Shown piece after piece: positions 1 to 64,000 of a stretch of 64,000 nt of DNA (its first letter is position 1; each line of letters opens with the position of its first letter). Both the position numbers and the translations under genes were made by a program. The notes under the pieces were generated by a model. It was not told where the DNA came from. It saw only the letters and a program-made list of their open reading frames with translations, and did not search any database. This stretch comes from Fomitopsis serialis (taxonomy: Eukaryota; Basidiomycota; Agaricomycetes; Polyporales; Fomitopsidaceae). The stretch covers positions 124,001 to 188,000 of the forward strand of contig NW_025954980.1 of assembly GCF_022376445.1 (NCBI RefSeq), in the 5' to 3' direction.

Positions 1-125
1 CATTGGGTAAAGAGGGTGAAAACAACTCCGTAGCCCACGCCAGTGAGAATTGCCCCTTGAAGCCAGGTCTTCTCGCTGAAGAGCACGTCCGCGGGTTCAT
101 TGGGAGTCCATGAGGCGTTCGACAT
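1..125 (-). CDS. Multi-pass membrane protein, 5' end only
   Basis: The reading frame runs from an ATG at 125 to the left edge, giving about 41 residues. It opens with a short polar stretch (MSNASWTPNEPADVLF) and then a hydrophobic segment (GAILTGVGYGVVFTLF) that looks like the first transmembrane helix. This start resembles a large paralogous family of multi-pass membrane proteins of unknown function in polypores; that comparison is from memory of the family, not a search. A CTATAT motif about 45 bases upstream of the ATG may be a TATA-like element. The rest of the gene lies outside the window. Confidence 0.5.
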   Translation of the reverse strand, partial: MSNASWTPNEPADVLFSEKTWLQGAILTGVGYGVVFTLFTQ

Positions 126-863
126 GACGGAGGGGTGTCAGTACAGGACGAACGTCCCCTGCACATATAGAGCGCCGCCGAAGCTCAAACCCGCTCGGTC
201 CATGGGCGTCGTGTGCTCCACGAGATACCCTGCATTGCACTGGCGACATTACACTAACTCGTTTGGGCAGACCGAGGATGATCAGCGATCCGACAAATAA
301 CGGGCGATATTATCCTCCGAGTCACTTCACGGGTCACTGCTCTGCAGTGTTGGAAAACTTATCCCCGCGGATACGTACGCGTCCGGTCATGCTGTGATAC
401 CAGGCTTGAATACCTGTGTATGCGATGACACTGCTTGGGGCGAACACATAGTGAGACGGAGTTCTGTGAGTCTTGAAGCTTGAGGTCGAGGATCGGCCAT
501 GGTTGAACGAACACCGCTTACAACACTGAACAGCGGGACAGATGAAACGCGGCGGTATGACGCCAGTAGGTGCGAGAGACATGACTGATGCGCGCATAAT
601 GTGCAAAGTGGAGCTGACAGTTACACGGGTCTCAACGCCCTCTTTCAGAGTGACCATTGCAGCGGAGAGATGGCAGACTCTGTTTGAAAGAACCGGCTAG
701 CTGCACGAAAGCCAAGGCTGACTGGAAACGTTGAACGTCTAAACTTTGAACAAGTAGCAATCGCCGAGGATTAATATCTAGATCTGCGCCCGGATATTCT
801 GATCCTCACTGATAACCACGGTCCCACATGCCCGAGGTGACCGTAGAGTCATCCGGGCCAACG
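126..863. other. Intergenic, no supported gene
   Basis: This holds the promoter side of the leftmost gene and the 3' side of the first But2-like gene. An antisense reading frame at 334-657 shows no recognisable domain or splice context and was not called. Confidence 0.4.
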
Positions 864-1835
864 CTACACAGTCGCATGCTGCCTGACGAAGACCGCTGCC
901 GAACGAATGGAGCTCAGCCCTACGTCTCCGGTTGTATGACCAGAGTCCATACCTGTCGGAGGGTTGCTCTTGTTCTGCCACCACTCAACACGACATTCTC
1001 CTTCGTCTAGCGTCGGCTCGCAAGCCAGTTCAAATGTAAGGACATCATCGGAGGGGCACGCAAAGCCGCGGTACCAGTGCGTATCGGATGCACCAGTCAC
1101 TTCGACAGCAGCTACCTTCGAGATGCGAGGCGGCCGGGTCTTGTACGTGAGTGCTCGCGTGTCCAGAGGGAGAGAAGAGTTGAGGCGGAAGACATCCAGC
1201 GTGAACGGCTTGGACGAGAGGCTAACGGAGGACTGTGGCTTAATCATTAGCTGAAGCTCGCATCGCTCCATGCCGAAGTCGATAGCACGGAACTGAACGA
1301 TGGTGGACACCTATTGTAAGCATGACAGTTAGTAACTGTTCATAGCGTTTCGGTGCGAATGACTGACCGTCTGCGAGACATGCACGCGACTATCTTCGGG
1401 GATGATCGTACCACTGTGGACCATATGCCTATGGGCTGCACCGTCGATAACCTTGTTCGGGGCGGCCGAGTCAATCTGCCCAACGACGATGGGATAGTTG
1501 TCGAATTGCCTGGCTACCGGCGGCGAAGGTCGGGAGATCTCGTGAAGACGGATGTATTGGGACGGCCGGCGAAGTTTGAAAATGTCTTGCTTGGTTAAGG
1601 CAGTCGTAGGTACGGCTGGCGACGGTTGGGACGAAGATTGGTGAAAGAGGCCGAGATTCGCGACGGTGCATAGAAGGCAAATGAAGAGTGGCCAGAGGGA
1701 CGCGTTAGGGGACGCAGTAGTAGCACCCGGTCCCCCAGAGTAGATGTCTTCCTCCACTCCCTCACTCTCTCTACCGACGTTCTCGTTCGTGTTCGCTTTG
1801 GTGAGAAGGCGATAATCGTTACGTGACTGGAACAT
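864..1835 (-). CDS. Membrane-anchored But2-like protein, copy A
   Basis: Two exons. The first runs from an ATG at 1835 and ends around 1364 at ACG/gtcagt; the second starts near 1311 with VSTIVQFRAIDFG. The N-terminus is polar and acidic, followed by one hydrophobic helix (LWPLFICLLCTVANLGLF) typical of a type II anchor. Then come the conserved LRRPSQYI and RPSPP motifs and a beta-rich C-terminal domain. It is clearly paralogous to the gene at 39895-40781 (shared motifs, same intron position). The fold resembles fungal proteins annotated with the ubiquitin-3-binding But2 C-terminal domain; this assignment is tentative and no enzymatic role is implied. The last exon may carry one more intron near 980-900, because the two paralogues stop agreeing after the shared WWQN motif. 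Confidence 0.7.
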
Positions 1836-2599
1836 CGTGGTAAGGGTGTGGCTTCGTGGGCAGCAGGCTGATGTGACAGTAGTGTCGAGAGCGTGCCGAG
1901 GAGCGGGAGTAGATCGCGCCGTCGACGGCAAAACCTGTCCTGTTGCACGTCTGCACATGCAACTCGAGCACAGCCTGCAACATGCGACAAAGGCACGGAC
2001 GCCGGCAAGTAGCGCCCGAACTCCTACAATGATTTGATGCACAACAGGCGGTCATGCACATGAATTAGCCTGGGTCGGCGTAAAAGGATCCCGACCTAGC
2101 GCATGGTGAGCGCTGTATTGCAAAGCACGCAGTGCACTTCGGCAGACATACCGGAGAGGATGCCCGCTTTCTGCAAAGGCATGACCGCTATCGAGGAGGA
2201 CAACCGGGGAACGATGTTACCACTCTCGGTTGCTAGTGAAGACCATAAGAGAATAGAGAACTGTGAATGAGCAGAAGCGAGCACTGTCAATTAGTATAAG
2301 CTGAAGACCAACGACAGCGGGATACTACCACCTTCCTTGGTGCTGATGCCGTGAAGGTCGGACAACAAACTATTGGGAATCGACCGAAAGGAGGCCTGCA
2401 TGTGGCACAGTAGCCAAGACGGAATACAGATGGGACTGTATGGCAACTTACGGTCAGGCGCGGAGGCATGAGAGATACGCAGTGCCTCCACCCAAATGAT
2501 CATAGGCGCATCTGCCTGACCATGCACTGGCGTATCTCTTGCGGGACGCACTCTAGGCTATTCCGTTCTTGGCAGGCACACAGCTCTACAGGCAGATGC
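1836..2599. other. Intergenic, no supported gene
   Basis: Short reading frames occur on both strands, none with domain, splice or composition support. It is the upstream region of But2-like copy A on one side and of the small secreted protein on the other. Confidence 0.4.
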
Positions 2600-2607
2600 T
2601 ATAAATT
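2600..2607 (+). promoter_or_regulatory. TATA-like box of small secreted protein gene
   Basis: TATAAATT lies 57 bases upstream of the preferred ATG at 2657 and about 27 bases upstream of an earlier in-frame ATG at 2627. The usual TATA-to-transcription-start spacing of about 30 bases would place the RNA start near 2630, favouring the second ATG. Confidence 0.4.
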
Positions 2608-2656
2608 GAGATACGCACACAGTAGGATGCTGCACGAACGTTACGTCGTACCAGTG

Positions 2657-2906
2657 ATGTTCTTCTACAAGCAGATCGCCTTCGTCGCAGTCCTTGCCAT
2701 GATGCTTGTGCACAGCCAAGCGGCTCCAGTTCTGACAGAGCGTCAATCCTGCTCTGCGCCCGGTAAGAATGCCGAAGATGTTGCTATAGGTGAGTCGCGT
2801 GAGTCCCGCAGAGAACAATGAACTGAAAACCCGCCAGACAATGCGGCACGATGCCCGTGAACTGTTCGTGTTCGCAGAGACTGAAGGAGCCGAGGTAGTC
2901 GCATAG
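2657..2906 (+). CDS. Small secreted protein (signal peptide, about 52 aa)
   Basis: Exon 1 (2657-2789) encodes a signal peptide: MFFYKQ, then a hydrophobic core (IAFVAVLAMMLV) and a likely cleavage site at SQA/AP. It ends at a good donor (ATAG/gtgagt). The best acceptor is TTCGCAG at 2877; joining there gives a short acidic tail ending ETEGAEVVA and a stop at 2906. The mature peptide would have a single Cys and no CaaX box, so it is not a typical basidiomycete pheromone precursor. Function unknown. The TATA box at 2600 supports transcription; the second exon is the weaker part of the call. Confidence 0.4.
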
Positions 2907-3623
2907 CATCGAGTTTTGCTTTAGTGAACTCACAAGAAAATACGCTCTATAGGGTTGCACGACAAGCCATGCCATGCATGACAGACCGCGATCATGACCG
3001 TGACGACCATTTTGGATGCCATTTGTCGTGGTGACTATATCGTTATGAATATTGCCGCACAATGGCACTCGTGTAGATGTAGCATGCGAAGCAACTCTGT
3101 ATCGAGAAGACAGTGTATGGTACCGGCAGCTGAACTCACATAACCGACCGTAGTCTGAAGGCGGTGCATAACACTTGCATTCCTTCGCATTCATCCTGCG
3201 AGGAATCCAGGTCCCCCTGTCGTTGCGGTTCCGATTAGTTGCACCAGAACCTACTCGATGCATTTTCGACGCGTTCAAAAGCCGAGTCCGAGGTGAAGTG
3301 CGTGAAGAGGAAGCCTGCAGGACGTCTTGAATCTTGAGCTTGAGGATGTCCGGCCGACGCGCGACGCAACAACACGACCGGAGGATGCCGGTGAGATCTT
3401 GAGATCCCAGATCTTCACTATTAAGAAGTAAGTATTTACGTATTATTACATAAACAGCATAACCTGGTGCCCAATTGCAAACATTGAAGACGTGCTAACT
3501 CACAAACATTAGTGATTCCTGTTTCAAGGACATTGGACTGGCGGTACGTCTTCGTAGTACGTACAAGCGTGACGCTACCGCACCCAGAGGTCGGCATGAT
3601 AGTTTCCGCCTACTAGGGATTGG
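2907..3623. other. Intergenic, no supported gene
   Basis: This stretch holds the 3' flank of the small secreted protein gene and the 3' flank of hydrolase copy A. An antisense frame (2784-3278) overlaps the spliced gene and lacks any family signal. A direct-repeat-like patch (gtcttgaatcttgagcttgag) near 3329 was seen; nothing else of note. Confidence 0.4.
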
Positions 3624-4571
3624 TCATAAACTCAGAAAGCCTCTGACGGCGTCCATGTAATCCTCCCGTTTCTCCCAGAACGGCATATGGCTGGTACCTT
3701 CCTGCCTCACCCATTTTGCTCGGTTAATACCCCAAAATAACGGAGCCACCGTCGAGTCTTGCGATACATCGTCTGGTCCGTTGATCACCAGCGATGGTAC
3801 GCGCACGAGATGCAGTCGGTCAATGATGGACCAACCGCGCACGACGCTGGATACATGCCGGGCACAGGTTAGCTCTCGACGACGACATGTGGGAATCACA
3901 ACATCCTCGACTTACGGAGCGGACATCACAGTCGCATCCCCCTCCTCAGTGAACACCCGGTCAAAGGAGTCGGTGACTTCCTCCGGCCACGGACTGACAT
4001 TACAGACGTGCTTTGCGTAGAACTCCTTCAGCGCCGGGTACTTTCGCGGATCGTTGATTCCTGCCGCCATGCCCTCCCGAACCCATTCCGGGAATGTCGC
4101 GAGCAATCTGCTCTGTGCTTCGCGATACAACGCAACCGACGCGAGCGCATTGGTCAGGACCAAGTGCTTCAAGCCCACGGGCTGCCTGCGAACCTCGAAC
4201 TCGAGGCCCAGGATGCCGCCCCAGGAGTGTCCGAGGATGTCGAAGGAGTCCTCGATCCCGAAGTGTCGAAGCAAATTGACGAGCTCGTCGATGAAGAGGT
4301 CGATCGTCCAGAAACCCTCTGGTTTGTTCGTCAGGTGGGTGCTTTTGCCGTTGCCGAGTTGGTCGTATAGAATGACGGGAACTGACGAAGTCGCGAGATC
4401 GGATAGAGACAGCAGGTAGTCGTGAGTGAGGCCAGGCCCGCCATGGAGGACGACGAGCGGATTGCTGGAGCGACCTTGCAGGTGTCCGAAGACTTTACAG
4501 TACGTTTGAAACGTCTCCCCTTGGTATGTGAAGGGGATATGACCATCGCTAAGCGGCACGGAGGTATTCAT
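3624..4571 (-). CDS. Alpha/beta hydrolase, proline iminopeptidase-like, copy A
   Basis: Two exons: 4571-3916 and 3846-3624. The 69-nt intron has a clear branch site (CTAAC) and acceptor CCAG. Family landmarks are in order: an N-terminal FTYQGETFQT motif, the oxyanion motif HGGPG, LYDQLGNGKS, the nucleophile elbow GHSWGG, a cap region, then the acid strand (INGPDD) and a C-terminal His (EGTSHMPF). These belong to the peptidase S33 proline iminopeptidase / L-amino acid amidase group, which removes N-terminal residues or hydrolyses amides or esters. All three catalytic positions appear present, so the enzyme is probably active. An alternative ATG at 4601 would add 10 residues; 4571 matches the paralogue starts better. 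Two more copies lie at 49.2-50.2 and 59.3-60.3 kb. Confidence 0.88.
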
Positions 4572-5495
4572 CGTAGAGATTGCTGTATCCGTAGCACACA
4601 TTAGCGTATGTCTGAGGATGTCAATATAGTGCTATTGACTTACCTTGTAGCGGGGAATAGCGTACTGGAGCGGTGATAGTTCGCGGATTCTCAGGTCGAG
4701 GGTGATCAGTGATTTGCACTCCAGGCGTCTGCAGCAATGATGCTTAAGACTGTCCCCTAAGGGTCACGGTGACCACAGCTGAACGCGCGAGCACTGGCTA
4801 CGTCTAGCGCTGCACTGCCTGCGCGTCGATGATGGAGAATTGCGAGCGGCTGATACATACCAGTGAGCGACTAAGTAGATCGGGACACATACCGCATATC
4901 GTGCTACCGCGTGGAGTCCTGTTGAGAACGCGCTCGTATGACAGTATTTATCGTTGAAAAATACGGACGACGAGGGATTGACTTGTGACTCTGAGGCCCA
5001 AAGAACGAGCGTCGAGGTTGCAGCACGAGCGTCGAGGTTGCAGCTTCGAGGTTGCAGCTTCAGGTCACGTGACGTGTCACGGACGTGTCTCGGAGGCGAG
5101 GTTCAGCTTCCTGTGGGCATGAGAGAGCAGGGAGCTCGAGCATCATGGTGCACAGGGCCAACGCCCTGTCCCTGTATATGCAGGCGCAGCTGACGAACCG
5201 GCGGCAGGCAACGGTGAGTGCACACACGGACCGGCATGTACGCTGACAGGGAGCACAGCGGTGGGCGGGTGAGGTGCTCTCGTTTTTGCGGCCGTTCCTC
5301 GCTTGCTGCCCACTGATCTACTAGTAGTGAGCAAGTAGTGACCTTCCCTCCATCCCTACTCCCCTCCTCGCCCGCTGTCTATAGTCGACGTCACCGCCCG
5401 CCTCGCAAAAGCGAGGACGCTCAGCGTCGACGGTACCGCCAAGGCGCAGAGACCATCGAGGATCTCAAGACGCCCGGCCTGCGTACATATCCAGG
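4572..5495. other. Intergenic with repeat patches
   Basis: Upstream flank of hydrolase A. It contains the short tandem repeat at 4998-5065 and a single degenerate copy of the minisatellite core near 5155-5215. No gene is supported. Confidence 0.4.
4998..5065 (+). repeat. Short tandem repeat, CGAGGTTGCAG unit
   Basis: A unit of about 18-25 bases containing CGAGGTTGCAG appears three times in tandem (agcgtcgaggttgcag twice, then cttcgaggttgcag). A related CCTCGAAC-type repeat lies at 34580-34912 on the opposite strand. Confidence 0.7.
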
Positions 5496-6131
5496 CCCCG
5501 GAGCACCCGCTCGAGAACAAATGGTGCGTGTTCATCCCGTGCGCTGCGCGCGCGCCCTGACATCACACGCAGCACAATATTCCACGACACAAAGTCGACC
5601 GTCCCCTTCACGCCCGCCTCCGCCCACCCCGCACGACCGCTCCCCAGCGCGAGCGCGGACCCGCTACAGAACGCGACGCCCTTTGCTGCGCCCGAGAAGG
5701 ACGAGTACGAGGCGGGCCTGACAGTGATCGGCGAGTTCGAGACGGTCGGGACGTTCTGCCGGTACTTCAACTGGCTCAAGCCGCCCTCGCGGCTGGAGCG
5801 CAACTCCAACTACCACACCTTCCAGTCGGGCATCAAGCCGATATAGGAGGACCCCGCGAATGCGCACGGCGGCAAGTAGGTGCTCACGATGAATAACAAC
5901 CCGCAGCTGCTCGACCACTGCTGGAGCCGGCTCGCGATGGCGCTCGTCGGCGAGGACCTCGACAACGAGACGAGATCTGCGGCGCGGTCGTCAGCCTCCG
6001 GACCAAGGTTGACCACATCCCGCTCTGGGCGCGCGGCAGGGAGCACGCCGAAGGCATCAGCAGCATCGGCCGCAAGATGGGCCAAGCTCCTCGACGTCTC
6101 CGCGGCGGACGGCATCGGGCTCGAGTTCCAG
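5496..6131 (+). pseudogene. eIF4E cap-binding protein pseudogene
   Basis: Conceptual translation follows eukaryotic translation initiation factor 4E: EHPLENKW near 5499, then GTFCRYFNWLKPPS, NYHTFQSGIKPI, LTMNNNPQLLDHCW and DHIPLWARG, ending at LEFQ before a gtgcgt donor. It is broken. Two Trp codons conserved in the family are TAG stops (after GIKPI near 5845, and after HGGK near 5877), and one base is missing near 5971 just before EICGAVVS. Functional eIF4E binds the mRNA cap with Trp side chains, so this copy cannot make a working protein. The 5' exons are not recognisable; GC-rich DNA with a minisatellite core lies just upstream. It is likely a decayed fragment. Confidence 0.8.
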
Positions 6132-6149
6132 GTGCGTGTCCATCCTCTC

Positions 6150-6480
6150 TGCGCGTGGTGATTCGCAGCCACAGAAACTCACACCTATTGTACTGCATGA
6201 TAATGCGCAGACGTGTTGTTCATGCGCGAGCATACACCCTCACCTCGACACGAGTCCCCTGCCTCCGTCATCCCACCTTGCTCCCCGTCCTCAGCGCTCC
6301 ACTGACGAGCTCACCCGGCCCCTCTCGCCCGCCCCCTCAAGTCACGCCGAACTTCGCATGGCGATCCTTGCCCATCGACTCGGCCGAGGCTGCTGGTGTT
6401 TCCGCCTCGGCTCTTTACCGTTGCTCCGAGCCGAGTGCGCGAGCCGACGAGCGCGAACCCGTGGCATTTGAAGGACTTAG
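6150..6480 (+). repeat. Dispersed repeat, copy 1 (inverted partner at 33.8-34.1 kb)
   Basis: From GTGGTGATTCGCAGCCACAG onward, through the shared GCAGACGTG and CACCTCGA-type blocks, this stretch matches the reverse complement of about 33800-34090. Agreement looks like roughly three bases in four, with small gaps. It begins just after the eIF4E pseudogene. No coding function recognised. Confidence 0.6.
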
Positions 6481-6610
6481 GAGGACGGCGAAGAAGGTCA
6501 TGTAATGCTTTTCTATGTATACTACTTCGATACAACTATCATGTTCTGGATCAGGGACAGCTGAAGTGATTAGCCAGTCACCTGAGAAGCCTGTGACTGA
6601 CTGTGACTAG

Positions 6611-6650
6611 TGCTGACTGATGCTGACTGATGCTGACTGATGCTGACTGA
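6611..6650 (+). repeat. Perfect 10-bp tandem repeat
   Basis: TGCTGACTGA is repeated four times without error, and partial units flank it on both sides. It lies about 230 bases upstream of the TET/JBP-like gene, at the left edge of an AT-richer island. Confidence 0.95.
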
Positions 6651-6878
6651 TACTGCTCAGCTGAATGACTAACATGCCATTGCAACAGTATTTAAGGAGG
6701 CATGAGTTAGAGGGACATTCAGTAGCACCCTACTATCCACTGAGCAGTAAGTCACTCTTACAGATATTCATATGAGTATACTGAGGTCAAGTACTAGCTT
6801 CATCACAGAGGTATACTCTCTGTCATGCTGATCCAATGGGTTATTGACATAGATGTTTAAAGTGACAGTCTCACCAAT

Positions 6879-8725
6879 ATGCCAAGGAAACAGAATACTG
6901 ATGCTATGGAAGCATGTGGGTGTTTTCTTCATACTCATGTAATGGCCCATGGTAACCTGATTACATAGTGGCAACATACCTATCTGCCCCTGAAACTATC
7001 AGGATCATTGAGAGCATAAGTGCTGCTGACATCAAAGATTCCAATTCTCCTGTTATATGTCAGATCCTCAGGGAGATAGAGGCTATTCACCAGCCATCAG
7101 CTAAAGATGTGAGTCTTTATGAGTTTTCTATGATATATGTCCTCATGCTATAGCTTCAGCTGTCTGTACTGGTGCGCAGGAGTTTAGGCTTACTGCCCAA
7201 AGGCACTTCAGCATTCCTGGCTTGGGAAACCCTGAAAACACTACTGAAAGAGAGCCAGTCATCCAGTGGTGTAGTCCAGGCTAGCCATCATGAGAAGAGG
7301 ACATTGGTATGTCTGGATCTCTCTAACACTGTACAACAGTTAAGGGTTTCAATTTCAGGTGCGCCAGATAGGCCTACTAGGCCACAGCAGTTATGGTCTA
7401 GCAGATCTGCTCAGGGCCAGCCCTCATGCCTATATCATTGCTGGTGGCATCAAGCTTAGATTGGTCATTCGCTCCCGCGACCAGGTCCCCCATCTTCCTC
7501 TGCACACCCACATGTCAGAATTCACCAATCCAAGACAACCCCATGCTGCCCTGGTTGGGCTGGCTAGTCCCCATGATTACCTTGAAATAGGGACTGAGGA
7601 ATCAGTGATTATTTTATCTGGCAGTTCTCAAGGTGAGTCAGTATCATTTGGAGGTTTTACATGATTTACACTCATGAATACCCTAGCAGGATATGAGCTT
7701 GAGCTAATGTGCATCAGAGGTGTAGCACAACAAGCAGCACTCTCCACCCCTTTGTATGCATGGCTGCATCAAGTGGTTGAGAGTGCATGTAATGAACGCC
7801 GGAATGTCAGGGTATGTCTCAGTATGCTGTCAATTAGTATTGTTATTGATGAAAATTTCTTCTAGCCCAGTCATGGTGGACATATGGCCCAAGTTGGACT
7901 GAACCGTGGTCCCTGGCATGCCCGTGTGGTAGGCTGGGCCAAAAGCTATACCAGGAACCTGGATCCTTCCATACAGCAATGTCATGATGAAGATGTGATT
8001 GGGGCTGTTAGTCTGGTTTGGGCTATGATCAAGGCTGTGGTACCCTCAGAAGCCATCCAAGAAGTTGAGGCATCCCTGGAACAGGCTGAAATGCCCAGGA
8101 TTGCCACAAGGAATGTGGCTGAAGGTAAGTTGTACACAATGATTTTCACCACAGACCAAAGGCTGATTTGGTATAATCTAGGCAGTGGCTATAAAATCAC
8201 AGTTGGACAGCAAATATACTCCTTCCCTGCAGCTGAGCGTGGTCCACCAGAAGCATACATGAGTCGTGGATATGTTGCGTGAGTGTTTCTCTCATATGAT
8301 GTACCAAACATCCTGTGTCATAATCTGGCTGTAGGTGGTCACACATTGATAAAGCCTACTGCAAATTTGCATTCTCCCTCTGTGTGGCTAGGGAGCTTGT
8401 AACTACTAGTCAGTCTATTCTCAGCATACCCATTCATAGAAGTCACTCATCAATTGCAGGGTACAATGCCCTCCCTAGTGGTGGTGCCAATTTTGTGGAT
8501 GTTGGCCTGCGGGTTGTCATCAAACAGGCTGCAGGTACACTGATTGGCTTTAAGGCAGACTATAGTCATGGCACAACATTGGCATATGGTGCTGTCAATC
8601 ACTCTATTTCTATGGCTTTTTCAAGACCACTGGCACAGGCATGGAAGGATTCACTGTTGAATAAGGGGGTCACATCAGCACCTGGGGCAGGGGAGGGAAA
8701 TCCTGATGTAGAATTGCCTCAATGA
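6879..8725 (+). CDS. TET/JBP-like 2-oxoglutarate/Fe(II) dioxygenase domain protein
   Basis: Seven exons are proposed: 6879-6915, 6969-7108, 7160-7306, 7359-7632, 7690-7811, 7866-8278 and 8335-8725. All join in frame without stops, giving about 500 residues. The C-terminal third carries the metal-binding pattern of the family: WSHID (HxD) just after the last splice, a GG-N-F strand block, GTLIGF, then SHGTTL with the second His and an NHSISMAFS strand where many relatives have Arg. This matches the TET/JBP-type oxygenases expanded in mushroom-forming fungi, which in other clades oxidise 5-methylcytosine or thymine in DNA. Substrate here is unknown. About 24 extra residues lie between HID and the core strand, possibly an unspliced or extra intron. 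The region is AT-richer than its flanks, suggesting insertion. Confidence 0.6.
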
Positions 8726-9181
8726 ACTATTGTACAGTGTGTATATGCAGTACTTAGTCCATTGAATATCACCGCACAGGATGCATGTAGCCTGACATGG
8801 ACGGCACGTTGCTACAGGCAGTACCCAGTGGTACTCACTTATCCATGTCGGTGCACATTGCACTTCATCCCATTAGCCCTTTGTGCCACCCTTTTACATG
8901 CTGCACGTTAGACCGAGCACATAGCGCAGCGCAACTAACTCACCCTCGACGACGGCCACACCTCTGCCAAGACACGGTCATGCTCTGGATGGCCCGAACT
9001 CATTGGCCTCTTCACAGACACGAGCTGGACGTGAGGCACATCGGCCTCTCACTTTTGCGTGGCTGCTGACTTAGGTCGGGCCAACGCGCGTCGTCAGCGA
9101 GCGTCGGCTAGGCTTCACACGTAGGCGCAATGCAGCTGGGGGATGAGGGCCATGCTTACGGGTTCTCCGCTGTCATGCTCG
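8726..9181. other. Intergenic, no supported gene
   Basis: Transition from the AT-richer island back to GC-rich DNA. No domain-bearing frame or clear repeat was seen. Confidence 0.4.
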
Positions 9182-10659
9182 TTACCAATCGGATGCAGCG
9201 GACAAGTGGCTCCTCCGACACTCGCTACGACTCGAGAAGTCACGCGTCGCTCGATGTAGTACGTCGGCACGACAGCGTCGCGCGTGTTCTCTTCGCGCCC
9301 CGCGCTGGTCTACGCCGAACACCTCCATCGCGTCGTCTACCTCCGCCTCACGCGCCGCCTCCGCGTAGATCGCCTTCCACTCCTCCGCGCGCTGGTACCA
9401 CACGCCCAGGCCGACCTTGACCATCCACTTCTCGAGCGGGATCGGCTCCGCCATGCCCTCGCCGTTGATCCCCCGTCCGAGCGACTCCGGGTTCCACCGC
9501 ATGCCCAGCGGTCCGCCGCGCTCGCCACGGAGCAGGCGCGCGAGGTCGACGACGAGCTCGTGCGTGCGGTTGAGGCGCATGTTGCGGACGCGCCCGCCCA
9601 TCGACGGGCCGTACTTACGGTCGTGCGGGTCGACGGTGGAGTAGAACGGCGTCCCGCGGGCGTACGCGCGCGAGAGCCGGGCGACGGTCGTCGTGAGCGG
9701 GCGCGTCTGCAGCGTCACACTCAGGAGCGGCCGCCAGAAGGCCGTCTCCGCCAGCGTCGGGAAGTACTCCGCGCGCACCTGCTGGACAGCAGCGTTGGCC
9801 GCGGCCGTGTTGCCCACCGAGTTGACGTCAACCTCGCCATCCTCGTCGAGCTTGAAGGCATCTTGCTGGCGAGTAGCCTGTCTCGGCGGCTGCGGGAGCG
9901 ACACGTCCCGCGCAGGCTCAGGGCTGTGCCCGGGATCCTCACCTCCACCAGTATCTTCTCCTCGCGCACCCTCATGTCCGCCGCGAGGCCCTCCGACAGA
10001 ATGCCCGCGCTCAGCTCCGACATCAGGACGCCCTCCTCCTTGTGCTCCGCGATGTTCGACCGCTGGCGCTTCCGCTCGATGTAGTACGTCGGCACAACGT
10101 CGCCCCGCGTGTTCTCCTCGCGCTGACCGCGCATCAGCACCGTCTGGCGCTCGGGCGTGTCCCACGAGGACACCGGGATCTGCCCACGCTGCCCGCCAGT
10201 CGACGCCGCCTGGGGGCCGAGCTGCGAGACCGCGGCCGCGAGCGAGGGCTCCGCCTGCGTGCCCGCGGGGTGCGTGATGACATCCGTGTTCGTGAGCACC
10301 TCCGCCGCGTCCAACTCCGCCTGGTCGCGCATGTACTTCCTCCGTGTGAACTGCTTGCCACCCTCGCCATTGTCCGGGCGAGGGGATACCTCGTCCGACG
10401 CGGGGAGGTCGTCCCAGGGCTGCTTGAGCGTGCCGACGAGCGGGTGGTCCTCCGTCGGCTTCTTCGCGACTGCGGGATGGAACCCTGTCTCGGGCATGGA
10501 GGGCTCAAACCCGCTCGGATGGATGACGAGGCCCTCCAACCGCTTGCGCTTGCGCTCAACGTTGGACGACGGCACGACATCGCCGTCGGCGCCCTGCGAC
10601 GGCTTGTGCGGGCGGGCCCACGTCGACCCGGGGGACGGCGCTGCTGGGTATGTCCGCTA
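9182..10659 (-). pseudogene. Unknown gene with a frameshift, internal motif repeats
   Basis: Coding-like sequence on the minus strand begins after an acceptor near 10660 (no 5' exon identified). It contains a motif of the form DVVP-x(5)-ERKR twice (near 10570 and 10090) and a third decayed version near 9260. Around 9925 the frame shifts by one base: the text reads ALSLR in one frame and DVSLPQPP in the next. The C-terminal part (FPTLAETAFWRP, STVDPHDRKYGPSMGG, RWNPESLGRGING) looks like a conserved globular domain. I do not recognise the family. The single shift could be a real lesion or a sequence error; without it the product would exceed 430 residues. Confidence 0.45.
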
Positions 10660-11383
10660 GGGCGCTGCGGTAGGAGTAGCTCCGTCGCGCCCACTTGCTG
10701 ACCTGTCAGAGGATCGCGCGCTGGCAAATGTGGTCAGCGTAGTTCGGGGCCGTGCATGTCAGGTGGCATGAACTCACTGCGAGCTACCCTGGCGTGAGCA
10801 GTGACGAATCGACAATCGCCAATGGGCAATGACGCGGTGGCTACGAGATAGGTCAGTGTGAGTGAACGTCCTGCTCGTTTCGTACATGCTTAGCCATGCG
10901 GGACGTTCACTGTGGGCTCGAGCGGAACGGGAAGCCGTCCGGTGAGGTCCTCGTGGGCACGAAGGCTAGTCAGTCGCACCGTCGCTGATGTTCGGACTTC
11001 GCAGATCGCTGGGACTCACTGCCAGGGTGGCACCTCCCAGAAGATCGAGTCGCCGAGGCGTCGTACACGGTTGTCCGAAAGTCGCCACAACGGACGGTGC
11101 ACGGAAGGCTGTGCAGGCCCGCGAAATGCTGGACGCTGTAGCCAGTATCCAGCTGACGCAGGGGGAAGGGTCGAGTGGACCTTGGATCGTCGGTGAGCCG
11201 GGGGTAGTGACAACCTACCAATGGCTGGTACTTGATTGAATAATCAGCACACATGGCCCGGGGATGCTGGGATAGGATAGCACCCCCGTAAAGAGACGCC
11301 AGCGCCAGATCCGGCCACGTCGAAGGTCACATACCTATAGAAGCCTTCCGATGTAGATGGTATATCCAGAACATCATGGACAT
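10660..11383. other. Gene-poor, GC-rich, no supported gene
   Basis: Several overlapping short frames occur on both strands, none with family signal. They are most likely a product of GC-rich composition. Confidence 0.4.
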
Positions 11384-13070
11384 CTACAGCTGACCCGGAA
11401 CGTTGGTGAGGTACTGATGCTCATGGAAAGCGGGTGACGCACCGATAAGAGCAGCGCGTACGGACCTGTCTGTCGTACCGGTGCCAAGTCTCGATGGGCG
11501 TGTCACCCAGTCCAGGACGAGGGACAGCCGACGGGGCAGCACCATGTTCGCGCCCTTTATGATTGGCTCTGTGTGTCGCGCACAGTCACCGCGAGGCCGA
11601 ATCACTGCTCAAACCAGTGGAGACACTCACAGCGCGTGTCGCGAAGGCTGCGGGACCTCGCGTATTGAACGCTCGGAATCCCCTCCCCTCCCCCGCACAA
11701 CGTCGATCGCTGGAATGCGTGCCACGTTCATCAGCCAGCTGTTCCCTGGCTACATACAGTGGGATCTTGATCCCCGGTGACATGGGCGCTGGCGAGCAAA
11801 CTTCGCATCTTAGGTGAGTTCTCCCTCAGTGCATGCAGGGCGAAACTACTCACCATGTGAGAACAGCACCTGTACGGCTCAGCATGCAGTTCCGCACCCC
11901 GCTCTCTCCACCTCACTCACGCCTCCGGACCCAGCCCACCTGGCATTGACACCGCCTGTCTGCTTTGGCGGCCGCAACCGTCGCATGCAGCCGCGCAGCC
12001 TTTCGGCCTGTGAACGAGTCGACGCACGGCCCTCTTCGTGGTAAGCACCCATGGCAGACTGCGGAATGCTTCCGCCGCATCTGCGCCGCCGCGGGCGTCC
12101 ATCCTTCGTGTTCAAAGCTCGGGATCCACTCGCCCGTACGTCGACATCCTCCTCCTCCCTCGGACGTCACTTTCCAGTGACGCGTTCTGTCGCGCCTCCA
12201 CCAGCCAGCTCCCTACCAAGGGATCTGGATCCCCGGACGAGCAGCTATTTCAAACAAGGTCAGTTGTCTCTCACTGTACACGCAGCGCGAAAAGTACTCA
12301 CGCCCGCATAGCAAGGGGGCCCTCGCCCCACGCCCGAGCCCGGCCTGCTGGAGATCGACACGCTCCGTCCACCGCCCGACGGGCGTGTCCCTCGGGTCGC
12401 CAGTGCACAGAAGACCTGGGAAGTAACGCGGCAGATGAGTAGGGCACCGACGTAAGTCTCCAATCATGCATTCATCATTGTCGTACTCACCTTCAGCGAG
12501 ACAGCCTCGCGCGCTTTCCGGCCATCCGCACGCGCCACCTTCTCACTACCCGCCACGTCAAACAGCCGCACGGGCATCCAGCTCCCCGTAACTCGATCCG
12601 CCGTGGCTTCATCGGTTGCGCGGCGATCCGCGAACGCGAGCCACGCGCCGATCTCCAGGCAGTGGCTGAGTCGAGCACGTTCTCGCGGGCGTGCTCGCCG
12701 GACGACGATACGTCGTGTCTGCGCTTGTCAGGCAGAGCGGTGGCGGTCATTCGCAGGGAGACGGTGTGGTGAACAAGCAATGACCCGCAGGGAGACAGGA
12801 CACGAGCGCAGAGGCCATCGTGCCGTGCGAGTATCGTCCCCGGTGCTGTACCATCGAGGTGAGTTCGGTTCCACCTGTCGTGCAGGGCGACTGCACTCAC
12901 CCTGTCCCGCCTAGGTATATCCGCGCGCTTCGCACCCACTATCCGGCTGTGCGCGCGGCCCGCCTGCATGCGTCGACCGTCTGACAAAAAGGCGCGCGGC
13001 GTTTGAGCGTTCCGAGGACCTGCGAAGCAACGCGGCAGACGTGTAGGATGCCAGGTGAGCTGTATCCCAC
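11384..13070. repeat. Degenerate duplicated blocks
   Basis: Similar blocks recur: gtgagtt/gtcagtt followed by a cgcag/tgcaggg and ctcac motif at 11813, 12259 and 12858. An acgcggcagaYg-gtagg motif follows 168-171 bases later at 12427 and 13029. A block with cgcagggagacg occurs at 12757 and again at 14661. The spacing of about 600 bases between the last two copies suggests an old tandem duplication. Identity was judged by eye and is modest. Confidence 0.35.
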
Positions 13071-13533
13071 TGTATGTGAGACAATCCCGTGCTCACCTTT
13101 GGCCAAGGTAACTCGCTGGCGGGAGCTGGCGGCTTGCGAACGGCACCTCGGGCGCGTCAACGCTAGTGCATTGCAGGGGTACGCCCAACCCGCGCGGGTC
13201 GCGGGTAGGGGTACGCGCGGGTAGGGGTCCGGGTAGCGATTTCCGTACCCGCCTACCCGCCCTGCAGTCGTGCGGGTATTGCCAAAAGCGGCAACCCCGC
13301 GAGCGCCCGGTCTGCCCCTCTCGAGTTCCACCAGGTCGACTCGCCCACGCCCACGGTCTCAGTCTCAGCGACACGACGCACACGCGCGCGGCGAGCACCC
13401 ACGAAGACCACGCGTGCGAACGCAATGCAAACGCAGCCGACAAAGCCACCGCGAGCCCGGGCGCGGCGACGAACGGGCGGCAGGCCTGGATGACAAGTGG
13501 ACGGCGGGCAGGGGTGGATGACTGGCGGGGACG

Positions 13534-13581
13534 GGCGAGGGCGAGGGCGAGGGCGAGGGCGAGAGTGAGGGCGAGGGCAGG
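13534..13581 (+). repeat. (GGCGAG)n simple repeat
   Basis: A run of GGCGAG hexamers, nearly perfect for about 45 bases, lies at the left end of the minisatellite tract that follows. Long antisense reading frames crossing it are composition artefacts. Confidence 0.85.
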
Positions 13582-13659
13582 GTGAGTCCAGGCACACGCG
13601 CGCGAGCTCACTAACGGCAGGCGCAGGACGTGGCGACGTGCAGCGCGACGCGCATGACG

Positions 13660-14230
13660 ACCGCGGGCACGCAGGGCCAATGCCCTGCGTGTAGGCACGG
13701 CCGACGAACAGGCGGCACGAGCGGGCGGGCGGCAACACGTCGACCGCGAGCGCGCTGGGCAACTGCCCAGCATGCAAACACGACCGACGAATGCGCCCAA
13801 TGCGAGCGGACGCACGGACGCACGGACGCGAGGACGGGCGAGTAGGCGGGCGCGCGGACGAGTAGGCGGGCGGGTGGACGGGCGGCGGGCAGGTGAGTAG
13901 ACGAGTGAGGGGGGAAACCGGCGAGCTGGCGGTGGGTGAGTGGGCGAACACAGGGTGCGTCGTCACGCAGCACGACACACATAACCACGGCGAGCACTGG
14001 ATCGACGAGCGGATGGATCGACGAGCAGACGGGCAACCACAAGTGCGATGGACGAATGCCCAGCGCATAGATACGGCCGACAAACACACGCGCCGCGAGG
14101 CGGGAGAACGAGGCGGCAGGCAAGCTGGCACGGACGGGGATACGGTGCGGACGAGCACCACGCGCATACCGACCACGAGCATGCTGGGCGAATGCCCAGC
14201 ACGCAGACGTGGCCGATGAACGCCGGGCGG
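13660..14230 (+). repeat. GC-rich minisatellite tract with palindromic core, locus 1
   Basis: At least four copies of a 40-50 base core occur near 13667, 13746, 14044 and 14176. Each has an inverted-repeat centre of the type CTGGGCAA-TGCCCAG, followed by catgcaRacacg-Rccgacgaa. They are separated by variable GGGC/GAGC-rich filler. The same core, reversed, fills 17.1-18.4 kb, and copies also occur near 47.45 kb and 5.16 kb. No coding function is apparent. Confidence 0.75.
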
Positions 14231-14459
14231 GCAAACGGGCGAGCGAACGACGAGCGGGGGTGGGCACACCAAGGAGGCGGGAGGGCGCGCGCGCGGCGCG
14301 TACAGACGGGAAGCACGTGAACCCTCCCGTCTGCGGGTGCGGAGCTGTCTGGGAACGCGCGGGCGGATGGCAGGAACGCGCGAGCCCGCGTGCGGAGGAC
14401 GGCGAGCGGGGAGGATGGAGGCGGGGGCATGGCAGCGAGGACGTGTACGTGTACCGTTG

Positions 14460-15699
14460 ACCCACCGGCTTGCCCGCACACTCGCGACTCAACGCAAGAC
14501 AGCCTCCCGCTCCACTTCGCTGGAAGTCGATATGTGGGAAGCTGACAGTGATGCAATGGGGCAAGTCACGATCGACCGCGGCGTCGACGCTGGGCTCGCC
14601 GGAAGCCCACACGTCGTGCCGTCGCCCGTCGGGCAGCAGTCGGTGGGTGTGGCGATCATCCGCAGGGAGACGAGCTACGATCGCGGGGGCCGCCGTGTCA
14701 TCCGGTGTCATGGCTTTCCGTGCGAGTCCACCGGAACCCGCTACGTTGTGTCTTTATTGGTCAGACACACAGGGTAAGTCGGCTCTGTTTGCCTGCAGAA
14801 AAAGCTCTATTAGTGCTGAATCCGCTGAACTGATGCCGTCCCCGTTACGGTGTGACCTGCTATGGTCTCGTCATGCCTGGCTGATGGGCCTCCGGTGTCG
14901 CTTCAAGGTGGGCTGCGATCCCCCCATGCTATGAGCTCCCAAGTGAGTTTGTGACAGCGACGACGCATGCTGGCCTGACCGCAGGCGGCCCCCGCGCATG
15001 GATGAGAGCACGGTGCACCCCGCGTCCATCTTGTGTCCATGTGCGAGTACAGGCATAGCCTGACATATGGGTCTATGGTCTGGTGGTAAAGCTTCCCGTC
15101 TCTGAATAAGGATGGCCGGCTGTACTGCGGGGCTGTAAGTTCGAGTCGGAAGTAGGGCAGAATCTGTAGGGCTGGCTGTCTATATGGGTACATCGCTGCT
15201 GTGAGTAATAATATAGGGTATTTTGGTATGATTTTCTACGTGGCTGTCTTCGCAGTGGCCTGCACACCCAGGCTCCGGGAGCTGCTGGGCGATGTAAGCC
15301 AGTAGAATAGCGATGTGGTCGGCCGATCCAATACACACGAAGATCAGCCCGAGTATAGTTCTCATAGCATAAGTAAGGGCATGCAGCCGACATGGTCCAT
15401 GCAGTACCGTAGAAAGTCCCAGCCTAATCCTGGTACAGGTAAACAGATGGTGTCCGCGGTATAATGCTCGCCCAGGGACCAGCTGTGCCCGGCCGTCCCC
15501 AGGACAGGCGAGGCTGTGGTGGCACCTGTCAGTATTGAAAAAGTCCAATGTCAGGGGGAAGGGGTATCGTAGGCGACGTGTCGCAGGAAGAAAAGTAGGG
15601 TGAGGGGGGGGTGGGCGATGGGTCTTCCTTACAGGCCGAAACAGGAGAGAAGGGGTATCGTAGGCGTGTCGCGGGAACTGCCTGCATGGGCGAGCCCTT
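14460..15699. other. Gene-poor stretch 3' of the HECT-like gene
   Basis: Degenerate duplicates of 12.6-12.8 kb sequence appear near 14640-14760. A 17-base direct repeat (aggggtatcgtaggcg) occurs near 15558 and 15651. A tRNA-like A/B-box pair near 15070-15150 is discussed under rejected items. No protein gene is supported. Confidence 0.4.
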
Positions 15700-16149
15700 C
15701 TAGAGGAAGGTATGGCCACCGATGCTGCCCAGGATTTCGAGGAGCAGCCAGTTCTGTATGGCTGCCCTGAGCGACCCTGGCATGCCCGCAGCCGCTGTAT
15801 CTGGGCCGTAGGAAAGCTCGGCGAGCCGGTGGAAGTAGCTGGCGGGGATCGCTGCCTCGCGGAAACACGTTCTCCACGAGATGCGGCCCTCGTCGATGCA
15901 GTGCTGCCGGATCGCGTTGCTGCAATAATACTGTGAATCGGTGTCGCCGACGATCCACACCTAATAGTCTGTCAGCACAGGCATGCATACTGCCATTGAC
16001 AACTCGCCGTAAGCCTCTCAACCGGGTCCACTGTCTCGCTGCCTGTGATGGCCAGGTGGAACATGCGAGGGCGGAAGAAGGGTTCGCCGGCCTGTGATAA
16101 GTCGATTGCATCGCTAAATGTCGCCTTGGCATCGTCCAGCCGAGCCTCA
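15700..16149 (-). pseudogene. 3' part of the transposon-split HECT-like gene
   Basis: Minus-strand exon text (ARLDDAKATFSDAI, FFRPRMFHLAITG) is followed by a likely GC-AG intron at about 16007-15963. A last exon then starts VWIVGDTDSQYY and ends WLLLEILGSIGGHTFL with a stop at 15700. This C-terminus is typical of a basidiomycete family with a HECT-like E3 ubiquitin ligase domain. The upstream part of the same protein lies at 25334-28579 and breaks off exactly where the transposon begins. Removing the transposon with one copy of a 2-bp duplication rejoins the codons in frame (IPC to EARLDD). Family naming is from pattern memory. Confidence 0.65.
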
Positions 16150-16167
16150 CATCAGGAAAAACCCTCC
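16150..16167 (+). repeat. Left terminal inverted repeat of the 9.18-kb element
   Basis: CATCAGGAAAAA followed by a CCCTCC block pairs with the right end at 25316-25333. The first 12 bases are identical and the next 6-8 similar. Confidence 0.85.
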
Positions 16168-16295
16168 CTCGGAATTACACAGTACAGAGGGGTATTCTTC
16201 GAGTTCCACAGAATACGACGAATAGTTGCATATGGTCGCACCAATTGTAGTAATATCAATTCATTCCTCGTATTTGACGTAGTAATAAAGCCCTA

Positions 16296-16870
16296 CTAGT
16301 ACAGGTTGTAGAAGCTATGGGAATCTTTATATTGGTTAAGGTAAAATGTCGCGCACTCGTTCAAAATGTTCTCGCTTGTCCAATGTACAGGTACTGGCCC
16401 ACCCCACTTCGGATTGAGATGAACACTCCGTTCAATCAGTGAGAGCGGAACTACCGACCCGATTGCCGCCGCACCCGTCAGTGTCGTCACCTTGTACATC
16501 TGGTAGCGTGGGTCCGGAGCAGCGGCGAATTTCGACAGCCACTCGACGTAGACAAGATGTCGTGGTAATTCCGGGTTGCGCGTTCTTGTGGAAGAAGAGA
16601 AGAGCAAGGGTGATGCTTTCTCGGGGATCGAGAAGATGACCCGCACCCGTCCCACACGCATATCTACCACAACATCGGACATACATGTAAGTATTGCTAG
16701 AGACCAAAGTAGAGGAAATCATACCAGCAAGGCCATTGCGAGCTTCTGCGTTCTCGCTTTGCCGAACACGTACGAGTGCGGTGTCGAAGCGCGCCGGTAT
16801 GAGCACTTCATCATTCTGACCTATTTGACGAGGTCGCGCATGGATCGAATCGAGGGTCTCTTTACCGTGA
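16296..16870 (-). pseudogene. Plavaka-type transposase, detached C-terminal block
   Basis: Minus-strand text KETLDSIHARP, then PARFDTALV, an intron at about 16730-16675, VGRVRVIFSIP, YVEWLSKF, PLSLIERSVHL, WTSENILNECATFYLN and a stop at 16296. These motifs form the C-terminal region that normally follows directly after the HKIKF motif in Plavaka-type transposases. Here HKIKF lies at 18690, about 1.8 kb away, and GC-rich minisatellite DNA fills the gap. It was evidently part of the same gene as 18675-21477. Confidence 0.75.
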
Positions 16871-17089
16871 TACTTGACACTAGCAGGCTGCCCGTGCGCC
16901 GCACAGGTAATCCTGCGTCGCTGAAAACATCCGTCGTCGGCGCCAGACTCGCTCAGTACTAACCTGCAGTGCCGGGTGACGTGCCAGTCGTTGGAAGCCT
17001 CAGTCGAGCAGAATGGACTTAAATACAACATGATTGAGCTACGCAGCAACTCCCTATACCCGTACGCGACCCGAGTTCACCGCGGGTGT

Positions 17090-18410
17090 TGGCGTTGAAC
17101 CTTAGCTCACCGCGGGTGCAGGGTGGGCGGGTTCTGCCCATCTCCACCCTGCTCGTGCCGCGACAGCACCCGCTGTCGGCCGTTTACTCGCCGGCTGTGT
17201 CTGCATGACGCTCGCGGTCTGCATATGCTGCACGCGCCTCAGCCCTGCCCACGGTCCTCGCTCACCCTCCTGCCAGTGCTCGCTCGACCGTCTCTTCAAT
17301 GCTCTCTCGCCGATCCGCTAGCTCGTCCTCCTGCTTGCCCGCCCGTCCGCTCGCCCTCCCACTTACCTACCCGCTTTCCCGCCTGCGCGCCTGCCCGCGT
17401 GTGCATTCGCCGGCGGTGTCTGCATGCTGGGCATTCGCCCGGCGCGCTCGCGGTCGGCGTATGTGCTGTGACCTGTCCCCTCGCCAATGCGCTTGCCCGT
17501 CCGGTTGTCCGGCCGCCCACTAATCGGCCGTGTTTGCATGTGGGCACTGGCCCTACACGCTCACGTCCCGGCCCTGGCTATCGTCGCTGTCTCCCGTCTC
17601 TCGCTCACTGCGCACGCGCGCGGCCCGTTCGCCGGCTGCGCCTGTGTGTTGGGAATTGGTCGCGGTTGCCGTGCGCGTCGGGGCCGCCTGCGTGCACGCC
17701 AGCCCGCTCCGACGCTCGGCTGCTTGTGCCCACTCACCCGCCTGTCTACCACCCTGCGTGCGCGTTCGTCGACCGTGTGTACCTACTGGGCATTAACCCT
17801 ACGCGTTCGCGGTGGGCGTGTGTCGTATGCGGCGCCCTGTCCTCGCTTATTCGGGTGGTCTATGCGCGTGCTGTCCGGTTGTCAGCCTGAGCTGCATACT
17901 CGCCGGCCTCCCGCTCGTCCACTCACCTGCCCGCCTGCCCGTCCACCCGCCCATATGCCCTCCTGCCCGTCCCCTCTCCTACCGCACCGCCCGCTTTCCC
18001 ACCCATCCGCACCCGTACCTCTCTTCCTGCCTGCGTGTGCAATCGCCGGCCGTGTCTGGGTGCTGGGCATTAGCCTTGCACACTCGCAGTTGGTGTGTGT
18101 GTTGTCGCCTGCCCGCTCGCTCTCCTGCCGCAAGTCCACCCGCCCGCCCGCCATCTGTCTTTCGGCAGTCTGTATGGCTATTCGTTCGTGTACCGGAGGG
18201 GAGAAAAGTGGAGATGGCGGAATACGCACCCGCCGAGCTGCTTGTCCTCCTCCGCGCACGTCGTCGTGGCGGTGGCCGTGCTGCACTCGTCGATTGTGTT
18301 TGTGTGTGGGACACCGGCCATGCCTGCTCGCAGTCGCCGCGCACGATGTGATCCACATCACCGCACCCTGTGCCTGCGTTAGTGGGCTTGCTCGCGTGCA
18401 TCTGCACTCA
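17090..18410 (-). repeat. GC-rich minisatellite tract, locus 2, inside the transposase gene
   Basis: The same core as at 13.7-14.2 kb occurs in reverse orientation, with copies recognisable near 17170, 17405, 17526, 17637, 17770, 18047 and 18290 (for example cggYgtgtctgcatgctgggcattcg). Filler is rich in GCCCGCCC/CTCGC. Long plus-strand frames across it (up to 334 codons) are Cys/Pro/Arg-rich with no domain and are composition artefacts. The tract separates the two blocks of the Plavaka transposase, so it entered after the transposon gene formed. Confidence 0.75.
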
Positions 18411-18479
18411 CCCGTTGGCACTCGTCCTCGCCCGTCCTCGCCCGCCGTCGCCCACCGCTCGCCATTCCCCCCGCCGCCT

Positions 18480-18602
18480 CTACTGCGCTGAAAAACGTTG
18501 TCGTCGACGCCATGCGCAAGTTGGAAGGTGAAGAGCACGCGGGGTCTTCTAGCATCGCCCTCAGCTGTGCGGAGGAGAGTGCGGAGAGCAGAACAGAATA
18601 AG
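18480..18602 (+). pseudogene. Possible captured C-terminal coding fragment
   Basis: Directly after the minisatellite tract a frame reads ALKNVVVDAMRKLEGEEH and continues as a Ser/Glu-rich tail to a TAA at 18602. Its composition differs from the repeat filler and looks like the end of a real protein, but I cannot name it. It lies antisense to the interrupted transposase. Confidence 0.3.
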
Positions 18603-18674
18603 CGAGACGATTAGGCTACCGGATACGGAAAGAGCGGAAGCGCCGGCGTCCAAAAGCGGGACCACTCTCCTTTA

Positions 18675-21477
18675 CTATATAAGATTGCGGAACTTGATTT
18701 TATGGAAGACAGGTAGAGTCGCAAATGGAAACCGTACGTGGTGTGCCTGAGCTTCGATCTCGTTTCGTGTTAGAGCTGGATTGTTGAACTCCACCACGAA
18801 GCGAGCAAGAGCAGCCCTAAGATGTGTTGCGCCATAGCCCTGAGAAGACACAAGCTCGGCGACAGGGACTGCCTTTCGACTAGGATGCTTCGCCATGAGA
18901 TGATGTAACGGACACGCCATATCTGGCGGCCGCCAGTGTATCTCTTGACGGGCAGCGATGAGATCATGCTGCTCACGTTGCACTCGTAGGAGACGCCATT
19001 CAACGTAGTTGGCGTGCTGCAGCACCTTCTCGCGCCTTTCGAGCCACTTCGTCATTTGTGGGAATTCGTCCTTATGGTTCGTTGCACGGTAGGCCTCTTT
19101 CGCGAAGTCAATATGGAGTCGCTCGGTGGACTCTGTGTTGTAATTGTCGGTCGTACCGTAGAGTTTGATCGCGCGGACGTAGTGCGTCATCATGTGAAGC
19201 TTCGGGAGGAGGAAGTGATCTCGTATGCCAAGCCGGATGAAGACGTCCTTATTCGCATGGAATTCGGACAGTGAGCGCTCGAGTGCAGCCAGAGTTGCGC
19301 CTGAATGGACCGAGTATTGCGCCATATACACGAAGTCCAGAAGGGCTTTCGTAGCACTGAACAGGTCCGCGACTGACTCACCACCAGGCAGCTGAACATC
19401 GACCAGAAGGCCAAGCATGAACCGTGCCATCTGCTTGTGTTCAGTACCTGTAACACGCGTTAAGCCGGTGATTCCTTTATGGAATATGCGGATGGTGTGG
19501 TTAGGTGGTAGTCGCCGAACCCGCGCGTCGATCTCGTCCTCGCCGACAATACTGGTGAGCCAAGCAAGCAAATGTTTGACAATCCCTTGATAGAGCTGAT
19601 GTAAGATGTCGGGCGTGATCGACCGATAGATGTCGACGTAAGGGAGGTTCTCCCAAAATGGATGTTGGATTGGCTTAATGCCGGCGGCGTCACAAGCCTT
19701 GTTGTAATCGGCTGTACCATAGAGACCTAGAGTGGCGAAAACCTCGTCGACATCGCGATAGTCGGACAAGCATGGGTAAGCCCCGAGGTCGTCGTGAGAG
19801 CAATGACAGATTGGACACTCGCCGGTGTATGTTCCTGTTACGAGGACTTGTTCGGGATAGTCCCCGACGTACACGGCGAGGATTGGATGGCAGCGCCGCT
19901 GTATACCGTCGCCGCTGGTCATGGGGATACCTTCTACACCAGCTTTCTGCAAAGGTTCCATGATCATCGACATACATGCATGGAAGACGTTCGCCACAGT
20001 CCGACGCCGGGCTGCTTTGTTTTTGATATGTTCGAGGCGGCTCGTTGGAAGGTAAGCGAGGAGAATTTGCCCGCGATGTGACGGCTTGCGGCGGATCTCC
20101 TTCGGAAGGTTGCCAATCGTAAGATAGACTGGGTATGCAGTCTTGTTTCGGAACGTTGTCAATTGAGTCTTATCTGATGATATGATGATGGGAATAACTG
20201 TTGCACCCGGCGTTTCCTTCTCGAGTATCTTCTGCATGTACATTCAGTGAAGTTTGAGGAGATCGAAGAGATGAATGCACCTGTGTCGCCCACCACCACT
20301 CTCCAGTATGGAGATCATGGTACAAGCGGAGCGTCTTGTCCGCATCAGCATAGTGGCGCTCTGGCGCGATGCATAGATATGCCGCATGCTCGGGGTCACC
20401 GTAGAGCGCACGGATACACTCGAGAATGTCACGGCAGAACATCTCAAAGTGCTCGCCTCCGACGCATGCCTCAAAGCGGTGGAATGCGGGCCGTCGGTTT
20501 GGAAGCCCCTCGTCAATGATCTTGTTCAGCTCGTCGCTATTTTTGTATGACAAGCCCAACAGTTCGCGAACCTAGTAAGAACCCCTTGATGAGTTTGGGA
20601 TAGAGCATGACTGACAGAAGGGACAGACCTCTTCGATAGCGAGAAGATCGGAGAACGCAGTTGACCCTGACCCACGAAGTTTAGCCCAGCGCGCAATCTC
20701 CCAGTCCAGACGTGAAGCGAATGGTGCATAAGGATTAACTGCATCTGGATCAACCTTGCCTTCGTACGAGGTGTAGCCAGAGCGTGGTAGCTGCCCTGGT
20801 TGAGAGGGCTTGCCAGCCTCGCCACCGAATGGGACGATGTGCTCGGGTGGTTCGCGGATCTGCGTATGCTCTGCGGGGTCGACTCCACCCGGGCCTGCTG
20901 CAACACCCTGTCCGTCTTGGGTAGCAGGTTCGTGTCCGGCTTCTGAGTGAGCAGTGGAAGTTGGTTCGGGTGTGCGACGACCTAGAGGTGCAGGGGGAAG
21001 CTGATGCCCATCTCGCTCGGTCTCCATTGTGGGCTGGACAACATCCTGCCCGACAGCGTCGTCGTCGTCGTCAGCGTCGTCATCACTTGACTCCTCTGCT
21101 GGCTCATGGGAGTCAGGATCGATGTCGACGCGAACCTCGTCACCAAACGGAAGATCTCCACCAGCATAGTCACCCGCAGCACCGAAGTAATCGCCCTCAA
21201 ATGGCATGGGTTCGTCCTCATCATCTGCGTCAAGGTCTTCAGTTGCGGCCGATGCAGGTGCGGATCCGTTGCTCCTGGATCCCGAGGAACGCGATCGATT
21301 GTTTGAGCGTGAATGTGCGGCTCGCCGATGGCTAGCCTGACGAGTCGGTCGTCGTACAGACTCCTCGTGTTGCCGGCGTGCGAGCTGGCAGGCAGGTCTT
21401 TCACTCTGCCGAAGATGTTGTAGATAGGGTCCGCGTTGTGCGAAGGTAGCGGTGCAGCCGTTACATGTGTATGGCAT
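18675..21477 (-). CDS. Plavaka/KDZ-type transposase, main block (3' truncated)
   Basis: Three exons: 21477-20629, 20571-20281 and 20231-18675, separated by 57- and 49-nt introns in phase. The N-terminus has a C2H2-like finger (CNGCTATF, LQHLRQSE) and an acidic, Ser-rich linker of about 200 residues. The catalytic part follows: PIIISSDKTQLT, RPKAYPVYLT-like and GNLPKEIRRKPS motifs, a Cys-rich ECPICHCSHDDLG, then ITPDILHQLYQG and HFLLPKLHMMTHY. These are hallmarks of basidiomycete Plavaka transposases, which cut and paste DNA elements with TIRs. The frame stops just after HKIKFRN, where family members continue; the missing block is at 16296-16870. No frameshift in the 840 residues present, so the disruption is recent. 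Confidence 0.88.
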
Positions 21478-22113
21478 TATGGCAAGGGGTTGGTAGTATA
21501 CACGGAGACGCTAGGAAATCCGGTTGTCAGTATGGGGTCAAGGCCGTGCAAGGATTTCAGCTTACTAAAGTACAGATATTTGACGAGTGCAGATGCAGAG
21601 AGACCTGACGGCGTGGAAGACGTTGAGTCCAGAGATCGATGGTTGACAGTGCACGCGGCTCGTGACGCAGTAACAGTCGCTGCTTGCCGAACTGGCACTG
21701 GGGTGAAGGGCATCACAGTGTCACATCTCACACTGCATCGGCACGTCCTAACCCGCCAGCGCATTCTCTCTCTTTCATCCGGTCTCCTTTGGCGTTCGAA
21801 AGCCTTCCTTCCGACTCATAGTACTCTATCCAACTTCCATTTAATCCTAAGACTAGCAGCATCCGAAGAGACTCACCAAGAACACCAGCCGTACACTGGC
21901 TCCCACCATCGTGGTTGTCTCGACGACGAACCTCTCTAGCAAATCTGTTACTCCGTTGACAGACATTCATTTGTGGTGCGCATTACTTACTTGACAGGGG
22001 CCTGGCTGTTTATAGCTCCATACTGTTGTCGTTTTGCAAGCCTGCTTTCGACACTACCTCATGTCTATTGACGCAGGTCGCACCCTGACTGACTTCTCGC
22101 CCTTAAGTCAGGA
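21478..22113. promoter_or_regulatory. Divergent promoter interval of the 9.18-kb element
   Basis: The 636 bases between the transposase ATG (21477, minus) and the DUF6532 ATG (22114, plus) contain no supported gene. The two transcripts run away from each other, so this interval must carry both promoters. No clear TATA box was seen. Confidence 0.5.
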
Positions 22114-24886
22114 ATGTCGGCAGCAAGCCGTCGTCCTCGCGCTAGCCGTGTGGGTCGTATATCAGAGGTCGACCGAGACGGCTCACACGATGATCTGGTT
22201 GATGAACCTCCCGCGGAGTGTAAGAATGGATTCACCAGCTAATATGCGCATACTAACCTTCGAATACTAGCAGCCGGCCGACCTGTGCGTGTCACAGCCC
22301 AAGCTGCTCACACAAAGTGGGCGACAATTGTGCCAAAGCGACGTGACGTGTCCGGCTCGCAGACTGCTGGAGAAGGCCAGCCAGTTAGTAGGAAGTCATC
22401 AAATGGTATACTGTCGCACAACGACTGTACGTACATTCTTGATTCTGATCCATTCGATGTAGGCAAGAAGAAACAATCCGATGTTGAAGTAACCTCGTCG
22501 ACGTCTAAGGCAGCCAAGGCAAAGCGGAAGAGAGAAGATTCGGCAGTGGCGAAGGTTAACAGTACCAATAGTGGTGGTAGGAACGCTGGGGCCCGGGATG
22601 CAATGCCGCCGAAGTCGCTGAACATCGATAGCCATGCAGAAACAGAGCGCTCTTCAAAGAAGTTGAAGGTTGCCGGCGCCTTGAGACCACCGGAGTCCGA
22701 ACCGACTCGGAGTACGTATCTTTCAATTGACTTGCAAGTACGTGTCTAATGCCGTGGCCAGAGAAAGCCCACCGGGCAGCTCGGATCGACGTCGACCACT
22801 CGGATAGTGAACCCGCCGACGAGTCACCACTAGCCTCACAGACCAAGTCTCAAACTTCCAAGGCGATCACACCTGCAAGGGTGGTCCGTTCCACGTCAGC
22901 TTCTCGGCTTGCTGAGGAGACCTTTGACGACGATGGCGAAGAAGAATTCGATGATGTGGACGGCGAGCTGCAGGGGGGCGATGATGAGGAAGCGGAGCAT
23001 CGCGAGGTCTGTGATGACTTCGACGCAGAGGTAAGCCGAATCCGATCTGTTTACTCTGACCCTAGTCACTCAAGTATGATGCATCACAGCGCGTCACTTT
23101 CACTGCTGCAGGTGAGCACAGTATACCTATTCACACGGCAAATTAGTTCTCACTAGATCTCTGACTTGTGCCTCCGTGTTCCGACACTCGGATAGGTAAC
23201 CAAGGTGCCACTGGCAATAACTTCAGTGCGACGAGTGCAAGTCCGCCTCGCTTCCATTCAAGAGGTTCTCGTTCCTCAAGTGTTGGTTCATATCCCACCG
23301 AACCGCCGACAACTGACGACGCTGATGTTGTCGTGGATGAGCCTGAAGAAGTTGAGAGCGAGGACGACGATGACGATCCTCCATCTCGTAACAGCAAGAC
23401 CAGTCGCTATGCTGTTTCGCGCCGCACCGTGAAATACATCGAGGATAGTGATGATGACTTGGACATGGTCAATGAGAGTGGGCCGGCTGTATCCAGGAAC
23501 GTGTCGAAGCAGGTATGTGTGCCGTGCTGCGTACTACCTCAGTGGATGTAATTAACCTACTGTTGAAGCTGACTAAGAAGCAGCAAGAGAAACTGAAATC
23601 GGAGGTGAGTTGTTCTTGTACGAACTCAACATCAATGTCACCAACCTTTCACTAGATGCCTATCATCCGTCCCTCTGCTTCGAAGGTCAAGGTTGCAAAA
23701 CGCCCTCGTCATGTCCGCCGTGAGGACGACAATGGTCGTTGGAGGTCGCGGACGCATATTATCGTCAACTACAAATCACGTAGTGTGACCATGGATATCA
23801 AGCCGCAAAGTGCACTGATGGGGCAAGTGATCCATAACAGCTACGTCATTGGTGACCGTATGATGGCTTTTGGATTCGAAAACCCGGTTGACTATGCTAG
23901 TCTCGACGACATCCAGGAAATGACGAATCCGATGGACAAGGCTGGGCTTGAAGACATCGCTCTTGAGGCGTTAATCTGCTCTTCTGATAAGCTTGGGTAT
24001 ACTGGCCAGGGCGACGTCTCGGAACGATTGGAGAAAGGATCCTATGATGACTATGTCCGACCCATAACTGCCTACGTCGGTTTTATTGCTGTACATCTGT
24101 GGCTTCTTTACTGATGAATTGTCGCAGGTTTCTCATCGGCTAGGGCTCTTTCGAACTGCGATCAAACGTGCTGTAACGCCGTCTGTCGAGCATGCATATC
24201 AATCCATGATTCAACCTGTGAACAATCACAATGCGCCCGGTGGTGACATTCTTCTACAGAACATGAACTACATTTATCCTTGGACGCTCTCGGTGCGTAC
24301 CAGCAATGTTGCATGTCTAATATCGCATGACTTATGTTTTCACTCGCAGGACGGGTTTGATTACCGTTCTCCGTACGAGAACTCACTTATCAAGCCTGCA
24401 GTACGCGCTGCATTCTTCACGAACGTGCAGTATCTCAGTACTGGGCTGAAAAACGGTGGAACATTTGCGTCATCACTGTCAAGTGCCCCCTCCGAGTATG
24501 AGATTCCACCGACTATGATGGCCTTGGCTATGACAGCGGTATGTTTGGTGATTGAATCAGCATTGTGTTGTTGTCTTACCGTCTTTGAGGTCGAGTCAGT
24601 GATATCAGATAACAAACTCGGCCTAAGCAAGGCCTCCGACTTCAGCGCCACCAGTATACCCGCATACGAGGCCCATATGACGCGGCTCACTGCGTTCCGC
24701 CACGAACGCCCAAAGCGATACCACAGAGTCATGCATGATGTCTTCACAGCCGTGACGTATGGCACTCCTAACTCGTGTGATGGTGAATTTCACTGATTTC
24801 TTTATCGTAGGGTGGGACATGCGATGCATCCTGGCATACAGAATGGCAATGCCGCGATCAACTGGAGTGACATACCCGATGAATAG
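22114..24886 (+). CDS. DUF6532 protein with long acidic/Ser-rich N-terminus
   Basis: About ten exons. The start MSAASRRPRASRVGR at 22114 is followed by basic and acidic low-complexity segments (KAKRKRED, DDDGEEEFDD, SEDDDDDPPS), likely nuclear. The C-terminal half carries the DUF6532 pattern: HRLGLFRTAIKRAV, NYIYPW, FDYRSPYENSLIKPAVRAAFFT, EIPPTMMALAMTA and RYHRVMHDVF. The last exon, after an acceptor near 24811, ends INWSDIPDE with a stop at 24886. Every exon junction has a plausible donor and acceptor and no internal stop is forced, so the gene looks intact. DUF6532 proteins are numerous in Agaricomycetes and of unknown function. Here the gene lies inside a TIR element opposite a transposase, suggesting an accessory protein of the transposon. 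Confidence 0.75.
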
Positions 24887-25333
24887 AGGCGGTGCTCTGG
24901 CGAACGAGCCTGATCATGGTGGCACTGGTAGTGTGAATAGTAATTGACTACTTAATCCTCGTTTCCCCCCCTCATGCTCTCGATGCTTTCTGTGTCTGCC
25001 TTCCTGCTGCTCTCGTTGCTCGTGTTCTGGTCCGGACAGTGCACCTACTACTACTCTTCCATGCAATGCATTAATTGTTCGTTCTTCAACCAAATGCGGC
25101 GAGAAATCCAACCGTGATTCTGCCTGAAATGCCCAAGAATACCTTTGAATGTGCAGTGGAATACGTATCAAATACTGGATAATTCTGTATAATATTGAGC
25201 ATCCAGACTCGGGACCCATGGACCCTAGGTAGTGTGCGGTATTACTGGAAGCAACTGAATGGGAAGGATTACCCCTCATTACGTGGAAACTGGTATAATT
25301 ATTGCTCATTCACAGGAGAGTTTTTTCCTGATG
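24887..25333. other. Right terminal region of the 9.18-kb element
   Basis: Non-coding sequence between the DUF6532 stop and the right terminus, including a C/T-rich patch near 24965-25030. The terminal inverted repeat occupies the last 18 bases (25316-25333). Confidence 0.6.
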
Positions 25334-28300
25334 CACAGGGAATCCCTGTACCCTGCAGGAAAGTCCTGACGAGGTCGCCGAGTGCGTAGTCGCGACCATC
25401 AACCCTCAGTGTGCGCTGCTCCTGTGGCACCGTGCTCGCAGTGCGGATGTCCAGCTGCGGCGCGATGGAGCTGTATGCCATGATGTATGCAGCCCATACC
25501 TCGTTGACGAACGTGTTAGAGCCACCTACATACAGGCGAACAGCCTAGTAGGAGTCGGTGTGAGTACATGGTGGGCCTGGGCAGTCGGCGAGGTCATACC
25601 TGCGTGAAATCGAACCCATTGGCACACGGGAGCCTGAGACCACGCAGAAAGCTCTGGGTATCGGTGTGTTGGGGGCTTTCGTTGCCTAATAGTCCCTTGT
25701 ACAGTATGAGGGCGGCGACACCACGATGTGTCGCAGGATCCCGGTCACGGAGACTTCTGACCTATCGAGAATATGAGCACTGGTGACGACATAGGAAAGG
25801 CTATAGCCTTACATCAACCTCGGCATACTCCACGATGTCCGAGATGAAGGGGGTTATGTCACCTGCAGGACCAGCATCCAGGAAGGCTGACAGCCGCGTC
25901 GTGAATGCTGGGTGCCATTCGGCCATGATCGCCTTCGTGACAGATTCGATGCAGCACCCATGGATCAGGTAGTGCAGGAATACAGGGTCGAGGGGCTTCG
26001 GGCACTGGCCATTGACCATGAGGAGTGCAGTCAGGGCCCCGAAGATCGTGAGCTCCTTCTTGCGGGCGAGCCTGTTTTCTTCAGCAGCAAAGTGAGCGAT
26101 GGGACTGTTAGCGATCGTCCAGGTCCCATCTAGGCCAGGCCGACAGAACCTGGGATCTCCCTGGTATTTCTGGAGTGCTGTCCACAAAACCTCACGCTCG
26201 ACACCTGCACCGAATGACACTACTGCTCCAGCTGGCGACAGCCTGTAGCATGGAGGTAAGCCTAGTGAACAGTGAGGGCGAGGTACTGACCAACCTTCGG
26301 AACACGCGATCAGGCGACAGTAGGGCTGTGTAATCGCCGAGATGGGCAGCATCAACTTGAATAAGATACTCCCGGAGGGCATCGACCATCGCATCCATGC
26401 TAGTCCCTTCAATTCGCAGTGAAAATGGCCGTGCCTGTGCACCCCGCGCCCTGCCACTACCGTGGGCCTCAGGGTGGCGGCTGGCTGCAGCATAGACAGC
26501 TTCAGCGAAGCCACTCAGCTCGCTGTATTGCTGGCCACCGACAGCATCCCTCGGCAGTTCTGGCTCCCACGGCGACTGCCAGATATCACGGGGCATGAAT
26601 GCAGCTACAGCCGATGGCATAGACGATGTGCGAGCAAGACTTGGCACTGTACGACCCTGGAATATTGCAGGAAAAAAAGATGATGAACTGTGGCGAGTAC
26701 GGGACATAATGAAGCTCACATTCAGCTGAGCACCAGCTCTGGGCCCAGTCGTGGCATCTGTCATTCCAATATCCGAGTCGGTCGTGGAGGCTGGGCTGCC
26801 CGGGTTGCTGTTCGTGCGATCAGGACTTCCTAGCATGGGTGACGGAGGGGGTACAGCTACACCGTGACTGAGCATCAGCAATCAGAGGCTCAGGAGGCTC
26901 GGGGAGATGTGCCATACGACTAGGTTCTCGAACATCGTCAAGGCAGCCAATGCACAGAGGGGCAGAGGTGATCGCTTGTGGCCACTCATCCACTGCGAAT
27001 CGCCCATATAACGCGGTAGCAATGCATGTATGCTCACGAGCGACTGTGGATGGCTGGACGACAGCGAGCAGGGGGCCCGTACATATCACTACAGGGAAGA
27101 CCTATTAGGCACAGCTCGCCACATACTGGCGAACACTGCTCACCAAATCGCAGAACAAAACGGCCATTGTAAAAGCCGTGGTCGCTGTGAGCGAAGCGGT
27201 GCTTATCTGCGAGGAGCATCTCGACTGTTTTGTCGGCCCACAGGGGCTTATGATCGAGATAGACCTGGCCGTCCGCACGACGAATGCCACGGTTTTTTAA
27301 GCTTAAAATGCCGAGAGGGAGGCGCTCATGCTCAAAGGCGAGATGATCGGCAGTGGGGACCTCATAGTGGAAAGACGAGGTCCGCATCTCAAGCAAGACC
27401 ATTCTCGCCAGGCGGGGCAGTGGTGTTGACAGCGGGATGTCAAAGTCGTGACAGAGCCCATGCCCTCGCAGATGATCGACGAAGCTGTCCCGTCCGAAGT
27501 TATAGGCAATAAGTGGAGCTGACGGAGGGTCCTACCGTCTTTCGGTCAGCACCGGGCACATAATAGCCACGATGGTCACTTACAGGCTGCGGATAGATCA
27601 GACAGGTCACTTTGACCTGGTCTTCGGCATGTGGTATAGGGGATCGTATGATATGGGGGAGATGCGGGAGCGACGGTGGATGCTGTGCCGAGCCACGTGT
27701 GCGGCGGGGCCGAGCTGACAGGCTGGAGCCCGCCGTGCGAGGCATACGAGCTGACGATGACAGGCGAGCTACATTGACCTGGCTGGAAGCCTGGGGACGG
27801 AGCCTGTTCAATCCCAGGATAGGCTGTGTCAGGCTACGGCTTGGGCCGGGGCCCGGAGTGACTTCGGTGGTGTTGTACAGCGACGATGGGCCTGCTACCT
27901 GCGACGAAGAACCAGGGGGGCCATGGCACCGAGGGGGCTGGTCCGAGCACTGTGATACGACACAAGACTCGGTGGTGGGCTACTTTGCTCTGCGAGGTGC
28001 AGAGTTCAGTACAAAGCTCACTGACGAAACTCGCAGAGACGAACCAAAGGTAGGCATGCCATGCCAAGGTGTCGTCGACCTCTGTGCGACAGGATTGCCA
28101 GGGGTTATGGCCCATGGGGGCATATTGGGATGCGAGGGCGACCCAGCTACTTCGCCAGCCGAGACGATGTGGCCCTGAAAGGATGGGTGCGACGATGGCC
28201 TTGCTTCAGGCACCAGCTCAGAAGCCCCAGCTGTTTGGCTAACTCGGTGAGGCTGTCCGGGAACACTCGGCCGAGTAGGCGATGAGGACTGCTCCGAAGA

Positions 28301-28579
28301 GTGCGAGATCAGATGCATCGTCAGTGGAAGTCAGACAACAGGGACTTACCCAAGCCGACTGTGTCGAAGGCTGACCTGCGACAGTATAGGGGGCTGCAGA
28401 GGTCGTGTTCTGGCTAGGAGTGACCGACACAGGGTGCTGCTGCAAGACTCCAGGCTGGGTCTCGCCATAGGCCTGCGAGGGGTTCGGGCCAGGTAGCGAC
28501 GAATTTGGGGCTGTATTCGAGGCAGTTTGGATGAGAGCCATGAGATCGGCCTGTTGCTGAGCCGAGAGTCGACTGAAGT
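25334..28579 (-). pseudogene. 5' part of the transposon-split HECT-like gene
   Basis: Reading on the minus strand from an ATG at 28579 (MDFSRLSAQQQADLM), several exons join in frame. First comes a Gln/Pro/Ser-rich region (28579-27990), then a conserved domain (KVTCLIYPQP; RDSFVDHLRGHGL; WADKTVEMLLADKHRF) at about 27590-27150, then a Cys-containing and Ser-rich segment. A HECT-like region follows (SMDAMVDALREYL, VSFGAGVEREVLWTAL, KKELTIFGALTALL, LRVDGRDYALGDLVRTFLQ) ending TGIPC. HECT domains ligate ubiquitin to substrates through a Cys; whether this divergent family does so is unproven. The frame runs into transposon sequence at 25333 and stops within about 12 residues. The missing C-terminus is at 15700-16149. 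Confidence 0.65.
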
Positions 28580-30430
28580 CCATCTGTGGGCCACAGCGAT
28601 GAATAGGCGAATCGGTAGCAAAAAGTGAGTATCTTACCTTGACGAACGAATGGCGACTGAGACTGTGAGACACTAAAGGAAGTCTGCACGAGGTGTCAGA
28701 AAGAGCACAGAACGAGAAGAGCAGGGGATACTGGCATACAGGGCTGCAAACAACTATGGGACAGGCAGTGAGCTGTCGCCTGATCGTCTTTGACAGTGTC
28801 GGGAAGCACATACTGGATATATTGGATTGACGAGTGAAACAGGCTGTGTAGAACAGGCCTATAATCACAGTTCCAGTAGAAATTTTTCGACGAAGGAGTG
28901 AGCGACTGTAAAATCTACACCTGGGTTGAACAGCCCGAAAGGTCTTCGCACGAAGGGCAACAAACCTCAATAAATGTTGGAGAGACAATTCTGGGAGAGT
29001 GCAGGAACGACGAAGCAATGAGAGGAGGTGGCTTGCCGACTGAATGGCAAGGGTGTGAGCAGACGAAAAGAACGACGAGAGTATAGTGGGGAAAGAGCGA
29101 GTGGGCACCGTCGGAAGGTGAGGCCAAAACCGAACTTGCCCTCTATGGCAAGTCTGGCATAGGCCATGGCGACTCGGCCTATGGCAGACCTCGCTATGCA
29201 TCGGGTTCTGCTCTCATATTGTATTGTATTCCTGCTGTCTTCAATTCGATTCGGGCACAGGTATATGGCAGCAGTACGAGCAGCAGTCGCCACCCTTCTA
29301 TCCAAAGACTTACATCGTGAGATCCAGCTCGACGAGCATCTCCATCGGGCTACTGCAATTCAAAACCTCCTGGAAGACGATGCGACAAGGTCAGCAAACA
29401 AGTACGACAAGTTATATACAGAGATGTACTTACAGGGATTACTTCGGCATGCAATCCAGGTCGGGGAGATACAGACTCTCACCACGAGCCTGTGAGTAGT
29501 TCTGCTGGCTTCGGCCAGCACAACCAATCCTCGATGGACAGGGTCAGCATAAATAATTTCATTCGGCATTTGCTCACAGACGACTGCAGGATTGAGCGAT
29601 TACGATTGGCTTCTTCACACCACGATGGATATTACCATTTTGAAGCGAAGAAGCCAGCCATATCGAGCTGTGAGGCTATTGTAGCAGCATGTACAGTGGA
29701 ACATCAATTACCATCGGGAGGAACGACAGCCTAGAACAGTCAGAGTCGACACGGAAGTCACAACATCGCTCAAAACACACCTTGGAGGTACTTGAAAGTG
29801 TGAGTGACTTGCCTCCCCTTATTCCGAGCCTCAGACATCCGAGCCATTCACACAGCCATGAAGTTGTTCTGCTCGTCAAACCAAGGATTGGCACACCGAC
29901 CAGCGACAGCCAGAGCCTGGGGGGATCCTGGGAGGTGTTATCAGTGAGCCACATCGATGACTCGGTGCGAAGAAGCAGTGGCAGTGCGGCTCGGGATCAT
30001 CCGCACGAAAGAAGCACGAACTCTCACCGCATGTACGACCCGGATCCACTGATCTTGGGTGTACGCATTGCTGAGTGTCTGTGGGAACATTTATTGCTGT
30101 ATAGAGGGGATGGTCGTCTTCGCTATCCGAGCGGGCGTAGCGGAGCCCGTTGACTCGGTGCGAGTGCGGCGCCTCCGAGTCGGAGGCTATGACTCGGTCA
30201 CTCAGATGTACGTCAAACTTTGGACTCCGAGTCGCTCGTGATCTACCGCCCTGACGCTGGCACAGATTGGGTGCAGCGCGACTGTGGTACCACTCGTCAC
30301 AAAATACAGTCGTTATTGTCATACTAGTAGGCTCGTTGTAGTAACGAAATGCCAGCCAGTCGTCACCCGGAGAGAATGAGTTTCGCATGGACTATGTACA
30401 GTACAGATAATGCAATCAATAGCCCGACTG
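28580..30430. other. Intergenic between HECT-like and integrase genes
   Basis: No gene with domain or splice support was found. Notable sequences: a hairpin-forming pair (tggcttcttc at 29609 and gaagaagcca near 29648), a perfect palindrome at 30171-30187, and the motif gactcggtgcga repeated near 29957 and 30152. Confidence 0.4.
30171..30187. repeat. Perfect palindrome with 8-bp arms
   Basis: GCCTCCGA-G-TCGGAGGC has two perfectly complementary 8-base arms around one base. It sits among several other gactcgg/ccgagtc motifs. Confidence 0.9.
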
Positions 30431-32384
30431 TCAAAACATATCCATATACTGGCTCTGGAGGTATGCCAATGCATTCACCCAGCAGGCTGCTAGACTCGCT
30501 TGATCTGCATGAGCCGACCACGGCTCAATCGCCTGTGCTAGGACACCAATGACTCTGTCCAAAGCATCAACTCCTGGCTCCTCGGGAGGTTCAACCTCGA
30601 CCTCGTTCAGCCGCTCGGGTGGACCAACCCTACCAATCCATGACGATGCACCATCGGTTTGGGTGTTGTTCTGATGGTAGGCACGCAAAAGACGATCCTC
30701 GCGTAGTGCCTCCCAGTCGACACCATACACCTCCAGCTCCTCCATAGTCTGAGCTTCATCGGGCAATTGATCTCCACGTACTCCATGAACGAGCATGTCG
30801 AAGACGAACATGTCTATGGGCGAGCGATTGGGCCCATCTCGGATTTGGATTCGGTGGTGGTTCCAACCATCAGCGAAGAAGGCAAGCTCGTCATTGATGC
30901 GATCGAGGAAGAGCAGATGTAGGAGCCAGATGTGATTGTCGTTGTTGAGATCAAGGCCATAATGAACCTCGAGTGTCGTAAAAAATTCCGCCCACTTTGC
31001 ACCGACTTGTGCAGTGACATCGACCCAGAGACGCTCGATGCGAACATTGTGGATGCTCCTATAATTCCATGCGATGTCATTCACCAATCACAATTTGAAA
31101 TCCCATCCCTTAGATAGATGCCTTACCTGCCCCATATGTACGAGCCCCGTCGCTCACCGCGGTTCGCTTCCATCCATGCAGCAACAGCCAGATTCTCTAC
31201 ACCATGATCGCCACGTACACGGGAAGGGACCCCAAAGATCTCTGCTCCAGCAAGGAACAGCTGGAGAACGGTAGCTGCACGATTATTGCCATGTGCCCGT
31301 AGTGCAGTTATGAGACGAGAATAACCATCTATAAATCCGTGGATTACGATCTTCCAGCGGATAAGGCCTAATATATCCAGTCATCGTCAGTACAGTCATG
31401 TAAGAGCCACAAAACACTGGTGACCGAACACACCATGCTGGCCGTCATGATGCCATAATGCATTTGGACCGGCCACCTTGTATTTTCGGCGTCGTATGCG
31501 AATACGCTCGAAGGTCCGGTGGATAGGGTCAATGCGGGAAAGGGAAGATCGTATTCGCTGACGAGGTACACGGTGGCCGAGCTGTCTCAGCATTCCATCC
31601 AGCATCGTGATGCCTGCGCGGGGATAATGCATGCGAAGCTGCTTGAGGAGGTCATCAAGCTGGGCATCGGGCAGGAGGGTTAAAGGACCAGTAAAAGACG
31701 AGATATGATCGACATATTGGCCATCGCCCATCGTAGCAGGCCCATGCATGTGAGCTAAGGCTTCAGGGAGAATCGGGTCTAGTAGGTCATCGTGATCATC
31801 TTCCGACACCTGGATTGGTTCGGCCGAGAGATCAGATGTGGGGAAGGGATTTTGCTGAGGTTCGGCGATCTGGTATTCCAGTAGAGCATTGCGGACTGTT
31901 GATCGCCCAACATTCAAGAAACGAGCGAGGCCTGCAATCGAACGATGCTGATATGCCCACTCTAGCCAAGTCGGGTCGATTGTGATCCTAGGCCGACCAG
32001 GCCGACCAGTTTGAGCCCGTGTCACAATTTCAGGCCGACCGTGGTGAGACTGATCCAGGGCTTCGCGGTACTGCAGACGGATGTCGTACAGCATAAGACC
32101 GACACCATTTTGAATGTGGCCCAGTTCACCTGGAGGGAATGTCGCTGCATGCTGTTCCACGATGGTAGGTGAGATCAGTAACCTCACCTGATTGTATCAT
32201 GACCGCGACATACCTCGGTGACGAGCTGCCCAAACTGATTGAGATCATCTCCAAGTCGCTCGAGTACTGTCGAATCTGTCGGATTCGCAAGGGCAGTCTC
32301 GACCACATGGACATATCCATTGAAGCGGTGGTAGAACTCGCTTAACAGCGACTGTGGCCTGTGTCCAGTAGCATCGTCACTCAT
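30431..32384 (-). CDS. DDE integrase-core transposase with HTH N-terminus
   Basis: Four exons: 32384-32214, 32151-31434, 31367-31127 and 31058-30431. Introns are 62, 66 and 68 nt and all joins keep frame. A helix-turn-helix (WAYQHRSIAGLARFLNVGRSTV) follows a GRPGRP motif at about residues 110-140. The catalytic core has the first Asp in WHHDGQHG, followed by GYSRLITAL, the second Asp in VRGDHGVEN and the Glu in VRIERLWVD. This is the retroviral-integrase/IS3-like fold used by DNA transposases and retroelement integrases. The Asp and Glu residues and the frame are all intact, so the enzyme could be active. The family is widespread in basidiomycetes as integrase-core-domain proteins. No TIR was found around this copy. 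Confidence 0.85.
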
Positions 32385-33799
32385 GCTTCCATGCTAAGCT
32401 ACTAGTGTGAGTGCAGAACCCGGAGGGACAGATGATGCTAACTTACAATGGCTGTGTTGCAAATTATTGCCTCAGAGTGTCGGAGAACGAGATGTACAAC
32501 ACAGTGGACAAGTGTGACGATGACCAGGAGTGAGCAATGACGAGGACAGCGAGTCAAGCCAATCTGATTGATTGATCCTCGATGTGCTCTGAGGCTTACT
32601 GCACGTCAAGCCGAATTTTTGCGCAGGATGTCTAGGCTGGATATCCGACAGATGATGTCATGAAAGTATCGTTATTCGTTATGTTCTAGCGCATTTAATG
32701 TAACGTGATACATGTTGAGACTACATTCCTTGGCCTGTCTATGCTGCTGGAGTATAAGTCTGAGGACTGCTTACAGCGTACATAGCAGTGAGCTTCCCGG
32801 AACAGCACCATGCGGAACGATCGCACATTAACACCCGTCCCACAACTCATGCTACCAGACACTACCCTGCATCATGTGCTGTCGAAACACCGTCAACCCA
32901 CAGTGGTGCGCAGCCGCCAACGGTCACCTATGCCCGCGCGAGTAGCCGAGTAGCAACAATCGCAGTCGCGCCCGCGATCGACTCATACCCACTACTCAGT
33001 GTCAGCACCCGGGAAACAGCGGCACCAATGTGACGTGTTTTGCGTCTGTTGCCGTCAAAGGGGCCACACTGGCCCGATGGCATTTGACGATGTCCTAACG
33101 TTGCGAGGCGATCTGTAGACCCAGAGGAAACTCACCGTACCCCTGCACGATGAGCTGTCTCTCGTGTTGACGCGATAATCCACCTTCGCCCGGGCATAGT
33201 CCTGACGCCCTCGAAACGCCGCCGATACAAAGGACACACCTTCCCTCCCTGAATCTCATTGACATAAGTCGATTCCGGGGCGATCTGCGCAGTACCACGC
33301 CGCACCACCTTTACAGATCGTCGTCTGCCTAACCTACCTTCGCACCGGCCTCTGCACACACTGAGGCAAACAGAACCAGCGACAATCAGCCCGCCACTGG
33401 CAGCGCATGCGCATGCAGACGGCCTGGCGCGAGCGAGGCAAGGAGTGTGGCTTCCCCGATGAAGACAGGATCGATGGCCCGGCGGCGAGCTGACTCAGAC
33501 AGGGTGGATGAGGGAGACGTGGAACGGCACACTGTGGGATCAGGTGAATGTTGTGTGTCCTGGTCGAATCGAGGCGACGATGCTTACCCAATCTGTTGTG
33601 TTTCTGTTCAGTGTCCGCGCTTCGTGGCTCCAAAATACGCCAAGGGTGTGGACGACAGGAGTGTGCAGTGCGTAGCGATTGCGTGCGGCGGCTTGCGGGC
33701 CCCAGTGAGGCAGTTTGTGCTCGCCAGTGCACCTCTCGGGCTGGCCGAACTGTTTTCCGGTGGCCGACCTGTTTTCCGATGAAGTCGGGCATCCGTCAT
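32385..33799. other. Intergenic, possible coding remnants
   Basis: Upstream flank of the integrase gene. Overlapping minus-strand frames at 33055-33360 share coding-like text in different phases, which could be a decayed exon, but no family was recognised and it is not called. Confidence 0.35.
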
Positions 33800-34090
33800 A
33801 GAGAGGACCGATCGCCGTCCAGCGAGCGACTGTCAATGGCCGAGGTGGAAGCCGCAGCAGCTGTGGTTGAGTCGATGTGCAATGATCGCCGTGAGAAGTT
33901 CGGGGGCGGGAGTGTCGAGGATGGGGAACACAGCGGGATGGCAGAGGCAGAGAACCGGCATCGAGGCGAGAGTGCATGCTGGCACATTGACAGCACGTCT
34001 GCCGCGTTATCAAATGGTAAGTGCGATAGACGTGAGTTTCTGTGGCTGCGGCTCACCACGTCGACTACAGACAACGCACGAGGAGGGAAG
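33800..34090 (-). repeat. Dispersed repeat, copy 2 (inverted partner at 6.15-6.48 kb)
   Basis: The reverse complement starts GTGGTGAGCCGCAGCCACAG and shares the order of blocks seen at 6150-6480 (AAACTCAC, GCAGACGTG, TCGCCTCGA, CGATCATTGC/CGATCCTTGC, CGACTC). It is not a known gene. Confidence 0.6.
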
Positions 34091-36199
34091 TAAGGAGGGT
34101 GAGAGGGGCACTACTAGTAGGCCAGTATAGGTCAGTAGACGGGAGCGTCGGAGCGAGGGATGGGCGCCCAAACGCAGAACACGTGCTGGGAAGCACGGTA
34201 GAAGAGGAAACTTGAGGTGTCGCCAGGCCTTGAGGGAGTGAAATGGACTCTAATCACAATTTCTGCTCGGGCTCAGCACATGCGAATGAGGATGCTCGCG
34301 ACGGAGCGAGTGCACAACATATGGAATGAGGCTGGCAGCGACTCGGTCAGGTGGCACTGCTAAATACAGTAATACCTCGGGCATGTCTCGGCATTGCCCC
34401 AGATGGCCGTAGCACCGACATCTCCCTAAAGCCTAAGTATTTGCATGCAGAGAAATCAGTAATATCGCGTGAGCTGCAGATGAATGCCTGAGACACATGG
34501 CCAGTAGGTTCATGTAGGATGCTGTACGGCCCTCTACGACCCCCTTCACAAGGTCACCGAGGGGTCACCGAGGCCTATCACATGACCTGAAACCTCGCAC
34601 CTGAACCTCACACCTCGAACCTCGAACCTCACATGCACACCTCGAACCTCGTAACTCGCATTGCAGTGCTAGATGCCAGTGTTCGGGCGTATACATCGTA
34701 CCTGAGAGACATGGCTCACGAGGTCGGACCTCGTAACTCAACCTCAAACCTCATCTGTAGACCTCGGCTGAATCTCGGACCTTACAGTGTGATCGTAGCC
34801 TTGAACCTGAACCTCGTGCGAAAATGGCTACGTGAACCTCAATCCTGCGCGAAACCTGCTACCTTGCGAGTGAACCTGGCCGAAAACCTTGCGGGGCAAC
34901 CTCGATCTCAATAAATAACGAAAAATACATTCATACGCTCGCCTAGGCTCTGCATAGCCCATATGTCCATGATACGCAGCCCGAGGTTCCCAGTTTTGGC
35001 TATCAATAATCTCGAGCGAGAAATGGCAGTCCGACGAAGGTTCGAGAGTGTGTAAATCTGTTCAATGGTGATTCAACCATGGAACGTGCTGAGTGCTGTA
35101 CTGACTACGTACGGCGAAATTGCCTTCAAGACGGAGACACGTATATCTTACAGAAGCCTGCGAGGGGAAAATGCATTCGAAGTCAGTGATATAATGAGTA
35201 GGACTAGTCAATAACGGTAGTACTCACACTCGCGATCCGAGTCGGTGCAGTGGAAGAACCCTGTATTACCGAGTTCCTCGGCCTCGAGGAGGAGGAGTGG
35301 CCCAGTGGCTAATGCCGGAAACCTCCGAGACAGTTGTTGTCGAGCGTCTACGGCGTCTCGACTCAAGCCACCATGTCCTCAGGTTGTATCGCACGGACAG
35401 TCCTCTGGTACCACGGTTTTATGCTTGCGTGACCTGTGTATTGTTGACTCTGCTGTATTCTGGCACTAAGGGCACAATGACTTAACAAGGTAGGTTCTCG
35501 GCGTCTTCACTTCGGTTCCTCATTATTGATGCTTTCCCTGACAGCGAATTCAGAATCAGGCCTGTATACGCTTGGTATACCTCCAGCCATTCTGGCTCGA
35601 ATATCATTAGCCCATTGTCAGCATGAGATTTTGTTTGATCAAACCAAGCCGTCGAGCCTTTGGATAGTTTGGGTACACAGACTGAGTCGACATCCTATAC
35701 GCTATCATGAAAGGTCCGAGGTTACGTCCGATACTTCAATATCTGATGATACCTTGACCGGCAGCTCAGTTCACACACTTCGGTGTTGGATCAACTCCTT
35801 AGCTCCTGAAACTCTGGATCTCTGTGGGAAGGCGGAAATGAAGACATATCGCGATCAGCAACCAGCGAGTTACCGGAGTGTGGACGTGTTCTCGTAGCCA
35901 GCCCCTAGCAAATACGGCACGCGGGATTCACTCATACGTAGGTTCTGTCAAGCGTGACAAACATATGCCGGTAACATCCTACTACCCGACATCGCCGGTA
36001 AGTCGTGACTTCAGTTGTGGACAAACTCCGTGTCTGATTGTGGTGAAACGACAGCTCCGTGCTGTCTAAGACCGATCACCGTCATTCATCGAGAAGCTAT
36101 AACTATCTTGGATTGGGTGCAATCCACGCCGCTTCCTTCGTCCCCAACAGGTCTGCGACGACTGCAACCTCGACTCACATTCCACCTCGTGCATTCAGG
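34091..36199. other. Gene-poor stretch upstream of the monooxygenase
   Basis: Contains the repeat at 34580-34912. A frame at 35526-35897 (123 codons) has no domain, signal or intron evidence and was not called. No other structure was seen. Confidence 0.4.
34580..34912 (+). repeat. ACCTCGAAC-type tandem repeat
   Basis: Short units of the form acctcgaac, acctcacac and acctgaacc are repeated in two clusters (34580-34660 and 34727-34912), with more diverged sequence between. The long frames seen here are a by-product of the repeat. Confidence 0.75.
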
Positions 36200-38720
36200 A
36201 TGAGTTCTCTCGAGCTTCCCACTATACAGCGGCTCAACTCTCAGGTCATACCCGATCTTTCAGCCTTGGACGTCTCTCGAGAATGGCTGAAGCAGTTTGC
36301 TTCAGCTGTCGAGTATGACACGGCTAGCATTCAGGAGCTCTTTCTGGAAGACGGCTTTTGGCGTGATCAACTCGCGCTCTCTTGGGACTTCCGGACTACA
36401 CAAGGCTCGCAAATAACTCAATATCTCCAGGACCGCCTGAGATCCTCGAAATTTCGCGTTGGCGCACTGTTAGAGGATAAGCATCGCGTCCCGGCCTTGA
36501 CCAAGCCGTTCCCGGATCTTGTTTTCTTGCAGTTCTCATTCACGTTTGAGAATGCGGTCGGAACGGGTACCGGGACTTGTCGCCTCGTGAACTCAGAGGG
36601 TGTCTGGAAGGCGTACACGGTGTACACTGCCCTGGAGGCGCTCAAGGGATTCCCTGAGAAGGTGAGCTCCGTCGCAAGTCTTCTGCCGCTCGCACTGATA
36701 GCAACTCGGCATCTCAGGTAGGCGCATTGCGCAACGCGACCATCGAAAATGGCGACTGGGTCAAGAAGCGCGCGGATGAGACCGAGTTCAACGACGAGAG
36801 TCCAGTCGCCCTGATAGTGGGCGCTGGTCATACAGGGCTCGCTCTGGGTGCAAGATTGAAGGCTCTGGGTGTTCGAGCTCTGCTCGTCGAGCAGAAGCCG
36901 AGCGTTGGCGATAACGTGGGTGTAGTCAGCTAGTGGGTCGTGCTAGGATCTAATTAGCCCATGCGTAGTGGCGCGATCGATACAAGACACTGTCCACGCA
37001 CGATCCTCTTTGTGAGTTCGACTGATATCATCATGAACTTCTTACTAAGGCGCTGTAGGGTACAACAGAATGCCATATCTCAAGTCGGTGCAGTCTGCTA
37101 GTTCAGAGCGATCGTGACTGACATTCATCTCTAGTTATCCCTCGACATGGCCCATATATGCTCCAGCCGCAAAGGTGAATCAGTCGTCGATCCATGCGTC
37201 GATTGCGTCTGAACTGATCATCCTAGTTGGGCAACTGGTTAGAAAGCTTCGCTACCTCGCTGGAACTGGACGTTTGGACGTCTTCCAAAGTTGAGCATGC
37301 TCGATGGGACGAGTCGACGAAACAATGGATTGTCGACATCCGTCGAAACGGAGGCACGAGGGCAGTCCAAGTCAAGCACCTCGTCTTCGCCACCGGCATC
37401 GGTGGCGGCGTCCCGAATATGCCTACTGTACCCGATCAGGTTTGTTGACAGACTTAATCGACACTTTCCCTTGATACAAAAGAAATTGACGTGTTCGAAT
37501 AGAACGTTTTTAAGGGAGAGGTTCTGCATTCTTCCCATTTCCATAGTGTTGAGGACTACCCTGGAAAGAAGGTAATAGTCGTCGGTGCTGGGTGCTCGGG
37601 TATGTCCTACTTGATGAGTGTATGAGGACTATTTTGACCGAAATTTTAGGGCACGACATCGCGCATGACTTCGCAAATCACAATGCCAACGTGACGATGT
37701 ACGTCTTGCGCGTATTCGTGACTTCACTCGCTGACCATGCGTTGTAACTTGTAGGTTCCAGCGATCTGCAACTGTCGTCATTGCAGCCAGCACATTCAAC
37801 TCCGGTCTTTCACGTGAGTAGTTCAAGACATGACGCTGGCAGAAGCTCAACTCATACAGGCCTTTACAATGAGGAGATCCCGACTGAGATTGCGGACCAC
37901 CTCAGCGCATCACTTCCGCTCCTCGTCAGCATGCAGTACCAACGTCGCATCTTCCCATATCTCGCAGCGACGGTAGAGAAGTATGTCAACATGCAACAAC
38001 GTACTTAGACTGTTCATAACTTGTTGTCGTATACACAGAGCGAAGCTAGACGGATTGGAGAAGGCTGGCTTCAAGACATCTCTCGGTCCAGGAAACGGAG
38101 GGCTGCTTCCTCTCATCTATGAACGTGCTGGTGGTTACTACCTTGGTACGCCATCTCTTGACACTTCTCGCACAGATGTCTGATGTCGGTTGCTAGATAC
38201 GGGAGCGTCGCAGCACATCATCGACGGGAAGATCAAGGTTAAGAGTGGTGGCTCAATTGAGCGCTTCGCCGAGAACGGACTGCGCTTCTCGGATGGTTCA
38301 GTGTTGGAGGCGGACATTGTTATTTACGCCACAGGGTCAGTACTTCAGAGACGCTCCAATCGGGTAATACTGCATCTCACACTCTCAGGTTCGGTGATTC
38401 TCGAGATGTTGTCAAGGATATCTGCGGATTAGATGTGCATGCGAAACTCGTGCCTACGTGGGGCACAACCAGCGAAGGCGAAATTAACTCAGTCTGGAGA
38501 GAAAGCGGTCAAGAGCGCCTCTGGTTTGCCACTGGTGCGTCTCCCATCATTCAGTATCATTCTCATTGAGCTCATGACGTCGTGAACAGGCAATCTCGCG
38601 ATCTCGCGCTACGCTAGCACTTTCCTCGCACTTAGTACGTCTAATGCCTCATGCCGAATAGTGGTTGTTTTTGACTGCATTGTTACAGGAATCAAGGCTG
38701 ACGAGGAGGGGCTTGTATAG
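36200..38720 (+). CDS. FAD-dependent flavin monooxygenase (FMO/BVMO-like)
   Basis: Fifteen small exons join without a stop: 36200-36661, 36718-36930, 36969-37011, 37059-37083, 37135-37174, 37227-37439, 37503-37599, 37650-37698, 37755-37813, 37860-37980, 38039-38145, 38197-38335, 38389-38534, 38590-38634 and 38689-38720. The product is about 600 residues. An N-terminal NTF2-like domain of about 200 residues is followed by the FAD-binding motif (ALIVGAGHTGLALGARL), the NADPH-binding motif (VIVVGAGCSGHDIAHDF) and the C-terminal ATG motif (DIVIYATGFGD). This arrangement is common in fungal indole-pyruvate/Baeyer-Villiger-type monooxygenases, which insert oxygen into small molecules using NADPH. 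It appears intact and cytosolic. Confidence 0.9.
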
Positions 38721-39894
38721 TAGCTCTCATGGTCTCGGTGTGTCCGCACACACAAGGGCCGCAATCGAAACGAGTGTGCGCACATGAGTCAGCTACGATC
38801 ATACTACAAGCAAGTATTGTATCTTCGAGTGTACTGGTAAGTCGCCATATGACTTGACACGGGAGTCTGAGTTGTAGGCTGGCAGAGTCGTTGTCTGACT
38901 GGGCGCTGGGCGTCTCACGGGATGCGGTAAGCTGTGAAAACGGTGCTTTTACTACCCCGGATTCATCTAGTGGAAGTACGCAACATTGCACGCAGTGTAT
39001 CGCTCAATTGACGCGAAACATTGGTAGGTTCGACAACGACTCATTTCCAGTCAATTTATGTATACACAGCCAAAGATTCCACCGATGTCATCAGATCCGA
39101 GGCACTCCTCATCGAATCGCGCGAGTGCACCGACTTGGCCTACTACCGAGGTGAGAATGAAGATTGTGGTGTGTAGAAATATGCCTACGAGCAGGTACGC
39201 ATTGCGGTTGTATCACTGTCGTCAACTCGATTAGTCTACTCAGATGGGAAAGTCTACTTGAGACGACTCACAAACACAGGCAAATCGGGGTTGGGATTGA
39301 CGGGGTCTTCGTGGTTCGTCCCCACAGCGCGCCCGGTGGCCTCGGTCATGCCGACAAGTAGTGCGGCGAAGAGGGCGAGCAATGCGAACTTGGTGGACTT
39401 GAGTCCGTACATTTGTGTCGGTGTCGAGGTGAAGTTGCTATTGCGATGGAGAGAAATGGGCGAGCCTAGCTGGTTTCATACCTCTGCTAAGACCTGTTGT
39501 GGTGAATTTGTGCATGCCAGAGCTCCGGCACTGGGTCGCACATGGCACAAAGATAGTCCTACTTACTAGGTACGTTATTGATACTTCTTCCTCCGGCTAC
39601 CTCCTTCTCATATCAGGTCGTCTTCCAGGTGCTTCAATCACAGCGGAAACCGAAGCCCCAAATCCCAATCGGTGTCATGAATTACTGCTCTTGAAACCGA
39701 TGTACTGGGAAGATGTGCGCATATTCGTACATGTGACAATCCTCTTGCACAACGCAACTTTGGCGGACGGTTCTGGATGGACCTGGATCCCGTCCATCCA
39801 CAAACACCCCAGCAATGAGCCGCCCTTTTTTCGCGCGCCTATCTGACTCAGACCCGAAGGCCTCCTCTCCCTTGCACATTGCCCCCTCGTCACG
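38721..39894. other. Intergenic, no supported gene
   Basis: Short plus-strand frames (39164-39846) carry no domain or consistent splicing. The region separates the monooxygenase 3' end from But2-like copy B. Confidence 0.4.
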
Positions 39895-40781
39895 ATGTTT
39901 GGAATGTCGCGCAAATCCAAGGCCTACTCTGCGCTTCCCAGCGACAACCAGGATCGCACTGCACGTGTATCAACTGGCGCATCATCGACGTACATTCTAC
40001 TCACATTCATATGCGTGCTCTGCGCTGTCCTGAACACGATCCTACTCACGCAAATCTCGGGCGGGCTCCGATCGTCCGACGAGAAGGCAACAACGACATT
40101 CGGCGTCCAAGAGCTACGTCGACCATCACAGTACATTCATCTCGACTCCGTTGCCCGCCCCTCGCCGCCAGTTCCTCGCAATTTCGTCAACCATCCCATC
40201 CTCGTCAGCATCATCGACAGCGACCATACACACAAGGTAGCTGAAGTCGACGCCAGACGGTACATGTCGCACAATGGCATGATTTCGCCGCCTGAGCGGC
40301 ATTATATCATTGCGGACACGGCAAGTCATCGCTAGTCTACGTCTTTCCTCTGAACAGCACTCACCGGATCTCTGGCATAGTGCAGGTATCGACAATTGTT
40401 CAGTTCCGCGCGATCGACTACGGAATGGAACTATGTGAAATACACGTCCACCTACCCCCTCTCTTTCCCGGGCCTCCCACGGATGCTGAAGAGCCATCGG
40501 TCGTTGCGACGCTGCACCGACTCAACTCGACACTCGCTTTGGATGAGCGCAAGGTCTCATTCGCTTCTAGGCCGCCTCGGGTGTTCAAGGTGGATGATAT
40601 CACCGTCACTCCGTGGCATTACAGATTCTCTTGCGTGTCCGAGAAAGTGCTCACCTTCGAGCTCTCGCATTTGTCATACGACGGAAGTGACGAGACTAGC
40701 ATTGAGTGGTGGCAAAATGACGATGGACTGCGCGGGAAACCCGGTAGGTTCTGTTGCCGGCGCTTTGTTTGTCGGCGCTGA
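39895..40781 (+). CDS. Membrane-anchored But2-like protein, copy B
   Basis: Exon 1 (39895-40320) starts MFGMSRKSKAYSALPS, has one hydrophobic helix (YILLTFICVLCAVLNTILL) and the motifs LRRPSQYIHLD and RYMSHNGM. It ends at ACG followed by GCAAGT, so the intron (40321-40385) is of the GC-AG type. Exon 2 begins VSTIVQFRAIDYG and reads through WWQNDDG. The stop at 40781 may instead be avoided by a further intron (donor near 40744, acceptor near 40785), because the paralogue at 864-1835 differs after WWQN. Likely a secretory-pathway membrane protein with a lumenal or extracellular beta domain; function unknown. Confidence 0.75.
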
Positions 40782-40997
40782 CTAGGCACGCTGTCGAGCC
40801 ATCTTCATGAAGCAACACTCGACGAAGTGAATGTTGTTACCCTCGATGGTGGGCTCGGGCTGCTCAGCCTGTGCGCGAGCCGAGCGTCAGGCCGCCGCCG
40901 TTGCCTTGCATTCCCTTTCGTAGCTGTTCCTGTCCGTGATACGCAATGAATACGATCATGCAACGAGAACGCATATGTCTGATTCCGTCTGTACTAC

Positions 40998-41695
40998 CTA
41001 AATAGGATCATTCTGCGGTGCAGTCAGTTCAGGCGCCACCCATTCGATGTTGAATTCCAACCACTCCTGTTGCTTCCTGTCCAAGGCGGCAAAGACAGCC
41101 TCCCAATCTCTGCACAACAAGTTGTCCCCCATCCTGTGCGCGGCATAATCCCTCTGCATGAAATCACCCTCCTCAAGCGTGTCGATGGCGTCGCAAAGGA
41201 ATGTCTGTCGGAGATAGTTGAGACAATGTTGCCAGTGGTGGTAGTTGGGCTCTTCGTCCGAGTGCCCGTACTTGGTGAGCACTCCGCTGTGTAACGTTCG
41301 CAGGCAATGAAGCTGGTGTCCGAAGACTGTGGCGACGGAGCGGAATTGCGGACCGACGTGCGTGCTTCCAAAATGCCGTGGCTTGTCCAGCGCATCCCAC
41401 TCTTTGTTGGCCATGTGATCGGATACATTCAGGGAGAAGTGAACCGACTCCTGGAGCGTCATTGCAACGCGCTCGATGTTGCTGACAGGAAATTCGACGG
41501 GGTAGTCATGGCCTATGTAAGAGTATTCCTTCGCCACGACTGTGGGCAAGTCTTTCAGCATACTGCCACAATCTGACTCGGAAGACATTCACCCGCTGCT
41601 GGACTGGGATCTCGAAGGAATTCTGCCAGGAGCCAAGCGGTGGCCATGACCTGAATCAGCGCCGCGATCCATATCGTCTTCTGTAAGGACGACAT
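40998..41695 (-). CDS. UstYa-like (DUF3328) oxidase, copy 1
   Basis: Exon 1 (41695-41593) supplies an N-terminal membrane helix (TIWIAALIQVMATAWLLAEF). A 53-nt intron follows, and exon 2 (41539-40998) starts VVAKEYSYIGHDYP. Both HxxHC motifs of the family are present: HQLHC and HWQHC, the second followed by LNYLRQ. UstYa-type proteins are membrane-anchored enzymes that oxidise or cyclise small peptides and other secondary metabolites in fungi. With both motifs intact this copy is probably active. A start at 41588 without the helix is possible but would lack the anchor usual in the family. A related, disrupted copy lies next door. Confidence 0.8.
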
Positions 41696-42541
41696 CGAGC
41701 TTCGTGCTGCTGCGAACCTCAGGGGTTGTCACTGCGATGGCGGTGAATTCTATGAGCAATTCTCAGTGACTGAGTCAGGAGGACGCACATACACGTAGTG
41801 CCCGCTGTAGGCCGTATGGACAGTTTGGAAACGGTTTCGGCGGCCGAACAAGAACTGTCGTGCGCGTGTGGTGTGCCGTAGTGCGTCGACCGTATGCACG
41901 GTAATTAGCTTTCCCTTTCCACTGAATGTCAATTGCGGAGAGTGCATGCCTTTGACAGCGCAAGGTTTGATCTGCCTGACTGAACAACCATAAGCCTTGC
42001 TTTGAATTTGTCGTCATAGAACTTAGGAATGGACATCTCCATGATCAATTCAGCATGCTTTATCATGGAGATCCGTCCGAGTTGAACAAACGTAGGCGTG
42101 CTGCGATAAAATCCGAGTCAGGACATCGAACTTCAAGTTGTGACTTGTGGGCATTGCAAAATCACTGCCCGAGTAAACCGACCTCCTCGCAGTAGTACTG
42201 CATGCCTTGAACTTAGACTCCTCGCTGCTGTGGCGGGCACACCTGATACATACGGGTTTAGAAAGCCTGATAATGCCTGGGTTACTCATGCCCCGGCCTC
42301 ACCTTGAGTGCCACGAGGCCTGTTGGATTTGTATTTCACTGCATATAGGAATTGAGTTATGTGGCGGTCATCGGCGGAGCTGGCACGTACCGAGGAATCT
42401 TCAGCCACGGGGACCATTGACATACGCTGCAGTCGAGGTCCCAAGTACTGGAGCAGACAAGTGTCAGTCGGATCTACCTTACAAGAGTGCTGCACACCTA
42501 CTGGCAAACTTCCCCCAAGTTGAGCCGACGCTGACCTCACC
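41696..42541. other. Divergent interval between the two UstYa-like genes
   Basis: The two UstYa-like genes are transcribed away from each other across this 846-base interval, which must hold both promoters. No gene or strong repeat is visible. Confidence 0.45.
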
Positions 42542-43107
42542 ATGCCAGTTCGCCACCGGCTCGGACGCGCGATTGTCCTCGTCCCTTTGCTAGTAGCAAT
42601 ATGCATCTTAGCTGGATACACTGGCACATCGGTGTTCTTCGCTCGCACCCATGACGCGCCTCTGGTACAAGTAGCCGCATTGGCAAAGAGGCATGCTGCG
42701 CACCTTTCAGAAGGTCGGCCTTTATCGCGCTTGGTGTTGAATACCTAACGTCCTAACCAGTTGTGTCTAGATGGTTTACAATTCGAAATCCTGCTGTCCG
42801 CTCCCGTTGCAATGAGCATCGGAGACACTGTACGGTATCAGCTTAATGACCCGTTCGCGGAGGAGGAGTACGCTAGGCTGATGCCTTCTGGGGGGCATCT
42901 TGTGTATGTGCACGATGCAGGTCGTCCAAGGGGTGATGCGGTCGAAGAACCAGGTCCCAGAGCGTACACGGTGACACTGTTCCACCAACTCAAGTGTCTC
43001 GACATCATCCGGCGCGAGTTGACGGACGACAGCCTGGAGACGCCAACGATACGCGCAGCCCATTGCATGAACTACCTGCGTCAAATGATCATCTGCCGAG
43101 TCAACAC

Positions 43108-43132
43108 CATCAGGAAAATCTGGATTCCCTAA
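43108..43132 (+). repeat. Left terminal inverted repeat of the 5.01-kb element
   Basis: Twenty-five bases pairing with 48093-48117 with two mismatches. The first 11 bases are shared with the 9.18-kb element. Confidence 0.9.
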
Positions 43133-43559
43133 ATTTGACTATCTTAGTTCTAATTAGTCTCATCTTCCTAATGACACTCTCATTGAGCATGATTAGTACT
43201 AATCAGGATAACATGCATAATTTAGTTCATACTATGAAGATCTTATTCATATTAGCTGTAATTGTTCATAATAGTTCATAATCCTCAGCACATTGAGACA
43301 TAAATATGACTATGGTACAGCTATGCCTGCCAAGATGTTGATCAGCATGGAAAGTAGAGCATTCTTCAAAACAATACTGGTGATCCAATCACAAGGCTGG
43401 CCCCAGTCATAGATATCACAAATGGAATGAGGAGATCTAGGACTATGATATCAACAGCTCATACACAAGCTCTATTTAGTATACAGGTATGAGACAGAGG
43501 CAAACATCGAGAGAGGGGCTGGCAGAAACAATATATCTGCATGTGGCTAATTGTCCTTT

Positions 43560-43740
43560 GAACAGAGTGTACAGTCGGCAAGCAGGCAAACGAGCAAACA
43601 AATGAATGGGTACGTGAACGAATGTGCGGGACAGCGGGAGGGCGAGCGAGCGAGCAAATGGGTTGGCGGGCAGACAAACGAGGGGGCATCAGGCCAGCAC
43701 GAGCAGGGAAATGCAATGATAGGATGTGAGAATGCGAGAT
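43560..43740 (+). repeat. GAGC/GGGC-rich filler tract in the 5.01-kb element
   Basis: Runs of gcgagcgagcgagcaaatggg and gcgggcagacaaacgag resemble the filler between minisatellite cores at 13.7-14.2 kb, without a clear core copy. Confidence 0.5.
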
Positions 43741-43899
43741 TAATTGACCCACTGAACATACCCTTGGCACGGCGGGTACAGCCTGCACGATGCACATACG
43801 TCTCGGTGCTCGAGGGAATCCGGAGCTGGATGACGTGTGAGGGTAGTCGATGCCGCGCGTAGACGCGTCCAAGGTGACGAGGATTGTGGGCTTGCTTGC

Positions 43900-44745
43900 G
43901 AACAGAACGACGCACCGGCCTTGTCATATCGCACTGGGCTCAACTTGCTCAAACAGTCCTCCTCCGCCTTCCGCTTCGCCGCTGCGTGCCTTTCCTCTTC
44001 CTCCTCCTTCTGCTCGCGCTTTGCCTCCTCCCTAATTTGCTTCACGATCTCTTCACGCACCTTCTTCAGCTTGTTCTTCGTCTCGGGTCTGAGCTGCGCG
44101 CCGAGACCTCCGCGTATCCCGGTCGCCTTGCCCTCGCCCGCGATCGTGTCGACGAGCTGGAAGGCGGCTTGGATCGAGGGGTAGTGTAGCAGCAGCATCA
44201 GACGATGGTGGCAGCCTCAGCTCGAGGATGAGACGCTTGCCACGCTGGCTCTGGGGGAGGGGCGCGCTGGGCCGGGTGCAGGGATTGTTCGTGATCGACA
44301 GCGAGGGAAGTACTTCAGGGTAGACAGGTTCGAGAGCACCACAGGGAGGTCGAGCGCGCCGAGGGGCTTGAGGAGGTTCGTGGTGACGTCCGCGAACTCG
44401 GACATGGCCGTGAGCGAGGGCGGGAGGGATGGCTGGTCGGTCGTCTTGGTGAAGGAGGTCCCAACGGCGCGCGGATGCCCATCAGTACATCCTTCGCGAC
44501 GACGGCGAAGACGCAATCGGGGACGGCGCTGGCGGAGGCGCGCGCGCTGAAGGTGAAGTCGAGCTTGACAGCATCGGCGGCTTGTTAGTCGAGCTCCACG
44601 AGGCCGCGCCCGAATTGGTAGGCGAGTTAGAGGAGGTCGTGTGCAGGGACTCAGAGTTGCTGTCGCGGGCAAGGCCTTTTGGTGCTACAGGTTTAGAAAA
44701 CTGAGCTTCTAGTAATGACGAGTATGCGTCGAACCTCAGCTCTGA
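43900..44745 (-). pseudogene. DUF1682 / CCDC47-like pseudogene inside the transposon
   Basis: On the minus strand, in several frames, the order of motifs is that of DUF1682 (CCDC47-like) proteins: LLEAQFSKPVAPKGL near 44690, LVELD and DAVKLDFTFSA near 44580, VVAKDVLMGI, then FTKTTDQPSLPPSLTAMSEFADVTTNLLKPLGALDLP near 44390. The C-terminal charged coiled coil follows (TKNKLKKVREEIVKQI, AAAKRKAEED) to about 43940. At least three frame changes separate these blocks. In animals CCDC47 is an ER membrane protein of the PAT chaperone/translocon complex; the fungal family is its homologue. This copy is non-functional and lies wholly within the 5.01-kb element, so it looks like captured host sequence. 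Confidence 0.75.
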
Positions 44746-44749
44746 GTGG

Positions 44750-45075
44750 ATTTCGAGAATCTTCGTCGTTATCTGGCCTTCGAGCCGTGGAACAACTGGC
44801 CAGCGCGAGGGACGGAGGAGATGAGGGAGTTGACGTGGTCGATCCGCGTGCAGAGCTCGACAGTCGAGCGTTGAAGTCAATATCAGAGACATGGGCGCGG
44901 ACGTCGTCAAGGCGGGCGTGCATGTCGGTAGACTCGAGGTCCGGAAGGCGCGAGCGCACATCTAGCATGTCGGGGATGCGCGCGTGGATCTCGTCGGACT
45001 TAGGTATGTCCGGTATGTGGGGACGTGGTGGCGTAGCGAGGCAGGACAGATGTTCAGAGGGGCGCAAGAATTGGC
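44750..45075 (-). pseudogene. Second captured coding fragment, unknown family
   Basis: A minus-strand frame reads HIPDIPKSDEIHARIPDMLDVR, then RLDDVRAHVSDIDFNARL, then shifts frame near 44890 into LISSVPR-like text. The spaced ARLxD/RLPD pattern suggests amphipathic helices. The family was not recognised. It abuts the DUF1682 remnant. Confidence 0.4.
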
Positions 45076-46100
45076 AGACAGTGGTCATCCGGGGAGCACG
45101 GCGAGCACGTCGGTCAGCAGTCTCTGAATTTGAATGACGAAGCGGATATACCACGCGATATGCTCACAGGGCGCGTGCGTGCACGGTCTTTTCAGCGGAT
45201 CGAGGCACAGCGACCTATCCGCCAGTGAGCCAGCACGGTCATGCACTGAAACCAAACGCAGCAAGAGAAAGATACATCGAACGGGGGCGCACCTTTGGTT
45301 TCGAGCCTTCGCGCTCGCTGTAATCTCCCTCTTCCCCCCGTCGCCCTTCGAACTTCATGCTCTACTCACCCTCTCCTTCTTCCGTGTTCGTTTTTGTATG
45401 ACCGGGAGATGGCGCGGGAGCTTTGATGCGTGGCGTTCGGCCAAGGTGGGGTAGTAGCAGTCGTGGGTGAGTCGCCAGTTGAATACGACGGTCCGGTAAG
45501 TGAGTGGGCAGATAACCACGCGCATAGCGCGGGGACGGGTAGACGAGCGAGTGTCCACGGATGGTCAAGACTCCGTGCGAGTAGGCAGATGAGTCGACGC
45601 GTGCGGCGAGTAGTGGGCGGGCGAGATTGGACTTGCAGGTTTGGACTCTGGCGGTCACGGTCTGGCGGTCTGAATCACGGTCGTCGAGAGCCACGTTCGG
45701 GCGCTAAAGACTTAGCTCACCTCCTCTCCCACTGCCAGCGCATCCGTCCACGCACCTAGCTTGCCCGCCCTCTCGCGCCCGCCCGCCCACACAGACCCGA
45801 ATCGCAGAAATGTAAACGTCGGCGTGACCGTACATGCCGCTCGCGCAAGTGCTGGACGCACCTGCTAGCTGACACTGCCTTCGACAACACAGGCTCTCGT
45901 GCTGTACCACGCAGCATAAAGACGATGCGCGCGAGCAAGACAAGCCCGAGCGCAACGAGCACGAACCGAAGACGAGGCATACAATAAGACGAGGGGCGGG
46001 AGTATTGAACGAAAGGAAGGCAGACAGACGGAAAATGCAGGTGAGTAGCCTCTACTAATCTGTTGCTAGTTACCATGCCTGAGTACGCGTATCGACGAGC
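45076..46100. other. Interior of the 5.01-kb element, no supported gene
   Basis: GC-rich DNA with short frames in all phases. A patch at 45490-45620 resembles minisatellite filler. No domain is visible. Confidence 0.4.
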
Positions 46101-47045
46101 TCGGAGCTCGCGCTATCTATAATATTGCCCACCAGCTCACGCATCCCGCTCAAATGCCCGCGCATCCGGCTTGTCCACCCTCGAGCGACAATCTGCCCAC
46201 CGTCTCGCACACACCTCCCCTCCTGTGCATGTCCATCCTCTCGCGCCCCCTCACCCTCTTGCACACGCCCGCTCAAACCCGCCCGCGCGTTGTTGCCTAC
46301 CTGTTCCCGCAGCTCGCTCACCCGTTCTCGCCGTCTGTTCACCAGCCCCCGCCGTCTGCTCGCGCAATCTCGTCGCCCATCTCTCCTGTCTCGCTCACTG
46401 ACATCCGCCAGTCTGGCGCGCTCGCCGTTCCTGGCCGCTCACCGTCCTCGATCGCTAGCTTGCCTGTAAGCTGTCGACCTACTCGCTCGCCTACTCGTCC
46501 CTGCTTTTGCCCGCTAGCTAGCTCGGTGTTCGTCGACTCGGTAGCCCGCTCTCGCCCTCTCCCTAGCTCACCCGCCGTCTGACTCGGTCATAAGGTATTT
46601 TTGCTTGAGTAGGTGCATCGACGAGCAATGAGCTCGTCGTGCCTACTTGTCCGGTAGTCTGCGCATCTGGTTGAATTGCCCACGTGTCCATCCTGCTTTC
46701 TCGTGCTCCACTAACTTACCCTTTTCGCGCCCGCTCGCTCTTGCGCCCGCTCTCACGCGTCTCGTCCGCCGTCTGCCTACCCACCCTCGGTAGCTGCTCA
46801 CTCTCACCTCTTCGCTGGCTTGCCCACCTCCCGCTCTTGCTCGCCTGCTCGTTCTCGTTCTCGTCCACCCGTCCCTCTTGCTAGCTCATGCACTTGTCTG
46901 CTCGCTCCTCACTAGCTCGTTCGTCCACTCGGCGCTCTTTCCCGTCCGCCTGTCTTGCCCGCCTGCATCCTCGCCCTCCTATCAGCTCACTTGCGTGCCC
47001 GTTCGCTCTCGCCTCTCCCGCCCGCTCGCCCTGTATGGTCTGCAC
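46100..47045 (-). repeat. C/T-rich (GAGC/GGGC) tract in the 5.01-kb element
   Basis: Repeated cgctcgc, gcccgctcgc and ctcgccc strings run for about 900 bases, like the filler of the 17.1-18.4 kb tract. Reading frames rich in Ser/Pro/Leu/Arg here are artefacts. Confidence 0.6.
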
Positions 47046-47232
47046 GCCCTCGCGGTTGCCTACGAGGTTCATGGCGACAACATCACATCTCATGGCAACG
47101 GTTCCGAGCTCATTGACCTTCTCAAGATCTTCGACTCGGACACCAAGTAGACTATACATGATGCGCAGGCTCTCGGCGTGCAGATGCTGCTGCGCGGCCA
47201 CCGATACTTCTTTTGCGGTGATGTCGAGGTAT
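47046..47232 (+). pseudogene. Third captured coding fragment, unknown family
   Basis: A frame starting abruptly at the end of the C/T-rich tract reads LHALAVAYEVHGDN, GSELIDLLKIFDSDTK, a TAG stop, then TIHDAQALGVQMLLRG and RYFFCGDVE, ending at a gtatgt donor. The stop interrupts an otherwise smooth frame where a Trp codon would fit (TGG to TAG). I cannot name the source gene. Confidence 0.45.
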
Positions 47233-47439
47233 GTATGTTAGAGTTTCCCTGTATTGATAATTGACCTACCCACCCAGCACGTTTCCGCGTTCGAGCGTGC
47301 ACTACCACGAGCACACCGATAGCTCGAATTGGGACGCGGACATTAGTCAACGAATGAGTGGCAGTGAGTACAAATGCAGACAAATGAACGAGCTGACTGT
47401 TCGCACAGGGTACGGCAGCATGGAGCACAACGTGCACGA

Positions 47440-47700
47440 CGACCACGCGCACGATGACCACGAGCACGCAGGGTAATGCCTTGCGTGTAGACACGGCTGA
47501 TGGATGGTCGGCGAGATGGGCGAGCTGTCGGATGGTGGATGAGCAGGTAGAGGAGCAGGCAAGTGGACCAACGGGCAGGCGGGTACAGGGCGCAGGCAAA
47601 TGCCTAGCACGCAGACAGGGCTACCGAATGCACATGCAGGCGGGGCGGGCACACAGGCGGGCGAGCAGGTAAACGAGAGGGAGCACGTGTGCAGGTGAGC
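47440..47700 (+). repeat. Minisatellite core copies, locus 3
   Basis: Two cores with the pattern caggg-taatgcc-ttgcgtgtagacacggctgatg (47466) and gcaggcaaatgcctagcacgcagac (47597) match the 13.7-14.2 kb family in the same orientation. They lie near the right end of the 5.01-kb element. Confidence 0.65.
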
Positions 47701-48118
47701 CACCAGGTGCACGTACAGGGAAATGGGCAGGCAGGCGACCTGTATTAGGCTGAGGGTATGATAGATAGTATACGTGCACTGCTGTTTGTCAGTAGATATG
47801 TATCTGGAATACAATCTTTGAATCACATTGTTGTTGTGCGAGATGGTCAGGCATGTGCTCACTCTCCTCTACTCCGTGTATTGAGGACTCATTGTGGAGG
47901 ATCATAGCTAATGTATACGGAATTGTCACAGGATTACACCTCAGATAGCGCACATTAGAACTCATTAGGACATCATTAGGGACTAATTAGTACTAATTAG
48001 TTTGGGGGTAAAGGAATGTTGAATAATCACTAATCCTCCTATTTTGTCCTAATTGTATCAAAATTTGCCTCATTGAACCTAATTACATCTCATTAGGGAA
48101 TTCAGGTTTTCCTGATGT

Positions 48119-48260
48119 CACACGGCTCGAGTCCATCAAACACTCGCTCGGTGCAGTCGATCGACTGTACGAGGCGACTTGCAAGAACTGGGAGTTGCTA
48201 TATGAGGAGGCAGAGAGAAATCAGCAGGCATACGCGGCATGGGCTAACAGTACAAAATAG
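48119..48260 (+). other. Detached last part of UstYa-like copy 2
   Basis: The resumed coding text RLESIKHSLG to AAWANSTK and a TAG stop at 48260, immediately outside the right end of the 5.01-kb element. Listed separately so that the reader can locate the second half of the split exon. Confidence 0.75.
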
Positions 48261-48395
48261 CGGCAAGTACTATACTACTTACATCGTCTTGATTACACCC
48301 CATACAACTCGAGTTGCACACAATGAAACCTATGATTTCAATTGAAGCGTAACACTGACAGTGGAGGAGGTTGAGGAGGCGATTGGATGACGTGA

Positions 48396-48619
48396 AGGAC
48401 GATACCTACGACTGCCCACACCCCGACACGCCTTGGATGCAGGAGGAGGGGCAGGGGCTGGGAGGGTGGTGAGGTCGCAGGGAGGCGGGGTTCTCGGGAT
48501 CTGGGGATCCATGCCGCAACACGGTCTGCTCACGTCGGACATCCCTTATTATTGTTGCCCCGCATGTACCTACCGTACGGGCCTAAAACATGGAGAATAA
48601 AAAGAAATATAAAAAAAAA
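48396..48619 (+). mobile_element. Retroposed insertion with poly(A) tail and 15-bp target duplication
   Basis: GATTGGATGACGTGA occurs perfectly at 48381-48395 and again at 48620-48634. The 224 bases between them end in AATAAAAAGAAATAT followed by nine A residues. This is the signature of target-primed reverse transcription by LINE machinery. The insert contains a polyadenylation-like AATAAA and no long frame, so it is either a SINE or a 5'-truncated copy of an mRNA. Confidence 0.85.
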
Positions 48620-48634
48620 GATTGGATGACGTGA

Positions 48635-49196
48635 CGGTCACATAACCACGTGATTGCGTCGGTGCCCCGCCAATGCACGGCGTCACCGTGACGGTATCGC
48701 CGATCCTCTGTCCTTTAAAGCTTCAAATCCGAGTCTTTCGCGCCGTCAGGCTCGTAACTGTCGTAAGGAATGCACGTACAAGGTGATACTAGTAAGCTTG
48801 TTTTCATAGTGTTCTGTAGTACTGCATGCCACATAAGCACTCGGAGACAGCTCGCTCAGGCTAGCAATAATCTCCGACTCCCGCCAGTATGCACGCACCG
48901 CGCGGCGCCGGGACCAACAAGTTCCAGACACACGAAGTTACTCCTTTGACACGGTGTGCGTATAAAGCCGATCCCGTTTTTGTTGCTACCATACGCTGAA
49001 ATCTTGCGGAACCCTCCGTGAGCAGGAAGTCATTGCGTCTTCGAGGGCTATAACGTCGTCGAGCACGTCTAAATTTCTGACCCGATATTTTCCAGTCTGA
49101 GTCTGAGCAACGAAGACGGTGAGTACTACATTATCTGCTCCGGAGCCCATTGACAATGTCATATTCTATCAGATGTGACTCGGAGGATATGAACAT
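48635..49196. other. Intergenic, no supported gene
   Basis: The 3' flank of hydrolase B. A small antisense frame (48746-48931) has no support. Confidence 0.4.
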
Positions 49197-50155
49197 CTAC
49201 ACACGCGTCATCAAAAACTCCCCAACAACGTCAAAATATCTCGCTGGTTCCTCGAAAAACGGCTGATGGGTTGCTTTGGCGAATTGTACCCACTTTGCAT
49301 TGGGGATGCCCCAGAACAAAGGCGCGACGCACAAGTCCGTCGCTTGGTCCTCAGCGCCGTTGATGACCAGCGTGAGTTGCTTGATCTCGTGCAAGCGGCC
49401 GATGATATCAAAGTTCTTCTGGTTTCCCGTGCAGTAGAACTCGGAGGGCCCGTGGCTGTCAATCCCGTCAGCAATGTCGCCTGCTGATGTTGTTGTACTC
49501 ACATTGCCAAGTATACTGTATCGTCTTTCTCCAGCTCGGCGATGGTGACCTGCATGTCCTCGGGCATCGGGTCCAACGTAAGTGCATGCCGTTTGAGAAA
49601 GACGAGCTCCGCATCTTTGTACTCCTTGGACTTCGTCATCCCGTCTCTTTCGCACCTCTCGATGGTCTCCCTCACTGTCTCAGGCAGTTTCTCAATCAAC
49701 CTCCGGCATCCGGCCTCCCACAGCCGCATTGATGCGTACGTGTTCGCCAACACCAACCGCCTCAAGCCCTGAGGCTGTCGCGCCAAGACGTATGACGCGG
49801 CCAAGGCTCCTCCCCACGAATGACCCAGTAAGTCGAAGCTGTCATGGATTCCTAGTTTCTTCACAAGGTTCTCGAGTTCGGCGATGAACAGCTCGAACGT
49901 CCAGAACTCTTTTGGCTTCTCGCGGAGACGCGTGGACTCCCCACAGCCGAGTTGGTCGTACAGGACAATAGGGATGCCCTTCGACTCCCAGAGCCGGGCG
50001 TGGCAACGCACGTAGATGTGCGGAAATCCGGGACCTCCGTGGACTATAACCAAGGGACGGACGCCGGATTGGAGGTCGCCGATAATTTTGTACCAAGTCT
50101 GAAAAGTCTCAGACTCAACAGTGAAGTCGACTGTCCCGGTGCTCTCGGGTACCAT
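49197..50155 (-). CDS. Alpha/beta hydrolase, proline iminopeptidase-like, copy B
   Basis: Two exons: 50155-49503 and 49455-49197, with a 47-nt intron (donor GCAAT/gtgagt, acceptor GACAG). The start MVPESTGTVDF is preferred because the codon at 50182 further upstream is GTG. Motifs in order: FQTWYKIIGDL, HGGPG, LYDQLGCGES, GHSWGG, INGAED and ATHQPFFEEPARYF. All catalytic positions (Ser, Asp, His) are present. It belongs to the same S33-type family as the copies at 3.6-4.6 kb and 59.3-60.3 kb, and its C-terminus is closest to the latter. Probably a cytosolic aminopeptidase, amidase or esterase; substrate unknown. Confidence 0.9.
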
Positions 50156-50691
50156 GATCGCAGTGGAGTTGTTTGTGTGCACTGTGTCCTTAGTAAGCTC
50201 AGCACATGTTCATGCTGCGCCGTAACTCCGAGTTACTCACCTTGCGACAGAGGGGATTTCGTGCGTGTTATAGCGTCCCGAGAAGCCCTATTATATCTTG
50301 TGCGCCTGAGCTTTCGCGGTTCTCGTAATTGTGTGCGACGTCTACATGCTCGTGATCACAAGGCTCTTCGAACATCTAGACGAAACAGATAGGGACCAGA
50401 TGACGAGCTCATACCATGCATCACCGAACATCGCGTTCGGCCTCGTCGGTGATCCAGGCCATCTAGTAGGGCATGTATCAAACTTGCTATCATGCGTCAC
50501 ATTCACACACTGACAGAACACAGGCTAGATAGCGAAGGGCGGCGATCTGTATGCGTTTCATGAGCTTAGCCTCGCAATCTCCGGAAAGGGGCACCATGAT
50601 CGGAATATTGTGAGTAGATACTAGAGTGAAATGCGACATTTGTATGTTCGACGATCAAGCGTACAACTTGATACTAGCGAGCCCTCTCAGG
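50156..50691. other. Intergenic, no supported gene
   Basis: Promoter side of hydrolase B and 3' flank of the membrane protein. Only short unsupported frames are present. Confidence 0.45.
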
Positions 50692-52815
50692 CTACCTCGC
50701 GGCCCCCATTTCCATCACCCGCCTCCTTCTCTCCCTCAACATCCGTTTCGCGAACGCCTCACCATCGGTCAACCGCTCAGAGCACACGCTTGACTGTCGA
50801 GACATGTCCGAGCCTACCGAACATGCCGACGAAGACTTGCGGGTCACCAACGTCGGCCTGCGCGACCCGCGGGTCTTCTTGCGCGGCCCCGATTTCCTGT
50901 ACTTCGTCGACTTGCGCTGCGAACGCCCTTCGCATACGATCGCGAGTGATGACAGTGAGGGGGTGTGAGATACCTGGGGGATATCTGGCAACCGGGGAGG
51001 ATCCGCATCCACGTGAAGGGACGGGCTCCCAAAGGCCTGCTCGGCGTAATACTCCTCTATAATGTCTAGCCTGTTGTCCTCCGCGTCATATGCCGTTGTT
51101 GCAATTTCTTCCTTCACCTCCGCCTGGGGACTCTTCTGCGGTTCATCCTCGAGGGGAATGGACGCCCATGAATGGGCCTCCGGCAGCCCACCTGTCGGTG
51201 CGTCCTGGTGGGTGAGATACGCGTTGCCCTCGACCTCCTCTGGTGGCCACTCCTTGACGTCTGAGTGGCTAGAGCGGATAGAGGCACCTCTGGACAGCGT
51301 GTCAACGCTGTAATGCAGGACGTCGGCGCCGTGCTTCCAGTCGCGTTTCTTCCTGCGCGGCGAAGTAGTTAGATGATCCGCAGCCGTATTGCTCGGGGTG
51401 GGCCCTCCGACGACTGCATTGAACGCGTGAACAAGGTTCGTCTTGATCGACGCCGCCCAACTTCCCTGTGCGGAAACCCCGTGGTCGATGTCCCCAGGAT
51501 ACGGCAAGGGACCCACGCTCTTCTCGCTGATGTTGCCTGAAGACTTCAAGCGGAAGAAATCTGTCGTCTTCTTGTGTGCGTGAAAAGGAGCCCAGGGCAC
51601 AGGTAGTCCGTTATCCTGGGCGCCCAGGAAAGCCATTGGTTCGTAAGGGGTTCCGCACTCGGGCATCGGGGTATGCCCCACGAAGGCCATGCTCAACACC
51701 GAACTTGCGCGACTGCTCTCGGAACCCGATGTGATGTCGCCCGGAACGAGGTTTGTCACTTGAAGCGCTCCCATGTTCGGCGCGAGATCAGGGACGCTGC
51801 TGTTCGTGTGATGCAGCTGCACCGTCTGGTACGGTGTGTCGTTCAAAGAGTGCACAGCCGGAGGAAGTGTCGGTAGGCGCCCGTCGGTCGGGCTGATCGC
51901 GTCGAGGCGGTCGAGACAACCAGCACTCCAGACATTAGCCCCATCGCCATTCGATGCATGTGCCCCAAAACCTGTCTCTAGACCTGCTGGACTTCTGGGT
52001 AGGTCGCTTGGAGTCTCTTTGGCCCACGGCCAGACGACCGAGTTCTCCAGGGCTCGAGTGCGGGTCCTTTGACGCATGCGGAGCCACCACGACACGAGAG
52101 CTACGAGCAAGCCGAGAGTGGCCAAGGCACCGAAGGAAACGCCGACTTTGAAGCCTGTCTTGTCTGCGTAAAGCGCTCCAGATGGATTGGACGACATCCG
52201 TGTTGATGCTGAAGCGGAGGACAAGGACGTTGTCCCCTGACTAGAAGAGGACTGAGAACTGGGTGTCGTGGAGAAGACGGTGGTAGCGCCTGAGCTAAGT
52301 GTACTCGATGGCTGGGTACTGGTGGTAGAGGATACGGGTAGTGAAGACATAGACGTGGTTGCTCCGGAAGGGGCTTGAGTGATCGTACTCGCCACCACGG
52401 ACGCGACAGAGACAGGGCCGATGCTTAAGGAAAGGCCAGCAAAGCTCGCAGACAGCTGCATTCGAATCATGAGTGAGAATACACCCCATGCTCTGCAGGA
52501 ACCTACTTGTCCTGGATCTGGCTCCATGACTGCGACCGCTCCTGTGCTGAACGGCAGTCCTGTCTGTGTTGCAGCTTCGGAGGCTTGCTCGATTGGTTGA
52601 CCGGCTTCTTGGCTAGGTCCAGTTTCCGGAGCAGTACCGATTCCTTGAACAGGTACTATTGCTGCTTCGCCACCCGGTCCGAATACTAGATTGTTTCCGG
52701 CCAGAGCATCCGCGACGACAGGTGATGAGCGACGTGGCCGGACATAGACATCTCGTCGAAGAGTGACAGCACGTCGATGTCGCGCATCACGAGCATGCAC
52801 TGGCAGGTTTGTCAT
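50692..52815 (-). CDS. Single-pass membrane protein with Ser/Thr-rich ectodomain
   Basis: The frame from 52815 to 50692 is open for 707 codons. It contains a Ser/Thr/Pro-rich segment of about 100 residues, likely heavily O-glycosylated, then one transmembrane helix (FKVGVSFGALATLGLLVALVSWWL) followed by basic RMRQRTRTR. A long cytoplasmic tail follows with Ser-rich and basic clusters (RRKKRDWKHG, GPRKKTRGSRR). Residues VGSCRAWG to MIRMQ near 52505-52455 probably correspond to a 51-nt intron (GTAGGT to TGCAG) that happens to keep frame, leaving about 690 residues. The layout resembles fungal mucin-like surface sensors (Wsc/Mid2 type), but no Wsc domain is visible. No classical signal peptide at the chosen ATG. 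Confidence 0.75.
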   Translation of the reverse strand: MTNLPVHARDARHRRAVTLRRDVYVRPRRSSPVVADALAGNNLVFGPGGEAAIVPVQGIGTAPETGPSQEAGQPIEQASEAATQTGLPFSTGAVAVMEPDPGQVGSCRAWGVFSLMIRMQLSASFAGLSLSIGPVSVASVVASTITQAPSGATTSMSSLPVSSTTSTQPSSTLSSGATTVFSTTPSSQSSSSQGTTSLSSASASTRMSSNPSGALYADKTGFKVGVSFGALATLGLLVALVSWWLRMRQRTRTRALENSVVWPWAKETPSDLPRSPAGLETGFGAHASNGDGANVWSAGCLDRLDAISPTDGRLPTLPPAVHSLNDTPYQTVQLHHTNSSVPDLAPNMGALQVTNLVPGDITSGSESSRASSVLSMAFVGHTPMPECGTPYEPMAFLGAQDNGLPVPWAPFHAHKKTTDFFRLKSSGNISEKSVGPLPYPGDIDHGVSAQGSWAASIKTNLVHAFNAVVGGPTPSNTAADHLTTSPRRKKRDWKHGADVLHYSVDTLSRGASIRSSHSDVKEWPPEEVEGNAYLTHQDAPTGGLPEAHSWASIPLEDEPQKSPQAEVKEEIATTAYDAEDNRLDIIEEYYAEQAFGSPSLHVDADPPRLPDIPQVSHTPSLSSLAIVCEGRSQRKSTKYRKSGPRKKTRGSRRPTLVTRKSSSACSVGSDMSRQSSVCSERLTDGEAFAKRMLRERRRRVMEMGAAR

Positions 52816-53197
52816 AACGGCGCACCAGGCGCAAGGAAAAGAGCTCTCTGAGCTATCGCAGGCAAGCTGAACGAAAGAGGAGTGGACGAGACGTGAGGCA
52901 CCCGTAGCGGCTGACCAGAGAGCCCGTTTTCAAACATTATGATCCTGACTGGGCATTGTTCGTCGGTTCGATTCGTCATGGACGTCGTCGGTGTGTATCT
53001 ATAGCTTGGTGTCAGCCGCACAGATACCGCTTGTAAGGAATGAATCATGACGGGGAGCACCATAAGTATGCCGGACGCTGGCCTAGAGCATGCAGCAACT
53101 TGGCAGCAACACAGGTGAGTCGTGACACAGGTCACATTACTATGATGTACAACATTGTCATATACTGCCGCGATTCGTCGAGTCCAATCGTTCGCCT

Positions 53198-56100
53198 TCA
53201 CATCGTGACTGAAGTGTAGCCAAAGCTAGTTCCTTCCAAGCCTCTTGCGATAAGTACGAACTGCTGCGCTGCATCTCTCACGCGCTTGATCGAGCGTGAC
53301 CTGGTACCGATTGAGTCTGAGAATCCTTTGCTGTGGCACCAGCGATGACATACCCAAAGACTGCTTTGATCAGTTGTTCCTTGGCCGCGTCGTTTGCTCT
53401 GCATTGCACAAAATCATCCTGACATGGCGGGCATGTATTCAGACAGAGACAAGGGCTGAAATGTGATGACCTACAGCGAAGAGCACCTCTGTCATCCACT
53501 GGCGACTCTCGGCAGGGAATCGTTGTGTCAGCGTCGAGAGCAACTCGATGAGGTTCGGAGTAGCGGATCGAGGTGCTACGCCTGCGAAGCCATTGAGAAC
53601 TACCCTCATGAACGAGCGACCATGGGTTTGGGCAAAAATGACTTTGGCTTCGCTGAGTTCATCTACCGCACATGTGCGGTTGATAAGAGTTCGCTGCACA
53701 AGCATCACTTGGGAGGCGAGTTCAAGCACGTTGAGGGATTACTCACAAGGAAAGTGGAGGCTCCTACTAGAGAATACCGCTCCTGCAGCCCCAGTGATGT
53801 GATCGAGCACTGCATAAGAGCAGTGAATATATCCGAGGGGAGCCGATAGAATGCAGTGACAAAATGCTGAGCCGTCTAAGCATGAACGTTGAGCTTGTGA
53901 CCAACGATATGCGAGCTACATGACCCACCTTGTCCATGCAACTGAAGAACGCTTGTACGATATCGGGATTCTAGAGCAGTCGTGGGATCGTTGCCTACAT
54001 CGAGCGTAGTGTGGATGCAACGTACCGATTCCAAAGCATCTGGCTGACCAAGCACGCTCAGACTTGTCTGCAACAACACGCCCAGCACATTCAGCGCGAT
54101 TTGCTCGGCCTCGTTCGTCGGAACAGACTTGAAAGTGGTGGGAAGCAAAGACGGGGGATCAAGCTGGATAATCAGAGAGGTCGTCAACGATAGCCACACC
54201 GCGGTCAGTTGCGTCTGAGCGGCCATGCAGACTACTTCCAGCAAAGGCCCAGGAGGTAAGGTGAGGAGGGTGACGTCGGTCGGTAGCGAAGTGATCGCGT
54301 GAATCAACTCGCTCAGAGCCTGACATAGATGGTCAACAAAAGCCACCGGAGAGTGTATTCGAGCTCACACCGGATACGCTCGCATCCTCTGTCCAAAGTT
54401 CCACGATTCGTCTGATGACGGCAAGGAGACCTGCTCGTAACTGGCTCATACGTGGGTCGTCCCGCGCTCGCATCATCTGCTTGGATTCTTCTTGGGCGGC
54501 CGGACTCTCGTCCACAACCACTATGATCTCGGTTGTGCGTGTCAAGCCGCTGGCAACCCCTGTAATTGTCATCAACTTCTGAACCGCAATCGCTCGAGCT
54601 TCGTCAGGTCGCTGGGCCTTGGCCATGAGTCTCTGAATACAAAATACAAGATAAGCAAATAGTCGACTCGCCTGTGCGGCAGATTGGAGTGCCTCGTGGA
54701 GGCTCGCCATTACAGGAGAGAGGATCGCCTGTAAATTGTGTAAGTGTACATGTTACCCTAGAAGAAGGCCGATACATTACCTCGATTGGTGAGATGGCCT
54801 CGGCAGGAGGAAGTGCTTGAATGATACTAGCGATAGATTGTGTGACTTTCGCCTTCTCTGTATCCTATCGATCATACACTTGTGAAGACGCATGCCACCT
54901 CAAATCGAATTTCCCGACTCACAGGGATTCCAGTCAGGCTCGCATGCAACGCTCCGAACGCAGTTATATGTGGCGCGAGAACGGCCCGATTCACGTCGCA
55001 GAGGTCACGGAGAGAATTCGCAGCTGGCAAGCACAACGCAGGATCAGGAAGAGCTACGGCGATGTAGGAGACTGCGTTCATGAGCAAGGGAGATGCGTCT
55101 TGCGGCTGAGTAGTGAACCAGGAAGCATAGGAGCCTAAAGTAGTAAAACTCAGAACCGCGAGCTCTACGCGAAAGCAAGTGCATACCTATCAGTAGCAGA
55201 GCCGTGCGGCGTACCCGGCCACTCCCCGTGACGGGAAGACGACCGAGTATGTCAGGTCCGAATATTTGAGCAAGATGAGGATTGCTTTCGACTGGCACTG
55301 CCTCCTGAGCGGCCAGAACGCAATGCAAGGTGCCTTCGATGTCCTGCCGTATACCAGTCAATTCCAGCTTCGGCGGGCAATTTCAGATCGCTTACTTCCC
55401 AGCCTTCATTCGGTGATTTTGATGAAAGCCGCTGTAGCAGATCGGCGACGTAGAAGGCCAATAGTTCGTCTCGGAGGATGTAATACCTGTCGCGAACGTT
55501 CAGCCCATGAGCCTATCGTACAGAGGGATAAGACTTACGCGTTTATGACGATATCTCCGACGTCTCTGCGGTAACTATGGTGCACAAATGAACTCAGAAC
55601 GCTCGTGATAAATGGATGGATGACGTACGCTTGAAATTTGTCTCGTTGATCTGCGCAGTCACGTCAATTGCTTGCCCGAGTGGAAGAGCACGGACACACA
55701 CACCTCTGTTCCATGTGCGCAACGTAGCAGCGTCAGGCCACACCACCTTTCGCCTCAAAACCTGCACGAGCTCCGAGTACACACCCCTCGCCACGCGCAT
55801 TTGCGCCTGCTCTGTCTTGTCCGTTCCCGGCTCTGCATCCACATCCCCATCCCCGAATTCGAACTCCTGCTCGTACTCAGCGCTCCACAGCGCCTCCTGG
55901 TAAAGATACCAAAAACCGAATGTCAGCTCGCTTTCCTCCTCGTCCACGCCATAGAATCCGGGCAATGCCGCATACGCGAGTAGCAGGCGAAGGAATGTCT
56001 GGACGAGCTGGGACTTGTTCGGCAGAGAAGGCGCAGGGAAGCTGATTGGTGGTGGAGGCTCAGGAAAGGGTGCGGGTGGCAAGGAGGAGGCTATGTTCGC

Positions 56101-57736
56101 TGCGAGATACATAGCAGAATGGTCGCCCAGGGCAACCAGCAGCTTGCAGAAGGAGTGTGAGACGGGGTCGACCAAGCCGCCTGGAGCAGGTGAGTCTAAA
56201 TTGTTGAGGGATACTTAGTAATACGGCGCACTGTTCAATGTTTCCTCGACGATCCGGCCGCCATAGCTGTGGAGCCAAATGAGGAGCGGCTCTGTGAGAG
56301 TTCGATTCGCTGAACCATCTGCGAATGCAGACTTCGTCATGAGTTCTTGCAGAGTTTCGGACGCCCCCGCAAACGCTGTCTCATCAAACTCTAGAGCTGC
56401 CGTCGAGATTGGGTTCAAGAGCGTGATGAGCAACGGGATAAGCGGTGTAAGATCGCTGCGAGTAGATATAAGGAAGGGCTTAGTGAAGGCCGACGACACG
56501 CACCTGGCGGGGAGTATTGGGAACCATGCTTGAAGACATTTCAACGCGGACGAGAGCTGGTGGGGTGCGCTTAGAGCTTGTGGGACGGTGATGCATGATG
56601 TTATGGCCTGTATAACCATCGGCACGACTTCTCGCAAGCTGCTTTGCACCTGGATCCTGCAGGTCATGAATAGGCTGGCTTGAAGACTACGCTGAAGCAC
56701 TTACTTACTTGCAGGCAGCAGGTCTGCACTCTCCACTTCCTCGGCAACGATCGCAAGGAAATCCATGATCTGCTCGGTCGTAGCACCGAGGGTCGACATC
56801 GTATTGATGCACGACATTAGCCAGTCAGGCCATCGAGACGGATTTCCTGGCGCAAGTTTGAGGGCTAAAGATGTCACCTAGCGGGCACGATCATTCAATA
56901 GCGTCCCAAATGGCAGACCGGTGGACGTACAGCAACGTAGAGTTTGCGGAGAATGACTTTATTCTTGCCGCTGCCCATGGCGCGACCCGTCACATCTAGA
57001 ACCATGTCACGTAGTTGTGGAGCATCGTCTTCAGGAAAAGCTGCCCTGATACCCATGTTAGCTCATGACGCCAGCCCGATATCCAGACTACAGTCATCTG
57101 CAAAACGGTTGTCGTTTTGCGTTTCCCGACGGCTGTGGCTCCCCGCCGCACATCCGCCACGGCACCCCTCGGCAGGACGACCGCAGCACCTGCGCCCCTC
57201 GTCCGAGACATTCGGAATACCTGGAATCGCGCTAGGTACCATCTATCTTGCGTGACGAGGGTACAGGCTAGGCGTCCTTGATACCGTGGCCAAGGATGAG
57301 AGTCGTCAAGGACCCGCTCTGTGCACTCTGCACATTTAACGGGACTGACCAGGTCCGGTGGTACGTCATGCCAGCCAAGAACAAGGTGTTCGTCGCACGC
57401 ATGCGACAACCCTTATGCAAACGACTGTAGCAGCAACACTCACCAGTCTCGCGCGATCTTCACTTGTGCCGTATGAGCCCCAAAGAACTGCACGTTTGGG
57501 TCGCTATAATTCAGGAACGGCAATACCAGTCCCCATGCTTCTGGCCGTTTCTGTATTTCAAAGAGCTCCTGCTGAATCCGCCTTTGGTCCTCGGACGAGA
57601 GATGGTTTTGTGGCGCATAGGCTTGCCGGATGAGCTGCAACAATATGAGTCAGTGACAATCACCGTGATGCCTAGTGCTTACGTCTGCGGCGCGTTCTAT
57701 ATCCTCTGGGGAGAGAACTGGAACCAAAGTGGCCAT
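53198..57736 (-). CDS. Importin-13/transportin-type karyopherin-beta
   Basis: About 16-20 short exons from ATG 57736 (MATLVPVLSPEDIERAAD) to a stop at 53198 (GLEGTSFGYTSVTM). Characteristic blocks: ELFEIQKRPEAWGL, NVQFFGAHTAQVKIARDW (importin-beta N-terminal region), GRAMGSGKNKVILRKLY, SRWPDWLMSCINTMSTLGATTEQ, LIPLLITLLNP, and helical HEAT-type repeats to the end. Such receptors carry cargo through nuclear pores under Ran control; human IPO13 and yeast Kap122/Pdr6 belong here. Introns are about 45-55 nt except one of about 400 nt (57443-57036), whose splice phase I could not fully reconcile; a tiny exon may hide in it. No lesion elsewhere, so the gene is probably functional. Confidence 0.85.
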
Positions 57737-59249
57737 GTATCCAAATATACAGATGATTAAGAAGTGCGAACAGCGGTAGTTGGGAGGCTTCAGCTTCAAG
57801 CTTCAAGCTTCAAGTCGGAGAGGGTCGCGTCGATCACGTGGTATGACAAGCTAATTGAGGCGGTTCGGATTGATTCGCGACGTGACGAAATGAAGCAAAC
57901 CGTGACTGACCTTCGTTCCTACATACAACCCTGCCAGAGATGTGCGAAGTGGACGCGCTGGCAGCTCATCACAAGGCTGGAAAGGCAAGTGGGAAAGCTT
58001 GAAGTCTCGGAGACTTGAATTGTAGACTTCGAGTACTGTATATGTCGGTCAGGGAACTGCCGCGCTCGGGAGGTGGAGGAAGTTCGGGCACAAGGATGAT
58101 GTCTCTTTCCTCAGGTGAGAGTGTCTTATATACACGCGGGGTTCTTAGTGACAGGAGTGAAGCTACGTATGTCCGTCATACAACATGACGAGTCCAGAGT
58201 TATTTACGTCAAGAGATCAATCCACGCCACTACGAGCATTGTACGCACGCTTGCCTGATCGAGCCACAAATGGCCGGAAAGGGAAGGTGTCAAAATGACC
58301 GCTCGAAAAGGGCGGACCTTGGTGGACACACTCGCTCCGAGTCTGTCTTCAATTGAATGGACTGGCCGCTCTTGTCAAACAATGTTCAGAACATGCCGAG
58401 ACTGCTGCAAGTAGGCCAGTTTGCGACACTCTGTGCATACGAATGACCACCAACACAGTACGAGTCTCGATGACCATTTCGGACGCAGACGTAGTACCTA
58501 ACATTAGGCTTGAGCAAGAGGCAGTAGCAGAGAACCTAGCACGGCATCACCCTTCTTGGCTCGAATGAGTCTTCTGGTAGTTGCGGTTGAAGATCCGCTT
58601 GTCCCTTGTATGTAGTTGTCGTGTTGACTCCTGTGAACTTAGATATTTGAACGTTGAGACTGAAGTCACAATGTGCAGTACTGTCGATAACCGGAGATCA
58701 TGCTCTCTCCATACAATCATTATACTCGCAAACGACCTGAGAGGTCGGTGAATAGCAAGACATAAAGGTCGCGGAGTGAATGGGCGGATAGGTAGACGAC
58801 CGGGCATAGTAGATGTGCGTGGACGCGTATCAGTGCAGACATTGGGGGAAAGACTATGACTGACTAGGACTCCTGGAAGATATCACGCACTACGTCGTGC
58901 CTCAAGCTCAAGAGTGGCGCGGATCTCAGCGGAGAGAGAGCACCTTGTGATAGTCAAACTGTGCGTGGGACGAGTCAGAGCTGCCCACGTTGATGGAGCA
59001 CGTCACAGCGTAGGCGGGTCGTCGATGATTTACTATGTGTGCACCTCCTGATGATTATCTGTAGAGAGAAGCAAGCAGACCACTGTTCAGAGTGAGCGCA
59101 TCATTTCAAATCACGACATACCAACGCTCGTGGAAAGGATCTGGTGGAATGGCTGAGATCAGATTTCGAAGGATGCCCCTCGAGCGCGGCATATAACAGC
59201 GCTCACGATACCACGGGCAAGTTGAAGGTCCCCCCGCCCTAGCTTCAGC
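57737..59249. other. Intergenic, no supported gene
   Basis: Holds a short (cttcaag)n repeat at about 57787-57812 just upstream of the karyopherin gene and the 5' flank of hydrolase C. Small frames at 58353-58807 have no support. Confidence 0.4.
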
Positions 59250-60258
59250 TTGCAGTCAAGATCACCTGCGACGACGGAGACCACCGGGGCTATCCCCTTC
59301 ACCTACGATCATGAGACATTCCATACCTGGTACAAAGTAGTCGGCGACCTCTCGCCAGGCGCGCGGCCCCTCGTCACGCTCCACGGCGGACCAAGCATCT
59401 CGCACCACTACATGCTCCCCCACGCCGAGTTCGCCAAAGCACACAACATCCCGGTCATCTTCTACGACCAGATCGGCATCGGCAAGTCGTCCCACCCGCG
59501 GGGAAGCCGAAGGAGTTCTGGTCCATGGACGTGTTCATGGACGAGCTCGACAACCTCCTCGCGCACCTCGGTGTCGAGGACGATTTTGATTTGCTCGGGC
59601 ACTTGTGGGGGTCCATGCTCGCGGTGCACTACGCGTCGAACAGACACCCCGAAGGGATGAAGCACCTCATCCTCGCGGACGGTTCGCCGTCGATGGAGCT
59701 GTGGGCGAGAGGGATGGACGCACTGCGAGAGCGGCTGCCAGATGACGTTCAGCAGGTGCTGAAGAAGCACGAGGTTGGGGCACGACGGATAGTCAGGAGT
59801 ACCAGGATGCGGTCATGGTCTTCTACAAGAGGCACGTCTGCAACTTGGACCCGTGGCCCAAGGAGCTACTCCAGTCATTTGAGGCGATGGATAAGGACCC
59901 GACGGTATACACTACGATGTGAGTCGCATGCCGCTGAATTTTGGGGGACATTGGCGTATTAACTGCGCGCGATGCTAGGATCGGACCGTCCGACATATAC
60001 ATCGTCGGGACATTGCGGACGTGGTCGTGCGTCGACCAGTTGCAGAACATATCGTGCCCGACGCTGCTCGTCAATTCGCCTATGGACGAGGCGCAAGACG
60101 TCAACTTCGTCCCTATTTTCAACAAAGTGAACCGCGTGAAATGGGTCCAGTTTGCACGCAGCACGCACCTCGCGTTCTTCGAAGAGCCCAAGCGATACTT
60201 CGACGTAGTTGCAGACTTTTGCAAGACCACCGATAGAATGACATATCCTTTCTTGTAG
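59250..60258 (+). pseudogene. Alpha/beta hydrolase copy C, inactivated
   Basis: The same family as copies A and B: IPFTYDHETFHTWYKVVGDL, HGGPSISH, FYDQIGIGKSS, then after an intron (about 59919-59979) VNSPMDEAQD, STHLAFFEEPKRYF and a stop at 60258. Four defects are visible. No ATG precedes the conserved start (TTG at 59250, in-frame stop upstream). A one-base shift lies near 59500, before KPKEFW. A second shift lies near 59775. The nucleophile elbow reads GHLWGS, so the catalytic Ser is Leu. With two frameshifts it cannot yield a full product; the Ser loss alone would abolish catalysis. The second exon is still well conserved, so decay is fairly recent. Confidence 0.85.
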
Positions 60259-60591
60259 TGTAAACCAAGGGATGCCTTCGGGACCTTAGGCCTCGGCCTT
60301 GAGCTTAGCGGGCCCACGCGAGGATGGATGAAATTGACATGCACCACTTTGCAACGGGAACATCCATGTATGATACCGACTATATCCTGAGAGAGACAGA
60401 CCTCACGAGAGCAAAGTATTTACACAAATTGGTACGTATTGCGTACGTACTCTCGTGCAACGCAAGGTCACACCGACTCACACGGTCTCTTTATCAACTA
60501 TTGCCTGCGGTGAGCACAGCCGTCTCGTCTCGTCCTTCCACCACTGACATACATACATAGACTGCAGTGATACCTTCACGCTCATTGCACT
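60259..60591. other. Intergenic, no supported gene
   Basis: A short spacer between the hydrolase C remnant and the coiled-coil gene; contains acatacatacata-type microrepeat at about 60546-60559. Confidence 0.45.
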
Positions 60592-61329
60592 ATGACCTCT
60601 GTCCACCCCAACATCGAACTCCAGAAGGACAATTCACCAGTCACAATGGTGTCATCTTATCCCTCGTTGCATTCAGATGGTGGGCCGGCAACATCATTCC
60701 CTGACCGCTCAAGTTCAGTGGCTCCTGGTACGTACTACAACCAGCGACTTGAGGTTTGTGGCTGAAATCCGGATCCAGCAACTCCTAGGGAGGCCCGTGG
60801 TCGTTCCACCAGCATTCCATCACAGGACTATAGCCGCCACACCTCGCGTAGCCCTGGCAAGGGCAAGGGACGTGCTCGATACAGTCCTTACCCTGGAGCA
60901 CTACATCATCAGATCCGAGGAATCAAGGTCGGCGACCTTGTTGATAGTTTCGGCGGCGAACTTCCGTCCTGGATCTTAGTATGTTCGCCTATGTCTCAAA
61001 AGTCGAATACCACTAATGTCGTCTATTAGACATCTAGCGACACAGGTCTTCCTGAGCCCGACGACATATCTGAAGATGCGCTCGCCCTCATGATCGACAT
61101 GGAGAGGTCTGCCCTTACAGCTCGTGTCCAAGAGTGCACTGCACTCGACTCCAAGATTCGTGAGAAGGAACTCCAGATCCAGTTCCTCAAATACATCAGG
61201 GACACAGAGGCGAACTGTATCCACGTTGCCGAGAAGAATCTCCACAAGCTGGAGGCTTTTGCGCACGAGCATGGGATGGATATCGAACCGGCCATCCAAG
61301 CCTTTGCTGCTGGACGCCGAGCACCGTAA
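60592..61329 (+). CDS. Conserved fungal coiled-coil protein, unknown function
   Basis: Three exons: 60592-60727, 60779-60978 and 61030-61329, about 210 residues. The N-terminus is Ser/Pro-rich, the middle basic (SPGKGKGRARYSPYPG), followed by a conserved RGIKVGDLVDSFGGELPSWIL motif. An alpha-helical region with heptad spacing follows (ALALMIDMERSALTARVQE, SKIREKELQIQFLKYIRD). It resembles a basidiomycete family of short helical proteins, not otherwise recognised. Right after the TAA stop, the same frame continues from an ATG at 61330 to 61482 with coding-like acidic text (see findings), so the annotated end may be a premature stop. Confidence 0.6.
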
Positions 61330-61729
61330 ATGGCACACAAGGCCGTCAAAGCCGAAGCCGCCGCTCTCTCGTTGTCGTCCGAGGACTCGGACGACAACAG
61401 CGAGATGTACGGTCCTATCGGCGAGATTCATGAAGACCTGCTCACTATCGTGAATGCCAAGTCTACAGTTGCTGGAGCCTGAGAGGAAGTCGCGTAGACG
61501 AGCACGCAGTGGAGGCTGATCGATGTATCGATTCATTCAGAGCAACGCTCTCCTACTATCATTACAACGCCTACAACATAATGTACGAATAACACAGATG
61601 GTGTACAGAGCGTCCATCAGGGAAGACTCAGTGCCGGATTAGACGAGCGTACACAAAACCAAAGAAACAGTGTAAATGCGCGAGTGATGCAAGTGTCGTA
61701 GAAGGAATGAGAGACGAGGAGTGCATGGA

Positions 61730-64000
61730 TCATGCCTCGTTCTCCTGGGCATCCTTCTCGTATTTCTTCTTCATGACGCTCACTACAAACAATGATAAGC
61801 AGGGGGCCAGTCACCAGAGCAGAACGGCTGACCTTCGCGAGATATCTGCCCAGACGATAGCCAGCCCTCAGGGAAGGCGTTGACGATCTACATATTGGTG
61901 AGCCATGTCCCAGAGCCGGTGAATCTGGACGCACCTTCTGGTATAATGTCTTCCTCACGCCCTGGTCGCTCACTACCTGATTATTGTTCTCCAAAGTACT
62001 ATGCGACCCATCAGCACACTCCTCCCGCGTACATGACACAGACGGAACACCCACTTCTTCTCGTTCTCCAACCTCACGACTTCATTGCTCAAACACACGA
62101 GCTGCCAAATGATCGCCTTCATTGTGTCCGTCAAACGATACTTCTTGCCGGGCGGATGCGCGTCCCGCTTCGCTGCGCCGCTCTGCGCTGCGGTCTCATC
62201 GTCCTGATGTTCCATGCCCGTGTCATTGCCATCTTCGATCGACGGCCGCGACGTAAGGCGAGGCGTCGTCGTCGTGTCTGACCCGCCCGGTGCGGGCGTG
62301 CCTTCAACCGAATGCACGGTTGAGCCGGCCTCAGTGGCTGAGTCTTTCGTGCGCTCGTGCCGCCGCTCCCACGCCGCGACGCTCTTCTCCCACTCTTCCT
62401 GCGCCTTCGGGAAGCCCTGGTCGGCGAGCACCTTGAGCTCCTTAAGCAGAGCCTCTTGTCGCTCGACGAGCAGCGTCGTGTGATCCCGCCACACCGTCCG
62501 TTTGATCAATTTCTGACGGAACGTGAGCTTCGCGAATGACGACGACTACTCTGGACACGTACCGTCATAGTGAACTTGTTATACGGGAAGAGCGTCGGCA
62601 TAATGTTGAAGAAGTTGTCGTCGTACTCGCCGAGTAGGATTGCCTTGAGTGCGATCTTCGCCAACATTGGTTTGAGGCCGGGTGGGAACTTGCCCTTGAC
62701 TTCCCAGTTCTCTGTCATGCGTTCAGTGAGACAGCAATAACCCTCTCGCAGACGGTCACCCACCTTTCGCAATCGCGACTTTCAACTCCTCAAACATCTC
62801 GTCGAGGTCCGGATGGAATGGTTGCTACGGCAGTTGTCAGAGCGATCCCAGAGCGCCCGGACCGAATACTCACGATCTCGCGGGTTTTCCGCCTCTTCTT
62901 TGCGCTCTCCTGTGAGCCCGACTGGATGCTTTCCGCACGCGGCTCCTCCGCTTTCCTCTTCACGGGCTTTGGAGCAGCTTCCTCGTGGTCGGATGGTAAT
63001 GTGATGGGCACATCCCGTGTCCCATTCTCTATCTTCACCTTCTTCGGGGACGGTGGCGGCTTAGGTGCACTTGGCACAAGAGGTTGTGACAGGGTTGCCG
63101 CGAGGGAAGCAGGGATAGGAGCGGAGGAGAGCGCCGCGGCGACGGACGCAGAAGGCGCAAGGACAACCTTCTTTGACTTTGGTTTCTTCGATACTGGGGG
63201 AGCTCTGAACGATGTAGGTCAGGCCAATGTTCGTTATAGTGTGATGGGACAGTGATTGAAGAAAACGTTTCGAGATTCTAATCACCCGTCCTTCTGCGCG
63301 AGAGGTTTGGTAAGCTGTAGGCCAGACGCACTGGCTTGAGTTGGCGACGAGACCAGGGGTAATAACGGACCACAACGATGAATGCACTCTAGCGACCTGC
63401 CCGGCATACGCAAGAGGATAACGAATGAGAACACGCACGTATTCATTAACGCAACCTGTCCACTCGACACATAGAATCCCTTCTGCTTCGTCTGCGCGAA
63501 GAAGGTCCGCTCGTCTTGCGCGAGCTCAGAGTCGTCAATGAAGGGGTCGGCCGTGTCGTAGTACTCGGAGGCACGGTTCTTCTGCATTGAACAATGAGGG
63601 TACGCGCAGACTAGCGAGGCTGTAGACGCACCTTTCTCCGCTTCTTCTTGAGTTTGTTGCCGTCGCCCTCGTCGTCGCCCTCGCTGTTACTCTCGTCGCT
63701 TGTGTCGTGCTTCGCGGGAGCAGGCGGTGTGGGTGACCGCTGACCAGTGGTCTTGCTGAGGGCTGCGATGTCGACCTCATAGTCTTCGGGACCACCGAGG
63801 GGGATGTCGAGGCGAACGGTGCGCAGCGGCGGCTGGGGCGGGGGAGGCGGGGCGGGAGACGGTGAGCGGGCCTTGGAGGACTTTGGTTTAGCGCCGGCCG
63901 GGCCTGACGCGGGTTTGGCTGCGGTGACGCTCGAGGCGGGCTTCGATTTCGCGCCCTTGCCTCCGCCGTTCGCCTCGACGACGACGACCTCTGAGGGCCT
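61730..64000 (-). CDS. HIR complex subunit, Hpc2/ubinuclein homologue (5' end outside window)
   Basis: Exons read from the right edge: a Pro/Ser/Lys-rich segment ending KKKRRK, then the Hpc2-related domain (YYDTADPFIDDSELAQDE, QKGFYVSSGQVAL) near 63580-63450. A Lys/Pro-rich linker follows (63200-62870), then the ubinuclein middle domain (HPDLDEMFEELKVAIAK, NWEVKGKFPPGLKPMLAKIALK, LIKRTVWRDHTTLLVERQEALLKELK) at about 62815-62370. Two small exons complete it, ending MKKKYEKDAQENEA with a stop at 61730. Hpc2 and ubinuclein belong to the HIR/HIRA histone chaperone, which deposits H3-H4 outside replication in the nucleus. The domain order is normal and no lesion was seen. The initiating exon lies beyond 64000. 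Confidence 0.9.

What the first reader, a model, noticed from the sequence alone, without database searches (positions are those of the whole stretch)
16150..48117. Two elements with identical 11-base termini: a transposase-bearing Plavaka-type element and a gene-fragment-bearing derivative
Both the 9.18-kb element (16150-25333) and the 5.01-kb element (43108-48117) begin and end with CATCAGGAAAA in inverted orientation. The first carries a Plavaka-type transposase and a DUF6532 gene. The second has no transposase but carries pieces of host genes. This is the pattern of an autonomous transposon and a non-autonomous Pack-type element mobilised in trans. Gene-fragment capture by Plavaka/KDZ-type elements is, to my knowledge, little described. 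The shared termini are seen directly; the functional relation is inferred.
Basis: partly seen in the sequence, partly recalled or inferred. Interest (0 to 1): 0.9.

Follow-up and report, generated by a model that had tools for sequence, protein, structure and literature searches.

The report
Transposons carrying scraps of host genes
Two mobile DNA elements with matching tips sit in what looks like a fungal genome, one with the enzyme family that moves such elements and one that has picked up bits of ordinary genes, and one of those bits looks as if it was copied from a spliced message rather than from the gene itself.

Summary
CATCAGGAAAA bounds both elements in inverted orientation, and occurs 419 times in the 66-Mb genome against 9 for the reversed-letter control. 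Near-identical copies at other sites end at it. CATCA..TGATG ends with 2-3 bp target duplications are the published signature of PlavakaB transposons, so the terminus is known. Element 1 has a Plavaka transposase and an outward-facing DUF6532 gene, a layout repeated across the genome. Element 2 is a non-autonomous, Pack-type member carrying pieces of three host genes (a DEAD-box helicase, CCDC47, a P-type ATPase), each with a candidate parent locus. The pairing of these two elements is not supported: beyond 11 bp their ends are no more alike than shuffled sequence, and no transposase was found in any of 17 element pairs with element-2-type ends. New here: in two diverged lineages of element 2's family the captured CCDC47 piece lacks the parent gene's 61-bp intron exactly, and its 5' edge lies at an exon start. 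This points to capture from spliced RNA or cDNA. It is one capture event, and no outgroup gene was available to exclude a later intron gain in the parent.

The parts
16150..25333 (.). Element 1 (e1), 9,184-bp PlavakaB-type transposon
   Evidence: inverted CATCAGGAAAA ends, Plavaka transposase and DUF6532, flanking CA/CA 2-bp duplication
16150..16160 (+). e1 left terminus CATCAGGAAAA; flank ends in CA (16148-16149)
25323..25333 (-). e1 right terminus; flank begins with CA (25334-25335)
18675..20243 (-). Plavaka transposase, main open frame (522 aa), profile 98-325
   Evidence: PF18759 E=1.4e-88
20170..20571 (-). Plavaka transposase N-terminal part in another frame (intron or frameshift between, not resolved)
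   Evidence: PF18759 E=1e-23, profile 1-102
24068..24796 (+). DUF6532 gene piece, pointing at the right end, 0.54 kb from it
   Evidence: PF20149 E=1.4e-16; same layout elsewhere in the genome
43108..48117 (.). Element 2 (e2), 5,010-bp non-autonomous Pack-type element with PlavakaB termini
   Evidence: inverted ends, AT-rich ends (36-39% GC) around a 60% GC interior, related copies
43108..43130 (+). e2 left terminus; first 23 bp match the right end with 2 differences
   Evidence: e2-type ends at 39 places genome-wide, 0 in control
48095..48117 (-). e2 right terminus
43445..43925 (-). DEAD-box helicase-derived piece, 3' part (older capture; e2 338-818)
   Evidence: e2 641-818 is 79% identical to candidate parent C224; e2 338-818 shared at 70% with the C76/C129 elements; Helicase_C in the C129 copy 2.9e-7
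44735..45417 (-). Helicase-derived piece, 5' part, on the other side of the CCDC47 piece (e2 1628-2310)
   Evidence: e2 1667-1725 is 83.6% identical to C224; C76/C129 71-73% in blocks
43934..44734 (-). Captured CCDC47 piece, inserted into the helicase piece
   Evidence: 89% to the C1:387689 parent (L063) over 709 bp; PF07946 1.3e-12; junctions; absent from L012 and C76/C129, and within a larger missing stretch in L021
44663..44664 (-). Exon-exon junction: the parent's 61-bp intron (L063 896-956) is absent exactly between these bases
   Evidence: alignment, intron coordinates
47036..47179 (+). Piece similar to a gene read as a plasma-membrane P-type H+-ATPase
   Evidence: 77% to C1:1734581-1734736 (L070) over 156 alignment columns; protein hit 64%; enzyme name recalled, supported in calls only by a weak HAD-hydrolase hit of the parent
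42749..43107 (+). Left half of a UstYa-family host gene interrupted by e2 (described only, not joined)
   Evidence: PF11807 1e-9

Best explanation
Both elements are cut-and-paste transposons with PlavakaB termini. Shown: shared terminal core, copies at other sites ending there, 2-bp target duplications in most elements examined, Plavaka transposase + DUF6532 in e1, and three host-gene pieces in e2 with candidate parent loci. Inferred: e2 moves in trans through a PlavakaB transposase that reads the 11-bp core plus family-specific subterminal sequence, so more likely one belonging to its own still unfound autonomous family than the one in e1. e2 was built in steps: an ancestor that shares its left-arm interior with the transposase-bearing elements C76/C129 already carried a DEAD-box helicase fragment; a CCDC47 fragment was then inserted into that fragment; the family later spread and diverged. 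Because the CCDC47 fragment lacks the parent's intron exactly and starts at an exon boundary, its source was most likely spliced mRNA, converted to cDNA (for example by a retroelement reverse transcriptase) and used to fill a break in the element. The RNA step is strongly suggested, not proven; the break-filling step is inference.
For: Termini and copies. 2-bp duplication identical in 13 of 21 elements, binomial P 2.8e-11. Transposase and DUF6532. e2 family and the state without CCDC47: L012 lacks e2 793-1638, C76/C129 lack 818-1628; C76 and C129 read across the insertion point uninterrupted. Candidate parents: C1 CCDC47, C224 helicase (identical match at C243), C1 ATPase. Exact loss of the 61-bp intron in e2 and, with different secondary deletions, in the C9/C179 lineage. 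5' edge at the exon-2 start in both. A Copia reverse transcriptase is present in the genome.
Against: e2's own flanks are not a clean 2-bp duplication (AC/TC), and 8 of 21 elements fail that test, among them nearly identical copies L013/L018 and L014. No transposase-bearing element with e2-type ends was found (0 of 17 pairs; the hit lists are lower bounds), and the terminal stretches of C76/C129 do not resemble e2's (best score 8.5, below the shuffle 95% point), so trans-mobilisation and its agent are not shown. The intron argument rests on one capture event seen in two lineages and one parent. The parent's intron 1 holds a GCTGAG near its 3' end that also occurs at the helicase junction, so the exon-edge coincidence could be a microhomology artefact. 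The parent's exon 3 breaks frame at a C run, so the held copy may contain an error. The helicase and ATPase matches do not reach across a recognisable parent intron and test nothing. No RNA data.
Confidence: 0.68

Rival explanations
1. DNA-level capture, as proposed for plant Pack-TYPE elements; the C1 CCDC47 gene gained its 61-bp intron after the capture.
For: Explains the missing intron without RNA. Intron gains do occur in fungi (recalled).
Against: Also needs the 5' edge to fall at the neighbouring intron's 3' splice site by chance or by the GCTGAG microhomology. The intron is an ordinary GT..AG one and the frame continues across its two exons.
Confidence: 0.15
2. A processed retrocopy of CCDC47 arose first in the genome, and the element later took up that DNA (or the retrocopy inserted into the element) by an unrelated event.
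For: Gives an intronless source; no special property of PlavakaB needed. A Copia element lies inside another element with the same termini, L026, so retroelements do insert into them.
Against: No free intronless CCDC47 copy was found: the 7 matches are e2, three element copies, the parent and two helicase-tail matches. The piece ends inside exon 3, so no poly(A) end is expected or seen.
Confidence: 0.3
3. One reading: e1's own transposase mobilises e2.
For: Shared 11-bp core at all four ends; same window.
Against: No similarity beyond the core; e2-type ends form their own group; other small elements match another transposase-bearing element, L009, far better.
Confidence: 0.2
4. The 11-base match is chance and the pieces are random repeats.
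For: None found.
Against: 419 against 9 genome-wide; boundaries of near-identical copies.
Confidence: 0.01

Closest known systems
PlavakaB transposons (Kojima 2025, PMC12730594; passages read)
   Same: Termini CATCA..TGATG; 2 or 3 bp duplications; Plavaka transposase; described there from Agaricomycotina.
   Different: The paper describes capture of TET/JBP dioxygenase genes. 'DUF6532', 'gene capture' and 'gene fragment' occur 0 times in its main text, and the passages read describe no intronless capture. Its supplements with termini were not readable here.
Pack-TYPE / Pack-CACTA elements of plants (PMC8903248; passages read)
   Same: Non-autonomous elements with TIRs like those of autonomous relatives, carrying coding pieces from several loci and amplified. 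EnSpm/CACTA is the group that Plavaka transposases resemble (PMC12730594).
   Different: Plants. The capture proposed there is DNA-based (tandem insertion and re-mobilisation); 'intron', 'cDNA' and 'fungi' occur 0 times in that main text.
hAT transduplication in Pyrenophora tritici-repentis (PMC3538342; passages read)
   Same: Fungal DNA transposon carrying a host gene between TIRs, with transposase-bearing and non-autonomous forms; called there the first example in fungi.
   Different: hAT in an ascomycete, histone H3-like gene; no spliced capture in the passages seen.
Helitron gene capture in Pleurotus ostreatus (PMC4289320; search listing only)
   Same: Gene-fragment capture by a DNA transposon in a mushroom.
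   Different: Rolling-circle element without TIRs (recalled).
Processed pseudogenes / retrocopies (recalled); template switching in LTR retrotransposons (PMC13317346, passages)
   Same: Exact intron loss; chimeras made by reverse transcription from unrelated RNAs.
   Different: Here the piece lies inside a TIR DNA transposon and is truncated at both ends.

Membership tests
PlavakaB | Plavaka-type transposase (PF18759) | tested here: met
   e1 only; none found in e2
PlavakaB | Termini CATCA..TGATG | tested here: met
   Both elements, signature from PMC12730594
PlavakaB | 2 or 3 bp target-site duplication | tested here: inconclusive
   13 of 21 elements identical at 2 bp, e1 among them; e2 itself AC/TC, not met
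PlavakaB | Placement of the transposase in the PlavakaB clade | not tested
   No tree was built; the reference sequences are in supplements that were not readable here
Pack-TYPE element (e2) | No transposase | tested here: met
Pack-TYPE element (e2) | Carries fragments of host genes with identifiable parents | tested here: met
   Candidate parents: CCDC47 89%, helicase 79-84%, ATPase 77% at DNA level
Pack-TYPE element (e2) | TIRs like those of an autonomous partner | tested here: inconclusive
   11-bp core shared; no transposase-bearing element with e2-type extended ends
Pack-TYPE element (e2) | Amplified with its cargo | tested here: met
   CCDC47-bearing copies on C9, C21, C75, C179, C357 besides e2
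Autonomous transposon (e1) | Intact, expressed, active transposase | tested here: inconclusive
   The 522-aa frame has no stop, but the domain is split over two frames; activity not testable

The most novel reading that the evidence does not exclude
Cut-and-paste DNA transposons of the PlavakaB group can take up host genes as spliced, reverse-transcribed copies, so that DNA transposons shuffle exons through an RNA intermediate. The CCDC47 piece would be the demonstrated case. An intron-free 2-oxoglutarate dehydrogenase piece (357 profile positions in 1,067 bp, with one stop) in another element family with these termini would be a second, still lacking a parent gene for comparison.
Probability: 0.45. 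Interest if true: 0.82.

Novelty: new variant of a known kind. Interest (0 to 1): 0.6.

Why it matters
The capture model that I saw in print for TIR transposons is DNA-based (PMC8903248), and RNA template switching is described for LTR retrotransposons (PMC13317346). An intron lost exactly inside a fragment held by a TIR transposon would show an RNA/cDNA route there and tie reverse transcriptase to DNA-transposon exon shuffling. Separately, CATCAGGAAAA gives a simple handle for annotating these elements in this genome, and the outward-facing DUF6532 gene at the end opposite the transposase gives an unnamed domain a testable role as the group's second gene.

Tried and rejected
Tried without result: e1-e2 end similarity beyond the core; a transposase inside the 16.8-kb pair with e2-type ends at C179:101900, which is instead an e2-family copy (its first 2.9 kb and last 0.5 kb follow e2) with a large stretch not read; Pfam on 120 ORFs of 12 small elements, the longest 8-12 of each (A1: 63 ORFs, 0 families; A2: 57 ORFs, only E1_dh, Transket_pyr and Pentapeptide, one member each); host parents of L010 and L019 by DNA search, where I saw only repeated matches (of 212 and 92 candidates 40 each were scored), with one candidate stretch read and judged not a gene by eye; the C796 dehydrogenase as parent of the 2-oxoglutarate dehydrogenase piece, rejected because only a short, poor alignment forms (that it is a DHTKD1-like paralogue is my reading, from no call); a chimeric open frame in the C21 copy, rejected by eye as out of frame in the helicase part; the fold of the DUF6532 frame from one sequence, pLDDT 44, not used; PDB search of the transposase, no match. 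The lists of ends, transposase hits and DUF6532 hits were typed by hand; one search lists only 100 of 419 places, one search leaves some matches unlisted, and searches scored only part of their candidates; place C82:319 was dropped.
Full report
What was checked. The two elements are 9,184 bp (e1) and 5,010 bp (e2). In the 66.19-Mb genome the motif occurs 419 times (204 + 215) against 9 (2 + 7) for the reversed-letter control. Among the first 100 listed places, 19 neighbouring pairs within 15 kb are convergent, against 10 -+, 6 ++ and 2 --; shuffled strands give a mean of 9.3 and a maximum of 19 in 10,000.

Are these true ends? Nearly identical copies at different sites align up to the motif, to within 3 bp: L014/L015 (99.9%), L013/L018 (99.9-100%), the left ends of C76/C129 (99.9%) and C9/C179 (99.7%), C335/C788 (97%), C7/C270 (99.9%); the flanks outside the motif differ. 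Of 21 elements examined (e1, e2 and the 19 fetched pairs), 13 have identical 2-bp flanks, where 1 in 16 would be expected (P 2.8e-11). e1 has CA/CA. e2 has AC/TC, and seven others also fail, so a 2-bp duplication is common in the group but not shown for e2.

What e1 is. Two open frames match the Plavaka transposase (PF18759, 1.4e-88 and 1e-23) and a third matches DUF6532 (1.4e-16). The genome gives 86 matches to the e1 transposase frame, 139 to PF18759 and 152 to DUF6532; all are lower bounds, and one gene can give several matches. On contigs C2-C81, where the list of ends is complete, 20 of 28 DUF6532 loci have a CATCAGGAAAA end within 2.5 kb downstream and 0 of 28 have one within 2.5 kb in the wrong direction. 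For the transposase 12 of 18 have an outward end within 10 kb and 3 of 18 a wrong-way one. In C7, C22, C28, C29 and C63 the two genes lie towards opposite ends and point outwards, as in e1. DUF6532 therefore looks like the usual second gene of these elements. In the held library one paper names the domain, in a list of additional Pfam domains of two Ganoderma species that also names Plavaka (PMC8955403, one passage).

Known family. Kojima (PMC12730594, passages) divides Plavaka into PlavakaA (TGT..ACA, 2-bp duplication) and PlavakaB (CATCA..TGATG, 2 or 3 bp) and relates Plavaka to EnSpm rather than KDZ. The Marasmius oreades genome paper (PMC8290104, passages) says that it characterised the TIR motif of KDZ and Plavaka elements in a supplementary figure, which I could not see. 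e1 and e2 carry the PlavakaB terminus. I built no transposase tree, so clade membership rests on the termini and the Pfam domain.

What e2 is. No transposase was detected. e2-type ends (22-bp pattern, up to 2 mismatches) occur at 39 places (15 exact), with 0 in the control, forming 17 pairs of 4.1-16.8 kb; none of the 17 holds a listed Plavaka or DUF6532 match. The pattern takes in two subgroups, that of e2 and that of L010. e2 matches L011 (C9), L012 (C10), L017 (C21) and L021 (C39) and copies on C75, C357 and C179 in blocks of about 70-90% identity. Beyond the 11-bp core, e1 and e2 ends score 7.5 and 9.0 over 80 bp (shuffle 95% point 9.0, maximum 12.5), while e2 against L011, L012, L017 and L021 scores 47-76. 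The transposase-bearing L009 matches the small elements L013, L018, L019 and L023 at 38-47 on one end and 15-23.5 on the other; e1 matches L016 and L020 weakly, at 12-19.5. Plausible autonomous/non-autonomous couples thus exist here, but e1-e2 is not visibly one.

Host-gene cargo. (a) DEAD-box helicase: e2 641-818 and parts of 1628-1725 match C224 at 79-84%; C243 gives the same protein match. The surrounding e2 338-818 and 1628-2310 are shared at 70-73% in blocks with the left arm of C76 (18.0 kb between its ends) and C129 (right end not fetched), which also hold Plavaka and DUF6532 matches; the C129 copy hits Helicase_C (2.9e-7). The terminal stretches of C76/C129 do not resemble e2's. (b) CCDC47: e2 831-1629, 89% to C1 (L063), inserted inside the helicase piece. 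L012 and C76/C129 lack just this stretch, L021 a larger one; C76 and C129 read across the insertion point uninterrupted, L012 with small gaps. This is the state before capture or a later loss. (c) A piece 77% identical to C1:1734581-1734736, which I read as the plasma-membrane H+-ATPase gene (name recalled; Pfam gives only a weak HAD-hydrolase hit to the parent and none to the e2 piece). A separate set of elements with CATCAGGAAAA ends (C57 = L022, C71 = L026) carries 2-oxoglutarate dehydrogenase E1 pieces, and another piece lies 0.3 kb inside the end at C76:67771.

The intron. The C1 CCDC47 gene has a 61-bp GT..AG intron at L063 896-956; its flanking exons join in frame, although further into exon 3 the held sequence breaks frame at a C run. 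In e2 and in the C179 copy (99.7% identical to C9) the two exons are joined with no base of the intron left, although the two lineages have different deletions nearby. The 5' edge of the piece lies at the first base of exon 2 in both lineages; a GCTGAG in intron 1 allows a microhomology reading of that edge. The C21, C75 and C357 copies have lost this region and say nothing. The simplest account is capture of a spliced copy. Rivals are a later intron gain in the parent, or a lost intronless retrocopy as source; one search found no such copy outside elements. The helicase and ATPase matches do not span a recognisable parent intron. The 2-oxoglutarate dehydrogenase piece in C57 covers 357 profile positions in 1,067 bp without an intron, but no parent gene was found: the one related multi-exon gene, C796, is too distant to align. 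It is suggestive only.

Print. Searches in the held library: 'Plavaka' (11 papers, 10 listed), DUF6532/PF20149 (1 paper), Pack-TYPE with fungal terms (21 papers, 15 listed), DNA transposon + captured + introns + cDNA + spliced + Pack-MULE (5 papers), Pack-MULE with intron terms (254 papers, 10 listed). In the listings and passages seen I found no gene-fragment-bearing non-autonomous Plavaka element and no intronless capture by a TIR transposon; most subscription papers are not held. Fungal transduplication by hAT (PMC3538342, passages) and Helitron capture in Pleurotus (PMC4289320, listing only) mean that gene capture by fungal DNA transposons is not itself new.

Verdict. A real, amplified gene-fragment-bearing subfamily of a known transposon group, with a recurrent second gene and one strong but single case of spliced capture.

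Noticed in passing
C2-C81 of G000 (window example 24068-24796): DUF6532 genes sit within 2.5 kb of a CATCAGGAAAA end and point at it in 20 of 28 loci; 0 of 28 have a wrong-way end within that distance.
   Followed up: yes
42749-43107 and from 48118: e2 interrupts a UstYa-family (mycotoxin-biosynthesis type) host gene; the left half hits PF11807, the right-hand piece alone hits nothing.
   Followed up: partly
L022 (C57), L026 (C71), C76:68041-68419, C789, C788: Pieces of a 2-oxoglutarate dehydrogenase E1 gene, in or beside CATCAGGAAAA ends on C57, C71 and C76 (ends near C789 and C788 not checked), while no close host gene was found in the held assembly.
   Followed up: partly
L026:3405-8149: A Copia-type retrotransposon (RVT_2, gag) is nested in an element with CATCAGGAAAA ends.
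   Followed up: no
C179:101900-118660: e2-family copy of 16.8 kb whose first 2.9 kb and last 0.5 kb follow e2; the middle was not read.
   Followed up: no
L063 (C1:387689), exon 3: The parent CCDC47 reading frame breaks at a short C run where the element copies have one more C; possible assembly error.
   Followed up: no
C13:217291-230899 (L014, L015): Two 99.9% identical elements about 7 kb apart in opposite orientation; one has identical 2-bp flanks, the other not.
   Followed up: no
window 13567-13716 (C113:137567-137716); L010 about 3336-3563: A segment of about 130-230 bp of L010 recurs at 75-91% identity at about 20 places outside the L010-type pairs, one of them in this window; nature unknown.
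   Followed up: no
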